A program made the translations under genes and the position numbers. The notes beneath the pieces are model-generated. The model saw nothing but the letters and a program-made list of their open reading frames with translations. It ran no database searches and was not told the origin of the DNA. Shown here one piece after another: positions 1 through 64,000 of a stretch of DNA of 64,000 nucleotides; the first letter of the stretch is position 1, and each line of letters begins with the position of its first letter. Source of the DNA: Tetradesmus obliquus (Eukaryota; Chlorophyta; Chlorophyceae; Sphaeropleales; Scenedesmaceae); the NCBI GenBank assembly GCA_030272155.1, contig CP126206.1, forward strand, positions 3,162,001 through 3,226,000, given 5' to 3'.

Positions 1-3000
1 ATCGTGCGCCCTGCGCTACTGTTCACTTGCATGCAGCAACACAGCAGTATAATGACATTGCGAGGCCCTCTGAAGCCTTGCCTTGTGTGCTGGTGCTGCA
101 CGTGCTGTGTGTATTGGAGGCGTGTTGGGGAGACACCTCATGCAGCCCGCAGTGTGCTTGGCGTGCGTGCATGCTTTGTTGAAATGCGTGTACAGATGCA
201 CCTCACCGACATCAATGCGATGCGTCCACGCCTTCACCATTACCTCCTGTGTTTGAGGTGCCGTCAGGCGCTTTGACCTGATTTTCCGCATCATGCCTTA
301 GATGTGCTGCATGTGCCTTGTCAGGCCACGTATGCATGTCAGGGCAGCTGTACGTGTGTGTTTGTGCATAGAAACTCGAACGCCTAGTTCTGTACTTGTA
401 CACAGTGTTCTGCAGCAGTTTCAGGCGTGGCTTACGGCGCTGCGCGCTGTACACGCAGCAAGGCGCATTGCCCCACCAAAGGTTCTAGTACCTTGTGCTG
501 CTGCTAGTGCAGCAGCATGTATGCTTGCTTGGTTGCGCCTCTTTCGGCTTGCTTTGCTTTGCTTGCTGTGCATTTCATCACGCTAGGGGAGTGCCTTGCT
601 GAACCCTACCTGCCCTGCTGCTTTGCCCGGCACTCGCAGCGGTTTAGCAGCAGCGGCATATGGCTGTGCTGTAGTCACATGCACCGCATTGTGCAGTTTT
701 TGGTGTGCCGAGCAGGGCATGCAGGGCAAGGATTTGGCCACTCTCCAGACCTCAGTTGAGGTCAAGGATTTGCCTGTATTTGTGTTTGTGTGTATGTGTC
801 CCTATGCGGGTGCAGGTGTGACTAACAAACCAGCATATGTGTTACATTTGTGTTTAGTTTTGTGTTACTAACTGTACCATCACGAGGCTGCAGGGGGCGG
901 GGCTTCAGCCAGCATGGCCAGGCTGATGTGGCGCTGCATGTGTGTTACGTTTCCTTGTAACATGTTACATTCGGCAGCGCTGCGGCAGCCTGGCTCAATT
1001 GTGGCGGCATTGCTTCTGGCTGCTGAACATGACAGACTTGGATTGGTTTGCCTGTGTGGCGGCAGCAGCACAACAGAACCATTTCAACTTGAGGCACGCT
1101 GCGGCGGGCCAGCTGCTGCTGCTGTTGTCTTCAAATCACCGTATTTGGGTGGTTTTGCATGGGGTTTTTTTGGGGGGGGGGTTGGGAGGTTTGGGGGGTG
1201 TTTGGGGCTGACTACTTTGGTTTGTGTCAGATGCATGCTTCCTGCAGCAACTGCAGGAAGAGCAGCAGCAGTAGTGTGCTGGCTGCGTGCGTGTTGAACA
1301 AGTGTTGCGGCTGTGTAGTGCAGGTTTAGGGTTTGCATGTGGTGGCTGTCGCGTCAGGGCTTGATTCATCTGCTGTCCGTGTCATTTGACTTGCAGGGGG
1401 CGCAGCATAGCGCAGGCACATCAAGCATCACTCTTCGAACGATAGTTGTGGCGTTGCTGCTATGGCTTGATAGGTAACATGATGATGACTCTCTGAAGGG
1501 TAGTTTTTGCCTGGGGTGTCAAAACACGCTGCACTGCATGCAGGCCTAATCTGAAAGTGTGGGGTTGGTAGCAGCTGCTACTGATGCATCCACACACGCG
1601 TGTCATGTTTTCCACCTCGTGTTGCTGCTGTGGCATCCTATTCTTGTACTGCACGCTGCTGTGATGTGACTCACATCAGATGTGATACACGGGGCACGCC
1701 GCAGTTACACCATACAACATTGGCGTTGGTTGCAGCTGCAATGCTGTTGTCGCTTCGTGCCAGTTGTTGTGCCATGACATGCCGCGTGTGCCGTTCAGCT
1801 TTCACGTATCTCTCCGTGTAATCACTTTGCACAGCATGAAAATGTGTTATTGGAGTCCACATGTGTGTCTAAGCAGCTGCAGGGCATGGCTGAACTGTTG
1901 CTGTTCATTGTGCCAGGCGTCAACTTGCGACAGGGTGGATATGGCCGTATGTTGCCTAATTAACACGTGCGTTACCATCAGTACGTGCAGCATACACCGG
2001 AAGCAGAACAACGGACCCTGGCAAGGAGGCAGCAGCAGCACATCCACACCTGGTGACACCCTGTCACTGACGTTTGTGTGTCACCCTCGCTGACATCACA
2101 CGTTCACGTGCTCAAAGCCGCCTTCGACATTATATTACCACTTTGAAGAAATGATGGTTGCACTTTTGTGCTCTTGCCTGCACTTTATTGCTGACGTGTG
2201 CTCGTATCGGAGACGTCCGTCGTGCCTCCACTCACGCTAAGGACTGCAGCGCCGCGTTCTGTAATACGAAATAGAAAAGCGTCGCCATTCGCTGCTGCAA
2301 GGTCTTAAAAGCATATACATAGGTGAGCCTGGAACAGCAGCAAGTGCTGCTGAAGCACCACGAGGTCTCCGCCCGAAACTCTTGAAAACGAACTTAGAGA
2401 ACACTGCTGTCACCATCAGACAATTGGCTGGTGATGCTTGCACGGACAGGTGCCGCAGCTGCTGCTAGCAGTAGCTGCTGCCACAGGGTAAAGTACTGTG
2501 CACAGTACTGTGCACACTAGTGATACGCGCATTTGGTGACTTTCAGCAGCTGCAACAGAGTGCAGGAGCGCACACGCTGCGGGGCAACGCACTTTTATGC
2601 AAATATAAGGTCGAATGTTTGGGTTTCAATCTCACCTCAGGGGCCATGCTGAGCTTGTTATGTCTGGAGGTTGTTTGGAGCCGGCAGACACAGCGCAGGG
2701 TGACAGTCACACGCCAGGAAGTGGTGCAGAACAACCCTTTGGTCTACTCGTACATACTTCTGGCAGCATGTGTAATGTAAGAGCTTGATAGGCTAGCATC
2801 ACTCGAAGACCTGGCACGTAACCAAGCTGATAACTTATAGCATGCCGCACTGCCTTGCTGCTGCTGCTGCATGCAGGGTCCACCTCTAAACCAACAGCCC
2901 AAAGTCAACAGATTTGCGATTGCTAAAAGGAGGAGAGGGGAGCAGAGCTGAACAACAGGACAGGGGAGCAAAACATCCCACACAAGGACAGCAGCAAGGT

Positions 3001-3395
3001 TTAGAGCGGTTGGCGTAAGGAAGCAGCTAGCTGCTACACAACAAGTCCTGCAGATGTAGCAGCAGGGCTCCCTGCTGCTAAGCGTTGCCATCGATGCGAG
3101 ACGTGTACACAGTCCCGTTGCGGGTGAGTTCCTGCAGGTTTCCTGCAAGCAGTGTATAGAAAATATCAAGCGCGTGCAGTGAGATGCTTGTCAGTTGCGG
3201 GTGAGTCTCTGCAGTCCTAGAAGCAGTCGGTGCGTCCTGTGTGTGTTTCCTGCAAGCAGCCTGCAGCTGACGCAGCAGCAGGCTGTGTGCCCTGGTGTGC
3301 AGTGCAAGTGCTTGTTTGGGGCGATGTGCCAGCATAAATATCCACACTGCCGCCGCTGCTGCTGCTGCTGCTGCTGCTGCTGATGTTGCTGCTGA

Positions 3396-3443
<48 letters not shown>

Positions 3444-6400
3444 TGTCGCCACACTGCTGCTGCAGCTCTCAGAGGCCGATAGACACAGCCAGCAGGCAGC
3501 AGAAGAGCAGGGCTCCAGCTGCCACCTCAGCTGCCGTGTGGAATTTCTATGGGTGCTGATTGCGCTGCTGGTGCTGGCGTTTGCTGTTGGGGCCGGCGAG
3601 GGCCCAGCTGAAGGTGGGCTTGAACGCTGTTACTTTTGCATGTTACGGAGTTTGAACCGCAGGGCAGGGAAGCTGGGTTGCTTGCCAGGGACACTTTTTG
3701 CAGCAGTGTTACTTGCAAACGTTGTTGCGTTGCATGCAACTGTTGCTGCTGCTGCTGACATTGCTGCCGCTGTTGCTGCTGCTGCTGCTGCTGCAGGCCG
3801 CTTCAAGGCGCTTCTGGTGCTATGCATAGACAGCAGCGTGCTATACCTGCTGCTGAGGCTGTGTCGCCACATGCAGCACAGCTTGGGCTGCTGATATCGA
3901 GAAGACTCTGTGGGCAGGGCACAGCATCAGCCTTGTGGCATGTGGTGTGATTCTTACTTTGCGTTGGACGATGCGTGTCAAACACGTCACTGACGTATTT
4001 CTTGAAGGTGTGTGAGCGATGCTTGATATGTCGTCTGGCAAGGTTGACAGTCTTAGGATGCATGCTACTACACGACGAAGGTTCTAGAATGGACATAGCA
4101 CAACGGATGATAGCTCTGCATACTGCACATGGCCCAAATAGTCATGGTGACTGGGCACGTCATAACACCTAAAAAGCTCAGGATTCACACTGTTTGGCGC
4201 ATGAGGATTGCAGAGCGTGTGCACGACTCTCCCTGGTACACCTGCCAGAACCTTATGAGCAGCTTGGGTGTTGTTGAGCAGTCTCGTGCTCCTCTGCAAC
4301 GCATGTATCTCAAACCATGTTGCATGCTACATCACCAGGCAACTGATTGGGCCGCTCAGCAATGTTTGCAACTGTTGGAGATAGGCATGTGTGTGAGTAT
4401 AGATACCAAGAGTACTTCAAAGTACACTAGTGTTATGATTTGTCATAGAGTTGCTGCATGGGCTCACAGTCCGAGATGGCACAGTAATCAGCTTCAGCGC
4501 TAGCGCTGACAGCATCATGGGTGTGGCTCGTAATGCTGCTACCAGTGGCTGCAATGCTGCTTGCAGCCCGCGCAGCAGCAGCAGCGGCACCGCTGCATGC
4601 CATTGATGCAGCAGCAGTAGCGTGCACAAGTGGCAAGCGTGCAGCCCTGCAGCAGCAGGGGGTGTCAGGGATAACGGTGGTAAGTTCATGCGCTGGTTCT
4701 GAGAGTCAACATCCATCAACTAATCAACTTGGCGTTGATTGTGGACACTGAGAAGCTGGTGCAGCTCAACTTCTGCAGCTAGCTCTGTTATGTTCTGCTA
4801 CTGCTCACAGAACAAAGCAGCTGTCACGTGTGTCACACACGCACATGTTGTGCCTGGTTGTGCATGAGCAGCGCTGCTAGCGCCCTAGTAGGGCTTAACC
4901 AATACCGAGGCAAACTAGTCAGGAATAAGAAACCTACGCAGTATTGTTTTGCACGCACGGGGTCCTCTACTGATTAAAGCACTTGCAGGTGCTGTACACC
5001 AGGTTTGTCTGCAGCTGAGCCTTCAGCAGACGGTCTCGCAGGGCTTCAGGGCGGGAACGTCGACAAGGCAAGCGACACGATAGTCTGGGTGAGACGTTTA
5101 TATATTTATATATTTATATAAATGATACCATACATGCGTTTATACTATCTGCGGCCGTTTTTTGGCGTGCTCAGTCACAGCAAGGCTCGTTCATTCCAAA
5201 GATTGCACCTTCTTGCCTCGCAACCTCTATGCAACCTCTTGAACGTTCGAAGCGCAGCATAGTGACTCATTACGTCCTTATGAATTTGAGTTTTTTCTGC
5301 AGCCTTCAGAAGATCGCATCTAGGAGCGTCCTGAGGCAGGCCGCACCCAGCAGGCGTATTCTGCCAGCTCACCTTGCTGGCAAAACTGCAGCCTCCTCAC
5401 GCGTCAAGCCCAAATATTAACGCCTCCGACGCAAAACAGCACACTCAACCTAGCAAGGTGCGTGTATACAAGTTCTGCACACTGCTGCACAGCATTCACA
5501 GCATGTTACTGCATCCTGCAATGTTCAGGACCAGCCATCACTGTGACAAAGGCGCATCCACACAGCGTCCACTGAGCGTCCACAGACTGCCGTCCAGTGG
5601 GCCTGTGGATGGCGTCCAGTGACGATCCACAGAGGGCACGTATCCAGCGAGCCCGTGGATGGGCTGCTGCGATCAGTGGATGAACTCGTGGATGACCCAG
5701 AACAGTGCCAAACCGCTCAGTTACATATACTATATTGTAAATGTAACATTAATAGCATCATATGAGGCGCATCAGCTCATCGAGCACAGTGGCAGAGCTG
5801 CAGGGCGAACTTCGAGCTCGGGGCTGCACCACCCATACAGTGAAGGTACTGCACAAGTGCAAACAGTCTACCAGACTAAATGCAACCATGATATATCATC
5901 ATTCAGGATCAACATGCACAACACAGAGGATGCACTGGGCCCACATAAGCACTCCAATACCTCCAGCTGTGTGTTGCCCTTGTACACACAGAGATTGCAC
6001 ACGCAGCACAGTGCCACACACAGCATCTGCAAAACCATCTGCAATCAAAGACACTACAGCAAACAATGAAGGCAAGCCCACAGCTACTGCATGACTGGTA
6101 CAAAAGCGGCCGAGCGCTGCGGCACACCGGTCGCTGAGCAGATGCTGCACCCATGCCCGCCTGTTGCATTGACAGCATACCCTGCTACTGCTGCTGCCCC
6201 AGCTGGGTGCGCATCATCCTCGCTGCAATCTACACCTCCATGACGCGCATGTTGTCCTCGCTTGGTAGCACCTTCTACTTAGTGCCCGCACTGTGGTGGT
6301 TGGACGTAGCATCCTTCTGCACTGCTGCACCTGCTGCTGCACCTGCTGCCATGCGCCGGCCCCTGAGTTGAGCTGCCTGGAAGCTTTCTTCATAAGTCGC

Positions 6401-8600
6401 TGGACCATTTGGCTGCGCTGCCCCAGCAGCGTGATGACCTCCTTGCTGGAGCCAGTTGGCATGTGCGGGCATACAGCAGTTGACTGCCAACGACGCCTTG
6501 AACACCTGCAGAAATCAGCAAAACCAGCAGAAGACAACAGGCAACTGCTCAGGCCAGGCACACACTGTTGTGCTTGCAGCAATGATGCGATACACTGTGG
6601 CCGCCATGCACAGGACCTGCAATGCCTGCAAATGCGTAGGATACCAGCTGATCCCTAGACACGTCTGCTGCCTGACTGCACGTTGCATTGCCTGCAACTC
6701 ACCCTGTCGTCATGCGCACGCGCTGTGGTTGAGCCTTGCGCTTCCTCAGCAGCCTGCCGATGACGCATGTCCCATGGCTGGGTCCTGGACAATGCTCCCT
6801 TCTTTGGACTCTGCAACACGCACGCAAGCAAAGTATGAGTTGTGTATACGTAGATGGGTGTGCAGTGCGAGTCTGCCATGCTGTGGTGTTGAGTGATACT
6901 CTGCTGGCAACGTATAGTGTGCATGCATCACCCCAAATGAGATCCTGCACTAGCTGCAACCACCAATCAGCTTGCCGGCAGCATTGTACTTGACCTTCTG
7001 CGTGCACTGCCTTTAGGCTGCTACATGAGGTGAAGCACCCCTGCCACCGCTGCTATTGCTGCCCCTACAGCGCTGCTGTTGCAGTCATGCTAGCACCACT
7101 GTTGCTGGTGTTCTGCTGCAACAGGTTATCATGCAGATTGAGCAGAGCAGCAGCAGCAACAATCACCACCTGCTGAAGTTGTCGCTGCCTCCGGCACTAC
7201 AATGGGCCTGGCACTGATTACTTGAGTTGCTGTGGCTGGCTTCCTTCTCCAGCGCAGCGCAGTTATCATACACCTGCAGTGCGGCAAACTTGGATAGGTC
7301 GACAGGCAGGAGTTGCATGCATGGCGATGCGTGCGAGACTGCTGGCAACATGTCATTGCATGCTGCGCCGGTCAGATACGCACTTTGAGTGCCACAAATA
7401 CCAAATGTGGTTTGCTGGCAGTCTAGGTGCTGTTTGCTGCAGGCATCGCTGGCAGCAGCTGCTGCTGCAGCAGCGGCGTCTCTGCACTGGAGCCTGGTGT
7501 TCACCTGTGACCAGCTCACACCATTCCGTGTATGGTAGCAGCTCGCATGTTTCCACGTAGATCGGCGCTGCCCTCATCGAAGCTGCTCGTGCAGTTCTGT
7601 TGCAGGGTTGCTGGGGGCTGCCACTGGCAGCACCTGGCAGCGCCTCCTTGCGCCCCCTGCTGCAAGCTGCTCCCATGTAATGTGCGTCAGGGACCATACA
7701 AACGTCGTATATTACATCTCGAGACACCAGACTATCAGCTGGACGTACACAGGCCGCTGGCTGCAAACTGACTGCACCTGTGGTTGGTCTCAAGGGGCTG
7801 CGATCTTTTGACAATACACATTTGACTTCCAATGATAAAAAACACTCAACGCAACTTGTAGACGCCCATGCTTGGCCCACAGAAGTTGACAGGCAGTTTG
7901 AGTTCTGTTACTTGTCAGGGCAGAGGTTGAACGATGACTGAGTAATCAGCGATTAAAGTAAGCTTAAACTCTCGATAATGATTTCATGAAGTCAAGTTAC
8001 AGCAGCGATACGCTGCCGGCAGTGCACTGAGGCGATCTACGTGACTTGTTCTGCGCAAGTCCACTCTGCGATCATCAACGTTCTTGCAGTAGCTTTTTCT
8101 ACGAACGCAACATGATTCTGCTATTTGATCAGTGAACAGGAGCCAATGTCACTGTCGGGGGTCAAGGGTGTCCATGGGTGACCATCTGCTGGTTTGGGGT
8201 CATGAGCATGACCTAGCGCAGGTTCTGCCACACCAGAACATGTTTTCAATCTAAACAAACACTTAGTGAGACCGTGCAAGCCGTTCAAGCCACTCGCCCT
8301 CACAGTCATCCACAGCAGGTGCTGTGGATGGCCCAAACACCCCCCACTGGACAGTGAGTGGACTGTCTGTGGATCAGCCTTTGTCACAGTGCATGCCCCA
8401 GCTGCACAGTCTGTAGTGGTTGTGTTCATGTTGGCCTGCTGCTGTTATTGGTCTGTACAGGTCTCGTTCACCATGCCACCAAAACGCCTACACCAGCACA
8501 TGCATGCTTCCCCCTACCCTCTCTTACCCTAGTTCCCTAACCCCTACCTTCCCCCACACAAAGAAGCTGCACAAGGTTTCCTCCTGGGTAAAACTGAGGC
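1..8600. other. Long stretch without a confident gene
   Basis: I see no gene I can support here. Open frames are short, overlap on both strands and are driven by G/C/T-rich low complexity. A (CTG/TGC)n run lies at about 3355-3440 and another poly-Ala-coding stretch at about 3748-3795. An AT-rich run of repeated TATATATT-like units lies at about 5096-5125. Clusters of the motif GTGGATG/CATCCAC occur near 5545-5700 and 8285-8385. On the minus strand around 6270-6560 and 7160-7300 there are helical-looking peptide stretches next to possible AG/GT splice dinucleotides, which may be eroded or unrecognised exons, but no family could be named. Confidence 0.5.
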
Positions 8601-8637
8601 ATGTTGTGCTTCACCCTCCTCTGACTGCAGCAGCGAC

Positions 8638-9930
8638 ATGGCGCCAGAGCTGCTGGGCACTTTCCGCCTGAAGACCTGGCACGGCAAATACGTCACTGCA
8701 TTGAGCAACGTGTTCAGCTTGGGAGCAGGAGTGCCAAACTACCCAGTAGTATGCACTGAATGGCCCTTTGCCAACTGGGGCAACTGGCAGCTGTACTTAC
8801 TGGACAATGTCAAGATTGCATTGAAGTCCGACCATGGCAGGTACATGTGTGCCTACGGTCCTGACAATGGTGGACACGTCATCAACCACAGCGAAGCAAT
8901 TGGGGATAGGGAGCAGTATGACCTGATTCACCTGAAACAAGACCAGATGGCATTGCGCAGCCACCACTCCCAACTGCTATGGGCTTGCCCTAATCATGGG
9001 CTGCGGAGCGACGGCGACACTGTCGCATTTTGGAGCGACGGCAAGACGCTCTTGCACAGTGGGACCTGCAGTGTGTTCACCTTACAGCCTGTGGGCGATG
9101 ATGCGGTCAGCGGCATGCTGCACAAAGTTCAGGACATGCTTACTGTTTGTCAGAGAGCTCAGAAGAGGAAGCAGCAGCAGAAGCAGCAGCAGGAGGAGCA
9201 GCAGCAGCAGCAGAGGCAGCAGTCGGATGGATGCTCGCTTACTAGCAGCGCACAGCTTGAAGAGCTGAAAGGCCAGGTGCAGCAGCAGCATTCTGAAATT
9301 GCAGGCCTGCGCCAGAAGTGTGAAGAGCAGCATGCGAAGCTGGAAGAGCAGCAGGTGAAGCTGCAAGAGCAGGAGGTGAAGCTGCAAGAGCAGCGGGAGA
9401 AGCTGGAAGAGCAGCATGCAAAGCTGGAAGAGCAGGAGGTGAAGCTGGAAGAGCAGCGGGAGAAGCTGGAAGAGCAGCGGGAGAAGCTGGAAGAGCAGCG
9501 GGAGAAGCTGGAAGAGCAGCAGGAGAAGCTGGAAGAGCAGGAGGTGAAGCTGGGAGAAATGCTCAGCGCCTTGCTGGCATTGCAGCAGCAGCAGGCTGAG
9601 CAGCGAGCCGTTGCTGCGACTCATCTGCCTGTGGAGTTGAGCCCAGAAAGCCTTGCAAAATGCTGTGGCTGTCAAACTGGCAGCAGCGGCGCAGCAAGCG
9701 CCAGCAGCAGCATTGTTTCTGCTGTCAGCAGCTGGGAGAGGGAGGTTGGGGGCGGAGTGGGCACAACTGGCAAGAGTAATGCTGTAGAATGTGACAGCAG
9801 GGCTGCAAACCGGCCTAAATGGTGGCGGATGCACATTACTAAGGCAGTGCTGGCTGGCGCATACATGCTGCCTGTCTACCTGGTTATCGGTATACGCAAC
9901 AAAGTGCATAGCCTGCAGCAACGTGGATGA
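8638..9930 (+). CDS. Fascin-like beta-trefoil, coiled-coil, C-terminal membrane-anchor protein
   Basis: This is an uninterrupted 430-codon frame. Residues about 5-150 look like a fascin-type beta-trefoil, with repeated hydrophobic/GK-Y and LRSHHS-type turns (GKYVTALSN, HGRYMCAYG, MALRSHHSQLLWA); in fascins such domains bind actin or carbohydrate. A Gln-rich linker follows at about 170-195. Residues about 229-305 are eleven heptads of the type EEQREKL, a strong coiled coil encoded by a 21-bp repeat. Near residue 345 is a Cys cluster (CCGC), and residues about 402-420 form one hydrophobic segment followed by a short basic tail, as in tail-anchored proteins. I infer a cytosolic trefoil head held on a membrane by a dimeric stalk. 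The ATG at 8638 is the first in frame before the trefoil and follows a possible 5'UTR acceptor (ctgcag). The actin-binding role is inferred from fold only. Confidence 0.72.
   Translation: MAPELLGTFRLKTWHGKYVTALSNVFSLGAGVPNYPVVCTEWPFANWGNWQLYLLDNVKIALKSDHGRYMCAYGPDNGGHVINHSEAIGDREQYDLIHLKQDQMALRSHHSQLLWACPNHGLRSDGDTVAFWSDGKTLLHSGTCSVFTLQPVGDDAVSGMLHKVQDMLTVCQRAQKRKQQQKQQQEEQQQQQRQQSDGCSLTSSAQLEELKGQVQQQHSEIAGLRQKCEEQHAKLEEQQVKLQEQEVKLQEQREKLEEQHAKLEEQEVKLEEQREKLEEQREKLEEQREKLEEQQEKLEEQEVKLGEMLSALLALQQQQAEQRAVAATHLPVELSPESLAKCCGCQTGSSGAASASSSIVSAVSSWEREVGGGVGTTGKSNAVECDSRAANRPKWWRMHITKAVLAGAYMLPVYLVIGIRNKVHSLQQRG
9322..9552 (+). repeat. 21-bp coding minisatellite (coiled-coil heptads)
   Basis: Eleven head-to-tail 21-bp units encode heptads such as EEQHAKL, EEQEVKL and EEQREKL. 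The period of seven residues matches the coiled-coil heptad, so unit gain or loss changes stalk length without breaking frame or register. Three neighbouring units code for identical heptads, which suggests recent expansion. Confidence 0.9.
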
Positions 9931-10119
9931 GCCTTTGTGATTTTACAAGGCCCTAGTCTTGCATGTGCATTGCGTTTTGAGCAGCATATTGTGAGCAGCG
10001 CTTTTAACAGTGGCAGCGGCGGCCATGCCTCACGCAGGCCTGCATATATGCTGTTGTGTTTTTATCACAGGTAGTTACTGGATACTTGCTCAGCACGCGA
10101 GGAGCAGCAGCGGCATACG

Positions 10120-10630
10120 CAAAACCACGTGCTGCAGGGTGGTTGCAGTACTGTGAGTCGCTGAGTGGGTTCCTGCAAGTGATGTAGGGTCGTTGTAGTA
10201 CTGAGAGCAGACGAGTTGGGTTCCTGCAAGTGCTGCAGGGGCGTTGCAGTACTGTGGGCAACTAAGTGGGCTCCTGCAAGTGCTGCAGGGGCGTCGCAGT
10301 GCTGTGGGTAAATGATCGGGTTCCTGCAAGTGCTGCAGGGGCGTTGCAGTACTGTGGGTAAATAATCGGGTTCCTGCATGTGCTGCAGGGCCGTTGCAGT
10401 ACCGTGAGCAATTGAGTGGGCTCCTGCACGAGCTGCAGGGGCGTCGCAGTACTGTGGGCAACTTAATGGGTTCCTGCAAGTGCTGCAGGGGCGTTGCAGT
10501 ACCGTGAGCAAATGAGTGGGCTCCTGCACGAGCTGCAAGGCCGCTGCAGTACTGTGAGCAGTACTGTGGGCAGATGAGTGGGTTCTAGCAAGTGGTGTGG
10601 GGCCATTGCAGTCATCGCTATGTGAGCAAC
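10120..10630. repeat. 50-bp minisatellite, about ten units
   Basis: Units start with a TTCCTGCAAG or CTCCTGCACG core at 10170, 10221, 10271, 10321, 10371, 10421, 10471, 10521 and about 10581, giving a 50-bp period. Each unit also carries GCAGGGGCGTTGCAGTAC-like sequence. Apparent open frames on the minus strand here are the repeat read through, because the variants seldom create stops. No gene is supported between the fascin-like gene and 11.1 kb otherwise. Confidence 0.9.
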
Positions 10631-11095
10631 TGAGTAGTTCTCAGCATGCTTCATTCTGGAATGGACCTGCCAGGTGCTTGAAGCACAGCCACATCTGTAG
10701 GTTTTAGATGCCATCTGTTCCTCTGTGCATCGGGTTGTCTGATGGTTCGGGAACAAACATACATATGTTGGGTTTCCTTCTACAGATTCGTGCTACAGTG
10801 TACTACACTGTGCACTACACTGTAGGTTAGTAACCAGGGTGCTGTAAACTACAGCAGCACTGTCATGTACGCGAGTAGCTTGCGTGTTGCTTCAACAATC
10901 TTGTATACATGTAGTTTGTAGAAATTAATTGTGCTTACAGACGGCGGTAACCTTGTGTAGACCGGCCTCGTGACGCGCGAAAAGCTGCTGTGGTGATTGC
11001 GCGAAGTGCTATACGCCACCAGCTTTACCATAGCCAAGTATCATGTTAACATATTCCCAGCATATCAACCCGCGCGTTGGGTTTTATCATTTACA

Positions 11096-11803
11096 ATGGA
11101 CGCCAACGCTGCTGCGCCAGCTGCAGCAGTGGAAACCACAGTCCACGCGTACATGACCAAGTATCATGAGAGCTGTAGCAGCGTGCAGGGACCAGCGCCT
11201 CAGCCAGTCATGGGAGTTCCTATTCATCCCACTTACGTACAGGGAACGGCCGTACAGAGGGGAGTTCCTGTTCACCACACATCCACCATACAAGGCGCTG
11301 CAGTACCTTCTGAATGTGACTGCAGCTGCACGGCAGGATGGGTGCTGTTAGGGGTGAGAAAAGCTGCTTATTGGTAGACTTTTAGGCGAACAGCGCAACT
11401 GTCACTACCAGCTGAAAGTACCTTATGATGCAGCGATCACTGCTGCAGGGCAGCTAGCAATGTTCAGTGTCGCTTTAGGAACTATAGTTAGCTAACTAGA
11501 GTGCCTGCATGCTGCAACCTGATCAGCGTCACATGGTGCAGCTTAAATGGGGTTTAGTGTCACTTTAGCGCACGTTTATGCCAGCTGGTAGCCCTAGTGT
11601 GCTGCGTCGATACCGCCACTGGCATTCATTACTGTCAGAACATTGGTAGCAGAACGGTTGTTACCGCAGCAGAAGCCGGTCAGCTGTACGAGTTGTATGC
11701 TGCCGTTGAAGTTAGCACTGCAGCCAAATTATGTACCTCGTAAGTCTATTGTCAGGACAGCAGCAGGCAGTCTGTCATATCTTGATGATGTTCTGCTCAG
11801 CAG

Positions 11804-11891
<88 letters not shown>

Positions 11892-12139
11892 GTGCTTGCT
11901 GTCTGCAGGTTGGCTTTGTTTTCCCTCTCTGCTGGATTGTGGCCATCTTCCTGCCCCTTTGCACCCGGAAAAGGCATGACCGTCTTGCGGCTGCTGCCAG
12001 TATTGCATTGCTTGCTTTTTACGGCATCATCTTGGCTGTGTCCCTGAGCATTGTATACTCTTTCAGAATGCACAGTTTGCCCGAGGATTCTCCTGGGGCA
12101 TTCGCAAAATGTTTGCCTGATTGGCCTCTGATGTGCTGA
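11096..12139 (+). CDS. RPL18a-like small membrane protein, copy 1 (two exons)
   Basis: Exon 1 is 11096-11353 (86 codons) and ends at a GTGAGA donor. Exon 2 is 11909-12139, joined in phase 0 after a ctgcag acceptor. The product is about 162 aa. The N-terminal half is Pro/Gln/Val-rich and ends in a short Cys cluster (CDCSCTAGWVLLG). Exon 2 begins with the first membrane helix (VGFVFPLCWIVAIFLPLC), then a basic loop and a second helix. This order, a Cys-containing GW-hydrophobic stretch followed by a W-containing helix, resembles plant '60S ribosomal protein L18a-like' membrane proteins, which are not ribosomal components. The copy at 13.3-14.2 kb has the same exon structure. A pure (CTG)28 run lies 19 bp before the acceptor. 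The frame stays open upstream of the chosen ATG. Family assignment is moderate. Confidence 0.6.
11806..11889 (+). repeat. Pure (CTG)28 tract before a 3' splice site
   Basis: Twenty-eight uninterrupted CTG triplets occupy the polypyrimidine-tract position of the intron of the first RPL18a-like gene, ending 19 bp before exon 2. Long sense-strand CTG runs recur at this position in other introns of the window. Confidence 0.95.
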
Positions 12140-13341
12140 CTGCTAGCGGTCACTCTGGTCAGGGTGTGCTTCTTGGGTGGTTCCTATCAGCGCTGTAGGT
12201 ACTGCTCGCCACTCTGGTCGGAGTGCTGTCACAACAGTATTTTGAGAGAGGATAGTTACATGTGGGTCCTGGCCCCATCTTTGCAGCACCAAGTGCACAG
12301 TAGTTGCAAGGCCGCTTCTGTGGGTGCAGCACACACCGTCAACGCTGAGTCCACCATGGTTAGGGCAGTGCTTAGGCTTCAATGACATTGCGGCAAGTCA
12401 TTGAAGGTTGTTTGCATGGGGTTGCTCAAGGTTGGAAGCAGGGCCGGCCTACACAGCGGCAGCTGCACATCTTAACAGTGAACATGTCTGCTGCATTTCG
12501 ACCTGGTCTTCCATACTAGCAGGACATTGCACCGCCTGCAGCAGCGTGGATGGACATCATTACTGAAATATGCATCTTCTACAGATCAGGCATGTTCAGT
12601 GTTCAATGTGTTTTGGGTCGCACTGTACCTTGAAGGACCAGCCACAGTGTCTCAGAGCTTGATCTATCATGGTGATGTTGAACTGTTGTGTTGAGTGAGA
12701 CCAGGCTGATTCCCGCTGGCTCATGCACCGCTCAGGGCCTGTTGCTTGCAAGCAACAGATCACAACTATGGTGATCAGCCAACAGCTGTTCATGTGTTCT
12801 AAGCGTCCTGGCATATTGTCCAGCAGGACTGCATTGTTGTGAGATGGCTTTGCCATTAGTTGGACTGGTCATGGCCGGCTCTTCTCAGGTGGTGATTTTG
12901 ACACTGTTATGTTACTTTTTGAATGAACACTGACCAGCGGTCAGCGACCACTATTAACACTGATACTGGCCTAAGAGCACTGATGGGTGACCGAAGTCCA
13001 GGTTGATGGATATTTACCCGTTATTTTAGTGCTTTCACCTTCTTTCAGTCAAAGCTGCGAGTGAAACACCGCAAGCGCCTGCCGCAGACCGAAACAGCAA
13101 GAATCATCAACCGCGTAAGCAGCTGAAGCTTCCGCGTAACTGATGTTAGTGTAAAGAATAGTTTGTGTGATTTTCAGTTTGCATAAGCCGCATCCCTCTG
13201 TAGACCTGAATTCCTTGGAAGCGCGCGAAAGGGAGCTGTGCAGCTGCCTATGTGTGTCAATGGGTGAGCTCCACGTCCCAAGCTCGCATAAAGCATTACT
13301 TTCACTTTCATCTTCCCCCAGGTATTCCACGCTCAGGCATC
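12140..13341. other. Spacer between the two RPL18a-like genes
   Basis: No gene is supported. A clean pyrimidine-rich acceptor (ttcccccag) at about 13312-13320, just before the ATG at 13342, suggests that the second gene has a 5'UTR intron starting somewhere in this spacer. Confidence 0.4.
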
Positions 13342-13894
13342 ATGTACAGCGACAATGCTGTCCCGAGCGTGGCCACCACAGCGTACGTGAGCAACCCCCA
13401 AGAGGGCAACATGAAGGGAGCAGCGCCTCAGCCAGCGCAAGGCGTTCCAGTGGTGCCCAGGCGTGCCGTTCAGGGCTCAGCAGTGCCGGACAGGGATGGC
13501 TGCAGCTGCACAGCAGGATGGGTGCTGTTTGGGGTGAGTCACAGTGGAGTCCCTGCAGGCAGTCTATGCTTCAGTGCAGTCACTGCACAGCGCTGTGCTA
13601 GCAGCTGCATGCTGTTATCATGAGGCAGCTGCAAGCAACAGTGCAGCATTGCTTCACAGTAGTGCTGGGTCGGAAAGGGATGACTGCAGCTGCACAGCAG
13701 GATAGATATTGTTTGAGGTGAGTCACACAGTGAAGTTCCTGCAAGCAGAACGGCAGCACAGCAGCATGCCCATGAGCAGTCTTTGTAGCCAGCAATAAAT
13801 TCCACCTAGAAGCCTTGCTTCACAGCAGCACTGCATGGTTCAATGAAACACAGCGCCACATGCGGCTTCCTGCAAGGCGTCATTGTACACGGCG

Positions 13895-13944
<50 letters not shown>

Positions 13945-14231
13945 CTCAGGTTGGCTTCGTGTTCCCCATCTGCTGGATCGTGGGGGCCTTCCTGCCCCTG
14001 TGCGCCAAGAACAAGAACAACCGCCGCGCTGCCATTGGCAGCGGCGTAATGATTGCTGTGTATGCCATCCTGCTGGGTGTGCTGCTGGGCATCGCGCTCT
14101 CGCCAGGCAGCTGCATCAATCAGCTGGGAGGCGAAGTCTGCTACAACAAGTTCACTGGGGTGTGCAAGCTCACTGCTTTTGGCGTCACATACGCTGCAAA
14201 CTGCGGATCCTATCGTTTCAACCAGCGCTGA
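13342..14231 (+). CDS. RPL18a-like small membrane protein, copy 2 (two exons)
   Basis: Exon 1 is 13342-13533 (64 codons, GTGAGT donor). Exon 2 is 13950-14231 in phase 0, giving about 157 aa. The pattern is the same as in the upstream paralogue: a Pro/Gln/Val-rich N-terminus with APQPAQGVPVVP, a Cys pair (GCSCTAGWVLFG), helix 1 (VGFVFPICWIVGAFLPLC), a basic NKNNRR loop, helix 2 (MIAVYAILLGVLLGIAL) and a lumenal tail with four Cys. The N-termini have diverged more than the exon 2 parts. The intron holds a degenerate second copy of the end of exon 1 (about 13678-13733) with a stop and its own GTGAGT, and a (CTG)n run directly before the acceptor. The two genes are a tandem duplication. The biochemical role of this family is poorly defined. 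Confidence 0.62.
13678..13733 (+). pseudogene. Degenerate copy of exon 1 end of the RPL18a-like gene
   Basis: The sequence repeats the exon 1 end at 13492-13540 (gatgactgcagctgcacagc followed by a GTGAGTC donor) but has an in-frame TAG in place of the Trp codon region. It lies inside the intron of the same gene and is a small example of the exon-copy pattern seen in the large genes. Confidence 0.75.
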
Positions 14232-14699
14232 GGCTGGCTTGACACATGCATTATAGGGCAACACGGTTTACGCTTGGGGTTGGCGTGTGTCTGTCCTTAC
14301 AGGCACACCAGTTATTATTAAGTAGCAGGCAGAAAGCTTTGTCCTGCAAGATGTTTCAAGCGCGCCTGCGCATCAGTGCTTGCGACTTGGCCATGCACTG
14401 GCCAGTACGATCGGCACATCATGCAAGCACAGCAACAGCGCTGTCCTTGGTCATGTAGTACTGTATGTCTCTGAGTGGGTTCCTGCAAGCATTGCAGTGC
14501 CATTAGTGGTGTGGTGTATGCAGCTGAGTGGAAGTCTGCATACACCGCAGCGGCTGTGGAAGTTTAGGCCTCTGTATACAATCTGCAAGCACCGCAGTGG
14601 CCTTGATTACATTGTGCTGCTGTACAAGTAGCGAAGACCGCAGCAACATTGTAGTAGTGTATGCAGATGTGTATGTTCATGCGCATGCACGTACCACAT

Positions 14700-15130
14700 G
14701 GTGCTGTAATACAATGTGTAGCTGTGGACGTTCCTGTCACCACCGTAGTGGCATCACACTACTGTGCGCAGCTATGCACGTTCCTGCAAGCACCGTAATG
14801 GCTTGGTTCTGCTGTGCACGTTCCTGCAAGCACCGTAATGGCTTCGTTCTGCTGTGTGCAGCTTGCGCGTTCCTGCAAGCCGCTTCCCGGTGGCACAGAA
14901 ATGGCTTCGTTCTGTTGTGTGCAGCTCTGCATGTTCCTGCAAGCAGCGTAATGGCTGTGTCCTGCTGTGTGCAGCTGTGCATGTTCCTGCAAGCACCGTA
15001 ATGGCTTTGTGCCAACTGTATGCAGCTGTGTACGTTCCTGCAAGCACCTGCAAGCACCATAATGATTTGGTCTGCTGTGTGCAGCTGTGCACGTTCCTGC
15101 AACCACTGTGACGGCTTTGTTCTGCTGTCT
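14700..15130. repeat. Minisatellite, about 50-bp units sharing a core with the 10.1-kb array
   Basis: Units with GTTCCTGCAAGCACCGTAAT plus GTTCTGCTGTGTGCAGCT start at about 14780, 14820, 14869, 14933, 14983, 15034 and 15092. Spacing is mostly 49-60 bp, with one 40-bp step. The TTCCTGCAAG core is shared with the array at 10.1-10.6 kb, and single related units occur near 14477. Frames read through this region are repeat artefacts. Confidence 0.85.
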
Positions 15131-15524
15131 GCAGTTGTGTACGTTGTGCAAATTACTCAGTGAGGAATCCCAACAGGGTGTGTCAGGCCTGTGTTTGTTA
15201 CTTATCCAACAACAGCCTGAGGGCCATCCGTGCTGCACCCAGAAATGCAAGTAGGGTGACACAATGCAGAGCAGCAGGGGCTGCCCTGCTTTGTGTGCTT
15301 GCAGTGCACCATGTTTTGTACTACACACCAGCTACCATACTTGCCGGATCTGCCCAGTCACCATGACCATACAGGGCATGCGCGGCACTCTGAGTATCCA
15401 GCTGCACCAGCGGCACCAGCATGCGCATGTGCTGCACAGCTGCTGCAACGACTCCAAAACACAAACACCACGTACCAACCAGTAGCACAATGCAGCTATT
15501 GCGCAAAGCTGCCTCTCACATAAG

Positions 15525-18500
15525 CTACGCATCAGCAGTTGCTGCCTGCAGTACTGCTGCATACTGCCGGAACTGCCGCACTGCAGTGGGGGAGGCCAGA
15601 CCAGCTGCCTCAAGCAGCTCCATGCGCAGCGACATCTGCCGCAGCAGCAACTGCAGCAGCTGCTGCTGCTGCTGCTGCTGTTTGCCATTGAGCTCCTGCA
15701 CAGGGTGATGCTGCTTCTGCAGCCGCTGCAAGGCAGCCATGAACTTCAGCGTTGCAACCATGCTGCTGCCGCTCACGCCTACAACAGCAGCAGCAGTCCC
15801 ACCGCCGCTGCTGCTGCTGCTGCTTGGCTGCTCTGCCGCCAGCAGCTGCCGCAGCCGTTTAAGCGCACCCTGCTTCCAACTATCAGCTGGCACATGCCGC
15901 AGCAGCACACACGAATGCAGCAGCATGTTAATTTCTGCTGTGCTAGCAACTGGCAGCAGCTGCTGACTCTCCAGCAACCAGGTCTCAAGCCAGGCCGAGT
16001 CTGGCCTACACCCTAAACCCACAGCGCCCCACAGCCCTAGCGCCAAACCGCTGTGGTTCAAATTTGTCCTGAGACCTGACAGCCTGCTAAGCACTGCGGC
16101 TTGGCAGCTGAGGTGGACCTGCTGCTGCTGCTGGTGCTCTGCTTCACCCACTGCTGCTCCTGCTGCATCTTGCAGAGCATGCTCCGCTGCCTCACCCTGC
16201 GGCGCTGCTGCTGCTGCTGCTGCTGCAGGCAGCCCAGCCCCTGGCAGCCGCAGCCGCAGCACCGCTGCAGCATGCAAGCAGGCTGGTACATGCACTCGGC
16301 TCAGCGGGCCATCTGCCAGTACCACTGCCATGACCCAAGCTGGCCCCACACCTGCCTGCTGCAGCATGCTGCGCGGCAGCTGCTTGCGCAGGCCTGCTAG
16401 GCCCAGCAGCAGCTTGAAGATATGCTTGGACAGCTGATAGGCAGCAGCAGCATCACTCCTGCTGCTGCTGCTGCTGCTGCCACTGCTGCTGCTGCTGCCA
16501 GTTGCTAGCTCGCCAGCGGTCTCACTATTGCCATCATCATCAATTCCGTTTCCAAACTGCCGCTGCTGCTGCTGCTGCAGCAGCAGCGGCTGCAGCTGCA
16601 CGCGTGCAAAGGCCAGCAGCCGCTCCAGCAGCTCCTGAGGCACTGCCACCAGCTGCAGCCTGCCTAAGGACCACATGACATTTGCTAGCTGCTGCAGTGT
16701 GAGCTGGTCAGCTGTCCAGTACAGCTGGTCAAAAAGCTCCAGCAGCCAGGTACCTGGCAATCAGCAGCAAGGCAAAAGTTCGCATGAGTCAGCAAGGTCT
16801 TCTTTTCCAAATATATTGAAATGGTGGGGTTTTGGGGGTGAGGGTCAAGCATTGTTGCGCCAGCAGCCGCTCCAGCAGCTCCTGGGGCACTGCCACCAGC
16901 TGCAGCCTGCCTAAGGACCACATGATATTAGAGAGCTGCCGCAGTGTGAGCTGGTCAGCTGTCCAGTACAGCTGGTCAAACAGTTCCAGCAGCCAGCGGC
17001 CTGGCAATCAGCAGCAAGGCAACAGTTCTCATGAGTCAGCAAGGTCTTCATTCCAGACTAGTTTGAACTGGTGGGGGTTTGGGGGTGAAGGTCAAGCATT
17101 TTTATGCCAGCAGGCGCTCCAGCAGCTCCTGAGGCACTGCCACCAGCTGTAGCCTGGCTAAGGACCAAATGACATTTGCCAGCTGCAGCAGTGTCAGCTG
17201 GTCAGCGGTCCAGTACAGCTGGTCAAACAGCTCCAGCAGCCAGCGGCCTACAAAAGATAAACATCAGTATGCAGCGCATACTGCATGTTGCCATGAGCGT
17301 CGAAGTCAGCGATCCAATGCAGCAGCACCTGTAGCAGAAAGTGTTACAACAGGCTTTGTGGTTAGCATGAGGCACTGCCACCAGCTGCAGCCTGCCCAGG
17401 GCCCAGATGATACTAGAGAGCTGCCGCAGTGTGAGCTGGTCAGCTGTCCAGTACAGCTGGTCAAACAGCTCCAGCAGCCAGCGGCCTGCGAGGGTTGCAT
17501 GCAACGTAACACATGTTAGACTGTTCATATTTACAGGTTACACCTGAGGTTTAGGGTGGGAGGTGGGGTTCATCAAAGTCAGTACAGCTGGTCGGACAGC
17601 TCCAGCAGCCAGCGGCCTGCAAAACCATGCACGTGTTGGGCACTGCTCAGCATATTGCAGTGATGGTTGAGGTCACCTATCCAGTTCAGAAGCACCTGTA
17701 ACACACAAGGTGTGAAAACGGGCTTTGCATTTAGTACAGCTCTTGGAGCATTGCTGCCAGCTGTTCAATACAGCTGGTCAAAGAGCTCCAGCAGCCAGCG
17801 ACCTGCAGGGAACAGCAAGGCAACATGTGTTTGCATGTGTTGGCAAGATCTGTGTTTCTCAGGATAGGTACACAACAGCAGAGGGCGGCGTTGAACACTG
17901 CACTGTCAAGCCAGCAGCCGTTCCAGCAGCTCCTATGGCACTGCCACCAGCTGCAGCCTTTCCAACACAGCAGAACCTACAACACCTGAGGTTTTGATAC
18001 TGTGAGGTTAGTTCGGGGCGCTGCCGCCAGCTGCAGCCTGCCCAGGGCTCGCAAAATGGGGCTCAACACACATGGCAGCAAACAAACAGAGCATGTGCAC
18101 AGCGCCACCTAGCATCTGTGCTTTGTATACCGTCAACAACTGCAGACGCTGATTTGCAAGCTATTTAGGTCCCTGAACGCACCTGGCGGCAGGTAACGCA
18201 TGCGTGCAGCACCAACCAGCAGCGCTGTCAGCTCTGGGCAGCTGGCGCCTGCAGCAGCGCACAAAGACATACCTAGCGGTTACATTTGTTACATCCATGC
18301 GGTAGCACACACATGGTTGGTGGCTGACCTGTTGCTGGCATGATTTGTGCAGCGCAGTGAGCTCAGGGCAGCTGGCTCCTGCAGCAGAACACACAAATAG
18401 ATGGAGGTGTTACATCGATGCTATCATGCGACATGGTTGATGGTTGATGGTTGACTGCTGCTAGCAGGATTCATGTGACGGCAAGCACAGATGGTGCTGT

Positions 18501-19872
18501 GCGCGAGGCGCCTGCTGGTGAATCCTGCTGCACTGCAACGTCCACAATTGCAGTACTCCCAGACCAACAATTGCAGTACTCCGCAGTTGCCGCACCAAAT
18601 CACTGCTGCCGATAACCCAAACTCCATACCCTGGATGTCAAACATACATACCTGACAGCTGCCGGGCGCTGACCGCCATTGCTGCTGCCATGAACTGCGG
18701 CGCCGGCCGCACTTTCAGCACTCAAGAATCCACAATACCTCTGCCATATCCCTGCCGCACATCCTTCCCAGCCGCTGCTGCAGTGCAGTTGCAATGGCTG
18801 CCGCACTACCTGCTGGCAGCACTGTTGCTCCAAAACCAACCCCCTGCATGTTCCCTGAAGCTAAAAAACCCCAGAAAACCAGAACCCGCAAACTCACGCA
18901 CCTGACAGCTGACGGGCGCTAACAGCCATTGCTGCCGCCATAAACTGCGGCGCCGGCCGCACTTTCAGCACCCCAAGACTCCACATCACTTCTCCCATAT
19001 CCCTACAGCGCATCCTCCCCAGCCGCTGCTGCAGTGCAGCTAACACGGCTGCCGCACTACCTGCCGGCAGCCGGAGCCGCAGCCGCGCTGCTGCCCGCAG
19101 CAGCAGCACAAGGCTAGCTGTTGGGTAGCTTGGTAGCGCTGCTGCTTGTGCATCTAGCAGCCCTTGAAGCCAGCCTGAAGGCAGGGGTGCTTTCAGCTGC
19201 AGCAGGGCCCATGTGATCAGGGCTATGTCACGTGGGGTGGCTGCTGACTGTACTGCTGCTGCAGCTGACTGTACTGCCGTACTGCCTGTGTGCTGCAGTG
19301 GGGTGGCTGCTGACTGTACTGCTGCTGCTGACTGTATTGCTGTACTGCCTATATGCTGCAGTACAGGCGGCCAGAAAGTTGCAGCTGTGTGGGATGGCAG
19401 CCTTAGCTGAAGCTTGCTCAGGGCCCATAGAAAGGATGCTGTCTGGTGGGCTGAGAAGCGGCTGATTGGAGCTGCTGCTGCTGCTGCTGCTGCTGCTGTG
19501 GGTGGTAGTGGGGGATGGGGCTGCAGATCTGGAGGGTCACACTGCTGCTGCTGCTGCTGCTGCTGCTGCCCATCTTCACCTGCGAATTCAGCAGCGTGCG
19601 GACAGTGCAATTCTTATGTCTGTGTGGGTGTAGGCGCGCTAAGCACACAGCAGCACGCAGACAGACATCCTCGGCACACCACACTGCAGATAGGTACTGC
19701 AATTGCTGTGCACGTTTGCACGGCGCTGCAACGTTGGTGCACCTTAGCATGCAGCTGCACGGCGCTCGCTGTGCATGTGAACACACGCAACGACGAGGCA
19801 CTGCTTGACGCTTGCATCGCATGCTGTTCAGTGCTGAGCACAGTTGCTGCATCTGATGGGCCTCACCTTGCA

Positions 19873-19916
<44 letters not shown>

Positions 19917-20289
19917 GCTGTTAGGTACGCAAGGCACTCCAGCAGATGCTGCCAGCCAGACTGCGGAATCTTTTCCCCTGCTGTGACCAGCCGCACCAAA
20001 TGCACCACTGCCTTGACCCAAAAGGCAGGCTCTGCAACTGTGTGGTACTGATGCAGATAAGCACATGCAGCTTCCGTGTTGTGGCAGGTGCGGGGGATGT
20101 TAGCTGGGCCGGGTACTGCTGCTGCTGCTGCTGCTGCTGCTGCAGCCTGCTGCTGCTGCTTCTTGCGCGCCTTCCATTTGCGGAAGCGCCTTACACCAGC
20201 ACCAGCCTGAGGAGTTGGTGCAATGGCGGCTGCTGAGACTGCTGAAGTACTGCTATCTTCTGCATGCAGTGCTGCTTCCAAGGTCGAAG

Positions 20290-20357
<68 letters not shown>

Positions 20358-20629
20358 AGCTCGGCACTGCTGCTGCTGCTGCTGCTGCTGCTGCTCAAGC
20401 GCCTTGCACCAGCCTTAGTAATGGGTTTGAAGGCAGCAGCTGGGACTGCTGCGGTACTGCTTTCGTGTGTATGGGGTGGAGTCGCGATTGCCGGAGGCTG
20501 CTCCTGCTGCTGCTGCACTCCGGCACTGTTGCTGCTGCTGACGGAAGCAAAGGTGACACGAGCAGGAGCGCGCGAGCTACCGGAACGATATGTTATGCAG
20601 ATACGGGTTCGTTGGAAAGCAGCGAGCAT
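15525..20629 (-). CDS. OPR-like (octotricopeptide) organellar RNA-binding protein, four exons
   Basis: On the minus strand: exon 1 20629-19867, exon 2 19579-18902, exon 3 18248-18183, exon 4 16753-15525. All introns are phase 1 with GT-AG ends, giving one frame of 911 aa. The N-terminus is basic and Ser/Arg-rich without acids (MLAAFQRTRI...), as expected of an organelle transit peptide, followed by Ser-, Gln- and Ala-runs. From exon 2 on there are repeated helical units with a W-A/S-L core: TASFLWALSKLQL, DIALITWALLQLKAPLP, DMGEVMWSLGVL, LANVMWSLGRLQLVAVPQ. These match the loose 38-40-residue OPR pattern of chlorophyte chloroplast and mitochondrial RNA-processing factors. I see no RAP domain. 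The RNA target cannot be told. Several extra copies of the exon 4 start lie in intron 3. RAP/FASTK-like alternatives are possible. Confidence 0.6.
16860..18050 (-). repeat. Array of partial copies of OPR exon 4 start in intron 3
   Basis: Copies of the segment coding GRWLLELFDQLYWTADQL...ELLERLL occur at about 17006-16855, 17249-17100 and 17489-17360, with shorter fragments near 17620-17579, 17805-17757, 17962-17915 and 18045-18015. Each better copy keeps the gattgccag-like or equivalent acceptor in the same phase as exon 4 but has no usable donor and soon meets a stop. The first two units repeat with a period of about 245 bp including intron sequence. They could at most act as alternative terminal exons. 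Confidence 0.8.
18340..18890 (-). repeat. Partial copies of OPR exons 2 and 3
   Basis: A second, truncated copy of exon 3 (GASCPELTAL segment) lies at about 18385-18335 with a ctgctgcag acceptor. A diverged copy of the exon 2 end (LGRM...RPAPQFMAAAMAVSARQLS) lies at about 18770-18655, including a related donor region. Neither is needed for the continuous frame. Confidence 0.7.
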
Positions 20630-21170
20630 TCGTTCTGGCTACGTGTGTTTCTGAACAGGCCAGTGGCGGACCTATTCAGCAGCTTGGACTGATTGCAGCC
20701 GCTTGCCGACTGATTTTGTTCATGTAATTTTGCTTTGAGTGACAGGATGCGAGGCACGACTATTAGTTCAACTGGGCTTCAGCTGGTGAGCGAGTCAAAC
20801 AAGGGTTCTTGCACTTGGGGTGACACCAGCACCACAGGCCATCATGCCATGTCAGCCTTTCCGAAAACAGGGTGGCCAGGCACGAAACACGGCAAAAATG
20901 ACGCTTGAAACATGATGAGCGGTACAGCTTTTCACACAGACGAAGGGCACCCTGAGAGGGCAGACATGTCAGGTGCAGTACGCTGTAGCGCTGCCAGTTG
21001 CAGAACACTGTCATGGCACGACCAACCTACCACCCAGGGAACTGGCAGTCAAAATAGGTCGAAAACATAATGTTACAACCGCATTAAACGTTCCAAGGAG
21101 GTTACACTGTACATGCATATCATCAGCTGCACCCAACAAGTAACTGCTGGCGGCAGTTGCGGGCGGCCGG
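20630..21170. other. Spacer between the OPR gene and the transporter array
   Basis: This region lies upstream of the OPR start and downstream of the transporter. An 83-codon Cys-rich frame on the minus strand (21014-20763) has no recognisable family and no neighbouring splice context, so it is not called. Minus-strand TGTAA motifs near 21070 and 21100 (read as TTACA on +) could serve as poly(A) signals for transcripts that use the distal transporter exons. Confidence 0.35.
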
Positions 21171-22985
21171 CCGAGCCTCTTCCGCAATCATCACCCATGC
21201 ATGGCAGCCTGCCGGCCCGATTGCAATGCCCAGGACCAATAGGTGGGAGGCCTTTTAGGCGACGCTCATATGCACCTGACTGACACTCAGCTACCACTGC
21301 TGCTGCTGCCACCGCCGCAGTCCGTGCAGCTGCAGCCACAGCAATGAAGAGACACTGATGGGCAACTGCAGGCAGCTGCCACCCCGCTGCTTCCGTGAAG
21401 TTCCTGGTGCTGCTGCTGCTGTTGCTGCTGCTGTCACAGCGCTCCAGAGATGTCCCCACACAGCCACAGCGCCAGGCCAATGGCGATGGCCGGGCCTAGT
21501 ATGTGCGAGGCCTTGTATGCGACGACCATCAGCACCAGCAGCCGCCCTGCTGCTGCTGCCGTTGCTGCAGCTGCCGCCATTGCTGCCGGTGCTGCTGCTG
21601 CTGCTGTCACAGCGCTCCGGAGATGTCCCCATACAGCCACAGCGCCAGGCCTAATGCAATGCCCAGGCCTAGGATGTGGGAGGCCTTGTAAGCCACGGCC
21701 ATCAGCAGCCTTCGTGCTGCTGCTGCCGTTGCTGCAGCTGCCGCCATTGCTGCCGGTGCTGCTGCAGCTGTTCCCGTTGCTGCTGCTGTCACAGCGCTCC
21801 TGAGTTGTCCCCATACAGCCACAGCGCCAGGCCTATGGCAATGGCCAGGCCTATACGTAGGAGGCCTTGTAAGCCACGACCATCAGCACCCAGCAGCCGC
21901 CCTGCTGCTGCGGCAGCAGCTGCCGCCGTTGCTGCCGGTGCTGCTGCTGCTGTTTCCGTTACTGCTGCTGCTGCTGCTGTCACAGCGCTCCAGAAATGTC
22001 CCCATACAGCCACAGCGCCAGCCCTATAGCAATGGCCAGGCCTAGAATGTGGGAGGCCTTGTAGGCGATCACCATGAGCGCTGATGCCTTGGTGCAGTGC
22101 TTTGGTGGCACCAGCGCAGGAGCGAGGATGTAGCCCATTGTGCTGCAGCAAACATGGAGCAGCGCCGGAAACTTTATCAGTAAGGGTCAAAAGGTGCCGA
22201 AGATCAAAATGATTATGATAGCGCTGGCTTTGGTGCAGTGGCTGGGTGGCACCAGCGCAGGGGCTGATATGTAGCCCATGGTGCTGCAGCACGGCAGACA
22301 AGGAAGCGCGGCACAAAGAAGGTGATGACACATACGTCCAAGGTATTGCATTGCAATGAAGCGGATGCTTTGGTGCAGTGCTTGGGCGGCACCACTGCAT
22401 GAGCTAGAATGCAGCCCATAGTGCTGCAGCAGAAGAGGCGGGGGCGCAACTAGGGTGGGAATTTGACTTTAAGATTATGAAGAGTAGATGTGAAGAATAT
22501 ACATGATGAATGCATCTGCAGAGTTCAAACAGAAGCCGTGACAACATGTGCAACAATAGGTACTATCCATGAACATCAGCAACCAAACCTTTGAAAACCT
22601 AGCATAGGCTTTACACGACTCCTTACCCGAGACCAATATGTGTGCTATATGACGTGAGCGCTGTGGCTGCAAAGGCTTTGGTGCAGAAGCAGACTCCATC
22701 AAACTCGAACCGAAACTAATCCTTGTAACAGCAATCAAACCACATCATAGCACAGCAGCTTACCTGGCGCTACAGTCCGCCAGAGATGCCGCCATACAGG
22801 CCAAGCGCTATGCCAATTGCGATACACAGTCCTAAGATGTGCGCAATCTGATAGGTAAGCGCCATGGTGGCTGAAGCCTTGGTGCAGATGCACAAACCTT
22901 CCAATCCAGAACCAAAACCTATCCCATTTTTTGCAAGCAGCCGTGCAACACAACAACAAAAAAGAAAAGTGCAACACACCTCTTG
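21170..22985 (-). repeat. Array of about nine terminal-exon copies downstream of the transporter
   Basis: After the first terminal exon (23150-22988) come, in order on the minus strand: a copy lacking the head at about 22890-22773 with its own stop; a degenerate fragment at about 22690-22615; head-only copies at about 22430-22350 and 22285-22200; a complete copy at 22142-21980; and tail copies with stops at about 21885-21795, 21715-21615, 21535-21435 and a worn one at about 21275-21175. The complete copy is 163 nt, exactly the length of the first, with a ctgcag acceptor, the same phase and the same type of C-terminus (LVPP...ASA...GLAIAIGLALWLYGD). Confidence 0.88.
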
Positions 22986-22987
22986 CT

Positions 22988-23860
22988 CTACAGTCCGCCG
23001 GCAATGTCGCCATACAGGCCAAGTGCTATGCCAATCGCGATGCACAGCCCTAGGATGTGCGCAATCTGATACGTAAGTGCCATTGTAGCGGACGCCTTGG
23101 TGCAGATGCGGGGCGGCACTAGGCTAGGTGCAAGGATATACGACATGGTGCTGTGTGTTGTTGTTTGTTGGTGTGTGTATGCGGCATAGCGGTGGTGTAT
23201 TGCGTGTGTGCGCAGGTGCGGGAAACATGTTCGCGCAGAGCCGCAATCAGGCAACAACCAGGTAAGCAAACAAAGACACCACGGGGAAAAGCCCAACCAA
23301 AACACACAGGCACAGCAGCGCGAATTGCCGAGAGCGGTGTAGGCGCCGGCGGAAGATTGGCGTAGGGCGCGAATGGTGCGAGGTCGCGCCGTGGCCAGCA
23401 ACGGCGGCAGCAGCAGCAATGCAGCAGCGGCAGCAGCAGCGAGGCGGGAATGAGCGACGCCCAACCACTAAGGATCAGCTAACAAGGGTGCTACTCAGCA
23501 GCTGCAGCGCAGCCGTCACCCATACAATAACAAGCCTATGCAGCTTGCACAGCGCTGTCGGCGCCCGCACCACACAGGGCAGGTGCAGCAATACCACATT
23601 CGTAACAATGCTGCCAGGGCAGCAAATCAAACGGGTAACACGCCACAAAAGCGGGTCTAAGCCAGCCATCAGCAATGTTCCAAGCAGCCAGAGCGCCCAG
23701 GCTGCCGTTTGATTAACATGTGCTACATTGAGACGCCCTGTTCACCATCATCCTAGTGTCACCGCCATCGGCTGTACTCACTTGATGTACCCCCCTCCCA
23801 GCCACAGCGCCAGCACCAGCACCATCACATAAGGGTCGTACTGCATGCGCGGCGGCACCT

Positions 23861-23913
<53 letters not shown>

Positions 23914-24820
23914 GTAAGGATGTGTGCCGCATACACACATTGTAAGCCCAACTGTGATGATTCCCAGTGCAGCTGGCGGATCCAATTTGTGGGCAGCAGA
24001 CAGTGCAAAGCAATTGCAGCGCTACTTGCTTCAGCAGCTGTATCACTCAATTTCAGCAGGCATACAGTACAACACAGCGCTGCACAGCTGTAACAACACT
24101 GTTCTGAGAACGTTATCACCTGTAGGTACACGAAGAAAGCTACAGAGCACAGCAGCAGCGCCCCAGACAGCGCCAGCAGTGCAGCAGGGCTGGTGATGGC
24201 CAGGGCCTTCTTGCGGGGCAGCAGACGCCCCAGAATGTCTGACAGCATGCGCGTGTAGAACAGCACCTGCAGAACACATCACAGGAAAGCAGCAGCGTCG
24301 TTTGTACAGCAATGCTGAATGTGCATGGTGGGGTTATAGCAGAAGGGCGGAGAAGCTGGTGACACGGTTGCTGCTGCCGCTGCAAAAACACGGTTGTTGC
24401 TGTTGCTGATGGTGATGGCGAGGGCCTTGTAAGGCCGTGGCCTTCACCAGCGGAAGCAGCAGCAGCCGTGTTTTTGCAGCGGCAGCAGCAACCATGTCAC
24501 CACATTGAAAGGTCACACCCAAGTTGTCAATACAAGAGTTTTCACCAAGAAATTCTCACAAAGAAGTTCTCACCTGAAGTAAGAATTCCCCAGCATGCCT
24601 GATGACTCCACGTACGTGAAGAAGGGGAAGATACAGTTGAGCAGAAAACACAGAGCAGCATTGTACCAAAAGTTCACAGTGCAGGGATGTTAAGTTCACA
24701 CGTACCTGTGGTAGGAACTCCCCCAGCATGCCCGATGACTCCACATAGGTGAAGAAGGGGAAGATGCAGTTGAGCAGTGTGCTGCTGACCAGCGCGGCAA
24801 GCACCGTGGACCAGCAGTCT

Positions 24821-24866
<46 letters not shown>

Positions 24867-25559
24867 GTTAGCGTATGTGGTCTCCACCATAACCACAGGA
24901 TGGCTATGGCTTAGATGGTAACACGACGATGATGATAACCACAGGATAGCGACCACAAATCTTCATGCACACAGAGCCCTGTTGGCAAGCGGTTGGATGC
25001 AACTGGCTGTCACCTGCCTCAGCTAGTGCTTTGTGTAGTTTTCAAACTGTACTAGCCCTCTGACCTGCAGTTGCCGCGTCCTCACATCCGACAAACACAG
25101 CAGCAGCACTCACATTTGAAGACCTCCCAGTACACAGCTCCAAGGCTCTCAGCGTCGCCAAAGTCTCCACGCCCTGTTCCAGCTTCACTTGCAGCCACAC
25201 CGCAGCAGCTGCTGCCGCCAGCAGCAGCTGCTGCCTCGCTGCCGGCAGCTGAAAAGGCAGACACAGCACTGACGTTGCTGCCCGTGCGCGCATGCCGGTA
25301 CCGCTGCTGCTGCTTGTCCTGCTGCTGCTGCTGCTGCTGCTGAGTGCCTGCATGTAGTGGAGGCTTTGCTGCTGCTGCGTGACCCAGCAGCAGAGGCTGC
25401 TGTAGGTCTGTGTATGATGAGCTGTGCTGTTTGAAAGGTGACGGCGGCCGGATGTCTATAAATGTCGCAGCACCACCACCACCACGTGCTGCTGCTGCTG
25501 CTGCTGACTGGGAGTCCGCTAGTGCCTTGGAAGCTCTGGGGGAGCTCGCAGGACTGTGC

Positions 25560-25606
<47 letters not shown>

Positions 25607-28600
25607 GCTGCCAGGAGCTGCCCATCCCTGTTGAGAGTATTCCATACCCAGCTGGCTACTGCCACCTGCTGCTGCTGCTGCCTGTCCCCGCTTGCCGGGC
25701 TGTGGCATCTCCGTCTGCTGCTGCTGCTGCTGCTGCTCAGCTGCTATAGACCAGTCTTCCCCCTCGCCTGGCGCTGCTGCTGCTGCCGCCGCTGCTGCTG
25801 CTGCCGTTGCTGCTGCTACCAATGCATTTGCGAGTGGCACATCGTCCGCATCATCGTCATCATCACCTAGTAAGCTAGCAGTGGTGGTGGTAGGAGCACT
25901 CGTGGCCATCGGTAGCTGCCGCTGTGCAACAAATGCATCACCAGGAGCGCCAAAGTCTGGCAGATCAGCCAGATAAGACCCCACCCCGGCCGCAGCAGCA
26001 GCAGCACTACCAACGGCAGCAGCAGTGTTATTTGCATCGCTGCGTGGCATCGGTATAGGGCAGGGGCTTGCAGGCCTGCTGCTGCTGTAGGGGCTGGAAG
26101 TGCCGATGCTGCCAGCAACAAACCCGGAACCAGGCAGCAAATCACTGCTGCCACACTGCTGCTGCTGCTCTATATCACCCAGCCATGCTGCACTGCTGCC
26201 GCCCTGCTGCTGCTGCTGCAGCCACTGCTGTGTCCGCTGCCTGCCAGAGGTCAACGAGGAGGCAGCAGCAGCAGCAGCACTGCCAGCCGCTCCTGCTGAC
26301 AGCTTCGATGCTGCTGCGGCTGCAGCAGCCTTGCCTGTCTTGCGCGGCAGTGCTGCTGCCGCTGCTGCCGTCGCTGCTGCGGCTGCTGCCGCCGCAGCTC
26401 GTGCACGCGGGCTGCTGCTGCTGCCTGCCGTCTCGGCACGGTGCAGGCCACGCGCTGCTGCTGCTGCTGCTGCTGAGCGGTGCGTGAGGCGCCGTATGTC
26501 TGACAAATCTTCTGACAGTGCGCGGCGCAGCAGCGGCCGCAAGTGAGGCAGCTCCATACCTGCACACATATGCATGGCAAGCACAAACACAGCGGGTATT
26601 GCAGTGAGCATGTCAGACAGGTCGTGTGCCAGTGCACGGCGCAGCAGCGGCCTCAAGTAGGGCACCTCCATAGCTGCATACCAAATGCATGGCAAGCACA
26701 ATACACAGCAAGCATTGCAATGCGGTTGATTTGAAAGCGCTCGCTGCAGCAGCGGCCGCAAGTGCAGCAGTTATGAAGCAGCATAGGTTACAAAGAATGG
26801 CGACTGGTGTAATAAAATAACACAATGTGCGTGATCGCTGCCCCACACACCACAACATCACACTGCAGGAACAGACTAAATCCACGCATTGCTACTGGTG
26901 TTATTGTTATTGACAATCATGCTCACATGGCATGGCGGTGAAAGGGAAAGCCGTGAACAACAGCAGAGCCAGCCTATTTTTATGAATCTAATTTCATGAC
27001 CCTCATGCTGTGCTGTCATTAATGTGCACACCTGGCATGGTGGTGAAAGGGAAGCCTTGAAACGGGTCCTGCATGGTGAGCATGCGGCTCAGCATCAGCG
27101 CAGCCTCCCCTGCCTCGTCATCAACATGATCTGCAGCAGCCTGGCAACAGCAGCAGCAGCAGCAGAAGCAGTGGCGACGGCAGCAGGAGCAGCAGCATGT
27201 CAATTGGTGGTGTCAGCATGCGGCTCAGCATCAGCGCTGCCTCCCCAGCTTCATCGTCAACATGATCTGCGGCAGCCTGGCAGCAGCCGCAGCAGTGGTG
27301 CAAGCAGCAGCAGCAGCAGCGGCAGCAGCAGCAGCAGCAAGGTTCAATAAACATGAGGCTCAGCATCATCATCCAGTACTGCCACAGCAGCGACCAAGCA
27401 GCCAGCAGGCCGACAAGCACCAGCCCCGCAGCAGCCTCGAAATACAACAAAGCAATCCACTGCCAGTGCAGGGAAGAAAATGAAGAAAACACCATACAAT
27501 AGCCAGTTCGCACGCACGCGCACCTGTTCTGCGCTGTCCAGCAGTGGTGTGCTGCTGTCGACACATTCCTGCCTTGCCGCACGAAATATTCCAGTACTGC
27601 CACAGCAGCGACCAGGCTGCCAGTAAGCCAACCAGCACCAGCCCAGCAGCTGAATGCAACACGAGACAAGCACAGCAATTCAATTCTAAAATGTCTTCTG
27701 TTACTGCTCACCTGCTCTGCGCTGTCCAGCAGTGGTGTGCTGCTGTCCACATACTCTTCTTCGCCGCACAGGATGTTCCAGTACTGCCACAGCAGGCTCC
27801 ACGCAGCAAGCAGGCCAACCAGCACCAGCCCAGCAGCTATATTCCCTTCTAAAATGCCTTCTGTTACTGCTCACCTGTTCCGCTCTGTCCAGCAGTGGTG
27901 CACTGCTGTCAGCATACTCTTCTTTGCCGCACGGGATGTTCCAGTACTACCACAGCAGGCTCCACGCAGCAAGCAGGCCAACCAAAACGAGCCCTGTAGC
28001 CGCCTCAAAAAACAACAAAGCAATCCACTGCCAGTGCAGGAATGCAGAAAATCACCACAAAATAGCCAGTTGGCACGCACGCTCACCTGCTCTGCGCTGT
28101 CCAGCAGTGGTGTGCTGCTGTCAACATACTCCTCCTTGCCGCACAAGATATTCCAGTACTGCCACAGCAGCGACCAGGCTGCCAGTATCCCAACCAGCAC
28201 CAGCCCGGCAGCAGCCTCAAACAGGCCGATCCACTGCCAGCGCTTTGGAGTGGTGCCGATGTGTAGCGCAAGCTGGATAATCAGGGCCAGGGGACCAGAG
28301 GCCACACAGCCAATGCCCAGAGCAATTGTGTCCGCAGATCTGCAAGTGTGGAAGCAATGTGGTGCACAGGGTTGAATGATCACAGGTTCGGGGTTGGCAG
28401 TGGTGACAGTGGTGCTAATGTGCAGCGCAGGCTGGATGATCAAGGCAAGGGGACCGGAGGCCACACAGCCAATACCCAAAGCAATCGTGTCTGCAGACCT
28501 GCAAAAGTCGAGAAGGCACAACATACGGCTTCAGTTGTACAAGGTTTCAGAGTCCAGGGTACTACAGACCCAAGGCACACCACCAGCCACAGCAGGTAGA

Positions 28601-31053
28601 TTACTAGCCCTTGACAGAAGGCACATCCACACCAAACTCTTACACTCCTTGAAGATCACGTGAACCACGCCACTAGCTGGTAGCTGGTGCTGAAAGCCAC
28701 TGCAGAAATGGAGCCCAGGGCCACCACCAGCCACAACAGGTGGATACATGTTCAAAACCCAAGCCCCCAACAAACCCCAGACACTAACCCCTCAGCCTTG
28801 AAACCTACCTGAACCACGCCACCAGCTGATAGCTGGTACTAATGCCACTGCTGAAAATGACCTCAGAGCCACCACCAGCCACAGCAGGTGAATACATACC
28901 CAGACGGGGCCCAAAATACCAACCCCAAAACACCACCCCTTAGCCCTGAAACCTACCTGAACCACGCCACCAGCTGATAGCTCGTACTGAATGCAACTGC
29001 TGAAAATGACCCCAGGGCCACCACCAGCCACAGCAGGTGAATACATACCCAGACGGGGCCCAAAATACCAACCCCAAAACACCACCCCTCAGCCCTGAAA
29101 CCTACCTGAACCACGCCACCAGCTGATAGCTCGTACTGAATGCAACTGCTGAAAATGACCCCAGGGCCACCACCAGCCACAGCAGGTGAATACATACCCA
29201 GACGGGGCCCAAAATACCAACCCCAAAACACCACCCCTCAGCCCTGAAACCTACCTGAACCACGCCACCAGCTGATAGCTCGTACTGAATGCAACTGCTG
29301 AGATGGACCCCGGGGCCACCACCAGCCACAGCAGGTAGGACATACTAGCCCAAACCCTAGCCACTAACCCCTCAGCCCCACCTGAACCATGCTACAAGCT
29401 GGTAGCTTGTACTGAATGCAACTGCAGATATGGACCCCAGGGCCACCACCAGCCACAGCAGGTAGGAGAGCCGCCCGGGGATGAAGGGGTACAGCGCAGA
29501 AATGGCTGCGCAACCAGTCAGCCCTGCGCAGCAGCGGCAGCAACAATAGCAGGGGCGGCTGCATCAGCAGCCAGTACTAGGTTTTGAGAGGAGACTGCAT
29601 CCCATGTTTCACAGCAACATTGCTATATCACAGCATGTGTGCCAAAACCGTGCTGCTGAAGGCATTGCTGCTGCAACACAAACAATGCCTGAGGGTTGGC
29701 CGGAACTGTTTGTATGAAGCAGCCACGCCAGCATACCATGTGGCATCACACCCCGTGACATCAGCCCCCCTGCCCGCCTATGATCAGCAACTTGCACCTA
29801 GCATGCTGCTGGCAATGCTGCCGACGTGCTCATCCCAGCAGCATCTGATAGTAGGATTGTCAGGTTTAAGCCCTCACAGCCAACCCACCTACGGTCAGCC
29901 GTATAGCCATGCTAGCGGTGCTGCCAAACTGCTCATCCAAGATCTTCTCGATGTGCCCCAGCAGCAGCAAGATGGGGATGCTGGGCAGGTAGTAAGCAAT
30001 GTTCAGCTGCAGCAGCACCTGCGGGATAACAAGAGGTGTAACCAGGCGAAGTCAAACTTGCGTAGCTGCATGCTTTGGCAGGTGGTGAGAGATGTCCACC
30101 TGCAACAGCTGCTGCTTGAGGCCCCGTCGTGCACCCGTCCCCTCTGCTTGCTTGTTGTTGCTATGTTGCAGTTGTGTTTAGCCGGAGACTCAGCCCTGGG
30201 TCATAGTCACGCCAACATGCTTGCAGGAGACATGCTTGCAGAAAACACCAGCATGACTGGCGTGCAATGATCAACTCCAACCTACTACTCGGAGGACAAG
30301 TTGCTGCCACTGGTACTACTGCTGCTGCGTCTGTTGCTGCTTCTGCTACTGCTGAATGTGATGTCAGGCACCTGGTGCCAGTAAGTTTGGTTGTGGTGAG
30401 CCAGCCGCCTCTGCTGCCACCACTGCTGCTTCTGCTGCCATTACTGCTGCTGCTGCTGGCTGCTGCTGCCGTTGCTGATGTCACTTCAAAGCATACCTGG
30501 GGCCCGTAGATCTTGCTGTAATACGCCAGCTGCGAGAGCATGATGATCCATGGCGTGGTGTACGCAATCTGCAGTAGCGGCAGCATAACATATAACAGGA
30601 AATCAGCAGCAGAGGCGCATGCATCACACTTGACACCATATGGTAGATCAACACAGCAGTAGACTGTGGCAAACATGTTTGTGCACGGTTGTGACACCAG
30701 CAATGCTGAGCTGTGAGCATGCACTTTGCTGCCGCCTTGGGCCTCACTACTGCTGCACAACAAGCAAGCATGCAAGTGTGCCTGCAGCGTGCTGGTAATG
30801 CTGTTGTTACTGCTGGGGAGTGTTGGTGTCGTCCGGTCAGCGCTGGTGCACATGCAGACGGCTGCTGAGGATGTGTCCTGCAAGCAGTTGCAGCAACTAA
30901 CCACTACCACACCCCTATCCTCACAACAGCAGCAGCACAACCAAACAAGACCCTAGCAGAGCCTCTCACCGAGATGATCAGAAAGCGAACGACGCTTAGC
31001 TTCCGGCCCTTGATGCGCACACGGGCGCTGGAGGCAGCTGCTGCACCGCCCAT
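22988..31053 (-). CDS. Equilibrative nucleoside transporter family (ENT/SLC29), eleven exons
   Basis: Exons on the minus strand: 31053-30970, 30568-30497, 30018-29889, 29523-29382, 28339-28087, 27140-27032, 26559-25114, 24818-24706, 24266-24120, 23858-23782, 23150-22988. All junctions are GT-AG and phase-consistent, giving 911 aa. About eleven membrane helices can be seen. Family marks: TTPWIIMLSQLAYY near the first helix (LPWN region of ENTs), ALGIGCVASGPLALIIQLAL, VFKYCWSTVLAALVSSTLL, FYTRMLSDILGRLLPRK (the ENT R-x8-GR-P loop) and GGGYINTMSYILAPSLVPP, which corresponds to the ENT NGY..S...P.LVPP region and confirms the last splice. Exon 7 encodes a cytosolic loop of about 480 residues rich in Ala, Gln and Ser, far longer than in animal or plant ENTs. 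The family moves nucleosides or nucleobases; substrate and membrane are unknown. Confidence 0.8.
23859..23912 (-). repeat. (CTG)n sense tract before transporter exon 10
   Basis: In the sense (minus) strand about 17 CTG triplets run straight into the ctgcag acceptor of exon 10. The same occurs before exon 8 (24819-24863). Confidence 0.9.
24540..24640 (-). repeat. Second copy of transporter exon 8 end
   Basis: The segment coding FFTYVESSGMLGEFL with following intron sequence is repeated at about 24640-24560, downstream of the real exon 8 (24818-24706). It keeps a donor-like GTGAGAA but lacks an acceptor and the exon head. Confidence 0.8.
26600..28080 (-). repeat. Copies of transporter exons 5, 6 and 7
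   Basis: Four copies of the exon 5 end (LVLVGLLAAWSLLWQYW...LLDSAEQ) lie at about 28010-27870, 27840-27720, 27655-27530 and 27475-27345, most with a GTGAGC donor. A truncated exon 6 copy (ADHVDDEAGEAALMLSRML) lies at about 27295-27215. Two copies of the exon 7 head (LPHLRPLLRRAL type) lie at about 26760-26715 and 26672-26605. The copies are diverged and partial; only the listed exons keep frame throughout. Confidence 0.85.
28400..28510 (-). repeat. Extra copy of transporter exon 5 head
   Basis: The segment SADTIALGIGCVASGPLALIIQ occurs at about 28505-28404 as well as in exon 5 (from 28339). It has its own cttttgcag acceptor and the frame is open from it into exon 5, so use of the upstream acceptor with read-through would add about 55 residues that repeat the same helix. 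Confidence 0.85.
28655..29345 (-). repeat. Five tandem copies of transporter exon 4 end, period about 149 bp
   Basis: The real exon 4 (29523-29382) is followed by units whose exon part covers LLWLVVALG...AFSTSYQLVAWF at about 29340-29257, 29190-29107, 29041-28958, 28892-28810 and 28742-28660. Each ends in a GTAGGT-type donor but has no convincing acceptor. The 149-bp units at 28958-29106 and 29107-29255 appear identical by eye, so the latest duplication is recent. Confidence 0.92.
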
Positions 31054-31854
31054 GCTGAGCTGCTGTGCTGTCACACAGGTGCACTGGTGCTGCCTGCTGT
31101 GGGTCAGTCAAGGCAGCTGAGCCCGCAGCTAGCGCCCTAGCGACTATCTTTCGACTGAGAGAGCGCACATGAGCTGCTGCGAGCCGTGCAGCAAACTGTA
31201 GCTGCAGCTAGCTCCGTCAAAAGCAGCTCCCACTGCTGATATGGGTGAGAAAAGGCTTACGCACGCCGAGCTGCCGCAACGTACACACAGATACACGGAT
31301 CCAATTGTTCTCGTGTTGATGAAAAGGGCCGTAAGATAAGATTCGCTCGGCCTGTTGTTTGAAGCCCGGACACCTATGCACACAGTACAATCAGCAGACG
31401 CATCCCTCACACCTTAGCGGGCATCAGAAACAATGACGGCATGTATATCAGCGCTTCGACAATGATCAGCAGCTGCAGATGGCCGTACTGCCCCCAACCG
31501 GAGCTGTGCAGTGACCCAGCTGTCATTTCAGGTACTAGGGCTGCAACCTTTGAACCCACCAGGAGCAGCAGCAGGCTACTTCGTTGACCTATTCAACAGA
31601 CGCTTGATACGGTGTTCTGTCTTCACTAAGTGCATGTACTGCCGTGTGGCTGGGCACTTGCTGCTCTCCCTCCCCGTTCTCACGTAGCAGCACATCGATC
31701 GCATCCTCAGCTGCTTACCGCAGCGTTGTAACTTTTCAAATGTTAGGGTAGATCCCGATCAGGGCCACGGGCCTCACCGTGCAGTAGCGACAGCAGCAGT
31801 CTGCTGTTGCAGCAGTGCTGCTCGACTATCTGGGCCAGCACAGGATCGTTTGCT
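31054..31854. promoter_or_regulatory. Divergent intergenic region between transporter and THOC2
   Basis: The transporter start (31053, minus) and the THOC2 start (31855, plus) are 801 bp apart and point away from each other, so this interval must hold both promoters and 5'UTRs. I see no clear TATA box or other element. The assignment rests on gene layout only. Confidence 0.45.
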
Positions 31855-32407
31855 ATGGCAGAAGATTATGACTTACCAGAGCAGCTGCTCACTGAGGCGT
31901 TGGTCAGGGACTTGAATGCGGGCAAGGTGCGGGGAGGTGCTACAGCAGGCTCATGTTCTGCACAGTGCTGCTGCTACTGCTTCTGCTGCTAGTGCTGCTG
32001 CTTGTTCACACTCCTCACTGCATACACGCGTTGCTTATGGACGGTAGTTGCTTGTAAACTAACTGCTGCTTGTGCTGTGTTTACTTTTGCTTACGTACGT
32101 GTGTCCTTTATTCATTGTTATGCTGAGTGCTGCTCATTGCTCCGATGAGTAGTCGTGGGTAGGCGTGTGCACAGAAGGCGTGTGCACAGAAAAATACATG
32201 CACAGATGCGTCGCGTGCATCACTACAACCGTCACACACATGAATGTGGCTGCAAAGACAGCTTGCTGCTGCTCCAGCTAGTATTGCATGTTCCAGCAGA
32301 TGTGCAACTACATGCTGCACGTGACGCGGCACTGCTAAACATATGTGCTGCTGCCGCTGCTGTTCTGCTGCTGCTGCTGCTGCTGGCTGCTGCTGCTGCT
32401 GCTGCTT

Positions 32408-32462
<55 letters not shown>

Positions 32463-32736
32463 AGGTGGTGGCTTCAGAAGTGGGTGCCACCATCCCCGGC
32501 ATTGATGCAGACAAGCAGCCGCAGTTCCTGCTGGAGCTGGTGCAGGCATACGGCAGGGTGAGCTTCGTGATTCTGTAATGTTTGTGTTACCTGATATACA
32601 CGTGAGCAGCCGCAGTTCCTGCTGGGACTGGTGCAGGCTAACAGGCGGATGAGCTGCATGCTTAGTGTTAAGATTTGTTTGAAGTTGATGGCAGCAACTT
32701 CAAGGTTTCTGTTTTTCGGCAGCAGCAGTAGCAGCT

Positions 32737-32774
<38 letters not shown>

Positions 32775-33326
32775 TTCTGTTGACTATGCTGAAAGCCCTC
32801 GGCATGGTCAGTATTGACTTGCTTTGTTGGCTTGCGGGGCTAGCAGCAACAGTACCAGGAGCAGCCGTAGCAGCAGCAGCTCCTGCTGGAGCTGGTGCAG
32901 GGCTATGGGAGGGTGAGCTGCATAGCGTTGTTGTAGTTTCAGGGTTTGTTAATATCGCAGCCTCCTGCAGCAGCAACAGCAGGAGCAGCAACAGCAGCAG
33001 CAGCAGAGGCGGGCGCTGCACTGCACAGACACTGCACTGATCATATGTTTTCCTGCCTGCATGTTTGCGTCCGGTATGATTCTCAGGGCGTGCTGCAGCT
33101 GGATGCGTTCTTTCAGGCCATTTGTGCTGCATGGCTGGCTATTGAATTGTGGGGCACATCATCTGCACTGCACTGCGCCGCTGAATTGCTGCTGTTCCCT
33201 GCTCGCCTGCCATGCATGCAAATTCAGGGTGCATTGCAGCTGGATGCGTTCTTCCAGGCAATTGGCGCTGCGGGGCTTACTGGAGATGTCAGCAGCGACT
33301 TGATGGAAGCCATATGGTGAGCAACA

Positions 33327-33370
<44 letters not shown>

Positions 33371-33527
33371 GCTAGCAGTACCTGTGAAGGTGGTTGTGGG
33401 CACAGCATCGGCAGCAGCAGCACCAGCAGGGCCAGTAGTAGCTGCAGCAGCGACTGTGGCAGCAACATCATATGTCGCAGAAGCAGAAACAGCAGCAGTA
33501 ATGGCAGCAGCAGCAGCAGCAGCAGCC

Positions 33528-33607
<80 letters not shown>

Positions 33608-33767
33608 GTCAGCTGCACCACCAACGCCGCTTTCAGCCGCTGAGCAGCTAAGCATCTCACACAGCGAATATCCTCATCATTTGGCACTGTGCACAATGGC
33701 CTTAGCACATTTTAGCATAACAGTTGCGATGGAGTTCAGCTCTCCGCTGATGCATCTCCTGCTGGTG

Positions 33768-33810
<43 letters not shown>

Positions 33811-36800
33811 CAGGCTGACCTGGCTGCAGCCCGGTGTGAAGCAGGAGGAGCTGGGGGAGCTGGCCAAGGAGTGCGTGAAGAAGGGCAAGGTGTGTAATGT
33901 GCTTGTTATTTGTTTGTTATTGTGAGACTCTCTAGATAACACTTGTGTAGTACATTACAATGCTGGAGAGTGAAGCATAATGAGCTGGGGGAGCTGGCCC
34001 AGCATTACATCAAGAAGGGCAAGGTGTGCCTGTGTTACATTGTGTTATGTGCTTTCATGTCATGTTGCGTTGTGCTTCGTTTTTGAAGTTGTTACGTGGT
34101 GGATACAGCAGGAGGAGCTGGGGGAGCTGGCCAAGGAATGTGTGAACAAGCGCAAGATGTAAGGCAGTGATGTTATGCATTGTTGATGTTGTTACTCCTT
34201 GGAGACAGCCATTTCTCAACACCACGGCCGGCTTTCACTTAAATAACATGTTACTTTGCCGTTATATTGCTGTCATTTTCTGCAGTTGAGCCGCCGTGTT
34301 GTCATGGAGCTGGTGGAGCCCAAGCTGATCGTGGCGGCCTGCGAAGCCCTATCCTACAGGCTTTTGCTTCAAAACTTCTTTTTTAACATGCGTAACATGT
34401 TCTTTTGCTGTTACTTTGCTGTTATTTCTGCAGTTGACCCGCCGTGTTGTCATGGAGCTGGGGGAGCCCGAGCTGATCGTAGCGGCCGGCAAAGCCACTT
34501 CCATACATGCTTTCCCGCTAGATAAACAACTCACTTACGTAACATGTTACTTTGCTGTTATTTTGTTGTCATTTCTGCAGCTGACCCGCCGTGTTGTCAT
34601 GGAGCTGGGGGAGCCCGAGCTGATCGTGGCGGCCGGCCAGGCGCCCACCAAGGTGGGCCTGGATGCCCGGGAGCGCAAGGTGTTCACAGCAACCTTCTAC
34701 AAGCAGGACAAGTGAGTGTTAGTAACATGCTAGTAACATGCTAGTAACATGAAGGTAACAGATGTGGCACGTGTGCCACCAAGCAGTTCCTGGTCGCACG
34801 GGAGCGCAAGGTCTTCACTGCAACCTTCTACAAGCAAGACAAGTGACACCGCCATTTACAACATGTCAGCTGTTTGCCTGATGCTGCCTGATCATGCGAC
34901 GTGTTGACATGTCCCTGTAGAATGAAATGAACTCCTCAACCGTGGTAGTGAATAATTTGTTAGGAAGGCGCCAACTCATTGCACCAGGGCTGCAGCGAGC
35001 TGCTGAGCCCTGCAAACATCCCCAGCTCTTTCAGAAATGACACTTTTCACAATGATGTTACTGTTGTTTTTTTTGTTGTTACTTTCAGGTACAATCTGCT
35101 GCGTGAGGAGAACGAGGGCTACAGCAAGCTGCTGAGCCTGCTGCTGTCTGGCGGCAGTCTGCAGCAGCAGCACGTGGCAGCGCTCACGCGCGACATCAAG
35201 GCACTGATAGGTGAACATCTGCTGCTGTGTTGCTGGCGCGTGTATTTGATTATATTCATGTTCGGCTAGAGATTGACCGTTGCATGGTGTGTGATGGAAA
35301 CCGAGCACAGTGGTTTTGGCCAGCGACAGTGAGACAGGAACAATGGTGTTACTGCTGGAGGTGTTAAACTTTGACGAATATCATGTTGATCCGCAAGCTG
35401 CGTTTAATCTGGACCCAACCGCGTGTGTGAGCTGCTGCTGGAGGCACTGTCCCAATGTTATTGACAATGACAGTTTCAAAACCATATCTGATGTAAATGG
35501 GTTGGTGTTGCTTTTTCTGCAGGCGCGTTCAAGCTGGACCCCAACCGTGTGTGTGAGCTGCTGCTGGAGGCAGCTGAGCGTGACGAGGCGGGAGTGGGCC
35601 ACTGGCTGGGCCTGCTTGAACTGTTCAACGAAAAGGCGCCCATGGAGGTGAGATTAAAATTCAAAACAGCTTCTTGTTCTGTTATGTTGTTGTCGACACT
35701 ACATATGTATTGTTTGATTTCCTGCAGATGCTGGCCATGAATTCCTGCACCAGGACAGATCCCACCTGGCAGCACGCTAACAAAGCCTTTTATCCGAACA
35801 CCTTTAAAACTGAAGGCCGTGGTATGAAATGTTATGCTTTGTGTTATGATCTTTTTATGCAGATGCTGGCCATGAAGTTCCTGCACTACCAGCAGGACCA
35901 CTCCCACCTGGCAGCAGGCGAGGACGACCCCGCCAGCTCCAAGCAGCAGCAGCAGCAGGGCAAGCCGCCGGCAAGCCTGTACAACCTGGCAGCAGCAATG
36001 ATCAAGGTACAGGGGCAGATGTATTGTTTCTTAAAAGTAGTTGTACTGCTCATCCTGCCTGATGTACATGGTGTGGTACTGTCTGTAATGCATTACCTGC
36101 TGGTTTTCGCATACAATGGGTCAGCAGATGCAGCGCACCAGGCCATCTTGCAAGCACTCACTGCATGTTCTGCCTGTACTGCCTGTACTGCCTGTACTGC
36201 TTGCATTACATGTTTCAGCCCTGCCTGCTGATGCTGCTTGTACTGCATTGCAGGCTGGCCTTGTCACGATTGAGGGCGTGGTCACCTACATAGCATCATC
36301 AGCTGATAGCTCTTCTGTGCCTAATGCACTGTCTGTCCGCATCACTATCTATCATCTGCTGCTGCTACAGGCGGGCCACGTGAGTCTAGAAGGTGTGCCT
36401 ACATTGCACCTACAGCAAAATGCTTGTCACTGACTCACTATTGCACTGGCCGCATTCATCATCCCTGCATCAACTGCTGCATAACAGGCCGGCCATGTGA
36501 TCCTTGAAGGCATGCTCGCCTACATAGCACCCTCAGCAGACGGGCTTGCAAGTTACTGTTCATTCAAATCGTAGACTAAACACAAAGTACGGCTTGCAAT
36601 GCTTGTACTGCCCCCACAGGCCGGCCACGTGAGCCTTGAAGGTGTGCTCGCCTACAATGCCCCTTCAGCTGACTGTTTGTCACTGACTTATGCACTGGCC
36701 GCACCCATCATCCCTGCATCATTTGCTGCATCACAGGCGGGCCATGTGAGCCTTGCAGTTGTGCTGGCCTACATAGCGCCCTTTTATGACTGCGTCACGC

Positions 36801-37967
36801 TCACCGCATTTTGGCACATACATTTAACACATGTACTGCCTGCACTGCTTGTAATGCCTGCATCATCTGCTGCTACAGGCCGGCCACGTGAGCCTTGAAG
36901 GCGTGCTGGCCTGCATAGCGCCCTCAGCAGATGACAGCAGCCTACAAGGCCAACCTGGAGGCACTCACCGACTGTGCTGACGTTTCTGCCTTTGCTGCAT
37001 GTACTGCCGGTTCTGCATGTACTGCCTGTACTGCAGGCCAGCCATGTGAGCTTAGAAGGCATGCTTGCCTTCATTGCACCCTCAGCTGACGGGCTTGCAA
37101 GTTGCTGTTCATTCAATTCGTAGACTAAACACAAGTACGGCTTGTAATGTTTGTACTGCCCCCACAGGCTGGCCACGTGAGCCTTGAAGGTGTGCTGGCC
37201 TACATAGCACCCTCCGCAGATGCCATGGCAGCAGCATACAAGGCCAACCTTGAAGCACTGACAGATGATGTGAAGCAGCTTGGCCTAGTGAAGCTGGGCG
37301 ATGGTGGCAAGGAGGCGCCAGCTGCTGCTGCTGGCGGCCGGGCTGCAGCATTGCTTGCAGGTGCGGGCTTGTAGTGCAACAGCCTGCGATTTTTGTCGCA
37401 GAGCTGAATCCCTCGCAACAATCGGCGTTATTTGTGTTTTGTTATGATTGTTTGCGTTGATTGCGGTGGCCAATCTGGAGGCACTGACAGATGATGTGAA
37501 GCAGCTTGGCCTAGTGAAGCTGGGCGATGGTGGCAAGGAAGCGCCTGCCGCTGCTGCTGGCGGCGGCCGGGCTGCAGCATTGCTTGCAGGTGCGCGCTTG
37601 TTGTCAGCTGTTGGTAGGCAGTGAGTTATAGTGTATCCGTGTTTTGTAAACTGTGTGTGTAGTGTGCTTGCATAGGGAGCGTAAAGAGTTGACCGAGGGA
37701 GCATAAAAGTTTGACCGCTGTTGTGCCTGTTGGTGCTGCCTACGCAACCCGGATGCCAGCGCGAGCGAGCGCGCGGTATTCTATATGTTACAAGCTATGG
37801 CTGCACTGAAGCAGACCTCTGCTTCTGCCATGACCACTGCAGGCAACCTTGACGCAATCGCCAGCGAGCGCGGCATCACAAACGACGTCAAGGACGATGC
37901 CTACGACGCACCCGGCCGGGGCCGCGGCATACCCGGCAGCAGCAGCATGCCTCTCAACCCTGCAGCC

Positions 37968-38027
<60 letters not shown>

Positions 38028-38275
38028 AGCAGATTGGACGCGGTTGCGAGCGAGCGCGGTATGTTCAGCTTCAGTCGCCCATTTTACCCAAATGCTGCTG
38101 CTGCTGCCATGTCCACTGCAGGCAACCTGGACGCGATTGCGAGCGAGCGCGGCATTACAAACGATGTCAAAGATGACGCCTATGCAGCACCCGGCCGGGG
38201 CCGCGGCATACCCGGCAGCGGCATGCCGCTAAACCCTGCTGCTGCTGCATTTATGCCCCCTGGTCCAATGGGCCT

Positions 38276-38310
<35 letters not shown>

Positions 38311-41300
38311 GGATGCTGCCGCCGAGTGGCATGTGGGGTGCCCGGGGCATGCCACCCCAGCAGCAGCAGCAGCAGATGGGTGGAGGTGGGGGTATGGGTG
38401 GTCCTGGAGGCTATGGCGGCATGCAGCAGCAGCAGCAGCAGGGAGGGATGCAGGGCAACGGGGCAATGATGGGTATGGGTGGGGGCCAGATGCAGCCAAT
38501 GCAGGGGGGAATGCGAGGCGGTATGGGTGGTCCGATGATGATGGGAGCAGCAGCAGCAGCAGCAGGAGGGGCAGTAGGAGGGTCAGCTGCAAGAGGAGGG
38601 GCTGGGGGTGCGGGCTATTCAGCGAGTTACAGTGTGATGCCTGCAGCGCAGCTGGAGCTGGATGCGCACTCAATGGATCGGCCGTTGCTGGATGGCAGTG
38701 CGGGGCACTTGCAGCTGCTGGCGGCGCTGATGAAGGCGGGGGACTGGCAGCACGCGCTGCTGCTGCTGGACTTTATGCAGGTGGGAGCGGCATCCGTGCT
38801 GTTATAACATGTTACAAATGTGTTCTGAACGTCATGTGACTGCTTGATCTTGGCACTGTCTGGAGTTGTCTTGTGATGTGATGTATTGCACTACAGCGGT
38901 CAAACCTGGTCAAACACGTGCTGGTCAAACCTGTTCACACACGCGCTGGTCAAACCTGGTCAAACATGCGCTGGTCAAACCTGGTCAAACATGCCCTGGT
39001 TTCATCTGCTGCTGCAGGGCGTGCTGAGTGTGCAGGCGGCCAATGACATTGCCATCAGCACAGCCATGTTGGCACACCTAAAGCGCCTGCTAGAACCCTG
39101 CTACAAAGCCCTATACCCTAAGGGTCCTCTAGGAGGCAACATACTGCACAAAACCCCCTACAACCTGGGACCCAAGGGCTTTGCCTCCTCAGGGTTCAGG
39201 GGCGACAGTCAAAACCCTGGCCTGAGCGCTGAGGCGCTAAAACCCCGGGGGCCGGAGCTGGAGCCGCTGGGGTTTAAGCTGCTGGAGCATGCCGGGGTTT
39301 ATGTGTACCGGGACCCTGAGGTCATGGTTATGCTGCTGCGGGTGCTGCAGCACGAGCTGCTGTTCTATGGAGGGCTGGCGCCACAGGAGTGGCAGCATCA
39401 GCAGCAGCAGGTCAACAATGATAAGGTCGCGCAGGTGCGTGTTTGGGCATAGGTTAAGTGGCGGTGGTGACAATTGGGCTCATGCCAGTTGCTCTGCGCT
39501 TGCCTGCATGAGCGCAACATGTATAGTCATGGTCATCAACGTCTTGAACCCACGTAATTCACTTTGCCACAGCCGGTTTGGTTCCGCTGCCCCTCAGCAA
39601 GGCCGGCTGGGGTCTGGCATTACATTGCCAAATCAATATGAACTAGGCCAGTGTTGTTTGTGTATTGAATTGAGGATCCATAAGCATGATGTGTTCTTGA
39701 CATTATCGTGACAGCAGGTGTGCAAGGTGCTGGCCGAGGTGGCCTTGCCTGCCCTTTCTCTCAGCCAGGCCAACTGGGGCCTGTCGTGCAACCGCTGACA
39801 ACCGCACTCATCATATACAACTAAACCCTTGTCTCTCTCTGCTAATCCGCAGGTGTGCAAGGTGCTGGCCGAGGTGGCCCTGCCTGCGCTGTCGCTCAGC
39901 CAGGCCAACAGGGGGCTGGCCCACGAGCTGTGGGCAGTGATGCAGCTGCTGCCATTCCACGACCGCGCAGAGGTATGGGTGTGCTGTTGTTCTGGTTTGG
40001 TGTTGTATCGTGTGCTTACAGTTGTAACTGGCTACAGCGTTAGATTGGCGTGAGCTGTGGGCAGTGATGCAGTTGCTCCCTTTCCACGACCGGGCAGAGG
40101 TGTGTGCTGCTGCGGCTGTTTTCAGCTGTGTTCATATACCGTCAGAAAAGCTTTTCACTGCCGTGTACACATCCATTGCAGCAGGGGTGGGAGATCTCTG
40201 CAGCAGCATGGTGCATTAGCTGTGGGGAGTAATGCAGCTGCTGCCTTTCCACGGCCGCGCCGAGGTGCAAGTGTTGCTGTTGTTGACAGAGAGATCACAT
40301 CTGCTTGTAAGCGTGTGGTGATTTGCTGGTTTGGCATGTGCTTCCTGCATTGTGCCTGTCTTCAAGCCAACTGCAAAGTCATGTTATAGACGGCATCCGC
40401 AACGGACACTCAACCCTCAAAACATGACCTGCCACTTTTTTTCTGGATTTCTCACTGCCCAGGTGTACCGGCAGGGCCTGGCGGCCTGCAACAGCTGCCC
40501 GCCTGCTGCTGCTGCCGGACAGATGGCTGTGAAAGCCTTCAAAAAGATCAAGGCGCGCCTGGCACTGCCAGACAAAGCTGACAAGTGAGCGATGTGCATC
40601 TACACATGATAAACAACCAACATCATACCAGGACAAGAGGGTTGATCATTGCCAGGTTGATTGCTGAACTTGTCAATGCAGCAGCGGGCAGTTGCTGCAA
40701 ATTTGCAGGCGATGCAGGAGACAGCTGTCCTGACTGCGCTGCTGCTGCTGCCTCCGCTGCTGCCGCCACTGCCACCTCTGCAGGGGCCGCAAGGACGTGG
40801 TGCGCGCCAACGCAAACCTGCTGTCAAAGGTGTCACACTCCACGCCCCTGCAGGTGCGGCGGGCAGTTCAGTGTATGTGTCTCTGTCTCTGATTGCTGCT
40901 TGATTGCTGCTGCTGTGTTTGCTTTTCTGGAAGCACCCGGCGTGAGAGCTTGAAGCATCAGCCACACGCCGCTGCTCCTGTGCGGTCTATTAGCTGTTGC
41001 CGGTTTCCCTGCTGCTGCTGCTGCTGCAGGCCAGCACAACACTGCTGCTGCTGCTGCTGCTGCTGCTGCAGGTGGCTGACCAGGTGCTGTGGCAGGCGGC
41101 CTCCTTCCCCAATGCAGTGGAGCCGCTGGCAGAAGTGCTCAAGCTGCCAAACCCGCTCACCATGGACGCGCTGACATACATGGTGAGAAATCGTTAAATT
41201 TGAGGAATCAATCGCGCTGTTTTACTTTTTGTCTTTCTTTGGATTTCTTTGGATTTGATGGTCTTCCCCATTGCAGTGGAGCCGCTGGCAGAAGTGCTCA

Positions 41301-42666
41301 AGCTGCCCAACCCGCTGAACATGGACGCGCTGACGTATATGGTGAGAATCTGCGTAGTATTGAGAAAATGTTAGTGTTATTGCTGCTTTAGTTTTAGTTG
41401 GATTTGGTGTCCTTCCCCAATGCGGTGGAGCCGCTGGCACAAGTGCTCAAGCTGCCCAACCCGCTGAACATGGACGCACTCACATACATGGTGAATGACC
41501 GGATTGTTTTGCTATGTTTATCTTTTCGTCGGATTTGCCATCCTTCCTTACGGCAGTGGAGCCGCTGGCTGAGGTGCTCAAGCTGCCCAACCCACTGACC
41601 ATGGACGCGCTGACGTATATGGTGAGAATCTGCGTAGTATTGAGAAAATGTTAGTGTTATTGCTGCTTTAGTTTTAGTTGGATTTGGTGTCCTTCCCCAA
41701 TGCGGTGGAGCCGCTGGCACAAGTGCTCAAGCTGCCCAACCCACTGACCATGGACGCACTCACATACATGGTGCGGTATTATCAAACTGCAATGCTTTTC
41801 GTTCTGGGTCTTGTAATCGTAAATCACTATTAAGTGTCAGGGTTTATACGTGGCGCAGCTGGGCCACGCCTGGATGCCGGATGGCGGCGCCAACACCAGC
41901 CGTTGTTACCATTGCTGCTGCTGCTGCTGATCCCGCTGCCCCTGCTGCTGCTGCTACTGCTGCAGGCGCTGTACTGGTGGGGCCGGCTGGGTCGCGCCAA
42001 GATGAAGGAGGATGGTGCCAACGAGGAGGACTGGGTGTCTGGTGTGGCTGACCTAGTGGGCATAGGTGAGCAGGGCTTGAATGTCAGCAGGGCTCAGGTC
42101 TTAATGTTAGCAGGGTTTAGATCTCGATGTTGGCAGGGTGTAGCTCTCAATGTACAGCTGCAGAGCACAGGCCTTGGCTGCAACAGCAGGATGACGGAGG
42201 ACGGCGCCAATGAGGAGGACTGGGTGTCTGGCGTGGCTGACCTAGTGGGCATAGGTGAGCAGCAGGGTTTGGGGTTGGATGTTTGCATCAACAGCAGCGC
42301 GCAGGTGGATGCTGAAGCAGGGAATGAGGACTGGCATGGGTGAGCAGGAGCTGAAAGTTAGCAGGGTAGGGGTCTCAATGTGCAAAGTGCAGTTTTGTGC
42401 TGCAGCAGCAAGGTGAGGTGAGGGACGGCGCTAATAAGGAGGACTGGGTGTCTGGTGTGGCTGACCTAGTGGGCACAGGTGAGCAGGGCAACACGTCAAC
42501 AGGGTCGTGGTTGCGGCGCATAGTTGCAGGTCTTGGTTGCAGTAGCAAGATGAAAGAAAATGTGTGAACCAAAAGGACTGGGTCAGCGACGTGGCCAACC
42601 TAGTGGGAATAGGTGAGCAGCAGGGTTTTTTTGGGCTGCGGGGGTGTGACCCGTTGGTGCTGCTGC

Positions 42667-42743
<77 letters not shown>

Positions 42744-44502
42744 ACACCTGCTTTTTCGCTGCTGTTTTTGCTGCCGCACAGCTTGCGCCAACAGCAAGCA
42801 CAAATTGAAAGCTGAGCGCGCTGCTGCTGCTCCTCGCCAACCACCACTTGCTGCTTCTGCCACGTTTTGGTGTCGTTCTGCAGCCTGCTGCAGCAGCAAG
42901 CACAACTTCAAGCTGCAGATGCCTCTTTTATCATCCTTAATCAATATCATCTTACTGCACCTGTTGCATTCATTCTGCACTGCTCTGCAGCCTGCTGCAG
43001 TAGCAAGCACAACTTCAAGCTGCAGACGCTGCTGCCGTACGTGTTTGACGAGCTGCGGGGAGGCGACACGCTGGCGGTGCTGCTGCTGCGCAGCATCCTG
43101 CGCAAGATGACCGGCGTGGACGGGGTGAGCCACCTGACTTGTCACATTCACAGCACTGTTATGTTACATCGTTACTATTGCAACATGTTGTTTTTCCTGC
43201 AGCCCGTTGATGTGGCCCCTCCCCAGGCCAGCCTGCTGTGCAGGAATATAGCTGACTGAATTGTTACCTTCACAGCACTGGTATGTCACCAATACCAATA
43301 CCAATACCAATACATGTTACATTGTCGCTGTTTGTAACATGTTGTTTTCTCGTCAATCCTGAAGCTCGCCAATGTGGACCCCTCGCAGGCCAACCTGTTG
43401 TGCTATGGCTCAGTCATGCAGGCGGGGGCCATCCACAGCACTGCATTGTTACAATGTTACTAAACATAACATGTTGCTTTTCTGCCTTACCTGCAGCCGG
43501 CCAACGTGGACCCCTCCCAGGCCAGTCTGCTGTGCTGCGGCACCGTCATGCAGGCGGAGGCCATTCACAGCGTGGCAAACAGAGAGGAGCCAGCTTTCCA
43601 GATGGGCCGCAGCACACTGCTCAAGGTGAGGTTTTGGGTTTCATGGGTTATTTTGGGTTTATTTTGGGTTATTTTGTATCAGGGTTTAGCAAGACCTGAA
43701 ATGATACAGGCGAAGGCCATCCACAGCGTGGCCAACAGAGAAGAGCCTGCCTTCCAGATGAACCGCAACACGCTGCTCAAGGTGAGGTTTTGGGTTTCAT
43801 GGGTTAATTTGTATCATGGTTATGGAAGATTTGGGGTCATGCAGGCGCAGGCCATCCACAGTGCGGCAAACAGAGAAGAGCCTGCCTTCCAAATTGGCCG
43901 CAGCACACTGCTCAAGGTGAGGCTTGGGTTTTACAGTTTGTTTTGTAGCAGGGTTTGGAAAGGTTTGAAATGATGCAGGCGGAGGCCATCCACAGTGTGG
44001 CAAACAGAGAAGAGCCAGCTTCCAGATGGGCCGCAGTACCCTGCTCAAGGTGAGGTTTTGGGGTTTTGATGTTTAGTCTGGCTTGTTCGAGGACTGGGCC
44101 TGTTGGTGATGCAGGCAGAGCTCAGTCACGCAGTGTGGCAAACAGAGAGGAGCCTGCCTTTCAGATGGGCCGCAGCACCCTGCTCAAGGTGAGGTTGTTG
44201 GTTTCATGGGTTCTATCAGGGTTTTGGAAGATTTGGGGTCATGCAGGCGGAGGCCATCCACAGTGTGGCCAACAGGGAGGAGCCAGCTTTCCAGATGGGC
44301 CGCAGCACGCTGCTCAAGGTGAACACATATCCTGAGTTACAGCAGCCAGGCTATCAGGTTGTCAGTTTGTTTGTGCACACGTGATAAGCAGGGGCTTACT
44401 GGCTGTTCATTCAAGCTTCCTTGGCTGCAAAATGTAGCAGCTGCTGGTGCCGCTGGATGTGGTGATGGCTGATTTATAAACCTTCCGCCATTGCTTCTGT
44501 TC

Positions 44503-44553
<51 letters not shown>

Positions 44554-47500
44554 CTGCAGGTGCTGACAGAAGGTTCCTCAGACCAGCAGCTGCTGGTGCC
44601 GCTGGTGGTGGTGCTGGCTCAGCACCTGAAATGACTTGCTACTGCTGCTGCTGTCTGAAAACCACTGCGCAGTTGCTTACAGAGGGGTCCCCAGACCAGC
44701 AGCTGCTCGTGCCGCTGGCTGTGTTGGTGGTTTATTTTTTCCAACCTTCCGCCATTGCTTCTGTTGTTGCTGCTGCTGCTGCAGGTGCTGACAGAAGGGT
44801 CACCAGACCAGCAGCTGCTGGTGCCGCTGGCGGTGGTCATGGCTCAGCACCTGGACTGGAGCCTGTTCACGCTGCACACGCAGCACCTGAAGGAGCTGGC
44901 GGAGCAGCATGATCGAGTGAACGAGATCTGCCAGCAGGTGTGTTACTCGTTATGTTGTTACATTGCATTGTTATATCATGTGTCGTTGGGCAGCACCTGG
45001 ACTGGAGCCTGTTCACGCTGCACACGCAGCACCTGAAGGAGCTGGCAGAGCAGCATGATCGAGTGAACGAGATCTGCCAGCAGGTGTGTTACGTGTTATG
45101 TTGTTACATTATGTTGTTACATGACATATTCGTGGGCAGCATCTGGACTGAAGTCTGTTTACGCTGCACACACATCATGATGCTGAAGCACTGCGTGCTC
45201 AAAGACCAGGAAATGAAACCCAACGATTATCACAGGCTGAAACACGGCTGCTGCTGCTGCTACTGCTGCAGTACATCATGATGCTGGAGCACTGCGTGCT
45301 CAAGGATCAAGAGATGGAGCTCAAAGACTACGCAGCAGCGCTGCCGCCACTGCACGTGCTTATCCGGCAGTATGGCGTTCACCCCGGCATCGCCTGGATG
45401 CTGTGGCGGCCCGTGGTGGCTGCGCTGGAGCCGCAGCTCATGGCACGACTCGAGGTGTGTTATATCATCTGATTATTATGTGTGCTTTGTTGCATTCTGC
45501 TGTGTGTTTCTGTGGTATGTATGGTGCGCACATTTGCATCACGGGACGTCGCACACCAATTGCATGCATCCCGTCAGTAACTCACAAGATGTCTGGAATC
45601 TTGACTGCTACAGGCGCGGGCGCTTGCTGCAGCAGCAGCAGCAGGCGAGGAGGGCGAAGAAGGCGAGGCAGAGGCACTGCCAGATGCGGCAGCAGCAGCA
45701 GCAGCAGCAGCAGATGGCAGCAGCAAGGCGCCTGCTGCTGCTGCTGATGGCGAGGAGGGGGAGCTGCCTGAGGAGGGAGAGGCCATGCAGGGAGCGGAGG
45801 GGCCAGGTGAGCGTTGCGTGCACAAAACATTTTTTATTATTTAGATCAAACTGGTTTAGAGCAAGCAATTTTGTTTTGTTGGCATCGCTGTATGGTTGAA
45901 TGCTCCCACTGCCAGAAGAGGGAGAGGCCGTGCAGGAATGGAGGGGCCATGTGGGTGATTTGCTCTTTGAAAAAAAACATGTCAAAAACAGCATCAGAAA
46001 CCATTTCTGTAGCAAATTATTTGCAATGACAGTTTGTTGGTCTTTTGCATTCACAACTGGTCATGTGTTGTCGTTGTATGGCTTGATTGCTCCCACTGCC
46101 GGAGGAGGGAGAGGCCATGCAGGGCGTGGAGCGGCCGGGTGGGTTGTTATTAAGCAAGCTTGCTTACAACACAGCATGAGCACCTGCATGGTTCTGCTAG
46201 GGACAGCGATGCAGTAGCCGCCAATCTGGCCCTGCCCTTTTCTATTTACATCACAGCCTATTCACAACACAGCCTCAACCGTTGTGCTGCTGCGTGGTGT
46301 GTGATACGCAGGCGCTGCCCGGGCTAGTGCTGCTGCTGCTGCAGCAGCAGCAGCGGCAGCAGCCGAGTCAGCCGCCAAGCTGGCCCTGCCGGACTCCAAA
46401 ACAGCATACACAATGCGGCGTCTATTTACTTAACCTGCTACATGCTGCGTGCTGTCTGGAATGTAGGGGCTGCGCGGGCCGGCGCTGCTGCAGCAGCAGC
46501 AGCAGCTGCGGCAGAGTCAGCCGCCAAGCTGGCTCTGCCTGTCAGCCTCGCTGACGTGGAGGGCAGCGTTGGACAAATCGATGAGGCGCTGTTTAAGACG
46601 CTGCGGGTGAGAGTCCTGGAATTTGGCATGCCCATAATCAACAAAACATTTGATCTGACCACAAAGCTACAATTCAGTCACCAAATCTTCTGCTCCCCTT
46701 GCTAATCCTCTTGCTGATGTGTTGCCTAGATGCGAGCTGTGTGCACTTGCATATCTGTCTGAGTCACAACTTAATGCACTCCTCTGCAGGCTGCCTTGGA
46801 ATAACATTTAGTCGGTTTGTGCCCCTGTGCCGCCTCTGCCGTCATGACAATGTCACATAACAACCAGGAGCCGCTGTACATCGCCTTCTGGAGCCTGCGG
46901 CCGGAGGAGATGCATGTGCCAACAGACATGTGAGCCCCAGCTTTGCTGCAGTCAACAGCAACTGCATGTTTAACTGTATAGACGCCGCGTGTCACAGCAA
47001 CCGACAAAACGTGCAGGCGCACAGAGACGCTATTGCTCCGTGCAGGCCCTTGCATTGCACATCATCCATTACTTTCATCTCTGCCCCTGCCTTTCTGTGC
47101 AAGCCCTGAAGTCTTCCTGCTGTTCATGCTGCTGCTACCGGCTGTTTGTTATTTTGTTAACGAACATGTCATGTAACAGTTATGACACCCGCATTGGCGA
47201 GATGGAGGCGTTCCTGCGCACCTCAGGCAAGGAAGCCAGTCAGCTGCAGAACAGCATCGACAGCGAGAGGAGGGGCCTGGAGCGGCTGCAGACAGCGCCA
47301 GTGCACGGCAGAGGCGGCCCCAGGGTGGGTTTCAGGGTAACGTTTCAGGGCTTTGTGTGTGAGGTCTGGGATCCTGGTGTGTCTTTGAAATCAGACAGCG
47401 AGAAGAGGGGCCTGGAGCGGCTGCAGACAGCGCCAGTGCATGGCAGAGGCGGCCCCAGGGTGGGTTTAAGGGGTGAGGTTTAAGGGCTCTCTGTGTGAGG

Positions 47501-50500
47501 TCTTGGATGCTTGAGTTTCGTCGAAATCAGACAGAGAGAAGCGGTGTTTGGAACGGCTGCAGACCGCCCCTGTGCACGGCAGGGGCGTCCCCAGGGTGGG
47601 TATTTGCTGTGTTTTGCTTTTGGTATAGGGTTTGGGGGTGCCATTGCGTGTTTTGCTTTTGGTATAGGGTTTGGGGGTGCCATTGCGTTCAGACAGCGAG
47701 AAGAGGGGCCTGGAGCGGCTGCAAACAGCCCCCGTGCACGGCAGAGGCGCACATATAGCCAGCGGAGTACCTAAACACTCCCGAAGTCATGTGGGAGTTT
47801 TGATTTTCAGTGGCTGGGAGTAGGCACCTACTCCCGCACCCCAACTCCCATGGAGTTGGGCCTGGAGTACCCCTGACTGGAGCACCCAGGAGTACTCCTA
47901 AAGTACTCCAAATTTGTTTTTAAACTCCAGGAAGTATGTGGGAGTACTCTGGGAGTACTTCGGGAGTGCTTCAGCACCATTCCCGCAGAACCCTCGACCT
48001 GCCTGGAGGACCACTCCGAAGTACTCCAGCTACTCCAGGCTGACCTCCAAACTCACGCGAGAGTGCAGATGCGCCGTTTGCGACAATAACAATAAGTTTC
48101 TATCATTCCGAACCTACATTCTTGTTCTGGCTGAGCTCACGCATTCGCCAAAAGTTCCTTCTGGGTAGCTTGACGTGGCAGTTCCTTCGGTGCACGCGCC
48201 TTTTAACAAACAAGCATCGACAAATATTGCAACGTGAACGATTGCACCGCGTGAGGGTGCAAAAGCCGAATTTTCTTCCCTCGGTCAACTCTATAGGCCC
48301 AGCTCGGTCACTGGTCAAACTCCCCACAAGAACAGCAGCTGCACCTCAGCACAGCAGTGCTCATGATCAGCATACACTGGAGGTAATCGAACGAACAGCT
48401 AAAAAGTGACATCAAACCCATACACAACAACAGGGACACGGTGCTGTTTTGTAGACTCGCAGTGAAGCAAGCAATTAGGTCTTGTCTGTCGGCGCCATGC
48501 TGTACACTGTACACCGCGGCAGTTGTGCAGCCAGCCAGCAGCAGCAGCAGCAGCGTGAGCACACGCCTCCTCCAGAAACATTAGACGCGACGTGCTGGGT
48601 TTGATTTAGGGTTCAGGGTGCAGGGTTTGGTTTAGGTGATGCGTGCAGGTGAGGGTTTAGGGTTTAGGGTATCAGTGCGGCGATGCGAGCGGAGCTAAAC
48701 CATAACCCTAGCCTCCTAAAACCCTAACCCTAACCCTAGGCCACTGCTAGGCCGTGCTTCCCTGTGGTGGTGTGCTGGCTCGGCCGCCCACAGCGGCCCT
48801 AACCCTAGGCCACTGCTAGGGTTTTAGGAGGCTAGGGTTATGGTTTAGCGTAGCCAGTACGCAGTTTAGGGTTCTGTGTGGGGTTTCGGTTTAGGTGATG
48901 CATGCAGGTGAGGGGTTTAGGGTAGTTTGCGGTGAAGGGTGCAGGGTCTGGTTTAGGTGATGCGTGTAGGCCTAAGCACCCAGGTGCTTTAGCTGCCCTC
49001 GCTTTCCGTTCATGCTGCACAACAATTGCACGCTATCAGAGCGTGCAAACAACATAGGGCTTGTTCATCTGAAGGCAAGCAGCAAATGACATTGTACATG
49101 CAGCAGCAGCAGTCGAGATGCAGCTACGCAGCATGCATGCCAGCTGATGACGCATCCTGCAGAAGATGCAGCAGGCAGTTGTGCTGCCCTCTGCTTGAAT
49201 GGGCTTGTGCTGTAGTGCGACAGAAATGTGCCATGCACCACTGCACAGTGCACTCATGTGTGCAACTCATACAGGATACACCGGGCACACGGCCTCAATA
49301 TGAAATAAACAAAGTGCTGTCGTGTATGCTGAAGTACTCGAGTGCTGTTCAGTGCAACCTGGTCAACAGTAGAACTACTTTTGATGTGGTGATTGGCACG
49401 CGCCAAGTGTCCTGCATTGAAAGCTACAACTACATATCTTCCCCTTTGTGATGTTAAGCAACGACGCCGCGCCGCTGGGCGGAAACCATCGCATCGCATA
49501 CTGCACGTGCACGATAAGTGAATGTCTGGCTGAAGTACAGCTGTTCACTCGGAATATATATTGACTTATAGCAATCACGTTGCTTTGAAATAATTTTAAT
49601 AAAATGCGAACGCTGGCTGACATGCTGAACTGCCTGGAGTAGCTGGAGTACTCCGGAGTGCTACTCCAGGGGCCTGCCTGGGTGAGTGCGGGCGGGAGTA
49701 GCGGGAGTACTCCGGAGTGCTACTCCAGGGCCGGTTAGTACTAGGCCAGTAACTGGAGTAGCTAGAGTACTCCGGAGTGCTACTCAGGGGGTTGGCTAGG
49801 GTAGGAGCCATCCCGGAGTAGCGGGAGTACTCCGGAGTGCTGCTCCAGGGGGGTAGGGTGTGTCTCTTGCTGGGAGTACTCCCTGGAGTAAAATGGGAGT
49901 CTTAAGGCACTCCGCTGGCTATATGTCCAGAGGCGGCCCCACGGTGGGTTTTAGGGTTGAGCACCTAGCATATAGGGTTTTAGGCTTTTGAGTTCAGCTG
50001 CAGAACAGCATCGACAGCAAGAAGAGGGGGCTGGAGCGGCTGCAGACAGCGCCAGTGCACGGCAGGGGCGGCCCCAGGGTGGGTTGTTTGTGTTTTGGTC
50101 TGGGGTGTTAGTCGTTGGGTCACTGGGGTATCAGCCTGTGGGTTTGGGTTGAGGTTCAGTCACTAGTCATTGGGATTGCAGTCTTCTTGTTGAGGACCTG
50201 GGGCCAGGCAAGGAGGCCAGCCAGCTGCCGAACTCGATCGACAGCGAGAAGAGGGGGCTGGAGCGGCTGCAGACCGCCCCCGTGCACGGCAGAGGCGGCC
50301 CCAGGGTGGGTATTTGTTGTGTTTTGCTTTTGGTATAGAGTTTGGGGCTGCCATTGCGTTCAGACAGCGAGAAGAGGGGCCAGGAGCGGCTGCAGACCGC
50401 CCCGGTGCATGGCAGAGGCGGCCCCAGGGTGGGTATTTGTTGTGTTTTGCTTTTGGTGTAAGGTTTTTGGGTGCCATTGTGTTCAGACAGCGAGAAGAAG

Positions 50501-53500
50501 GGGCTGGAGCGGCTGCGGACCGCGCCTGTGCACGGCAGGGGCGGCCCCAGGGTGGGTTTTACGGCTGAGGTTTTCTTTGTGTGGGCTTTGTGGCAACTCG
50601 TGTACAAGGACAGATTCACAGCTCAGGGTTTCAGACCTTGCTCAGTACACCGTGTCAGCTGGCCGAACTACTCCTTTACTGCCTCTGAATGACACGCCGC
50701 ATCTGCATTGCTGCCCTGCAGGACTTTGACCTGAACCGCATCATCGACAACATCACCGCCAAGCAGAACCAGCTGGCGGAGCTGGAGCGCAAGGCGGCAC
50801 ACTTCAAGGTGAGGGTTTGACATGGTTTTTAGGGCTTTGTGCTTGGGGTTTAGGGTTGTGGTGTGGAAGGAGAACATCACCGCCAGGCAGAACTAGCTGG
50901 CAGAGCTGGAGCGCAAGGCGGCACACTTCAAGGTGAGGGTTGTAACACATTTGAGGTTGAGGGCTCTGTGCTTGGGGTTTTGGCAGATCAATTCGTGCTT
51001 GAAAGTTGCATGCCATCTTTTTGTGTGTTGTGCGCTGCCCTGCAGGCTGTGCTGGTGCCGTTGAATGCAGAGCGCAACGAGCTGGTGGCTCGGCACCGGC
51101 ACCAGCCAGGATCCACACTGTTGTTGAATGCTCTTAGTCATCTCTTACCAGTATTATGTACTAGATGGTAACTAGTCGTTATGCCCGCTTTGTGCTGCGC
51201 TGCAGACCGTGCTGGGGCCGCTGCGTGCAGAGCGTGATGGGCTGGTGGCTCGGAATTGCATCGGCCAAGATCCACACTGTTGTTAAATGCACTTAGTCAT
51301 CTCTTATCAGTATATTGTATCAGATCACGACTAGATGATTTCCGCTTTGTGCTGCCATGCAGGCCGTGCTGGGCCCGCTGCGTGCGGAGCGTGATGGGCT
51401 GGTGGCGCGGCACAGGCAGGTGCTGAAGCGCATGGAGGCTGAGAAGGACACCTATATGGCAAAGGTGGGGGCGGTTGTTTTGCTTTCATTGGTGTCAACC
51501 TGTATCTGCAGCATGCCGATGTGATGCAGTAGTTGCCAGAGCTGGGTGGTGGCCAGCTACAAGCAGGTGCTCAAGCGCATGGAGGCGGAGAAGGACACCT
51601 ACATGGCCAAGGTGCGGTTCCTATCAGCTGATGTTGTCATTCCAACCACAACTATGTTATGTGGCGCTGCTGTCGCCATAACGAGCTGTTGGCGCGCCAC
51701 CGTCCGCTGCTGAAATGCTTCATTCCCAAACTTCCTGGTGCTTCTATCACGCAACTCACCCCCGTGCTTACACCTGGCATGTAGACCCTGTCACCTGCCC
51801 TGCAGAAACCGGTCGTCAAGCCGCTGGCGATTGCCTTCATCAGGCACTGCCTGGTGCCACGCCTCACGCTTGCATTCCTAAACCCCCTTGTGTGTGCAGA
51901 CCCCGTGTACCAACCTCAAACCTAATGCTACCCTGTGTAGATTTGTCCTGTTGTAATGCCTCTGAACCCTGCTGTTGGCCCTGCAGAAGCCTTTGGTGAA
52001 GCCGCTGGCCATTGCCTTCATCAGGCACTGCCTGGTGCCACAGCTCAAGCTCCCATTCCTTGTGCTAACCATACATTCTTATGCCTGAACCCTGCACTTG
52101 GCCCTGCAGAAGCCTGTGGTGAAGCCGCTGGCCATTGCCTTCATCAGGCACTGCCTGGTGCCTGGACACACTCACTCCTACAAATCCTGCACATGTGTCG
52201 ACATCGTGAAACAAACCCCAATGTTGACGTTCTGCTGAACTCTACATGATCCTTTCTTAAATCCTGCAGAAACCCGTGGTGAAGCCGCTGGCTATCGCCT
52301 TCATCAGGCACTGCCTGGTGCCGCGCCTCACGCGCAGCCTTGCTGACGCCACCTTCTGCCACCACTTCACAATGGCGCTGCACACCATGGACACGCCATA
52401 CTGGCCCGCAGCCTTCTTCTGGGACTACGTGAGTTGCAGTAGTGTTTCTTAGATATGTGGTATGCTGTGATGTGTGAGTTTGTCGCCATGCAACGTGCTT
52501 CAGCGTTTTTGTTGTGGAATTTGGTTTGTGGGCCACCTTCTGCCACCACTTCACGATGGCGCTGCACACCATGAATGCACCCTACTGGCCGGCAGCCTTC
52601 TTCTGGGACTATGTGAGTGACCCATGTTTTGAAACACTGTTTTCAGGCTTTTGATGGTGTGATCGTGTGATGGTACCCACAAAAATGCAGCAGTGTTTTT
52701 TTGCTGCATGTCTGTTTTGTGGGCCACCTTCTGCCACCACTTCACGATGGCGTTGTGCACCATGGACACGCCATACTGGCCCGCAGCCAACTTCTGGGAC
52801 ACGTGAGTTGCATTAGTTTTTGTTAGATATGTTTTATGCCTTCGAGGTGTGAGTTTTGTACAAATTGCATCAGCGTTTATGCATGGTATAGAAGAGCGGG
52901 TTCCTGGTGTAAATGCTGTTTGGTCTGCCATCTTCTGCAAGAGGAGGCCGATCAAGCGAATAACACCAGGAAGGCTGTCTCCTTCAGCACAATATGTATT
53001 TTTTCACCTTCTGCCACCACTTCACAATGCGCTGCACACAATTGCCGCGCCCTACTGGCCCGCAGCCTTTTTGTAAGACTATATGTGTGTTTTTTCTTTG
53101 TCTTGCAGGCGGTGACTGGCCTGACCAACATGATCCCAACAGTGACAGAGAAGGAGGCGCTCTGCGTGGGCGTGTTCCTCACGCTGCTGCTGCAGGACCT
53201 GCAGGTGAGTTTGACCGGGTTGACTAAGGTTTGACCAATGTTTGACCAGCGTTTGACAAATGTTTGACAACATCCAAAGTGTAGGAGTCAGCTGTACCTT
53301 GTGTGCTTGGTTGACCTATGTTTGACCAAGGGAGAACTTCACACTGTGCGTGCCCTATGCATTGACACTCAATGAACGTCAGCCTGCATTCCATGTGGAT
53401 GCTCTTAAACTTCTGCCCTGTTTATGCACTGTCCCTGCAGGTGTGGTACTTTGACGAGGCGCTACAAGTTGGACTGTGATCTAAACCCTAAACCCTAAAC

Positions 53501-55042
53501 CGCTCCTTTAGCACTTCTTCGTTACTCACTTGTCAGTCATTTTCCGCTTATATGTCACTCTTTTGTTGCCGCAGGTGTGGTACTTCGACGAGGCGCGCTA
53601 CAAGCGGGACTGCAATCAGCAGACCATGAAGTTCAGCGTGAGTGGCTGGCTGGTGTGACTGGTTCGGTCAGCGGTGAGGCAGGGTTTATTTGCAGGGTAT
53701 AAGGCAGGACTGCAACCAGCAGACTATGAAGTTCAGCGTGAGTGGCTGGCTGGTGTGACTTGGTTTGGTCAGCGGTCAGGCAGGGTTTATTTGCAGGGTT
53801 TAAGGCAGGACTGCAACCAGCAGACCATGAAGTTCAGCGTGAGTGGCTGGTGTGAATGAGCCCAGTCAGTGGTTGGGCAGGGTTACAGTTGTGGGATGTG
53901 AGTCGAGCCTACAGCCAGCAGACCATGGAGTTCAGTTTAAGCGGCTGGCTGGTGTGACTTGGTTCGGTCAGCCGTTCTTGCCACTTCTGCTTTTCTTTCT
54001 GTCCCTTCTGGCGCTGCTGCTACTGCTGATGCTGCTTTTGACCATGCACTTCAAAGTCGGCTTCTGCTTTTGTCCCGCGCTCTTGCTGTACTGTTGTTGC
54101 TGTGCAGGCCACCAACGCCACGCATGTCCACCTTTGCTCAGTTGCAGAAGCTGCTTAAAAAGTGGCAGATGGAACGGTTCGATCAGCGCACTTTTTCCTC
54201 AAAAGCGTACTTTGTCTGCTGTGTGTTTCAGCTGCCTTTGCCGTGACTTTGCCTTATGCTCTGCTGCTGCTGCCGCTGCTGCTATTTCCACACTGCAGGC
54301 CACCAACGCCACGCCTGCCACCTTTGCGCAGTTCCAGAAGCTGTTCAAGAAGTGGCAGACGGAGCTCTTCAAATCACTCAAGGGCTGCGCAGCAGGCGGC
54401 GAGTACCTGCAGAAGCGCAACGCGCTGCTCATCATGTCCAAGATGATCCAGGCAGCACCCGCAGACAAGCCGCCAGTGAGGGTTTGGACGGATCGTGGCT
54501 AGAATTTTGTCGTTGTGTGGGGTTCTTGATGAGGCGGTTGGCGAGGTCCTGCAGATGCGCAACGCACCGCTCATTATGTCCGAGATGATCCAGCTAGGAT
54601 GTATGTCTAGGCTGTCGCAGCCGGCTACTAAGTTTCTATGACGGTGAATGAGCAATGGTGCGCTGCTTGCTGCCAGGACAACCATACGCGCGCGTGGTCT
54701 GCCCATATGCTGCTGGCAGGTGTGGCGCCGTAACATGCTATCGTTGCCTTGTGCTGGCGCTGCTGCTGCTGCTGCTGCTGCAGCAGCAGACGTTCCCCAT
54801 ATGCAGCACGTATTGCGTTGAGAAGACAGAGGTGATGGAGGAGTCCCTCGTGCGTGATCTTTCCTTACTGCTGTTGCTGCTAATGCTGCTGCTGCTGCTG
54901 CTAATGCTGCTGCTGCTGCTGCTGCTGCAGATGTTCCCTGTGTACACCACGCACTGCGAGCAGATGAAGGAGGTGTGAGACGATTCCCCTCACACATGAA
55001 CATAGCACTCACTTCCATTGCTGCCGTGGCTGCTGCTTCTGT

Positions 55043-55094
<52 letters not shown>

Positions 55095-57932
55095 ACAGAT
55101 GTTCCCCGTGTACACCACGCACTGCGAGCAGATGAAGGATGTGATGGAGGAGATCCAGCAGAAGGACGCACGCGAGGACGTGAAGAAGATGGCCCAGGTG
55201 GGTTTTGTTACATTTGTGTTACAGTTGTTGCATGACATGTTACTTTGTCAGATGAAGGAGGTGATGGAGGAGACCCAGAAGAAGGACGCACGCGAGGACG
55301 TGAAGAACATGGTTCTGGTGGGTATTGTTACGTGTGTGTTGCATTTGTTAAATGACGTGTCAGTTTGTTTTGGATGCGAGGCAGCAGCACAGCCCCTGGC
55401 AGTTGCCGTTGGTGTCTTGTGTTGCTCTGCTCCAGCTGTAGCTGTTGCCCTGGTTGGAAGCACATGGATTTCAGCAACGATGTCACCAATGCATGTCAAG
55501 AGTCCCCTTACATAAGCGTCTTCTTATGCTGTTGCTGCTGCTGCTGCTGCTGCTGCCCTACAGGCGCTGGCAATCCAGCTCAGCAACAAGCTGGGCAAGT
55601 GCGTGCCCATGCCTCAGGATGCTGGCAAGGCCAAGCTGGGCTCACGCGGTGAGCAGCTTCTTTTGAAGTTGTCCAAACTATCGTCAAAACTATCGTCATA
55701 GCACACATGGTGTAGGTAACTTTGGTGCATGCTAGCATAATGACCAGCTGACAGGATGCTGGCAATCAGTTGGTTGTTGCGTACATACATGTAGCAGAAT
55801 GAATGTTGCGTCCTTTATTGCTGATTGAACGCTGCGTAATTCAAGCTGTTTCACTGTCAAGTTGAAGCTTGCTTATGTTGTTGCTGACTTTGGTTAATCT
55901 TCTTGTGCTGTTACCGCTCGCAACAGGCGCGCCTGTGCGCGGCCCACCACTCAAGCGCAAGCCGCCAGCGTCACCCGGCAAGCAGCCCGGCTCGCGCCCC
56001 TCCACGCCCCCGCCATCAGCAGCAGCAGCAACAGCAACAGCGAAGGCAGCAGTAGTGAAGGCGGAGGCTGACACAGCAGAGCCAACAGCAGAAGCTGCCG
56101 CGGATGCAGCTGCAGACAAGCCAGCTGCAGCAAAGACAGAAGAGGGGGGCAAGGGAGGCAGCAAGCCATACACGAGCGGTGCTGCCGGCGGCCCGCGTGC
56201 AGTGCGCAAGGGCCAGCCAGCGCCGAAGCAGCAGTTGCAGCAGCAGCAACAGGGCAGCAAGCCGCCTAGGCCAGGCAGCGCAGATGGCGAGCCTGCGCGC
56301 AAGAAGCAGAGAGTGACGCCGCCTAGTAGCAAGGCAGACGGCAACGCCACGGCAGCAACAGCAGCAGAGCAGGAGCCGGGGGAGGTGATGGAGTCGGCTA
56401 ATGCTGAAGGGGGTGGTGTTGCTGCAGGTGATGCAGGTGGTGATGGCAGCGCTGCAGGAGCCAGCAGAGATGGAGGAGCAGCAGTGGCTGGCGACGGCGC
56501 GGGTGCCAAGCCCAAGCGGGAGGCGGTACCCCGGCCGCCGAAGAAGGCCGGCGTAGCAGCAGTAGTTGCGGCAGCGGCGGCAGCGGCAGCACATGCGAGG
56601 GGCCGCAAAGATGGCAGCAGCGAGCTGAAGCAAGAGGAGCAGCCTGACGAGCAGCAGCAACAGCCGCAGCGGCAGCGGCAGGAGGAGCGCAACCGCCACC
56701 CCACGCCTGACCTCGCGCGGGGCCACCACTCACACCATTCGCAGCAGCAGGACGAGGCTGCCACTGCCTCTCCTGCTCGCAGCCACAAGGGTGAGAGGGG
56801 CGCCTCCCCTGGCAGTAGGGAGCAGCAGCGGCAGCCGCACGAGCGGGGCAGTGACAGAGACCGGGGCAGGGAGAATGACAGCGGCAGGGATGGCCGCGAC
56901 GGCGGCAGCAGGCACCACTCAAGGGACAGCCGTGAACAGCAAGACGAGGCGCCTGCTGCCGGTGGTGGTGGTGGTGGTGGCACGGGCAGCAGCAAGCGCC
57001 GGCGCGGCGGCAACGGCAGCGGTGGCACCGCAGAAAAAGCAGCGGAGGCGCCGCCTCAGCAGCAGCAGCAGCCGCGTGAAGACCGGGATAGGCCTAGCAG
57101 CAAGCCGCGGGACAAGGACAAAGACCGCGAGGGGGACGGAACGCCCGGCGGCGAGGGTGGCCGTGAGCAGCAGCACGGCCGGGGTGAGAAGGATCGGGAC
57201 AGGAAGCGGGAGCGCCGCGAGAAGAAGGGCGGCGGGGACCGGCAGCCACAACAACAACAACAACAACAGCAACAGCAGCAGCAGCAAGAAGACCGGCGGG
57301 ACAAGGGCTCTCGGGAGGGCGGCGGCAGCCGGTGAGTAGCGCGGGCCTTGTTCAGTGTTTGCAATGCTAGTTGCTCAGGCAGCATCGTATGTGCGGCTTC
57401 TTGCAGCCAAGGCCAAGACGGTTTCTGTAAGATGCTCTTACTTCAAATCAAATATGTCTCGTATGCCGCAAACAAATGCTTGATTGAAATTGCCCCTTGT
57501 TCAAGTACAGATCATCAATGAGTTGGTGGAAGACACTAGTATGCATCTAGTTCTGCTGACCGGCACCATGTGTGCACCATGCACTCGTGTTGCTGGCGTT
57601 TCCTTGCATGCAGGGACGAGCCTTCGGAGCCGTCAAAGAAGCGCCGCCTTGATGACGACCGCTCGGCAGATGGCGGCGGTCGCGAGCAACAGCAGCAGCC
57701 CAGCCGCCGCCAGCAGCAGGACAAGCAGCAGCATGAGCAGCGCCGTAGCGCCAAGCACACCCCCATCATGGCGCCAGCTGATGAGGCTAAGGCTGGTGGC
57801 AAGAGGGATGGTGGGGGTGGTGGATCAGGGGGAGGTGGAGCAGCGGGAGGAGGAGGGGGAGGAGGGGGAGGAGGTCATGAGAGGGGTGGTGAGGAGCGCC
57901 AACATGGTGGCGGAAGCAGCCGCAGGCGCTAG
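31855..57932 (+). CDS. THOC2: THO complex subunit 2 (THOC2/Tho2), 35 exons
   Basis: THOC2 is the large scaffold of the nuclear THO/TREX complex that couples transcription to mRNA export. Exons: 31855-31926, 32465-32557, 32774-32806, 33228-33316, 33814-33889, 34581-34711, 35089-35210, 35523-35647, 35863-36006, 37168-37360, 38122-38780, 39018-39434, 39853-39972, 40463-40584, 40784-40853, 41072-41182, 41966-42065, 42991-43124, 43497-43625, 44785-44937, 45272-45454, 45614-45806, 46467-46606, 46868-46929, 47180-47324, 50722-50808, 51363-51464, 52270-52428, 53109-53204, 53575-53637, 54299-54475, 55099-55197, 55564-55648, 55927-57331, 57614-57932. Every junction is GT-AG with matching phase; the sum is 2,135 codons. 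Family marks: YNLLREENEGY (about 166), LDPNRV (about 210), KAGDWQHA (about 565), the Tho2-type region ADATFCHHF...PYW (about 1360), and a charged, disordered Lys/Arg/Gln-rich tail from about 1562. Exon 3 and the first exon are the least certain. Human THOC2 is about 1,590 aa. Confidence 0.93.
32600..33130 (+). repeat. Copies of THOC2 exons 2 and 4
   Basis: Partial copies of the exon 2 end (QPQFLLELVQAYGR) lie at about 32608-32650 and 32865-32915, the latter with a GTGAGC donor. A copy of the exon 4 start (GVLQLDAFFQAI) lies at about 33088-33125 behind its own ttctcag acceptor. Confidence 0.8.
33531..33606 (+). repeat. (CAG)n run inside THOC2 intron 4
   Basis: About 25 sense-strand CAG triplets follow an earlier (CAG) run at about 33327-33369 in the same intron, while a (CTG)n run at about 33777-33810 precedes the exon 5 acceptor. 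The two classes are complementary within one intron. Confidence 0.92.
33970..34845 (+). repeat. Copies of THOC2 exons 5 and 6
   Basis: Exon 5 end copies (EELGELA...KK/RGK) lie at about 33978-34024 and 34110-34158. Exon 6 head copies (RRVVMELxEPxLIVAA) start behind ttctgcag acceptors at 34286 and 34434, 148 and 147 bp apart from each other and from the real exon 6 at 34581. An exon 6 tail copy (ARERKVFTATFYKQDK) lies at about 34793-34843 with a GTGACA donor region. Confidence 0.9.
36254..37592 (+). repeat. Array of eight THOC2 exon 10 heads plus one tail
   Basis: Heads coding A-GHVSLEGVLAYIAPSAD follow acceptors at 36254, 36371, 36488, 36620, 36737, 36879, 37037 and the real exon at 37168 (steps 117, 117, 132, 117, 142, 158, 131 bp). 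Only the last continues in frame to a donor. A tail copy with the donor (LTDDVKQLGLVKLGDGGKEAP) lies at about 37470-37590. Spacers are poor in unique sequence and often contain repeated TACTGCCTG. Confidence 0.93.
37843..38280 (+). repeat. In-frame triplication at the start of THOC2 exon 11
   Basis: The block GNLDAIASERGITNDVKDDAY begins behind an actgcag acceptor at both 37843 and 38122, and a shorter relative (LDAVASERG) lies at about 38035. The frame is open from the first to the last copy, so the upstream acceptor would give a 938-nt exon and a 2,228-aa protein, and the downstream acceptor a 659-nt exon. Both are phase 1. A (GCT)n poly-Ala run at about 37970-38028 separates the copies. 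Confidence 0.85.
39715..40270 (+). repeat. Copies of THOC2 exon 13
   Basis: A head copy (VCKVLAEVALPALSLSQAN) lies at about 39718-39785 before the real exon. Two tail copies (ELWxVMQLLPFH) lie at about 40050-40102 and 40219-40267 after it, each ending in a GAG|GTG donor. Confidence 0.88.
41270..41775 (+). repeat. Four copies of THOC2 exon 16 end
   Basis: Units coding EPLAxVLKLPNPLxMDALTYM and a following GTGA-type donor lie at about 41278-41341, 41428-41491, 41559-41622 and 41708-41771, 130-150 bp apart. The stretches 41335-41490 and 41615-41770 are nearly identical, including intron, so duplication included two units at once. Confidence 0.92.
42170..43240 (+). repeat. Copies of THOC2 exons 17, 18 and 19 head
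   Basis: Exon 17 ends (ANEEDWVSGVADLVGI type, each followed by GTGAGCAG) recur at about 42192-42255, 42425-42478 and 42560-42612. Exon 18 heads (SKHNFKLQ type) occur at about 42782-42815 and 42883-42925 before the real one at 42991. A worn exon 19 head lies at about 43200-43250. A (CTG)n run interrupted once fills 42660-42743. Confidence 0.88.
43366..44318 (+). repeat. THOC2 exon 19 cassette array, period about 134 bp
   Basis: A head copy lies at about 43366-43432. After the real exon 19 (43497-43625) come five tail cassettes, each with its own AG acceptor and GTGA donor: 43710-43781 (72 nt), 43845-43916 (72), 43979-44049 (71), 44115-44188 (74) and 44247-44318 (72). The three 72-nt units are phase 0 at both ends and code AIHSxANREEPAFQ-type peptides, so they could be spliced in without a frameshift; the other two would shift frame. 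Confidence 0.92.
44558..45220 (+). repeat. Copies of THOC2 exons 20 and 21
   Basis: Exon 20 heads (LTEGSxDQQLLVPL) lie at about 44560-44632 and 44675-44725 before the real exon at 44785. An exon 20 tail copy (HLDWSLFTLHTQHLKELAEQ) with a GTGTGT donor lies at about 44990-45083. A copy of the exon 21 head (IMMLKHCVLKDQEM) lies at about 45172-45218. Confidence 0.9.
45895..46400 (+). repeat. Copies of THOC2 exons 22 and 23
   Basis: Exon 22 tail copies (LPEEGEAxQxxEGP type) lie at about 45903-45955 and 46090-46140, each ending in GTGGGT. An exon 23 head copy (ESAAKLALP with the Ala run) lies at about 46311-46400 behind an acgcag acceptor. Confidence 0.85.
47750..49927. mobile_element. Non-autonomous DNA transposon (hAT-like, 8-bp target duplication)
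   Basis: The left end begins CACATATAGCCAGCGGAGT; the reverse complement of the right end begins GACATATAGCCAGCGGAGT, so the terminal inverted repeats match at about 22 of the first 24 positions. The direct 8-mer CAGAGGCG flanks both ends (47742-47749 and 49928-49935) and occurs once in the uninterrupted exon 25 copies, which is what an 8-bp target-site duplication predicts. Subterminal regions are full of GGAGTACT/AGTACTCC motifs; on the right side four units of about 60 bp repeat the core GGAGTACTCCGGAGTGCT (about 49636-49850). No transposase frame is seen; the longest frame (49026-49451) has no recognised family. An 8-bp duplication fits hAT or P-type elements. The host intron is otherwise intact. 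Confidence 0.82.
48600..48960. repeat. Telomere-like repeats and 33-bp inverted repeat inside the transposon
   Basis: Scattered GGGTTTAGGG and CCCTAACCCTAACCCTA stretches resemble plant/algal telomere repeats. Arms 48694-48726 and 48817-48849 (starting GCTAAACCATAACCCTAGCC) are exact reverse complements with a 90-bp loop. They lie in the middle of the transposon. Confidence 0.85.
50860..51620 (+). repeat. Copies of THOC2 exons 26 and 27
   Basis: An exon 26 tail copy with an in-frame TAG (after ITARQN) lies at about 50870-50932. Exon 27 head copies (AVL/TVLGPL...ERxxLVARH) start at about 51046 and 51206 behind ctgcag acceptors before the real exon at 51363. A tail copy (QVLKRMEAEKDTYMAK) with a GTGCGG donor lies at about 51558-51612. 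Confidence 0.88.
51800..53080 (+). repeat. Copies of THOC2 exon 28
   Basis: Heads (KPxVKPLAIAFIRHCLVP) follow ctgcag acceptors at about 51807, 51989 and 52111 before the real exon at 52270. Tail copies (ATFCHHFTMAL...PYWPAAFFWDY) lie at about 52532-52613, 52721-52801 and 53008-53080; the first keeps a GTGAGT donor, the others are worn or frameshifted. Confidence 0.9.
53430..53945 (+). repeat. Copies of THOC2 exon 30
   Basis: A head copy with a deletion (VWYFDEAL) lies at about 53441-53480, followed by three CCCTAAA-type telomere-like units (about 53484-53504). After the real exon 30, tail copies (QDCNQQTMKFS type, each with GTGAGTGGCTGG) lie at about 53700-53738, 53806-53840 and a worn one at about 53905-53940. 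Confidence 0.88.
54100..55325 (+). repeat. Copies of THOC2 exons 31 and 32
   Basis: Exon 31: a head copy (AQLQKLLKKWQ) at about 54108-54170 and a tail copy (QMRNAPLIMSEMIQ) at about 54553-54602. Exon 32: heads at about 54788-54850 and at 54931-54972, the latter 42 nt with a ctgcag acceptor and GTGTGA donor and phase 0 at both ends; a tail copy (MKEVMEETQKKDAREDVKN) at about 55252-55317 with a GTGGGT donor. (CTG)n tracts precede the exon 32 head at 54931 and the real exon 32. Confidence 0.9.
55927..57932 (+). other. Disordered charged tail of THOC2 (exons 34-35)
   Basis: The last two exons encode about 574 residues rich in Arg, Lys, Glu, Gln, Gly and Ser, with KRKPP, KKQRV, DRDRGRE, RKRERREKK and SKKRR basic patches and a terminal SSRRR. 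Animal THOC2 also ends in a long Lys/Glu-rich tail that contacts RNA and export factors, so this matches in kind but not by sequence. These exons have no local copies, unlike most others in the gene. Confidence 0.8.
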
Positions 57933-58038
57933 TGGGCGCCATTTAACTCTGCAACCCGGATAGATTGGTGTGTTTCCCCACGTTTTTTTTGGCGGAGGTC
58001 CCCATCGTGCCCAGTGTTGTTTGGGCTTTATGGTTGAC

Positions 58039-58043
58039 TGTAA
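58039..58043 (+). terminator. TGTAA poly(A) signal of THOC2
   Basis: A TGTAA pentamer lies 107 bp after the THOC2 stop codon. TGTAA is the usual polyadenylation signal in chlorophycean algae. The distance fits a normal 3'UTR; use is not proven. Confidence 0.5.
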
Positions 58044-58529
58044 CAAGGCAACATCACATCACTATAAATCGTCAGGATGTGAGCTAGGTCCCATAATTTT
58101 ATTGTGATGGTACCAGGTCTGTGGGCTTGCATACCAACAATGACGTGCATGTGTTGCTTTGTGCACAATTTGAAACGATGAGACCGACGTCACCACCCTG
58201 TCAGAAATGCCGTGTTATTAATTGTACCATGCCAACATCAAAAGGCAGCACATCTAGATGACGAGATCTGATCACTGATCTATGCTAGCAAAAGCAACAC
58301 AAGCACGACAGCGTCATGCGCATGCCCATTGCGCTGCCGCGCTTGCCTGAAAGGCTACTCAGTGGAATGTGAAGCGCAGCTTTTACATGTTGCCTCGTGC
58401 CCTTTTCAAACATAGCGTCCAACAAAACACACAACGACAACATTAATCGCACCACAGCTGCCCTATCACACATTATGCCAATGAGTATAGCCACCACACT
58501 ATGGCACAACACGCATACCTGCACGCCCG

Positions 58530-58985
58530 CAGAACATTGTCACACTTGCGCCGCCCCAGCCCAACTCAGCTGTGGTGACCTTTGCACGTCTGTTTGATGG
58601 AACCTGTAAGATGGAATGGCACAAGCACGGTTGTAGGATAGCCAGGTGTGTGCGTGTTGATGTTGCCACAACGCAGGCGTGCAAGTGTGCGCAACAGCAG
58701 ACCTGTAAGCTGGCAGAACGTTGTCACACTTGCGCCCCTTCTGCCCAGCTCAGTTGTGGTGACCTTTGCACGTCTGTTTGATGGGACCTGTAAGATGAAA
58801 TGGTACAAGCACGGCTGTAGGATAGCCAGGTGTGTGCGTGCTGTCATTGCCGCACAGCAGGTCTACAAATCACTATGGCCAAGCCTGATCCACAAACCAT
58901 CCTCAAGTCGTCCACAGCGCCTGACTGGTGCATCCACAGCATGCTGCTGTGGATGACTGTTCAGTGGCTGCTCACAGAAGCTATA
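58530..58985 (+). repeat. Two copies of a dispersed repeat, followed by a CATCCAC-rich tail
   Basis: Units at about 58530-58665 and 58713-58845 share AACTCAGCTGTGGTGACC and GATGG(A/G)ACCTGTAAGATG with a third copy at about 61700-61830 beside the LINE. The second unit is followed by TCACTATGGCCAAG and a CATCCAC/GTCCAC-rich stretch to about 58985. The same tail lies next to the third copy in the opposite orientation (61520-61675). They may be 3' ends of truncated LINE insertions or a separate repeat family. Confidence 0.75.
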
Positions 58986-58989
58986 AATG

Positions 58990-61500
58990 ATGCCGTGGAT
59001 GTGTTTTTAAGTGCATTCTATGGTTATTCAAGGACAGCACACCTGTGCAGCCGCAACAGTTGTACTGCAGGAGCCCCTCCTGGGGGGCCCCAGATGTCAG
59101 GTGCAGGTGCAGGCCTGGCAGGACACATGCACGGTAGAGGCAGACTATGCTACTTTCTTATTACTTATAATCGTTCAGCCGTGGTTGTTGTACTACTGCA
59201 GTTCCCTTGCAACCCTGCAGGACTGGGCTGAAGCACTTGGTGTGCCGATGGCACATCTTGCTGCCAGCACAAACTGGGCGCCCATTTGTAATAAATTTTC
59301 GAATCAAACGGTTTGTTAGAAGGAATGCGCCTGACAGCATTGGTCGCGCTCCTGACATCTGTTCAAACATCGTGGTTTGGAACTGACAGCCCACCCTAAT
59401 GCGGAGCACCCCATGGCTGATGCAAGCGCAACAAATGAAATTGAAGCTTTGACTTCAATGGACCTGCTTTCAACTGCGCCTGAGTAATGCCTGCGTACAC
59501 AGCATCGTGAGGGGTTGCAGCGTACCTGCCGGGCTGCTTTTACAGCGATTGATGACGACATCTTCACGCAAAATATCACGTCGTAGCGATTACAATGAGT
59601 ACAACAGGTTTATGCAAGTGACCAGCCCAGGATCAGCCAGATCAACAGTGCTGCTACCAACAGCAACCATGGCTGTTGTGGGTGATCCTGGGCCCATCAC
59701 TGTCGTGCGCCTGCTTCATTCGTTACTATATAAACATAATCTATGTTTCTAGCAGCGTTATTGCAGCGTTGACCACACTAGTGCCAGCTGATGCAGCAGG
59801 AGTTGCACAGCAGCAGGAGCAGCAGCAGGCATCCACAACATACATGCACGCCAAAGCACACATGTGTGGGCGGCAAATCCTGGACGCTGGATCTGCTATT
59901 GCACCAAACGTAAAGCAGCAGACAGCAGGTGAGCAAGCTGTGCAAGCCACTAGGCAGGTGGTGACATCAGCAGCTGACCCGAGCACAGCAGCGGACTGCA
60001 GTCCCTCTGCACGCATGTGCATCTTGTCCTGCAGGCAGTCAGCGGTGGATTTGTGAGGGGCAATCAGCCGTAGGGTCAACGCTTAGCCCGCAACAGCTTT
60101 GTCACGGTAGCGCAAGTGAAGCAGTGCTGTGTGGCATACTGAACATGCATGAATTCACATGTATGTTGTTGCGCATGCATGGCTTACGGATCGCATTTGT
60201 GCACATTTTAACACTGCGCAAAGGCTGCCACGGCTACATTCCTTGAATTAGATGCCAAGTTGTGAAGCTGCGCTGATGATGTCAAGCAACAACAGCACAC
60301 TCAGCGGCTGCAACAGCTTGATGCCAGGTGAGAGGATCTGCTGCCAGGTGTACAGCAGAAGCACAGGTTCAGCGACAGCTACATGACCCCAGAGGCAGTG
60401 CACAGCAACGACAACAGCTGGCAGTGGCTGCAGTAGCATGTGATGGCACTAGCTGCTGCAGCGGCTGCCCTGCATGCGCACGACATCACGGTAACACTGG
60501 CAGCAGAAGCAGCAGCAGCACCTGTGATGCATGTTGGCTTGGGTCGCACCACGGGGTGCCTGCAAGCATCAATGCAGTAGCAGCTGCCGTTTGCACAGCA
60601 CTCACCACACGTGATGGTTTGCTGCAGGTTCGTCCAGTGCATCGGGCTGTTTGCAGGCAAGCAGCCTGCAGCGCGACGGCTTTACTCGCGCACAACAATC
60701 TCACTGTCAACAACAGTCTGGCACTTGTTGACAGGTACGTGCAAGGTTGAGCATGCAGGGCGCCATCCAGGGTTCTGCAGCGCAACACAGATCGCATGCC
60801 TGCCTAGTGTCAGATCACCTCCGCAGCAGTAGCAGCGTCAGACTTGCGCCACATGTTGTGTGGGGTCTTGATATGCCAGTGCTTCTATGCTGAGAAGCAG
60901 CAGCAGCGAAGTTGTACAATTCCTGCATGGGGGTTTGACAGCAGCAGCGCTGCTGTAGCAGTTGCACGTACAACACAGACCCCTAAAACACTTTGCTGCC
61001 TTTGTTGTTGCTGCTGCTGCTACTGCGACTGCTGCTGACTTGCCCAGTGCAGTGCAAGCTGATGTGCAGGTTACCGAGTTGCATGCTATGTGTTGCTGCA
61101 GCAAGCAGGCATCGTGGAGCTGTCATTCCATCAAATGCACGGTTTAGCAGCAGCTTAGGGCCTGACACAGCAAGACGGGCTGCTGGAGTGGCAAGCAGCA
61201 TGCTACTGACTGAGCAGCATCAGACAGAACACAATGGTTCAGGTTGCATGTGGCAGGTCACAGCATGGTGTTGCGTTGCAGGGACATAGCACATCTTGCG
61301 GCATTCTTGTCTGTTTTTGTGTACATGTGGCCTGGTACTACAGGTGTAGCAGGAGCAGCAGTGATTTGGCCTTGCAAGCTTCGTACCTGCTGCTGCTTCT
61401 GTTGCTGCACGCTGTGCTCGCGTACCCGGCGCCAGCGCGACGCGAAATCATCGGTTATTGTTATATATCATTGTTGAACATGTTTAATCAATGATACGAG
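58990..61500. other. Spacer without a supported gene
   Basis: Only short low-complexity frames are present. No domain, splice-consistent exon series or RNA gene could be recognised on either strand. Confidence 0.5.
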
Positions 61501-61519
61501 GCTGGTTTACGCTATCCAC

Positions 61520-61675
61520 AACTTCATCCACAAGTGTGCGAAGTTCATCCACACGCCATGTGGACCCAGACGGATGTGGATGGCCTGTGGATGGCCGTAG
61601 TCCGCTGTGGATGGCAGTGTGGATGACCTGATGTGGACGATTTGTGGATGAGTTGTGGATGGGCCTTGACCATAG
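61520..61675. repeat. GTGGATG-rich repeat cluster
   Basis: The heptamer GTGGATG or close variants occurs about ten times in 155 bp. Similar clusters in one or both orientations lie at about 5545-5700, 8285-8385 and 58890-58975. Confidence 0.8.
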
Positions 61676-61839
61676 TGAATGTGCGTAGCAGCAGACTTGA
61701 ACGCTCGCAGAACATTGTCACACTTGCGCCGCCCCGGCCCAACTCAGCTGTGGTGACCTTTGCATGTCTGCTTGATGGAACCTGTAAGATGGAATGGCAC
61801 AAGCAGGGCTCTGAGAAAACCAGGCTTTGTGTCCCTGCA

Positions 61840-62122
61840 GTACTTGATTTCCACAACAGTATATTCGCGACGACGGGCCTTTCGATTCAAATCGTAGAGA
61901 AACGCGTCTGGTATGCTTTGTTTTTGTAGTTTCTGTCTGACCTTTTTGGGTATGTTCGCTGGTAGTGCCGATGCTGGGATGGTTGACGTCACCTCCAAGC
62001 TTGTTAACAAGCTCAACGTTGAGGCCCACATCCGCAGCTATGAGCTGGTGTCCTTTCTCTGCCATGTATATGGCTTCCACGATAATTGATCCGGCGTTGA
62101 TATGCCGCAACGTGGCTTTCTT
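61840..62122 (-). pseudogene. LINE REL-endonuclease domain after the stop
   Basis: This segment is in the same frame as the RNase H fragment but after its TAG. It reads HINAGSIIVEAI, HQLIAADVGLN, IPDAFLYDLN and YTVVEIKYCRDTKPG. The PD...EIK pattern is the PD-(D/E)XK-type active site of the restriction-like endonuclease; the last parts are in a neighbouring frame (62031-61840), so at least one more indel is present. Confidence 0.7.
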
Positions 62123-63574
62123 CTACAGTTTTGCGCACCCGCTCAGTGCGTGATGTCCTCCGTCCTCCTGTCCGCACAAGGGGCAGAGGTGAGTGTCGGA
62201 CTTTTTGTACCGTTTCAGAAGCTTGCAGGTCGGAAGCAACCCATATCTGTACTGCAGCACGAGCTTCCTGAGGTGACTGGCCACAATTGTGCTGGTCATG
62301 AACAGGTGACTATAACGATGGTCAACTTTCTCAGCCATTCTCTCCCAACTTGCATGATACACTGTGTTGGTGTTTGATTGCCCCAGCTTGCACATGTTGC
62401 GGATGCGAGCCTTTAGGGACTCTTTCATGTTTGGTTCCGGCACAAGGATCGTGTTTGGTGGGTTGTTGTCCTCCGCACCCCCCATAGCAGCCATGACTGC
62501 GATAGACTCCGCTGCTTTACTGGTTGGCGCCTCCGCCTCGGTGTAGAGCCAGTACATGTCATGCCTGTTGTTGCTTGGATCTTTGTATTCGTTGAACGAC
62601 GAATACAAAGATCCAAGCAACAACAGGCATGACATGTACTGGCTCTTCACCAACCAACGGTTGGTCACGCCGTCATCTTGGTCCACCCCTTTGGAGACGG
62701 CTACTGCCGTTGCATCGGCTATTTCGTTTCCAGCGATGCCAATGTGGCTTTCCACCTTCCAGAAGTGGACTGTGTATATAGAGTGTGTTGTACGGCTTAC
62801 TATATCTTGAATCAGCGTGAGATGCTTGTGCTCCCGCATGTCTTGGGGCCGGGTCGTTGCCTTGCGCACTTGAAAGATCGATGCTAAGCTGTCCGTTGCT
62901 ATGTGCAATTCGGTGTCTCCGGTGGTTTCGCAGTTTTTTAGCCCAATTTTTACCGCGACTCTAATCGCCGCCAGTTCCGCCGTGTTGATTGTATTGACGC
63001 ACGCTGGTGCTCCTGGTTCACTCTCAAACCTGCAGTCGACCGCCACCGTCTGTTCTTGCTGTTGTTTACCCGGGTGTGCTGGAACGTGCACAGCCGCCCT
63101 GATCCCAGGAAATGCCTTGGAGTCTTTGTCAAGCACACTCCCGTCTGTGTAGATGAATTCCCGCCATTCATACCGGAGAGGGGGTGGTGTTGGGTGCAAG
63201 TCGATTAGGGCGTGCCTAGCTGCTCTCCGTGCCCTGGGTTGGGCACCTATCAGGGTGGGGTTCTGACGTGTTAGGTTGGCCAGACTTTGTGATCGAGGAC
63301 CGTGTTTGGTGTCAGACGGTCGCTTGGTAAAGGTATTGCTGGCTCTATTGGTGAACTTATTGGAGTCAGCTCCCCGTGCGCCGGCCGCCTTTGGTGAGGA
63401 GTCGCATGCGGTTGGTGGCGCCGTCCACCACTCTGCGTATTCATCATGTATTTGTATACTTATCTTCTGTGTTGCGTCAGATATGTGCGAGGTAATTGCT
63501 CCCTCAACAGCGTTTCTAAAGCTCTCGCCAGTGAAACCTGGCTGAGCTCTTCCAGTACGGCAGGTGTTGCGCAA
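62123..63574 (-). pseudogene. LINE ORF fragment: RNase H and CCHC motif
   Basis: The 483-codon frame contains a complete RNase H signature: YTDGS (about 142, first Asp), NTAEL (about 197, Glu), ATDS (about 226, Asp) and HIGIAGNEIAD (about 277, His and last Asp). It ends in CPLCGQEDGGHHALSGC, a C-x2-C-x7-H-x4-C motif that in REL-type LINEs stands directly before the endonuclease. An in-frame TAG follows four residues later. The start is not a true start: homologous coding sequence continues upstream in another frame (63776-63516, ending YWKSSARFHWREL), so a one-base shift has occurred between them. Residues about 311-328 come from a hairpin insertion. Confidence 0.85.
62545..62646. repeat. Perfect 48-bp inverted repeat with 6-bp loop in the LINE
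   Basis: Arms 62545-62592 and 62599-62646 are exact reverse complements over 48 bp, starting AGAGCCAGTACATGTCATGC. The palindrome sits inside the coding region after the RNase H domain and keeps the reading frame open. Confidence 0.97.
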
Positions 63575-64000
63575 ACCCCTCTATGTTGCCCACTGCCACG
63601 ACATTGACGTTCCATTTCAGTCGTAATGATTGCGTTGGCTTCGTCATCGGGTTTGCTTCAAGCTGGAGTAGCCCGCGGGGGAGGGTGATGAGGTGTTTGC
63701 AACAGTTTGGATTGTCCCTTATCAGCCTCATGTATTTCTGAGTCATGACATCTTTAGAAAACGTTGGAAGTAGCAACAGTGTGAGTGTTGGTGCCGTAAA
63801 GCATGTGCCTCACAACTGAGGTAGGACAATTGGCCACGACACATAGGCCATGTCGGCCACATCAGATTGCAACAGGAAGTCCCGCCATGGCAGTGGCACT
63901 GCCGAGGGCGAGTGTCCTGTGGGAACACATACAACATCAGTGGGTGTAGGACGTATACAAAGCCGTCACTGACTTATATCCGGTGTCTCGGCGCTGATGT

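Follow-up and report, generated by a model that had tools for sequence, protein, structure and literature searches.

Local copies of exon ends in a THOC2 gene and at other loci of a green-lineage genome

Results

Genes and exon copies in the window

The window, by which we mean the whole analyzed stretch of 64,000 nucleotides, comprises bases 3162001-3226000 of contig 16 in a genome of 104.66 Mb and 17 contigs, in which family searches found RuBisCO small subunit and light-harvesting genes. These genes place the source among photosynthetic eukaryotes, and the sequence-only reading together with the genome size makes a green alga probable. The evidence comes from this one genome assembly, and the copies described below were read from DNA alone. 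Exons were predicted with a small gene finder, self-trained on the window and on 31 readable loci sampled elsewhere (24 of 10 kb and seven of 4 kb); a thirty-second locus, L007 (C2:400001-410000), consists entirely of N and was dropped before every count. Self-BLAST of the window was run with strict dust masking at E<=1e-6, and opposite-strand matches served as an internal control for chance. Hard masking can shorten alignments, therefore raw flanks were aligned or printed for the flank tests.

Most of the exon-end copies are hosted by a THOC2 gene on the plus strand, with a coding span of 32465..57810 whose ends are uncertain (self-trained gene model, PDB phmmer). The label is secure: a protein joined from chosen exons, with one member of each exon set picked before the PDB search, matches human THOC2 (7apk_B, E 1.9e-66). 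The genome has three THOC2 domain matches among those listed, all in this single locus. Local self-similarity of the window amounts to 151 direct pairs against 2 inverted ones, and 136 of the 151 direct pairs lie at most 1 kb apart, which substantiates the exon-copy arrays that a sequence-only reading had described in three genes of the window. That reading saw one to eight copies for about two thirds of the THOC2 exons, and our counts agree: for 23 of the 29 exons chosen as functional there is a local copy that includes 30 bp of exon or more, with up to 7 copies per exon. The number is better given as 21-23 of 29, because 45614 matches weakly over 31 bp and exon 38122 may be a coding repeat within a long open frame. 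The open frame at 37707-38807 (+) contains an internal repeat, with differences of 1/1/15 by codon position, that may be a true protein repeat and not an exon copy.

The arrays of the THOC2 gene (all on the plus strand) are of several forms. Exon 43497..43625 (gene model, alignment) is the source of five downstream copies of its 3' part (43704-43785, 43836-43920, 43973-44053, 44106-44192 and 44238-44322; array 43704..44322), in each of which exon homology stops at donor position +4. Four downstream 3'-part copies, from 41263, 41410, 41541 and 41690, accompany exon 41072-41182 (together 41072..41773; self-BLAST, alignment), and a single one (37468-37604, 92%) follows exon 37235-37360, with homology ending 15 bp past the donor (37242..37604, self-BLAST). 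Exon 52270..52428 (gene model, alignment) is flanked by copies on both sides: upstream of it lie three copies of its 5' part with the acceptor (51799-51869, 51980-52050 and 52103-52162; 51799..52162) and downstream three 3'-part copies starting at 52532, 52723 and 53005 (52532..53081). Similarly, exon 51363-51464 is preceded by two 5'-part copies and followed by one 3'-part copy at 51544-51617 (51031..51617, exon-copy matches). Around exon 55099-55197 there are an upstream 5'-part copy at 54928-54975 (95.8%) and a head-to-tail 120-bp unit (55129-55248 and 55249-55368, 86%), the whole spanning 54928..55368 (self-BLAST). In the exon family "NSIDS.." (47240, 47394, 47530, 47692, 49994, 50222, 50363 and 50486; 47240..50558; self-BLAST, gene model) it is uncertain which member is functional.

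Genes of the minus strand at 15.5-31 kb carry arrays similar to those of THOC2. In the OPR-like gene exon-part copies form an array with a 247-bp period at 16612-17249, with more copies at 17368, 17580 and 17758 (16634..17959, self-BLAST). The ENT-like gene has repeats at 21434, 21607, 21789 and 21980 and at 22764 and 22982 (21434..23109), where exon parts were recognized by eye and from the earlier gene reading and the gene model missed most of the exons, and further exon-part arrays at 27372..29467, including one with a 149-bp period at 28661-29336 (self-BLAST). The names of both genes are those of the sequence-only reading; OPR found no support in Pfam, and ENT is weakly supported by a Nucleoside_tran match below the cut-off (E 0.0038). 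Elsewhere in the window, an RNase H domain (Pfam E 4e-9) was found in an open frame of 485 aa (62123-63580, minus strand), which is possibly a retroelement remnant. Near it lie a 174-bp tandem pair and a third related copy 3 kb off (58504-58861 and 61680-61841), which fall outside the exon-copy pattern. A 465-aa open frame on the plus strand (8533-9930) shows weak FRG1/DUF569 matches below the cut-off and a 21-bp coiled-coil repeat array.

Geometry of the copies

Local exon-copy matches identified with the gene models of the window and the 31 sampled loci are on the same strand in 310 of 310 cases. The identity of copies ranges from about 66% to 99-100%, in accordance with the earlier description of copies from identical to barely readable, and the process is local and, as had also been noted, does not duplicate whole genes. 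The non-redundant set consists of 236 exon-copy pairs over all loci. One end of the exon is reached in 197 of these, 18 lie wholly inside the exon and both ends are reached in only 21, so that extra copies do exist, as had been claimed, but they are mostly copies of exon ends and not of exons. One-ended copies follow a side rule: a copy upstream of the exon contains the exon's 5' part with the acceptor, and a copy downstream contains its 3' part with the donor. This was found in 185 of the 197 one-ended pairs, the remaining 12 being on the opposite side. Outside the window the rule was kept by 113 of 116 (60 upstream 5'-part and 53 downstream 3'-part copies, exceptions 3 and 0) and inside it by 72 of 81 (28 and 44, exceptions 8 and 1), where the nine exceptions probably stem in part from the 47240-50558 family with its uncertain functional member. 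On this side rule, tandem duplication across a splice junction is a better candidate than free-standing copies of exons.

It had also been proposed that exactly one member of each set fits a continuous reading frame. This is not the case, as many THOC2 copies stay in frame (3 stops in 1275 codons and 11 frameshifting gaps in 64 pairs); what these in-frame copies miss is one exon end plus its splice site. There is usually one complete exon per set because it is the spare end alone that is left in the intron.

The sequence-only reading depends on copies being commoner around exons than in non-exonic DNA, and in this sample they are: of 291 repeat pairs within genes, 214 touch at least one predicted exon, where random placement inside genes would give 167, a modest excess of 1.28 times (18 further pairs are intergenic and outside the expectation). 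Purely intronic repeats are present as well. The other 77 in-gene pairs touch no predicted exon; some of them are exons missed by the model, but short intronic tandem units such as those at 1942 in locus L020 and at 8544 in locus L024 are left.

Distribution over the contigs

The 31 sampled loci were compared with themselves in the same way as the window, and exon copies extend well beyond it, chiefly on the smaller contigs. The process is therefore not special to the three genes of the window, as might have been thought from the first description; it is common on the ten smaller contigs (C8-C17; 3-6 Mb) and uncommon on the seven largest (C1-C7; 6-11 Mb). A local copy was found for 19 of 191 exons on the largest seven contigs, 66 of 110 on the smaller ones and 44 of 65 in the window, and, when predicted exons that are themselves copies are removed, for 18 of 190, 46 of 90 and 30 of 51, respectively. 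Median coverage with direct repeats is 2.2% in the 18 loci on the largest contigs and 24.7% in the 13 on the smaller contigs (Mann-Whitney p 1.6e-5). Coverage drops as contigs lengthen (Spearman -0.79, p 1.8e-4, 17 contigs, sampled loci only), loci on C8-C17 being mostly high (3.5-64%) and those on C1-C7 low (0-6%, one 17%). Equal 4-kb tiles give the same picture. Inside each size group the trend is not significant, which makes a gradient and a step indistinguishable. The observation of exon copies is confirmed and reaches past the window, and the window is ordinary for its chromosome class.

The one large-contig locus with 17% coverage (L017, C6:2300001-2310000) owes it to two direct pairs whose offset has a median of 7.9 kb, in contrast to the short range of the arrays. 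A 5'-part copy array of near-identical 127-bp units lies at 3080-3560 of locus L009 on the large contig C2, thus the process occurs there too.

Large and smaller contigs do not differ significantly in GC (0.576 vs 0.565, p 0.13), GC3 (0.762 vs 0.746, p 0.43) or G4 motifs per kb (0.267 vs 0.112, p 0.78), nor in non-coding GC or coding share, and GC or G4 as the cause of the chromosome difference was rejected on this lack of a class difference. Triplet runs, microsatellites and longer tandem repeats do differ between the classes (p 0.039, 0.014 and 0.019). Many (CTG/CAG)n runs are present in all loci, and runs of at least six units account for 2.35% of the sequence on the smaller and 1.42% on the largest contigs (p 0.039).

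Discussion

Origin of the copies

We lean, with rather less than full conviction, towards an explanation in which short tandem duplications straddling a splice junction arise frequently, especially on the smaller chromosomes, and are followed by exchange, probably driven by recombination, a process akin in kind to what has been named exon stuttering in birds. Each duplication would straddle one splice junction, leaving the functional exon whole and placing a spare exon end with its splice site in the intron, where it would remain silent because the other end of the exon is missing. The arrays would then expand and shrink, and the exon core stay alike, through repeated rounds of unequal exchange or gene conversion between the exon and these spare ends, while the unconstrained intron parts could drift apart until the visible homology ends near the splice junction. 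The geometry of duplication is seen directly in the side rule and the common strand, exchange is supported by the distribution of variants given below, and the drift of introns is what we would expect under this explanation. Still, 18 of 236 pairs lying inside the exon and 12 of 236 breaking the side rule speak against it. The likely driver would be recombination, which we suppose to be higher per base on small chromosomes and thus to make such duplications far more numerous there. GC3 is a usual correlate of recombination, and its similarity between the contig classes is a point against this driver.

Family members appear to exchange sequence. Among the 20 families that have three copies or more, 68 of 142 informative site pairs do not fit any single tree, while simulations on fitted trees gave a mean of 13 of 82 and none of 200 simulations was as high. 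Taken alone, five of these families are significant at P<0.05, several lack informative site pairs altogether, and the families overlap in two pairs (exons 50004/50195 and 43497/43710). Such incompatible patterns suggest that members exchange sequence by unequal crossing-over or conversion.

A further difficulty for tandem duplication is where the homology stops. Of 77 single-copy families 73 have usable flanks, and in 47 of these homology ends at most 21 nt from the splice junction, a stop which plain tandem duplication does not give. The most similar pairs behave alike: among 20 pairs with at least 95% identity (14 one-ended, three inside the exon, three reaching both ends) all 14 one-ended pairs stop within 21 nt and none has long intron homology, and among the 22 most similar pairs the 15 one-ended ones (94.5-98.8%) end 3-14 nt past the junction, with flanks that look unrelated. 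Measured from the splice site, the nearest copy lies at a median distance of about 79-87 bp; the distance falls below 40 bp in 2 of 119 cases and never below 30 bp, and this minimum, too, does not favor tandem duplication. These stops could mean that a single event copies the interior of an exon to just past its junction and places it typically 50-110 bp away, one end being set by the junction itself, so that the copying would be informed by RNA or chromatin. The length of the spacer, which is unrelated to that of the exon part (Spearman -0.06), fits such copying as well. The side rule and the common strand, on the other hand, suit tandem duplication better than an inserted piece, and 18 of the 73 families show full-unit homology over at least 70% of the spacer (e.g. 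55129/55249). In addition, flanks of bounded pairs (112 of 236, usable in 104) are on average more similar than mismatched controls (11.5 vs 8.6, p 3e-14), which indicates that some bounded pairs keep traces of duplicated intron. Two results nevertheless count against our preferred explanation: only 27 of the 104 individually exceed the 95th percentile, and bounded families are not significantly lower in exon identity than full-unit ones (0.897 vs 0.920, p 0.24). Full units are not significantly rarer with an exon (48 of 141) than without a predicted one (13 of 52, several of them exons missed by the model; p 0.30), and the same holds among young pairs, with counts of 2 of 36 and 2 of 11 (p 0.23), although masking shortens alignments; this similar coverage of the unit tells against a bounding specific to exons. 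A motif at the breakpoints was sought and gave weak enrichments only, and was rejected. We know of no machinery for copying bounded by exon edges and consider it a rather unlikely explanation. If it were nevertheless correct, a process at the DNA level would be reading exon ends, above all on small chromosomes, in a lineage far from birds, and we are equally doubtful about that conclusion. Under tandem duplication followed by exchange, the stops could be explained by exchange confined to the conserved core.

Selection on the copies would be another reason for homology to stop at splice sites, if they were functional alternative or extra exons. Mismatches between exon and copy are 3.1 times commoner at third codon positions (bootstrap 2.7-3.5, 113 exons), above the ratio of about 1.7 which we ourselves would expect for copies neutral since copying, and this excess also counts against our preferred explanation. 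In the THOC2 gene, to which the following codon-position rates, gap counts and unique changes refer, mismatch rates in 64 pairs are 6.1/5.7/20.5% by codon position, with no base-composition bias, and the exon part has fewer gaps (14 per 421 mismatches) than the flanks (53 per 358). The gene model also threads many copies in frame, and donor-like sites at the ends of 5'-part copies are in frame in 30 of 52 cases. However, a similar leaning is seen in donor-like sites within ordinary exons (130 of 282 in frame), and at the broken ends new acceptors are not above control windows (p 0.47) and show no preference for multiples of three (32/31/26 of 89), for which reasons new splice sites at broken ends were rejected. 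Changes unique to one THOC2 copy are spread 51/51/82 over the codon positions, as compared with 2/0/17 for changes unique to the functional exon. From the broken ends without splice sites above control and from this spread of copy-only changes, most copies look unspliced. Inherited splice dinucleotides are kept (GT in 96 of 106 3'-part copies and AG in 75 of 85 5'-part copies), which would be about the level expected of neutral decay at 6% per site. Some copies may be under constraint, given the excess at third positions and the fewer gaps in exon parts, but as a general explanation functional exons seem to us unlikely, and somewhat more so than copying bounded by exon edges. Exchange, as assumed in the tandem duplication explanation, would let synonymous variants pass through the functional exon while others are filtered, and could in this way lift the share of third positions.

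Neutral tandem duplication with a bias of detection, in which the conserved functional exon simply keeps the exon half of each copy recognizable, would account for the geometry and for the modest involvement of exons (1.28 times expectation) but fails on the bounded homology at 95% identity or more, on the exchange signal and on the third-position ratio, and is in our opinion very improbable. Least credible of all is an assembly artefact, e.g. two diverged haplotypes stitched together. Differences rich in third positions next to diverged introns would indeed resemble two alleles, but the number of copies per exon (up to seven), the link between truncation and side and the dependence on contig size are unlike haplotype stitching, and the three THOC2 domain matches listed for the genome lie in one locus.

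Comparison with known systems

Several known kinds of duplication resemble the arrays in part. Minisatellites and short tandem duplications consist of head-to-tail units which expand by unequal exchange. Head-to-tail units are found here too, but they are tied to the splice junction and the intron part of the outermost copy is often unrecognizable. Tandem exon duplication, from which mutually exclusive exons arise, involves the whole exon with both splice sites and a kept frame; it shares with our arrays the neighboring same-strand copies, but here both ends are present in only 21 of 236 pairs and the broken ends are no richer in splice sites than control windows. Repair-mediated duplication, in which proximal DNA is captured (Pace et al. 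2009, PMC2671141), gives copies of about 150 bp at an average distance of 1.2 kb in free orientation, and a reported exon case is in the opposite orientation. Local spaced copies of about 150 bp are a feature in common with it, while the absence of inverted copies (0 of 310), the side rule and the short median distance to the nearest copy (about 79-87 bp) set the present arrays apart from it.

The closest counterpart is the sequence stuttering of avian dot chromosomes, named in February 2026 (Hron et al. 2026, PMC12954441). The sequence-only reading knew of no named mechanism for its pattern; a name for the pattern thus exists, sequence or exon stuttering, while the cause is left open in birds too (PMC12954441). 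There, lateral parts of exons recur together with their splice site in the neighboring intron, dot chromosomes account for 190 of the 236 introns of this kind, repeats confined to introns also occur, and intron length varies extensively within species (PMC12954441). A link with GC-rich and G4-rich sequence and with recombination was proposed, GC and G4 not being part of the definition (PMC12954441). Among the matches listed, Hron et al. are the only authors since 2024 to use "stuttering" for genomes, and the matches listed from the open-licence PMC literature contain no report of tandem or partial exon copies, or of introns of small chromosomes, in an alga.

The resemblance extends to the anatomy and to the distribution. 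As in birds, copies are on the same strand (310 of 310) and keep to their side (185 of 197), span the exon-intron border with its splice site (GT in 96 of 106, AG in 75 of 85), prefer the smallest chromosomes (Spearman -0.79; 18 of 190 vs 46 of 90 exons, sampled loci) and are accompanied by purely intronic repeats (77 of 291 pairs, some being missed exons). The differences are that the genome is of the green lineage, that its contigs of 3-6 Mb, set against others of 6-11 Mb, are not tiny dots, that about half or more of the sampled exons on smaller contigs are affected as compared with 3.4% of dot introns in the authors' stricter and differently built screen, and that, unlike in the avian proposal, GC and G4 are alike between the contig classes. 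The same anatomy without a difference in GC or G4 would set chromosome size, and perhaps recombination, apart from base composition as a cause, and if the organism is an alga that can be cultured, the mechanism becomes testable. For splicing, too, the arrays amount to a natural experiment, because the many decoy sites in them sit in genuine exon context and have to be passed over, and programs that predict genes string such copies together into false proteins. On our analysis, the exon copies described here would be best classed with avian exon stuttering, as a phenomenon of the same kind found in a new lineage and in a different setting of base composition.
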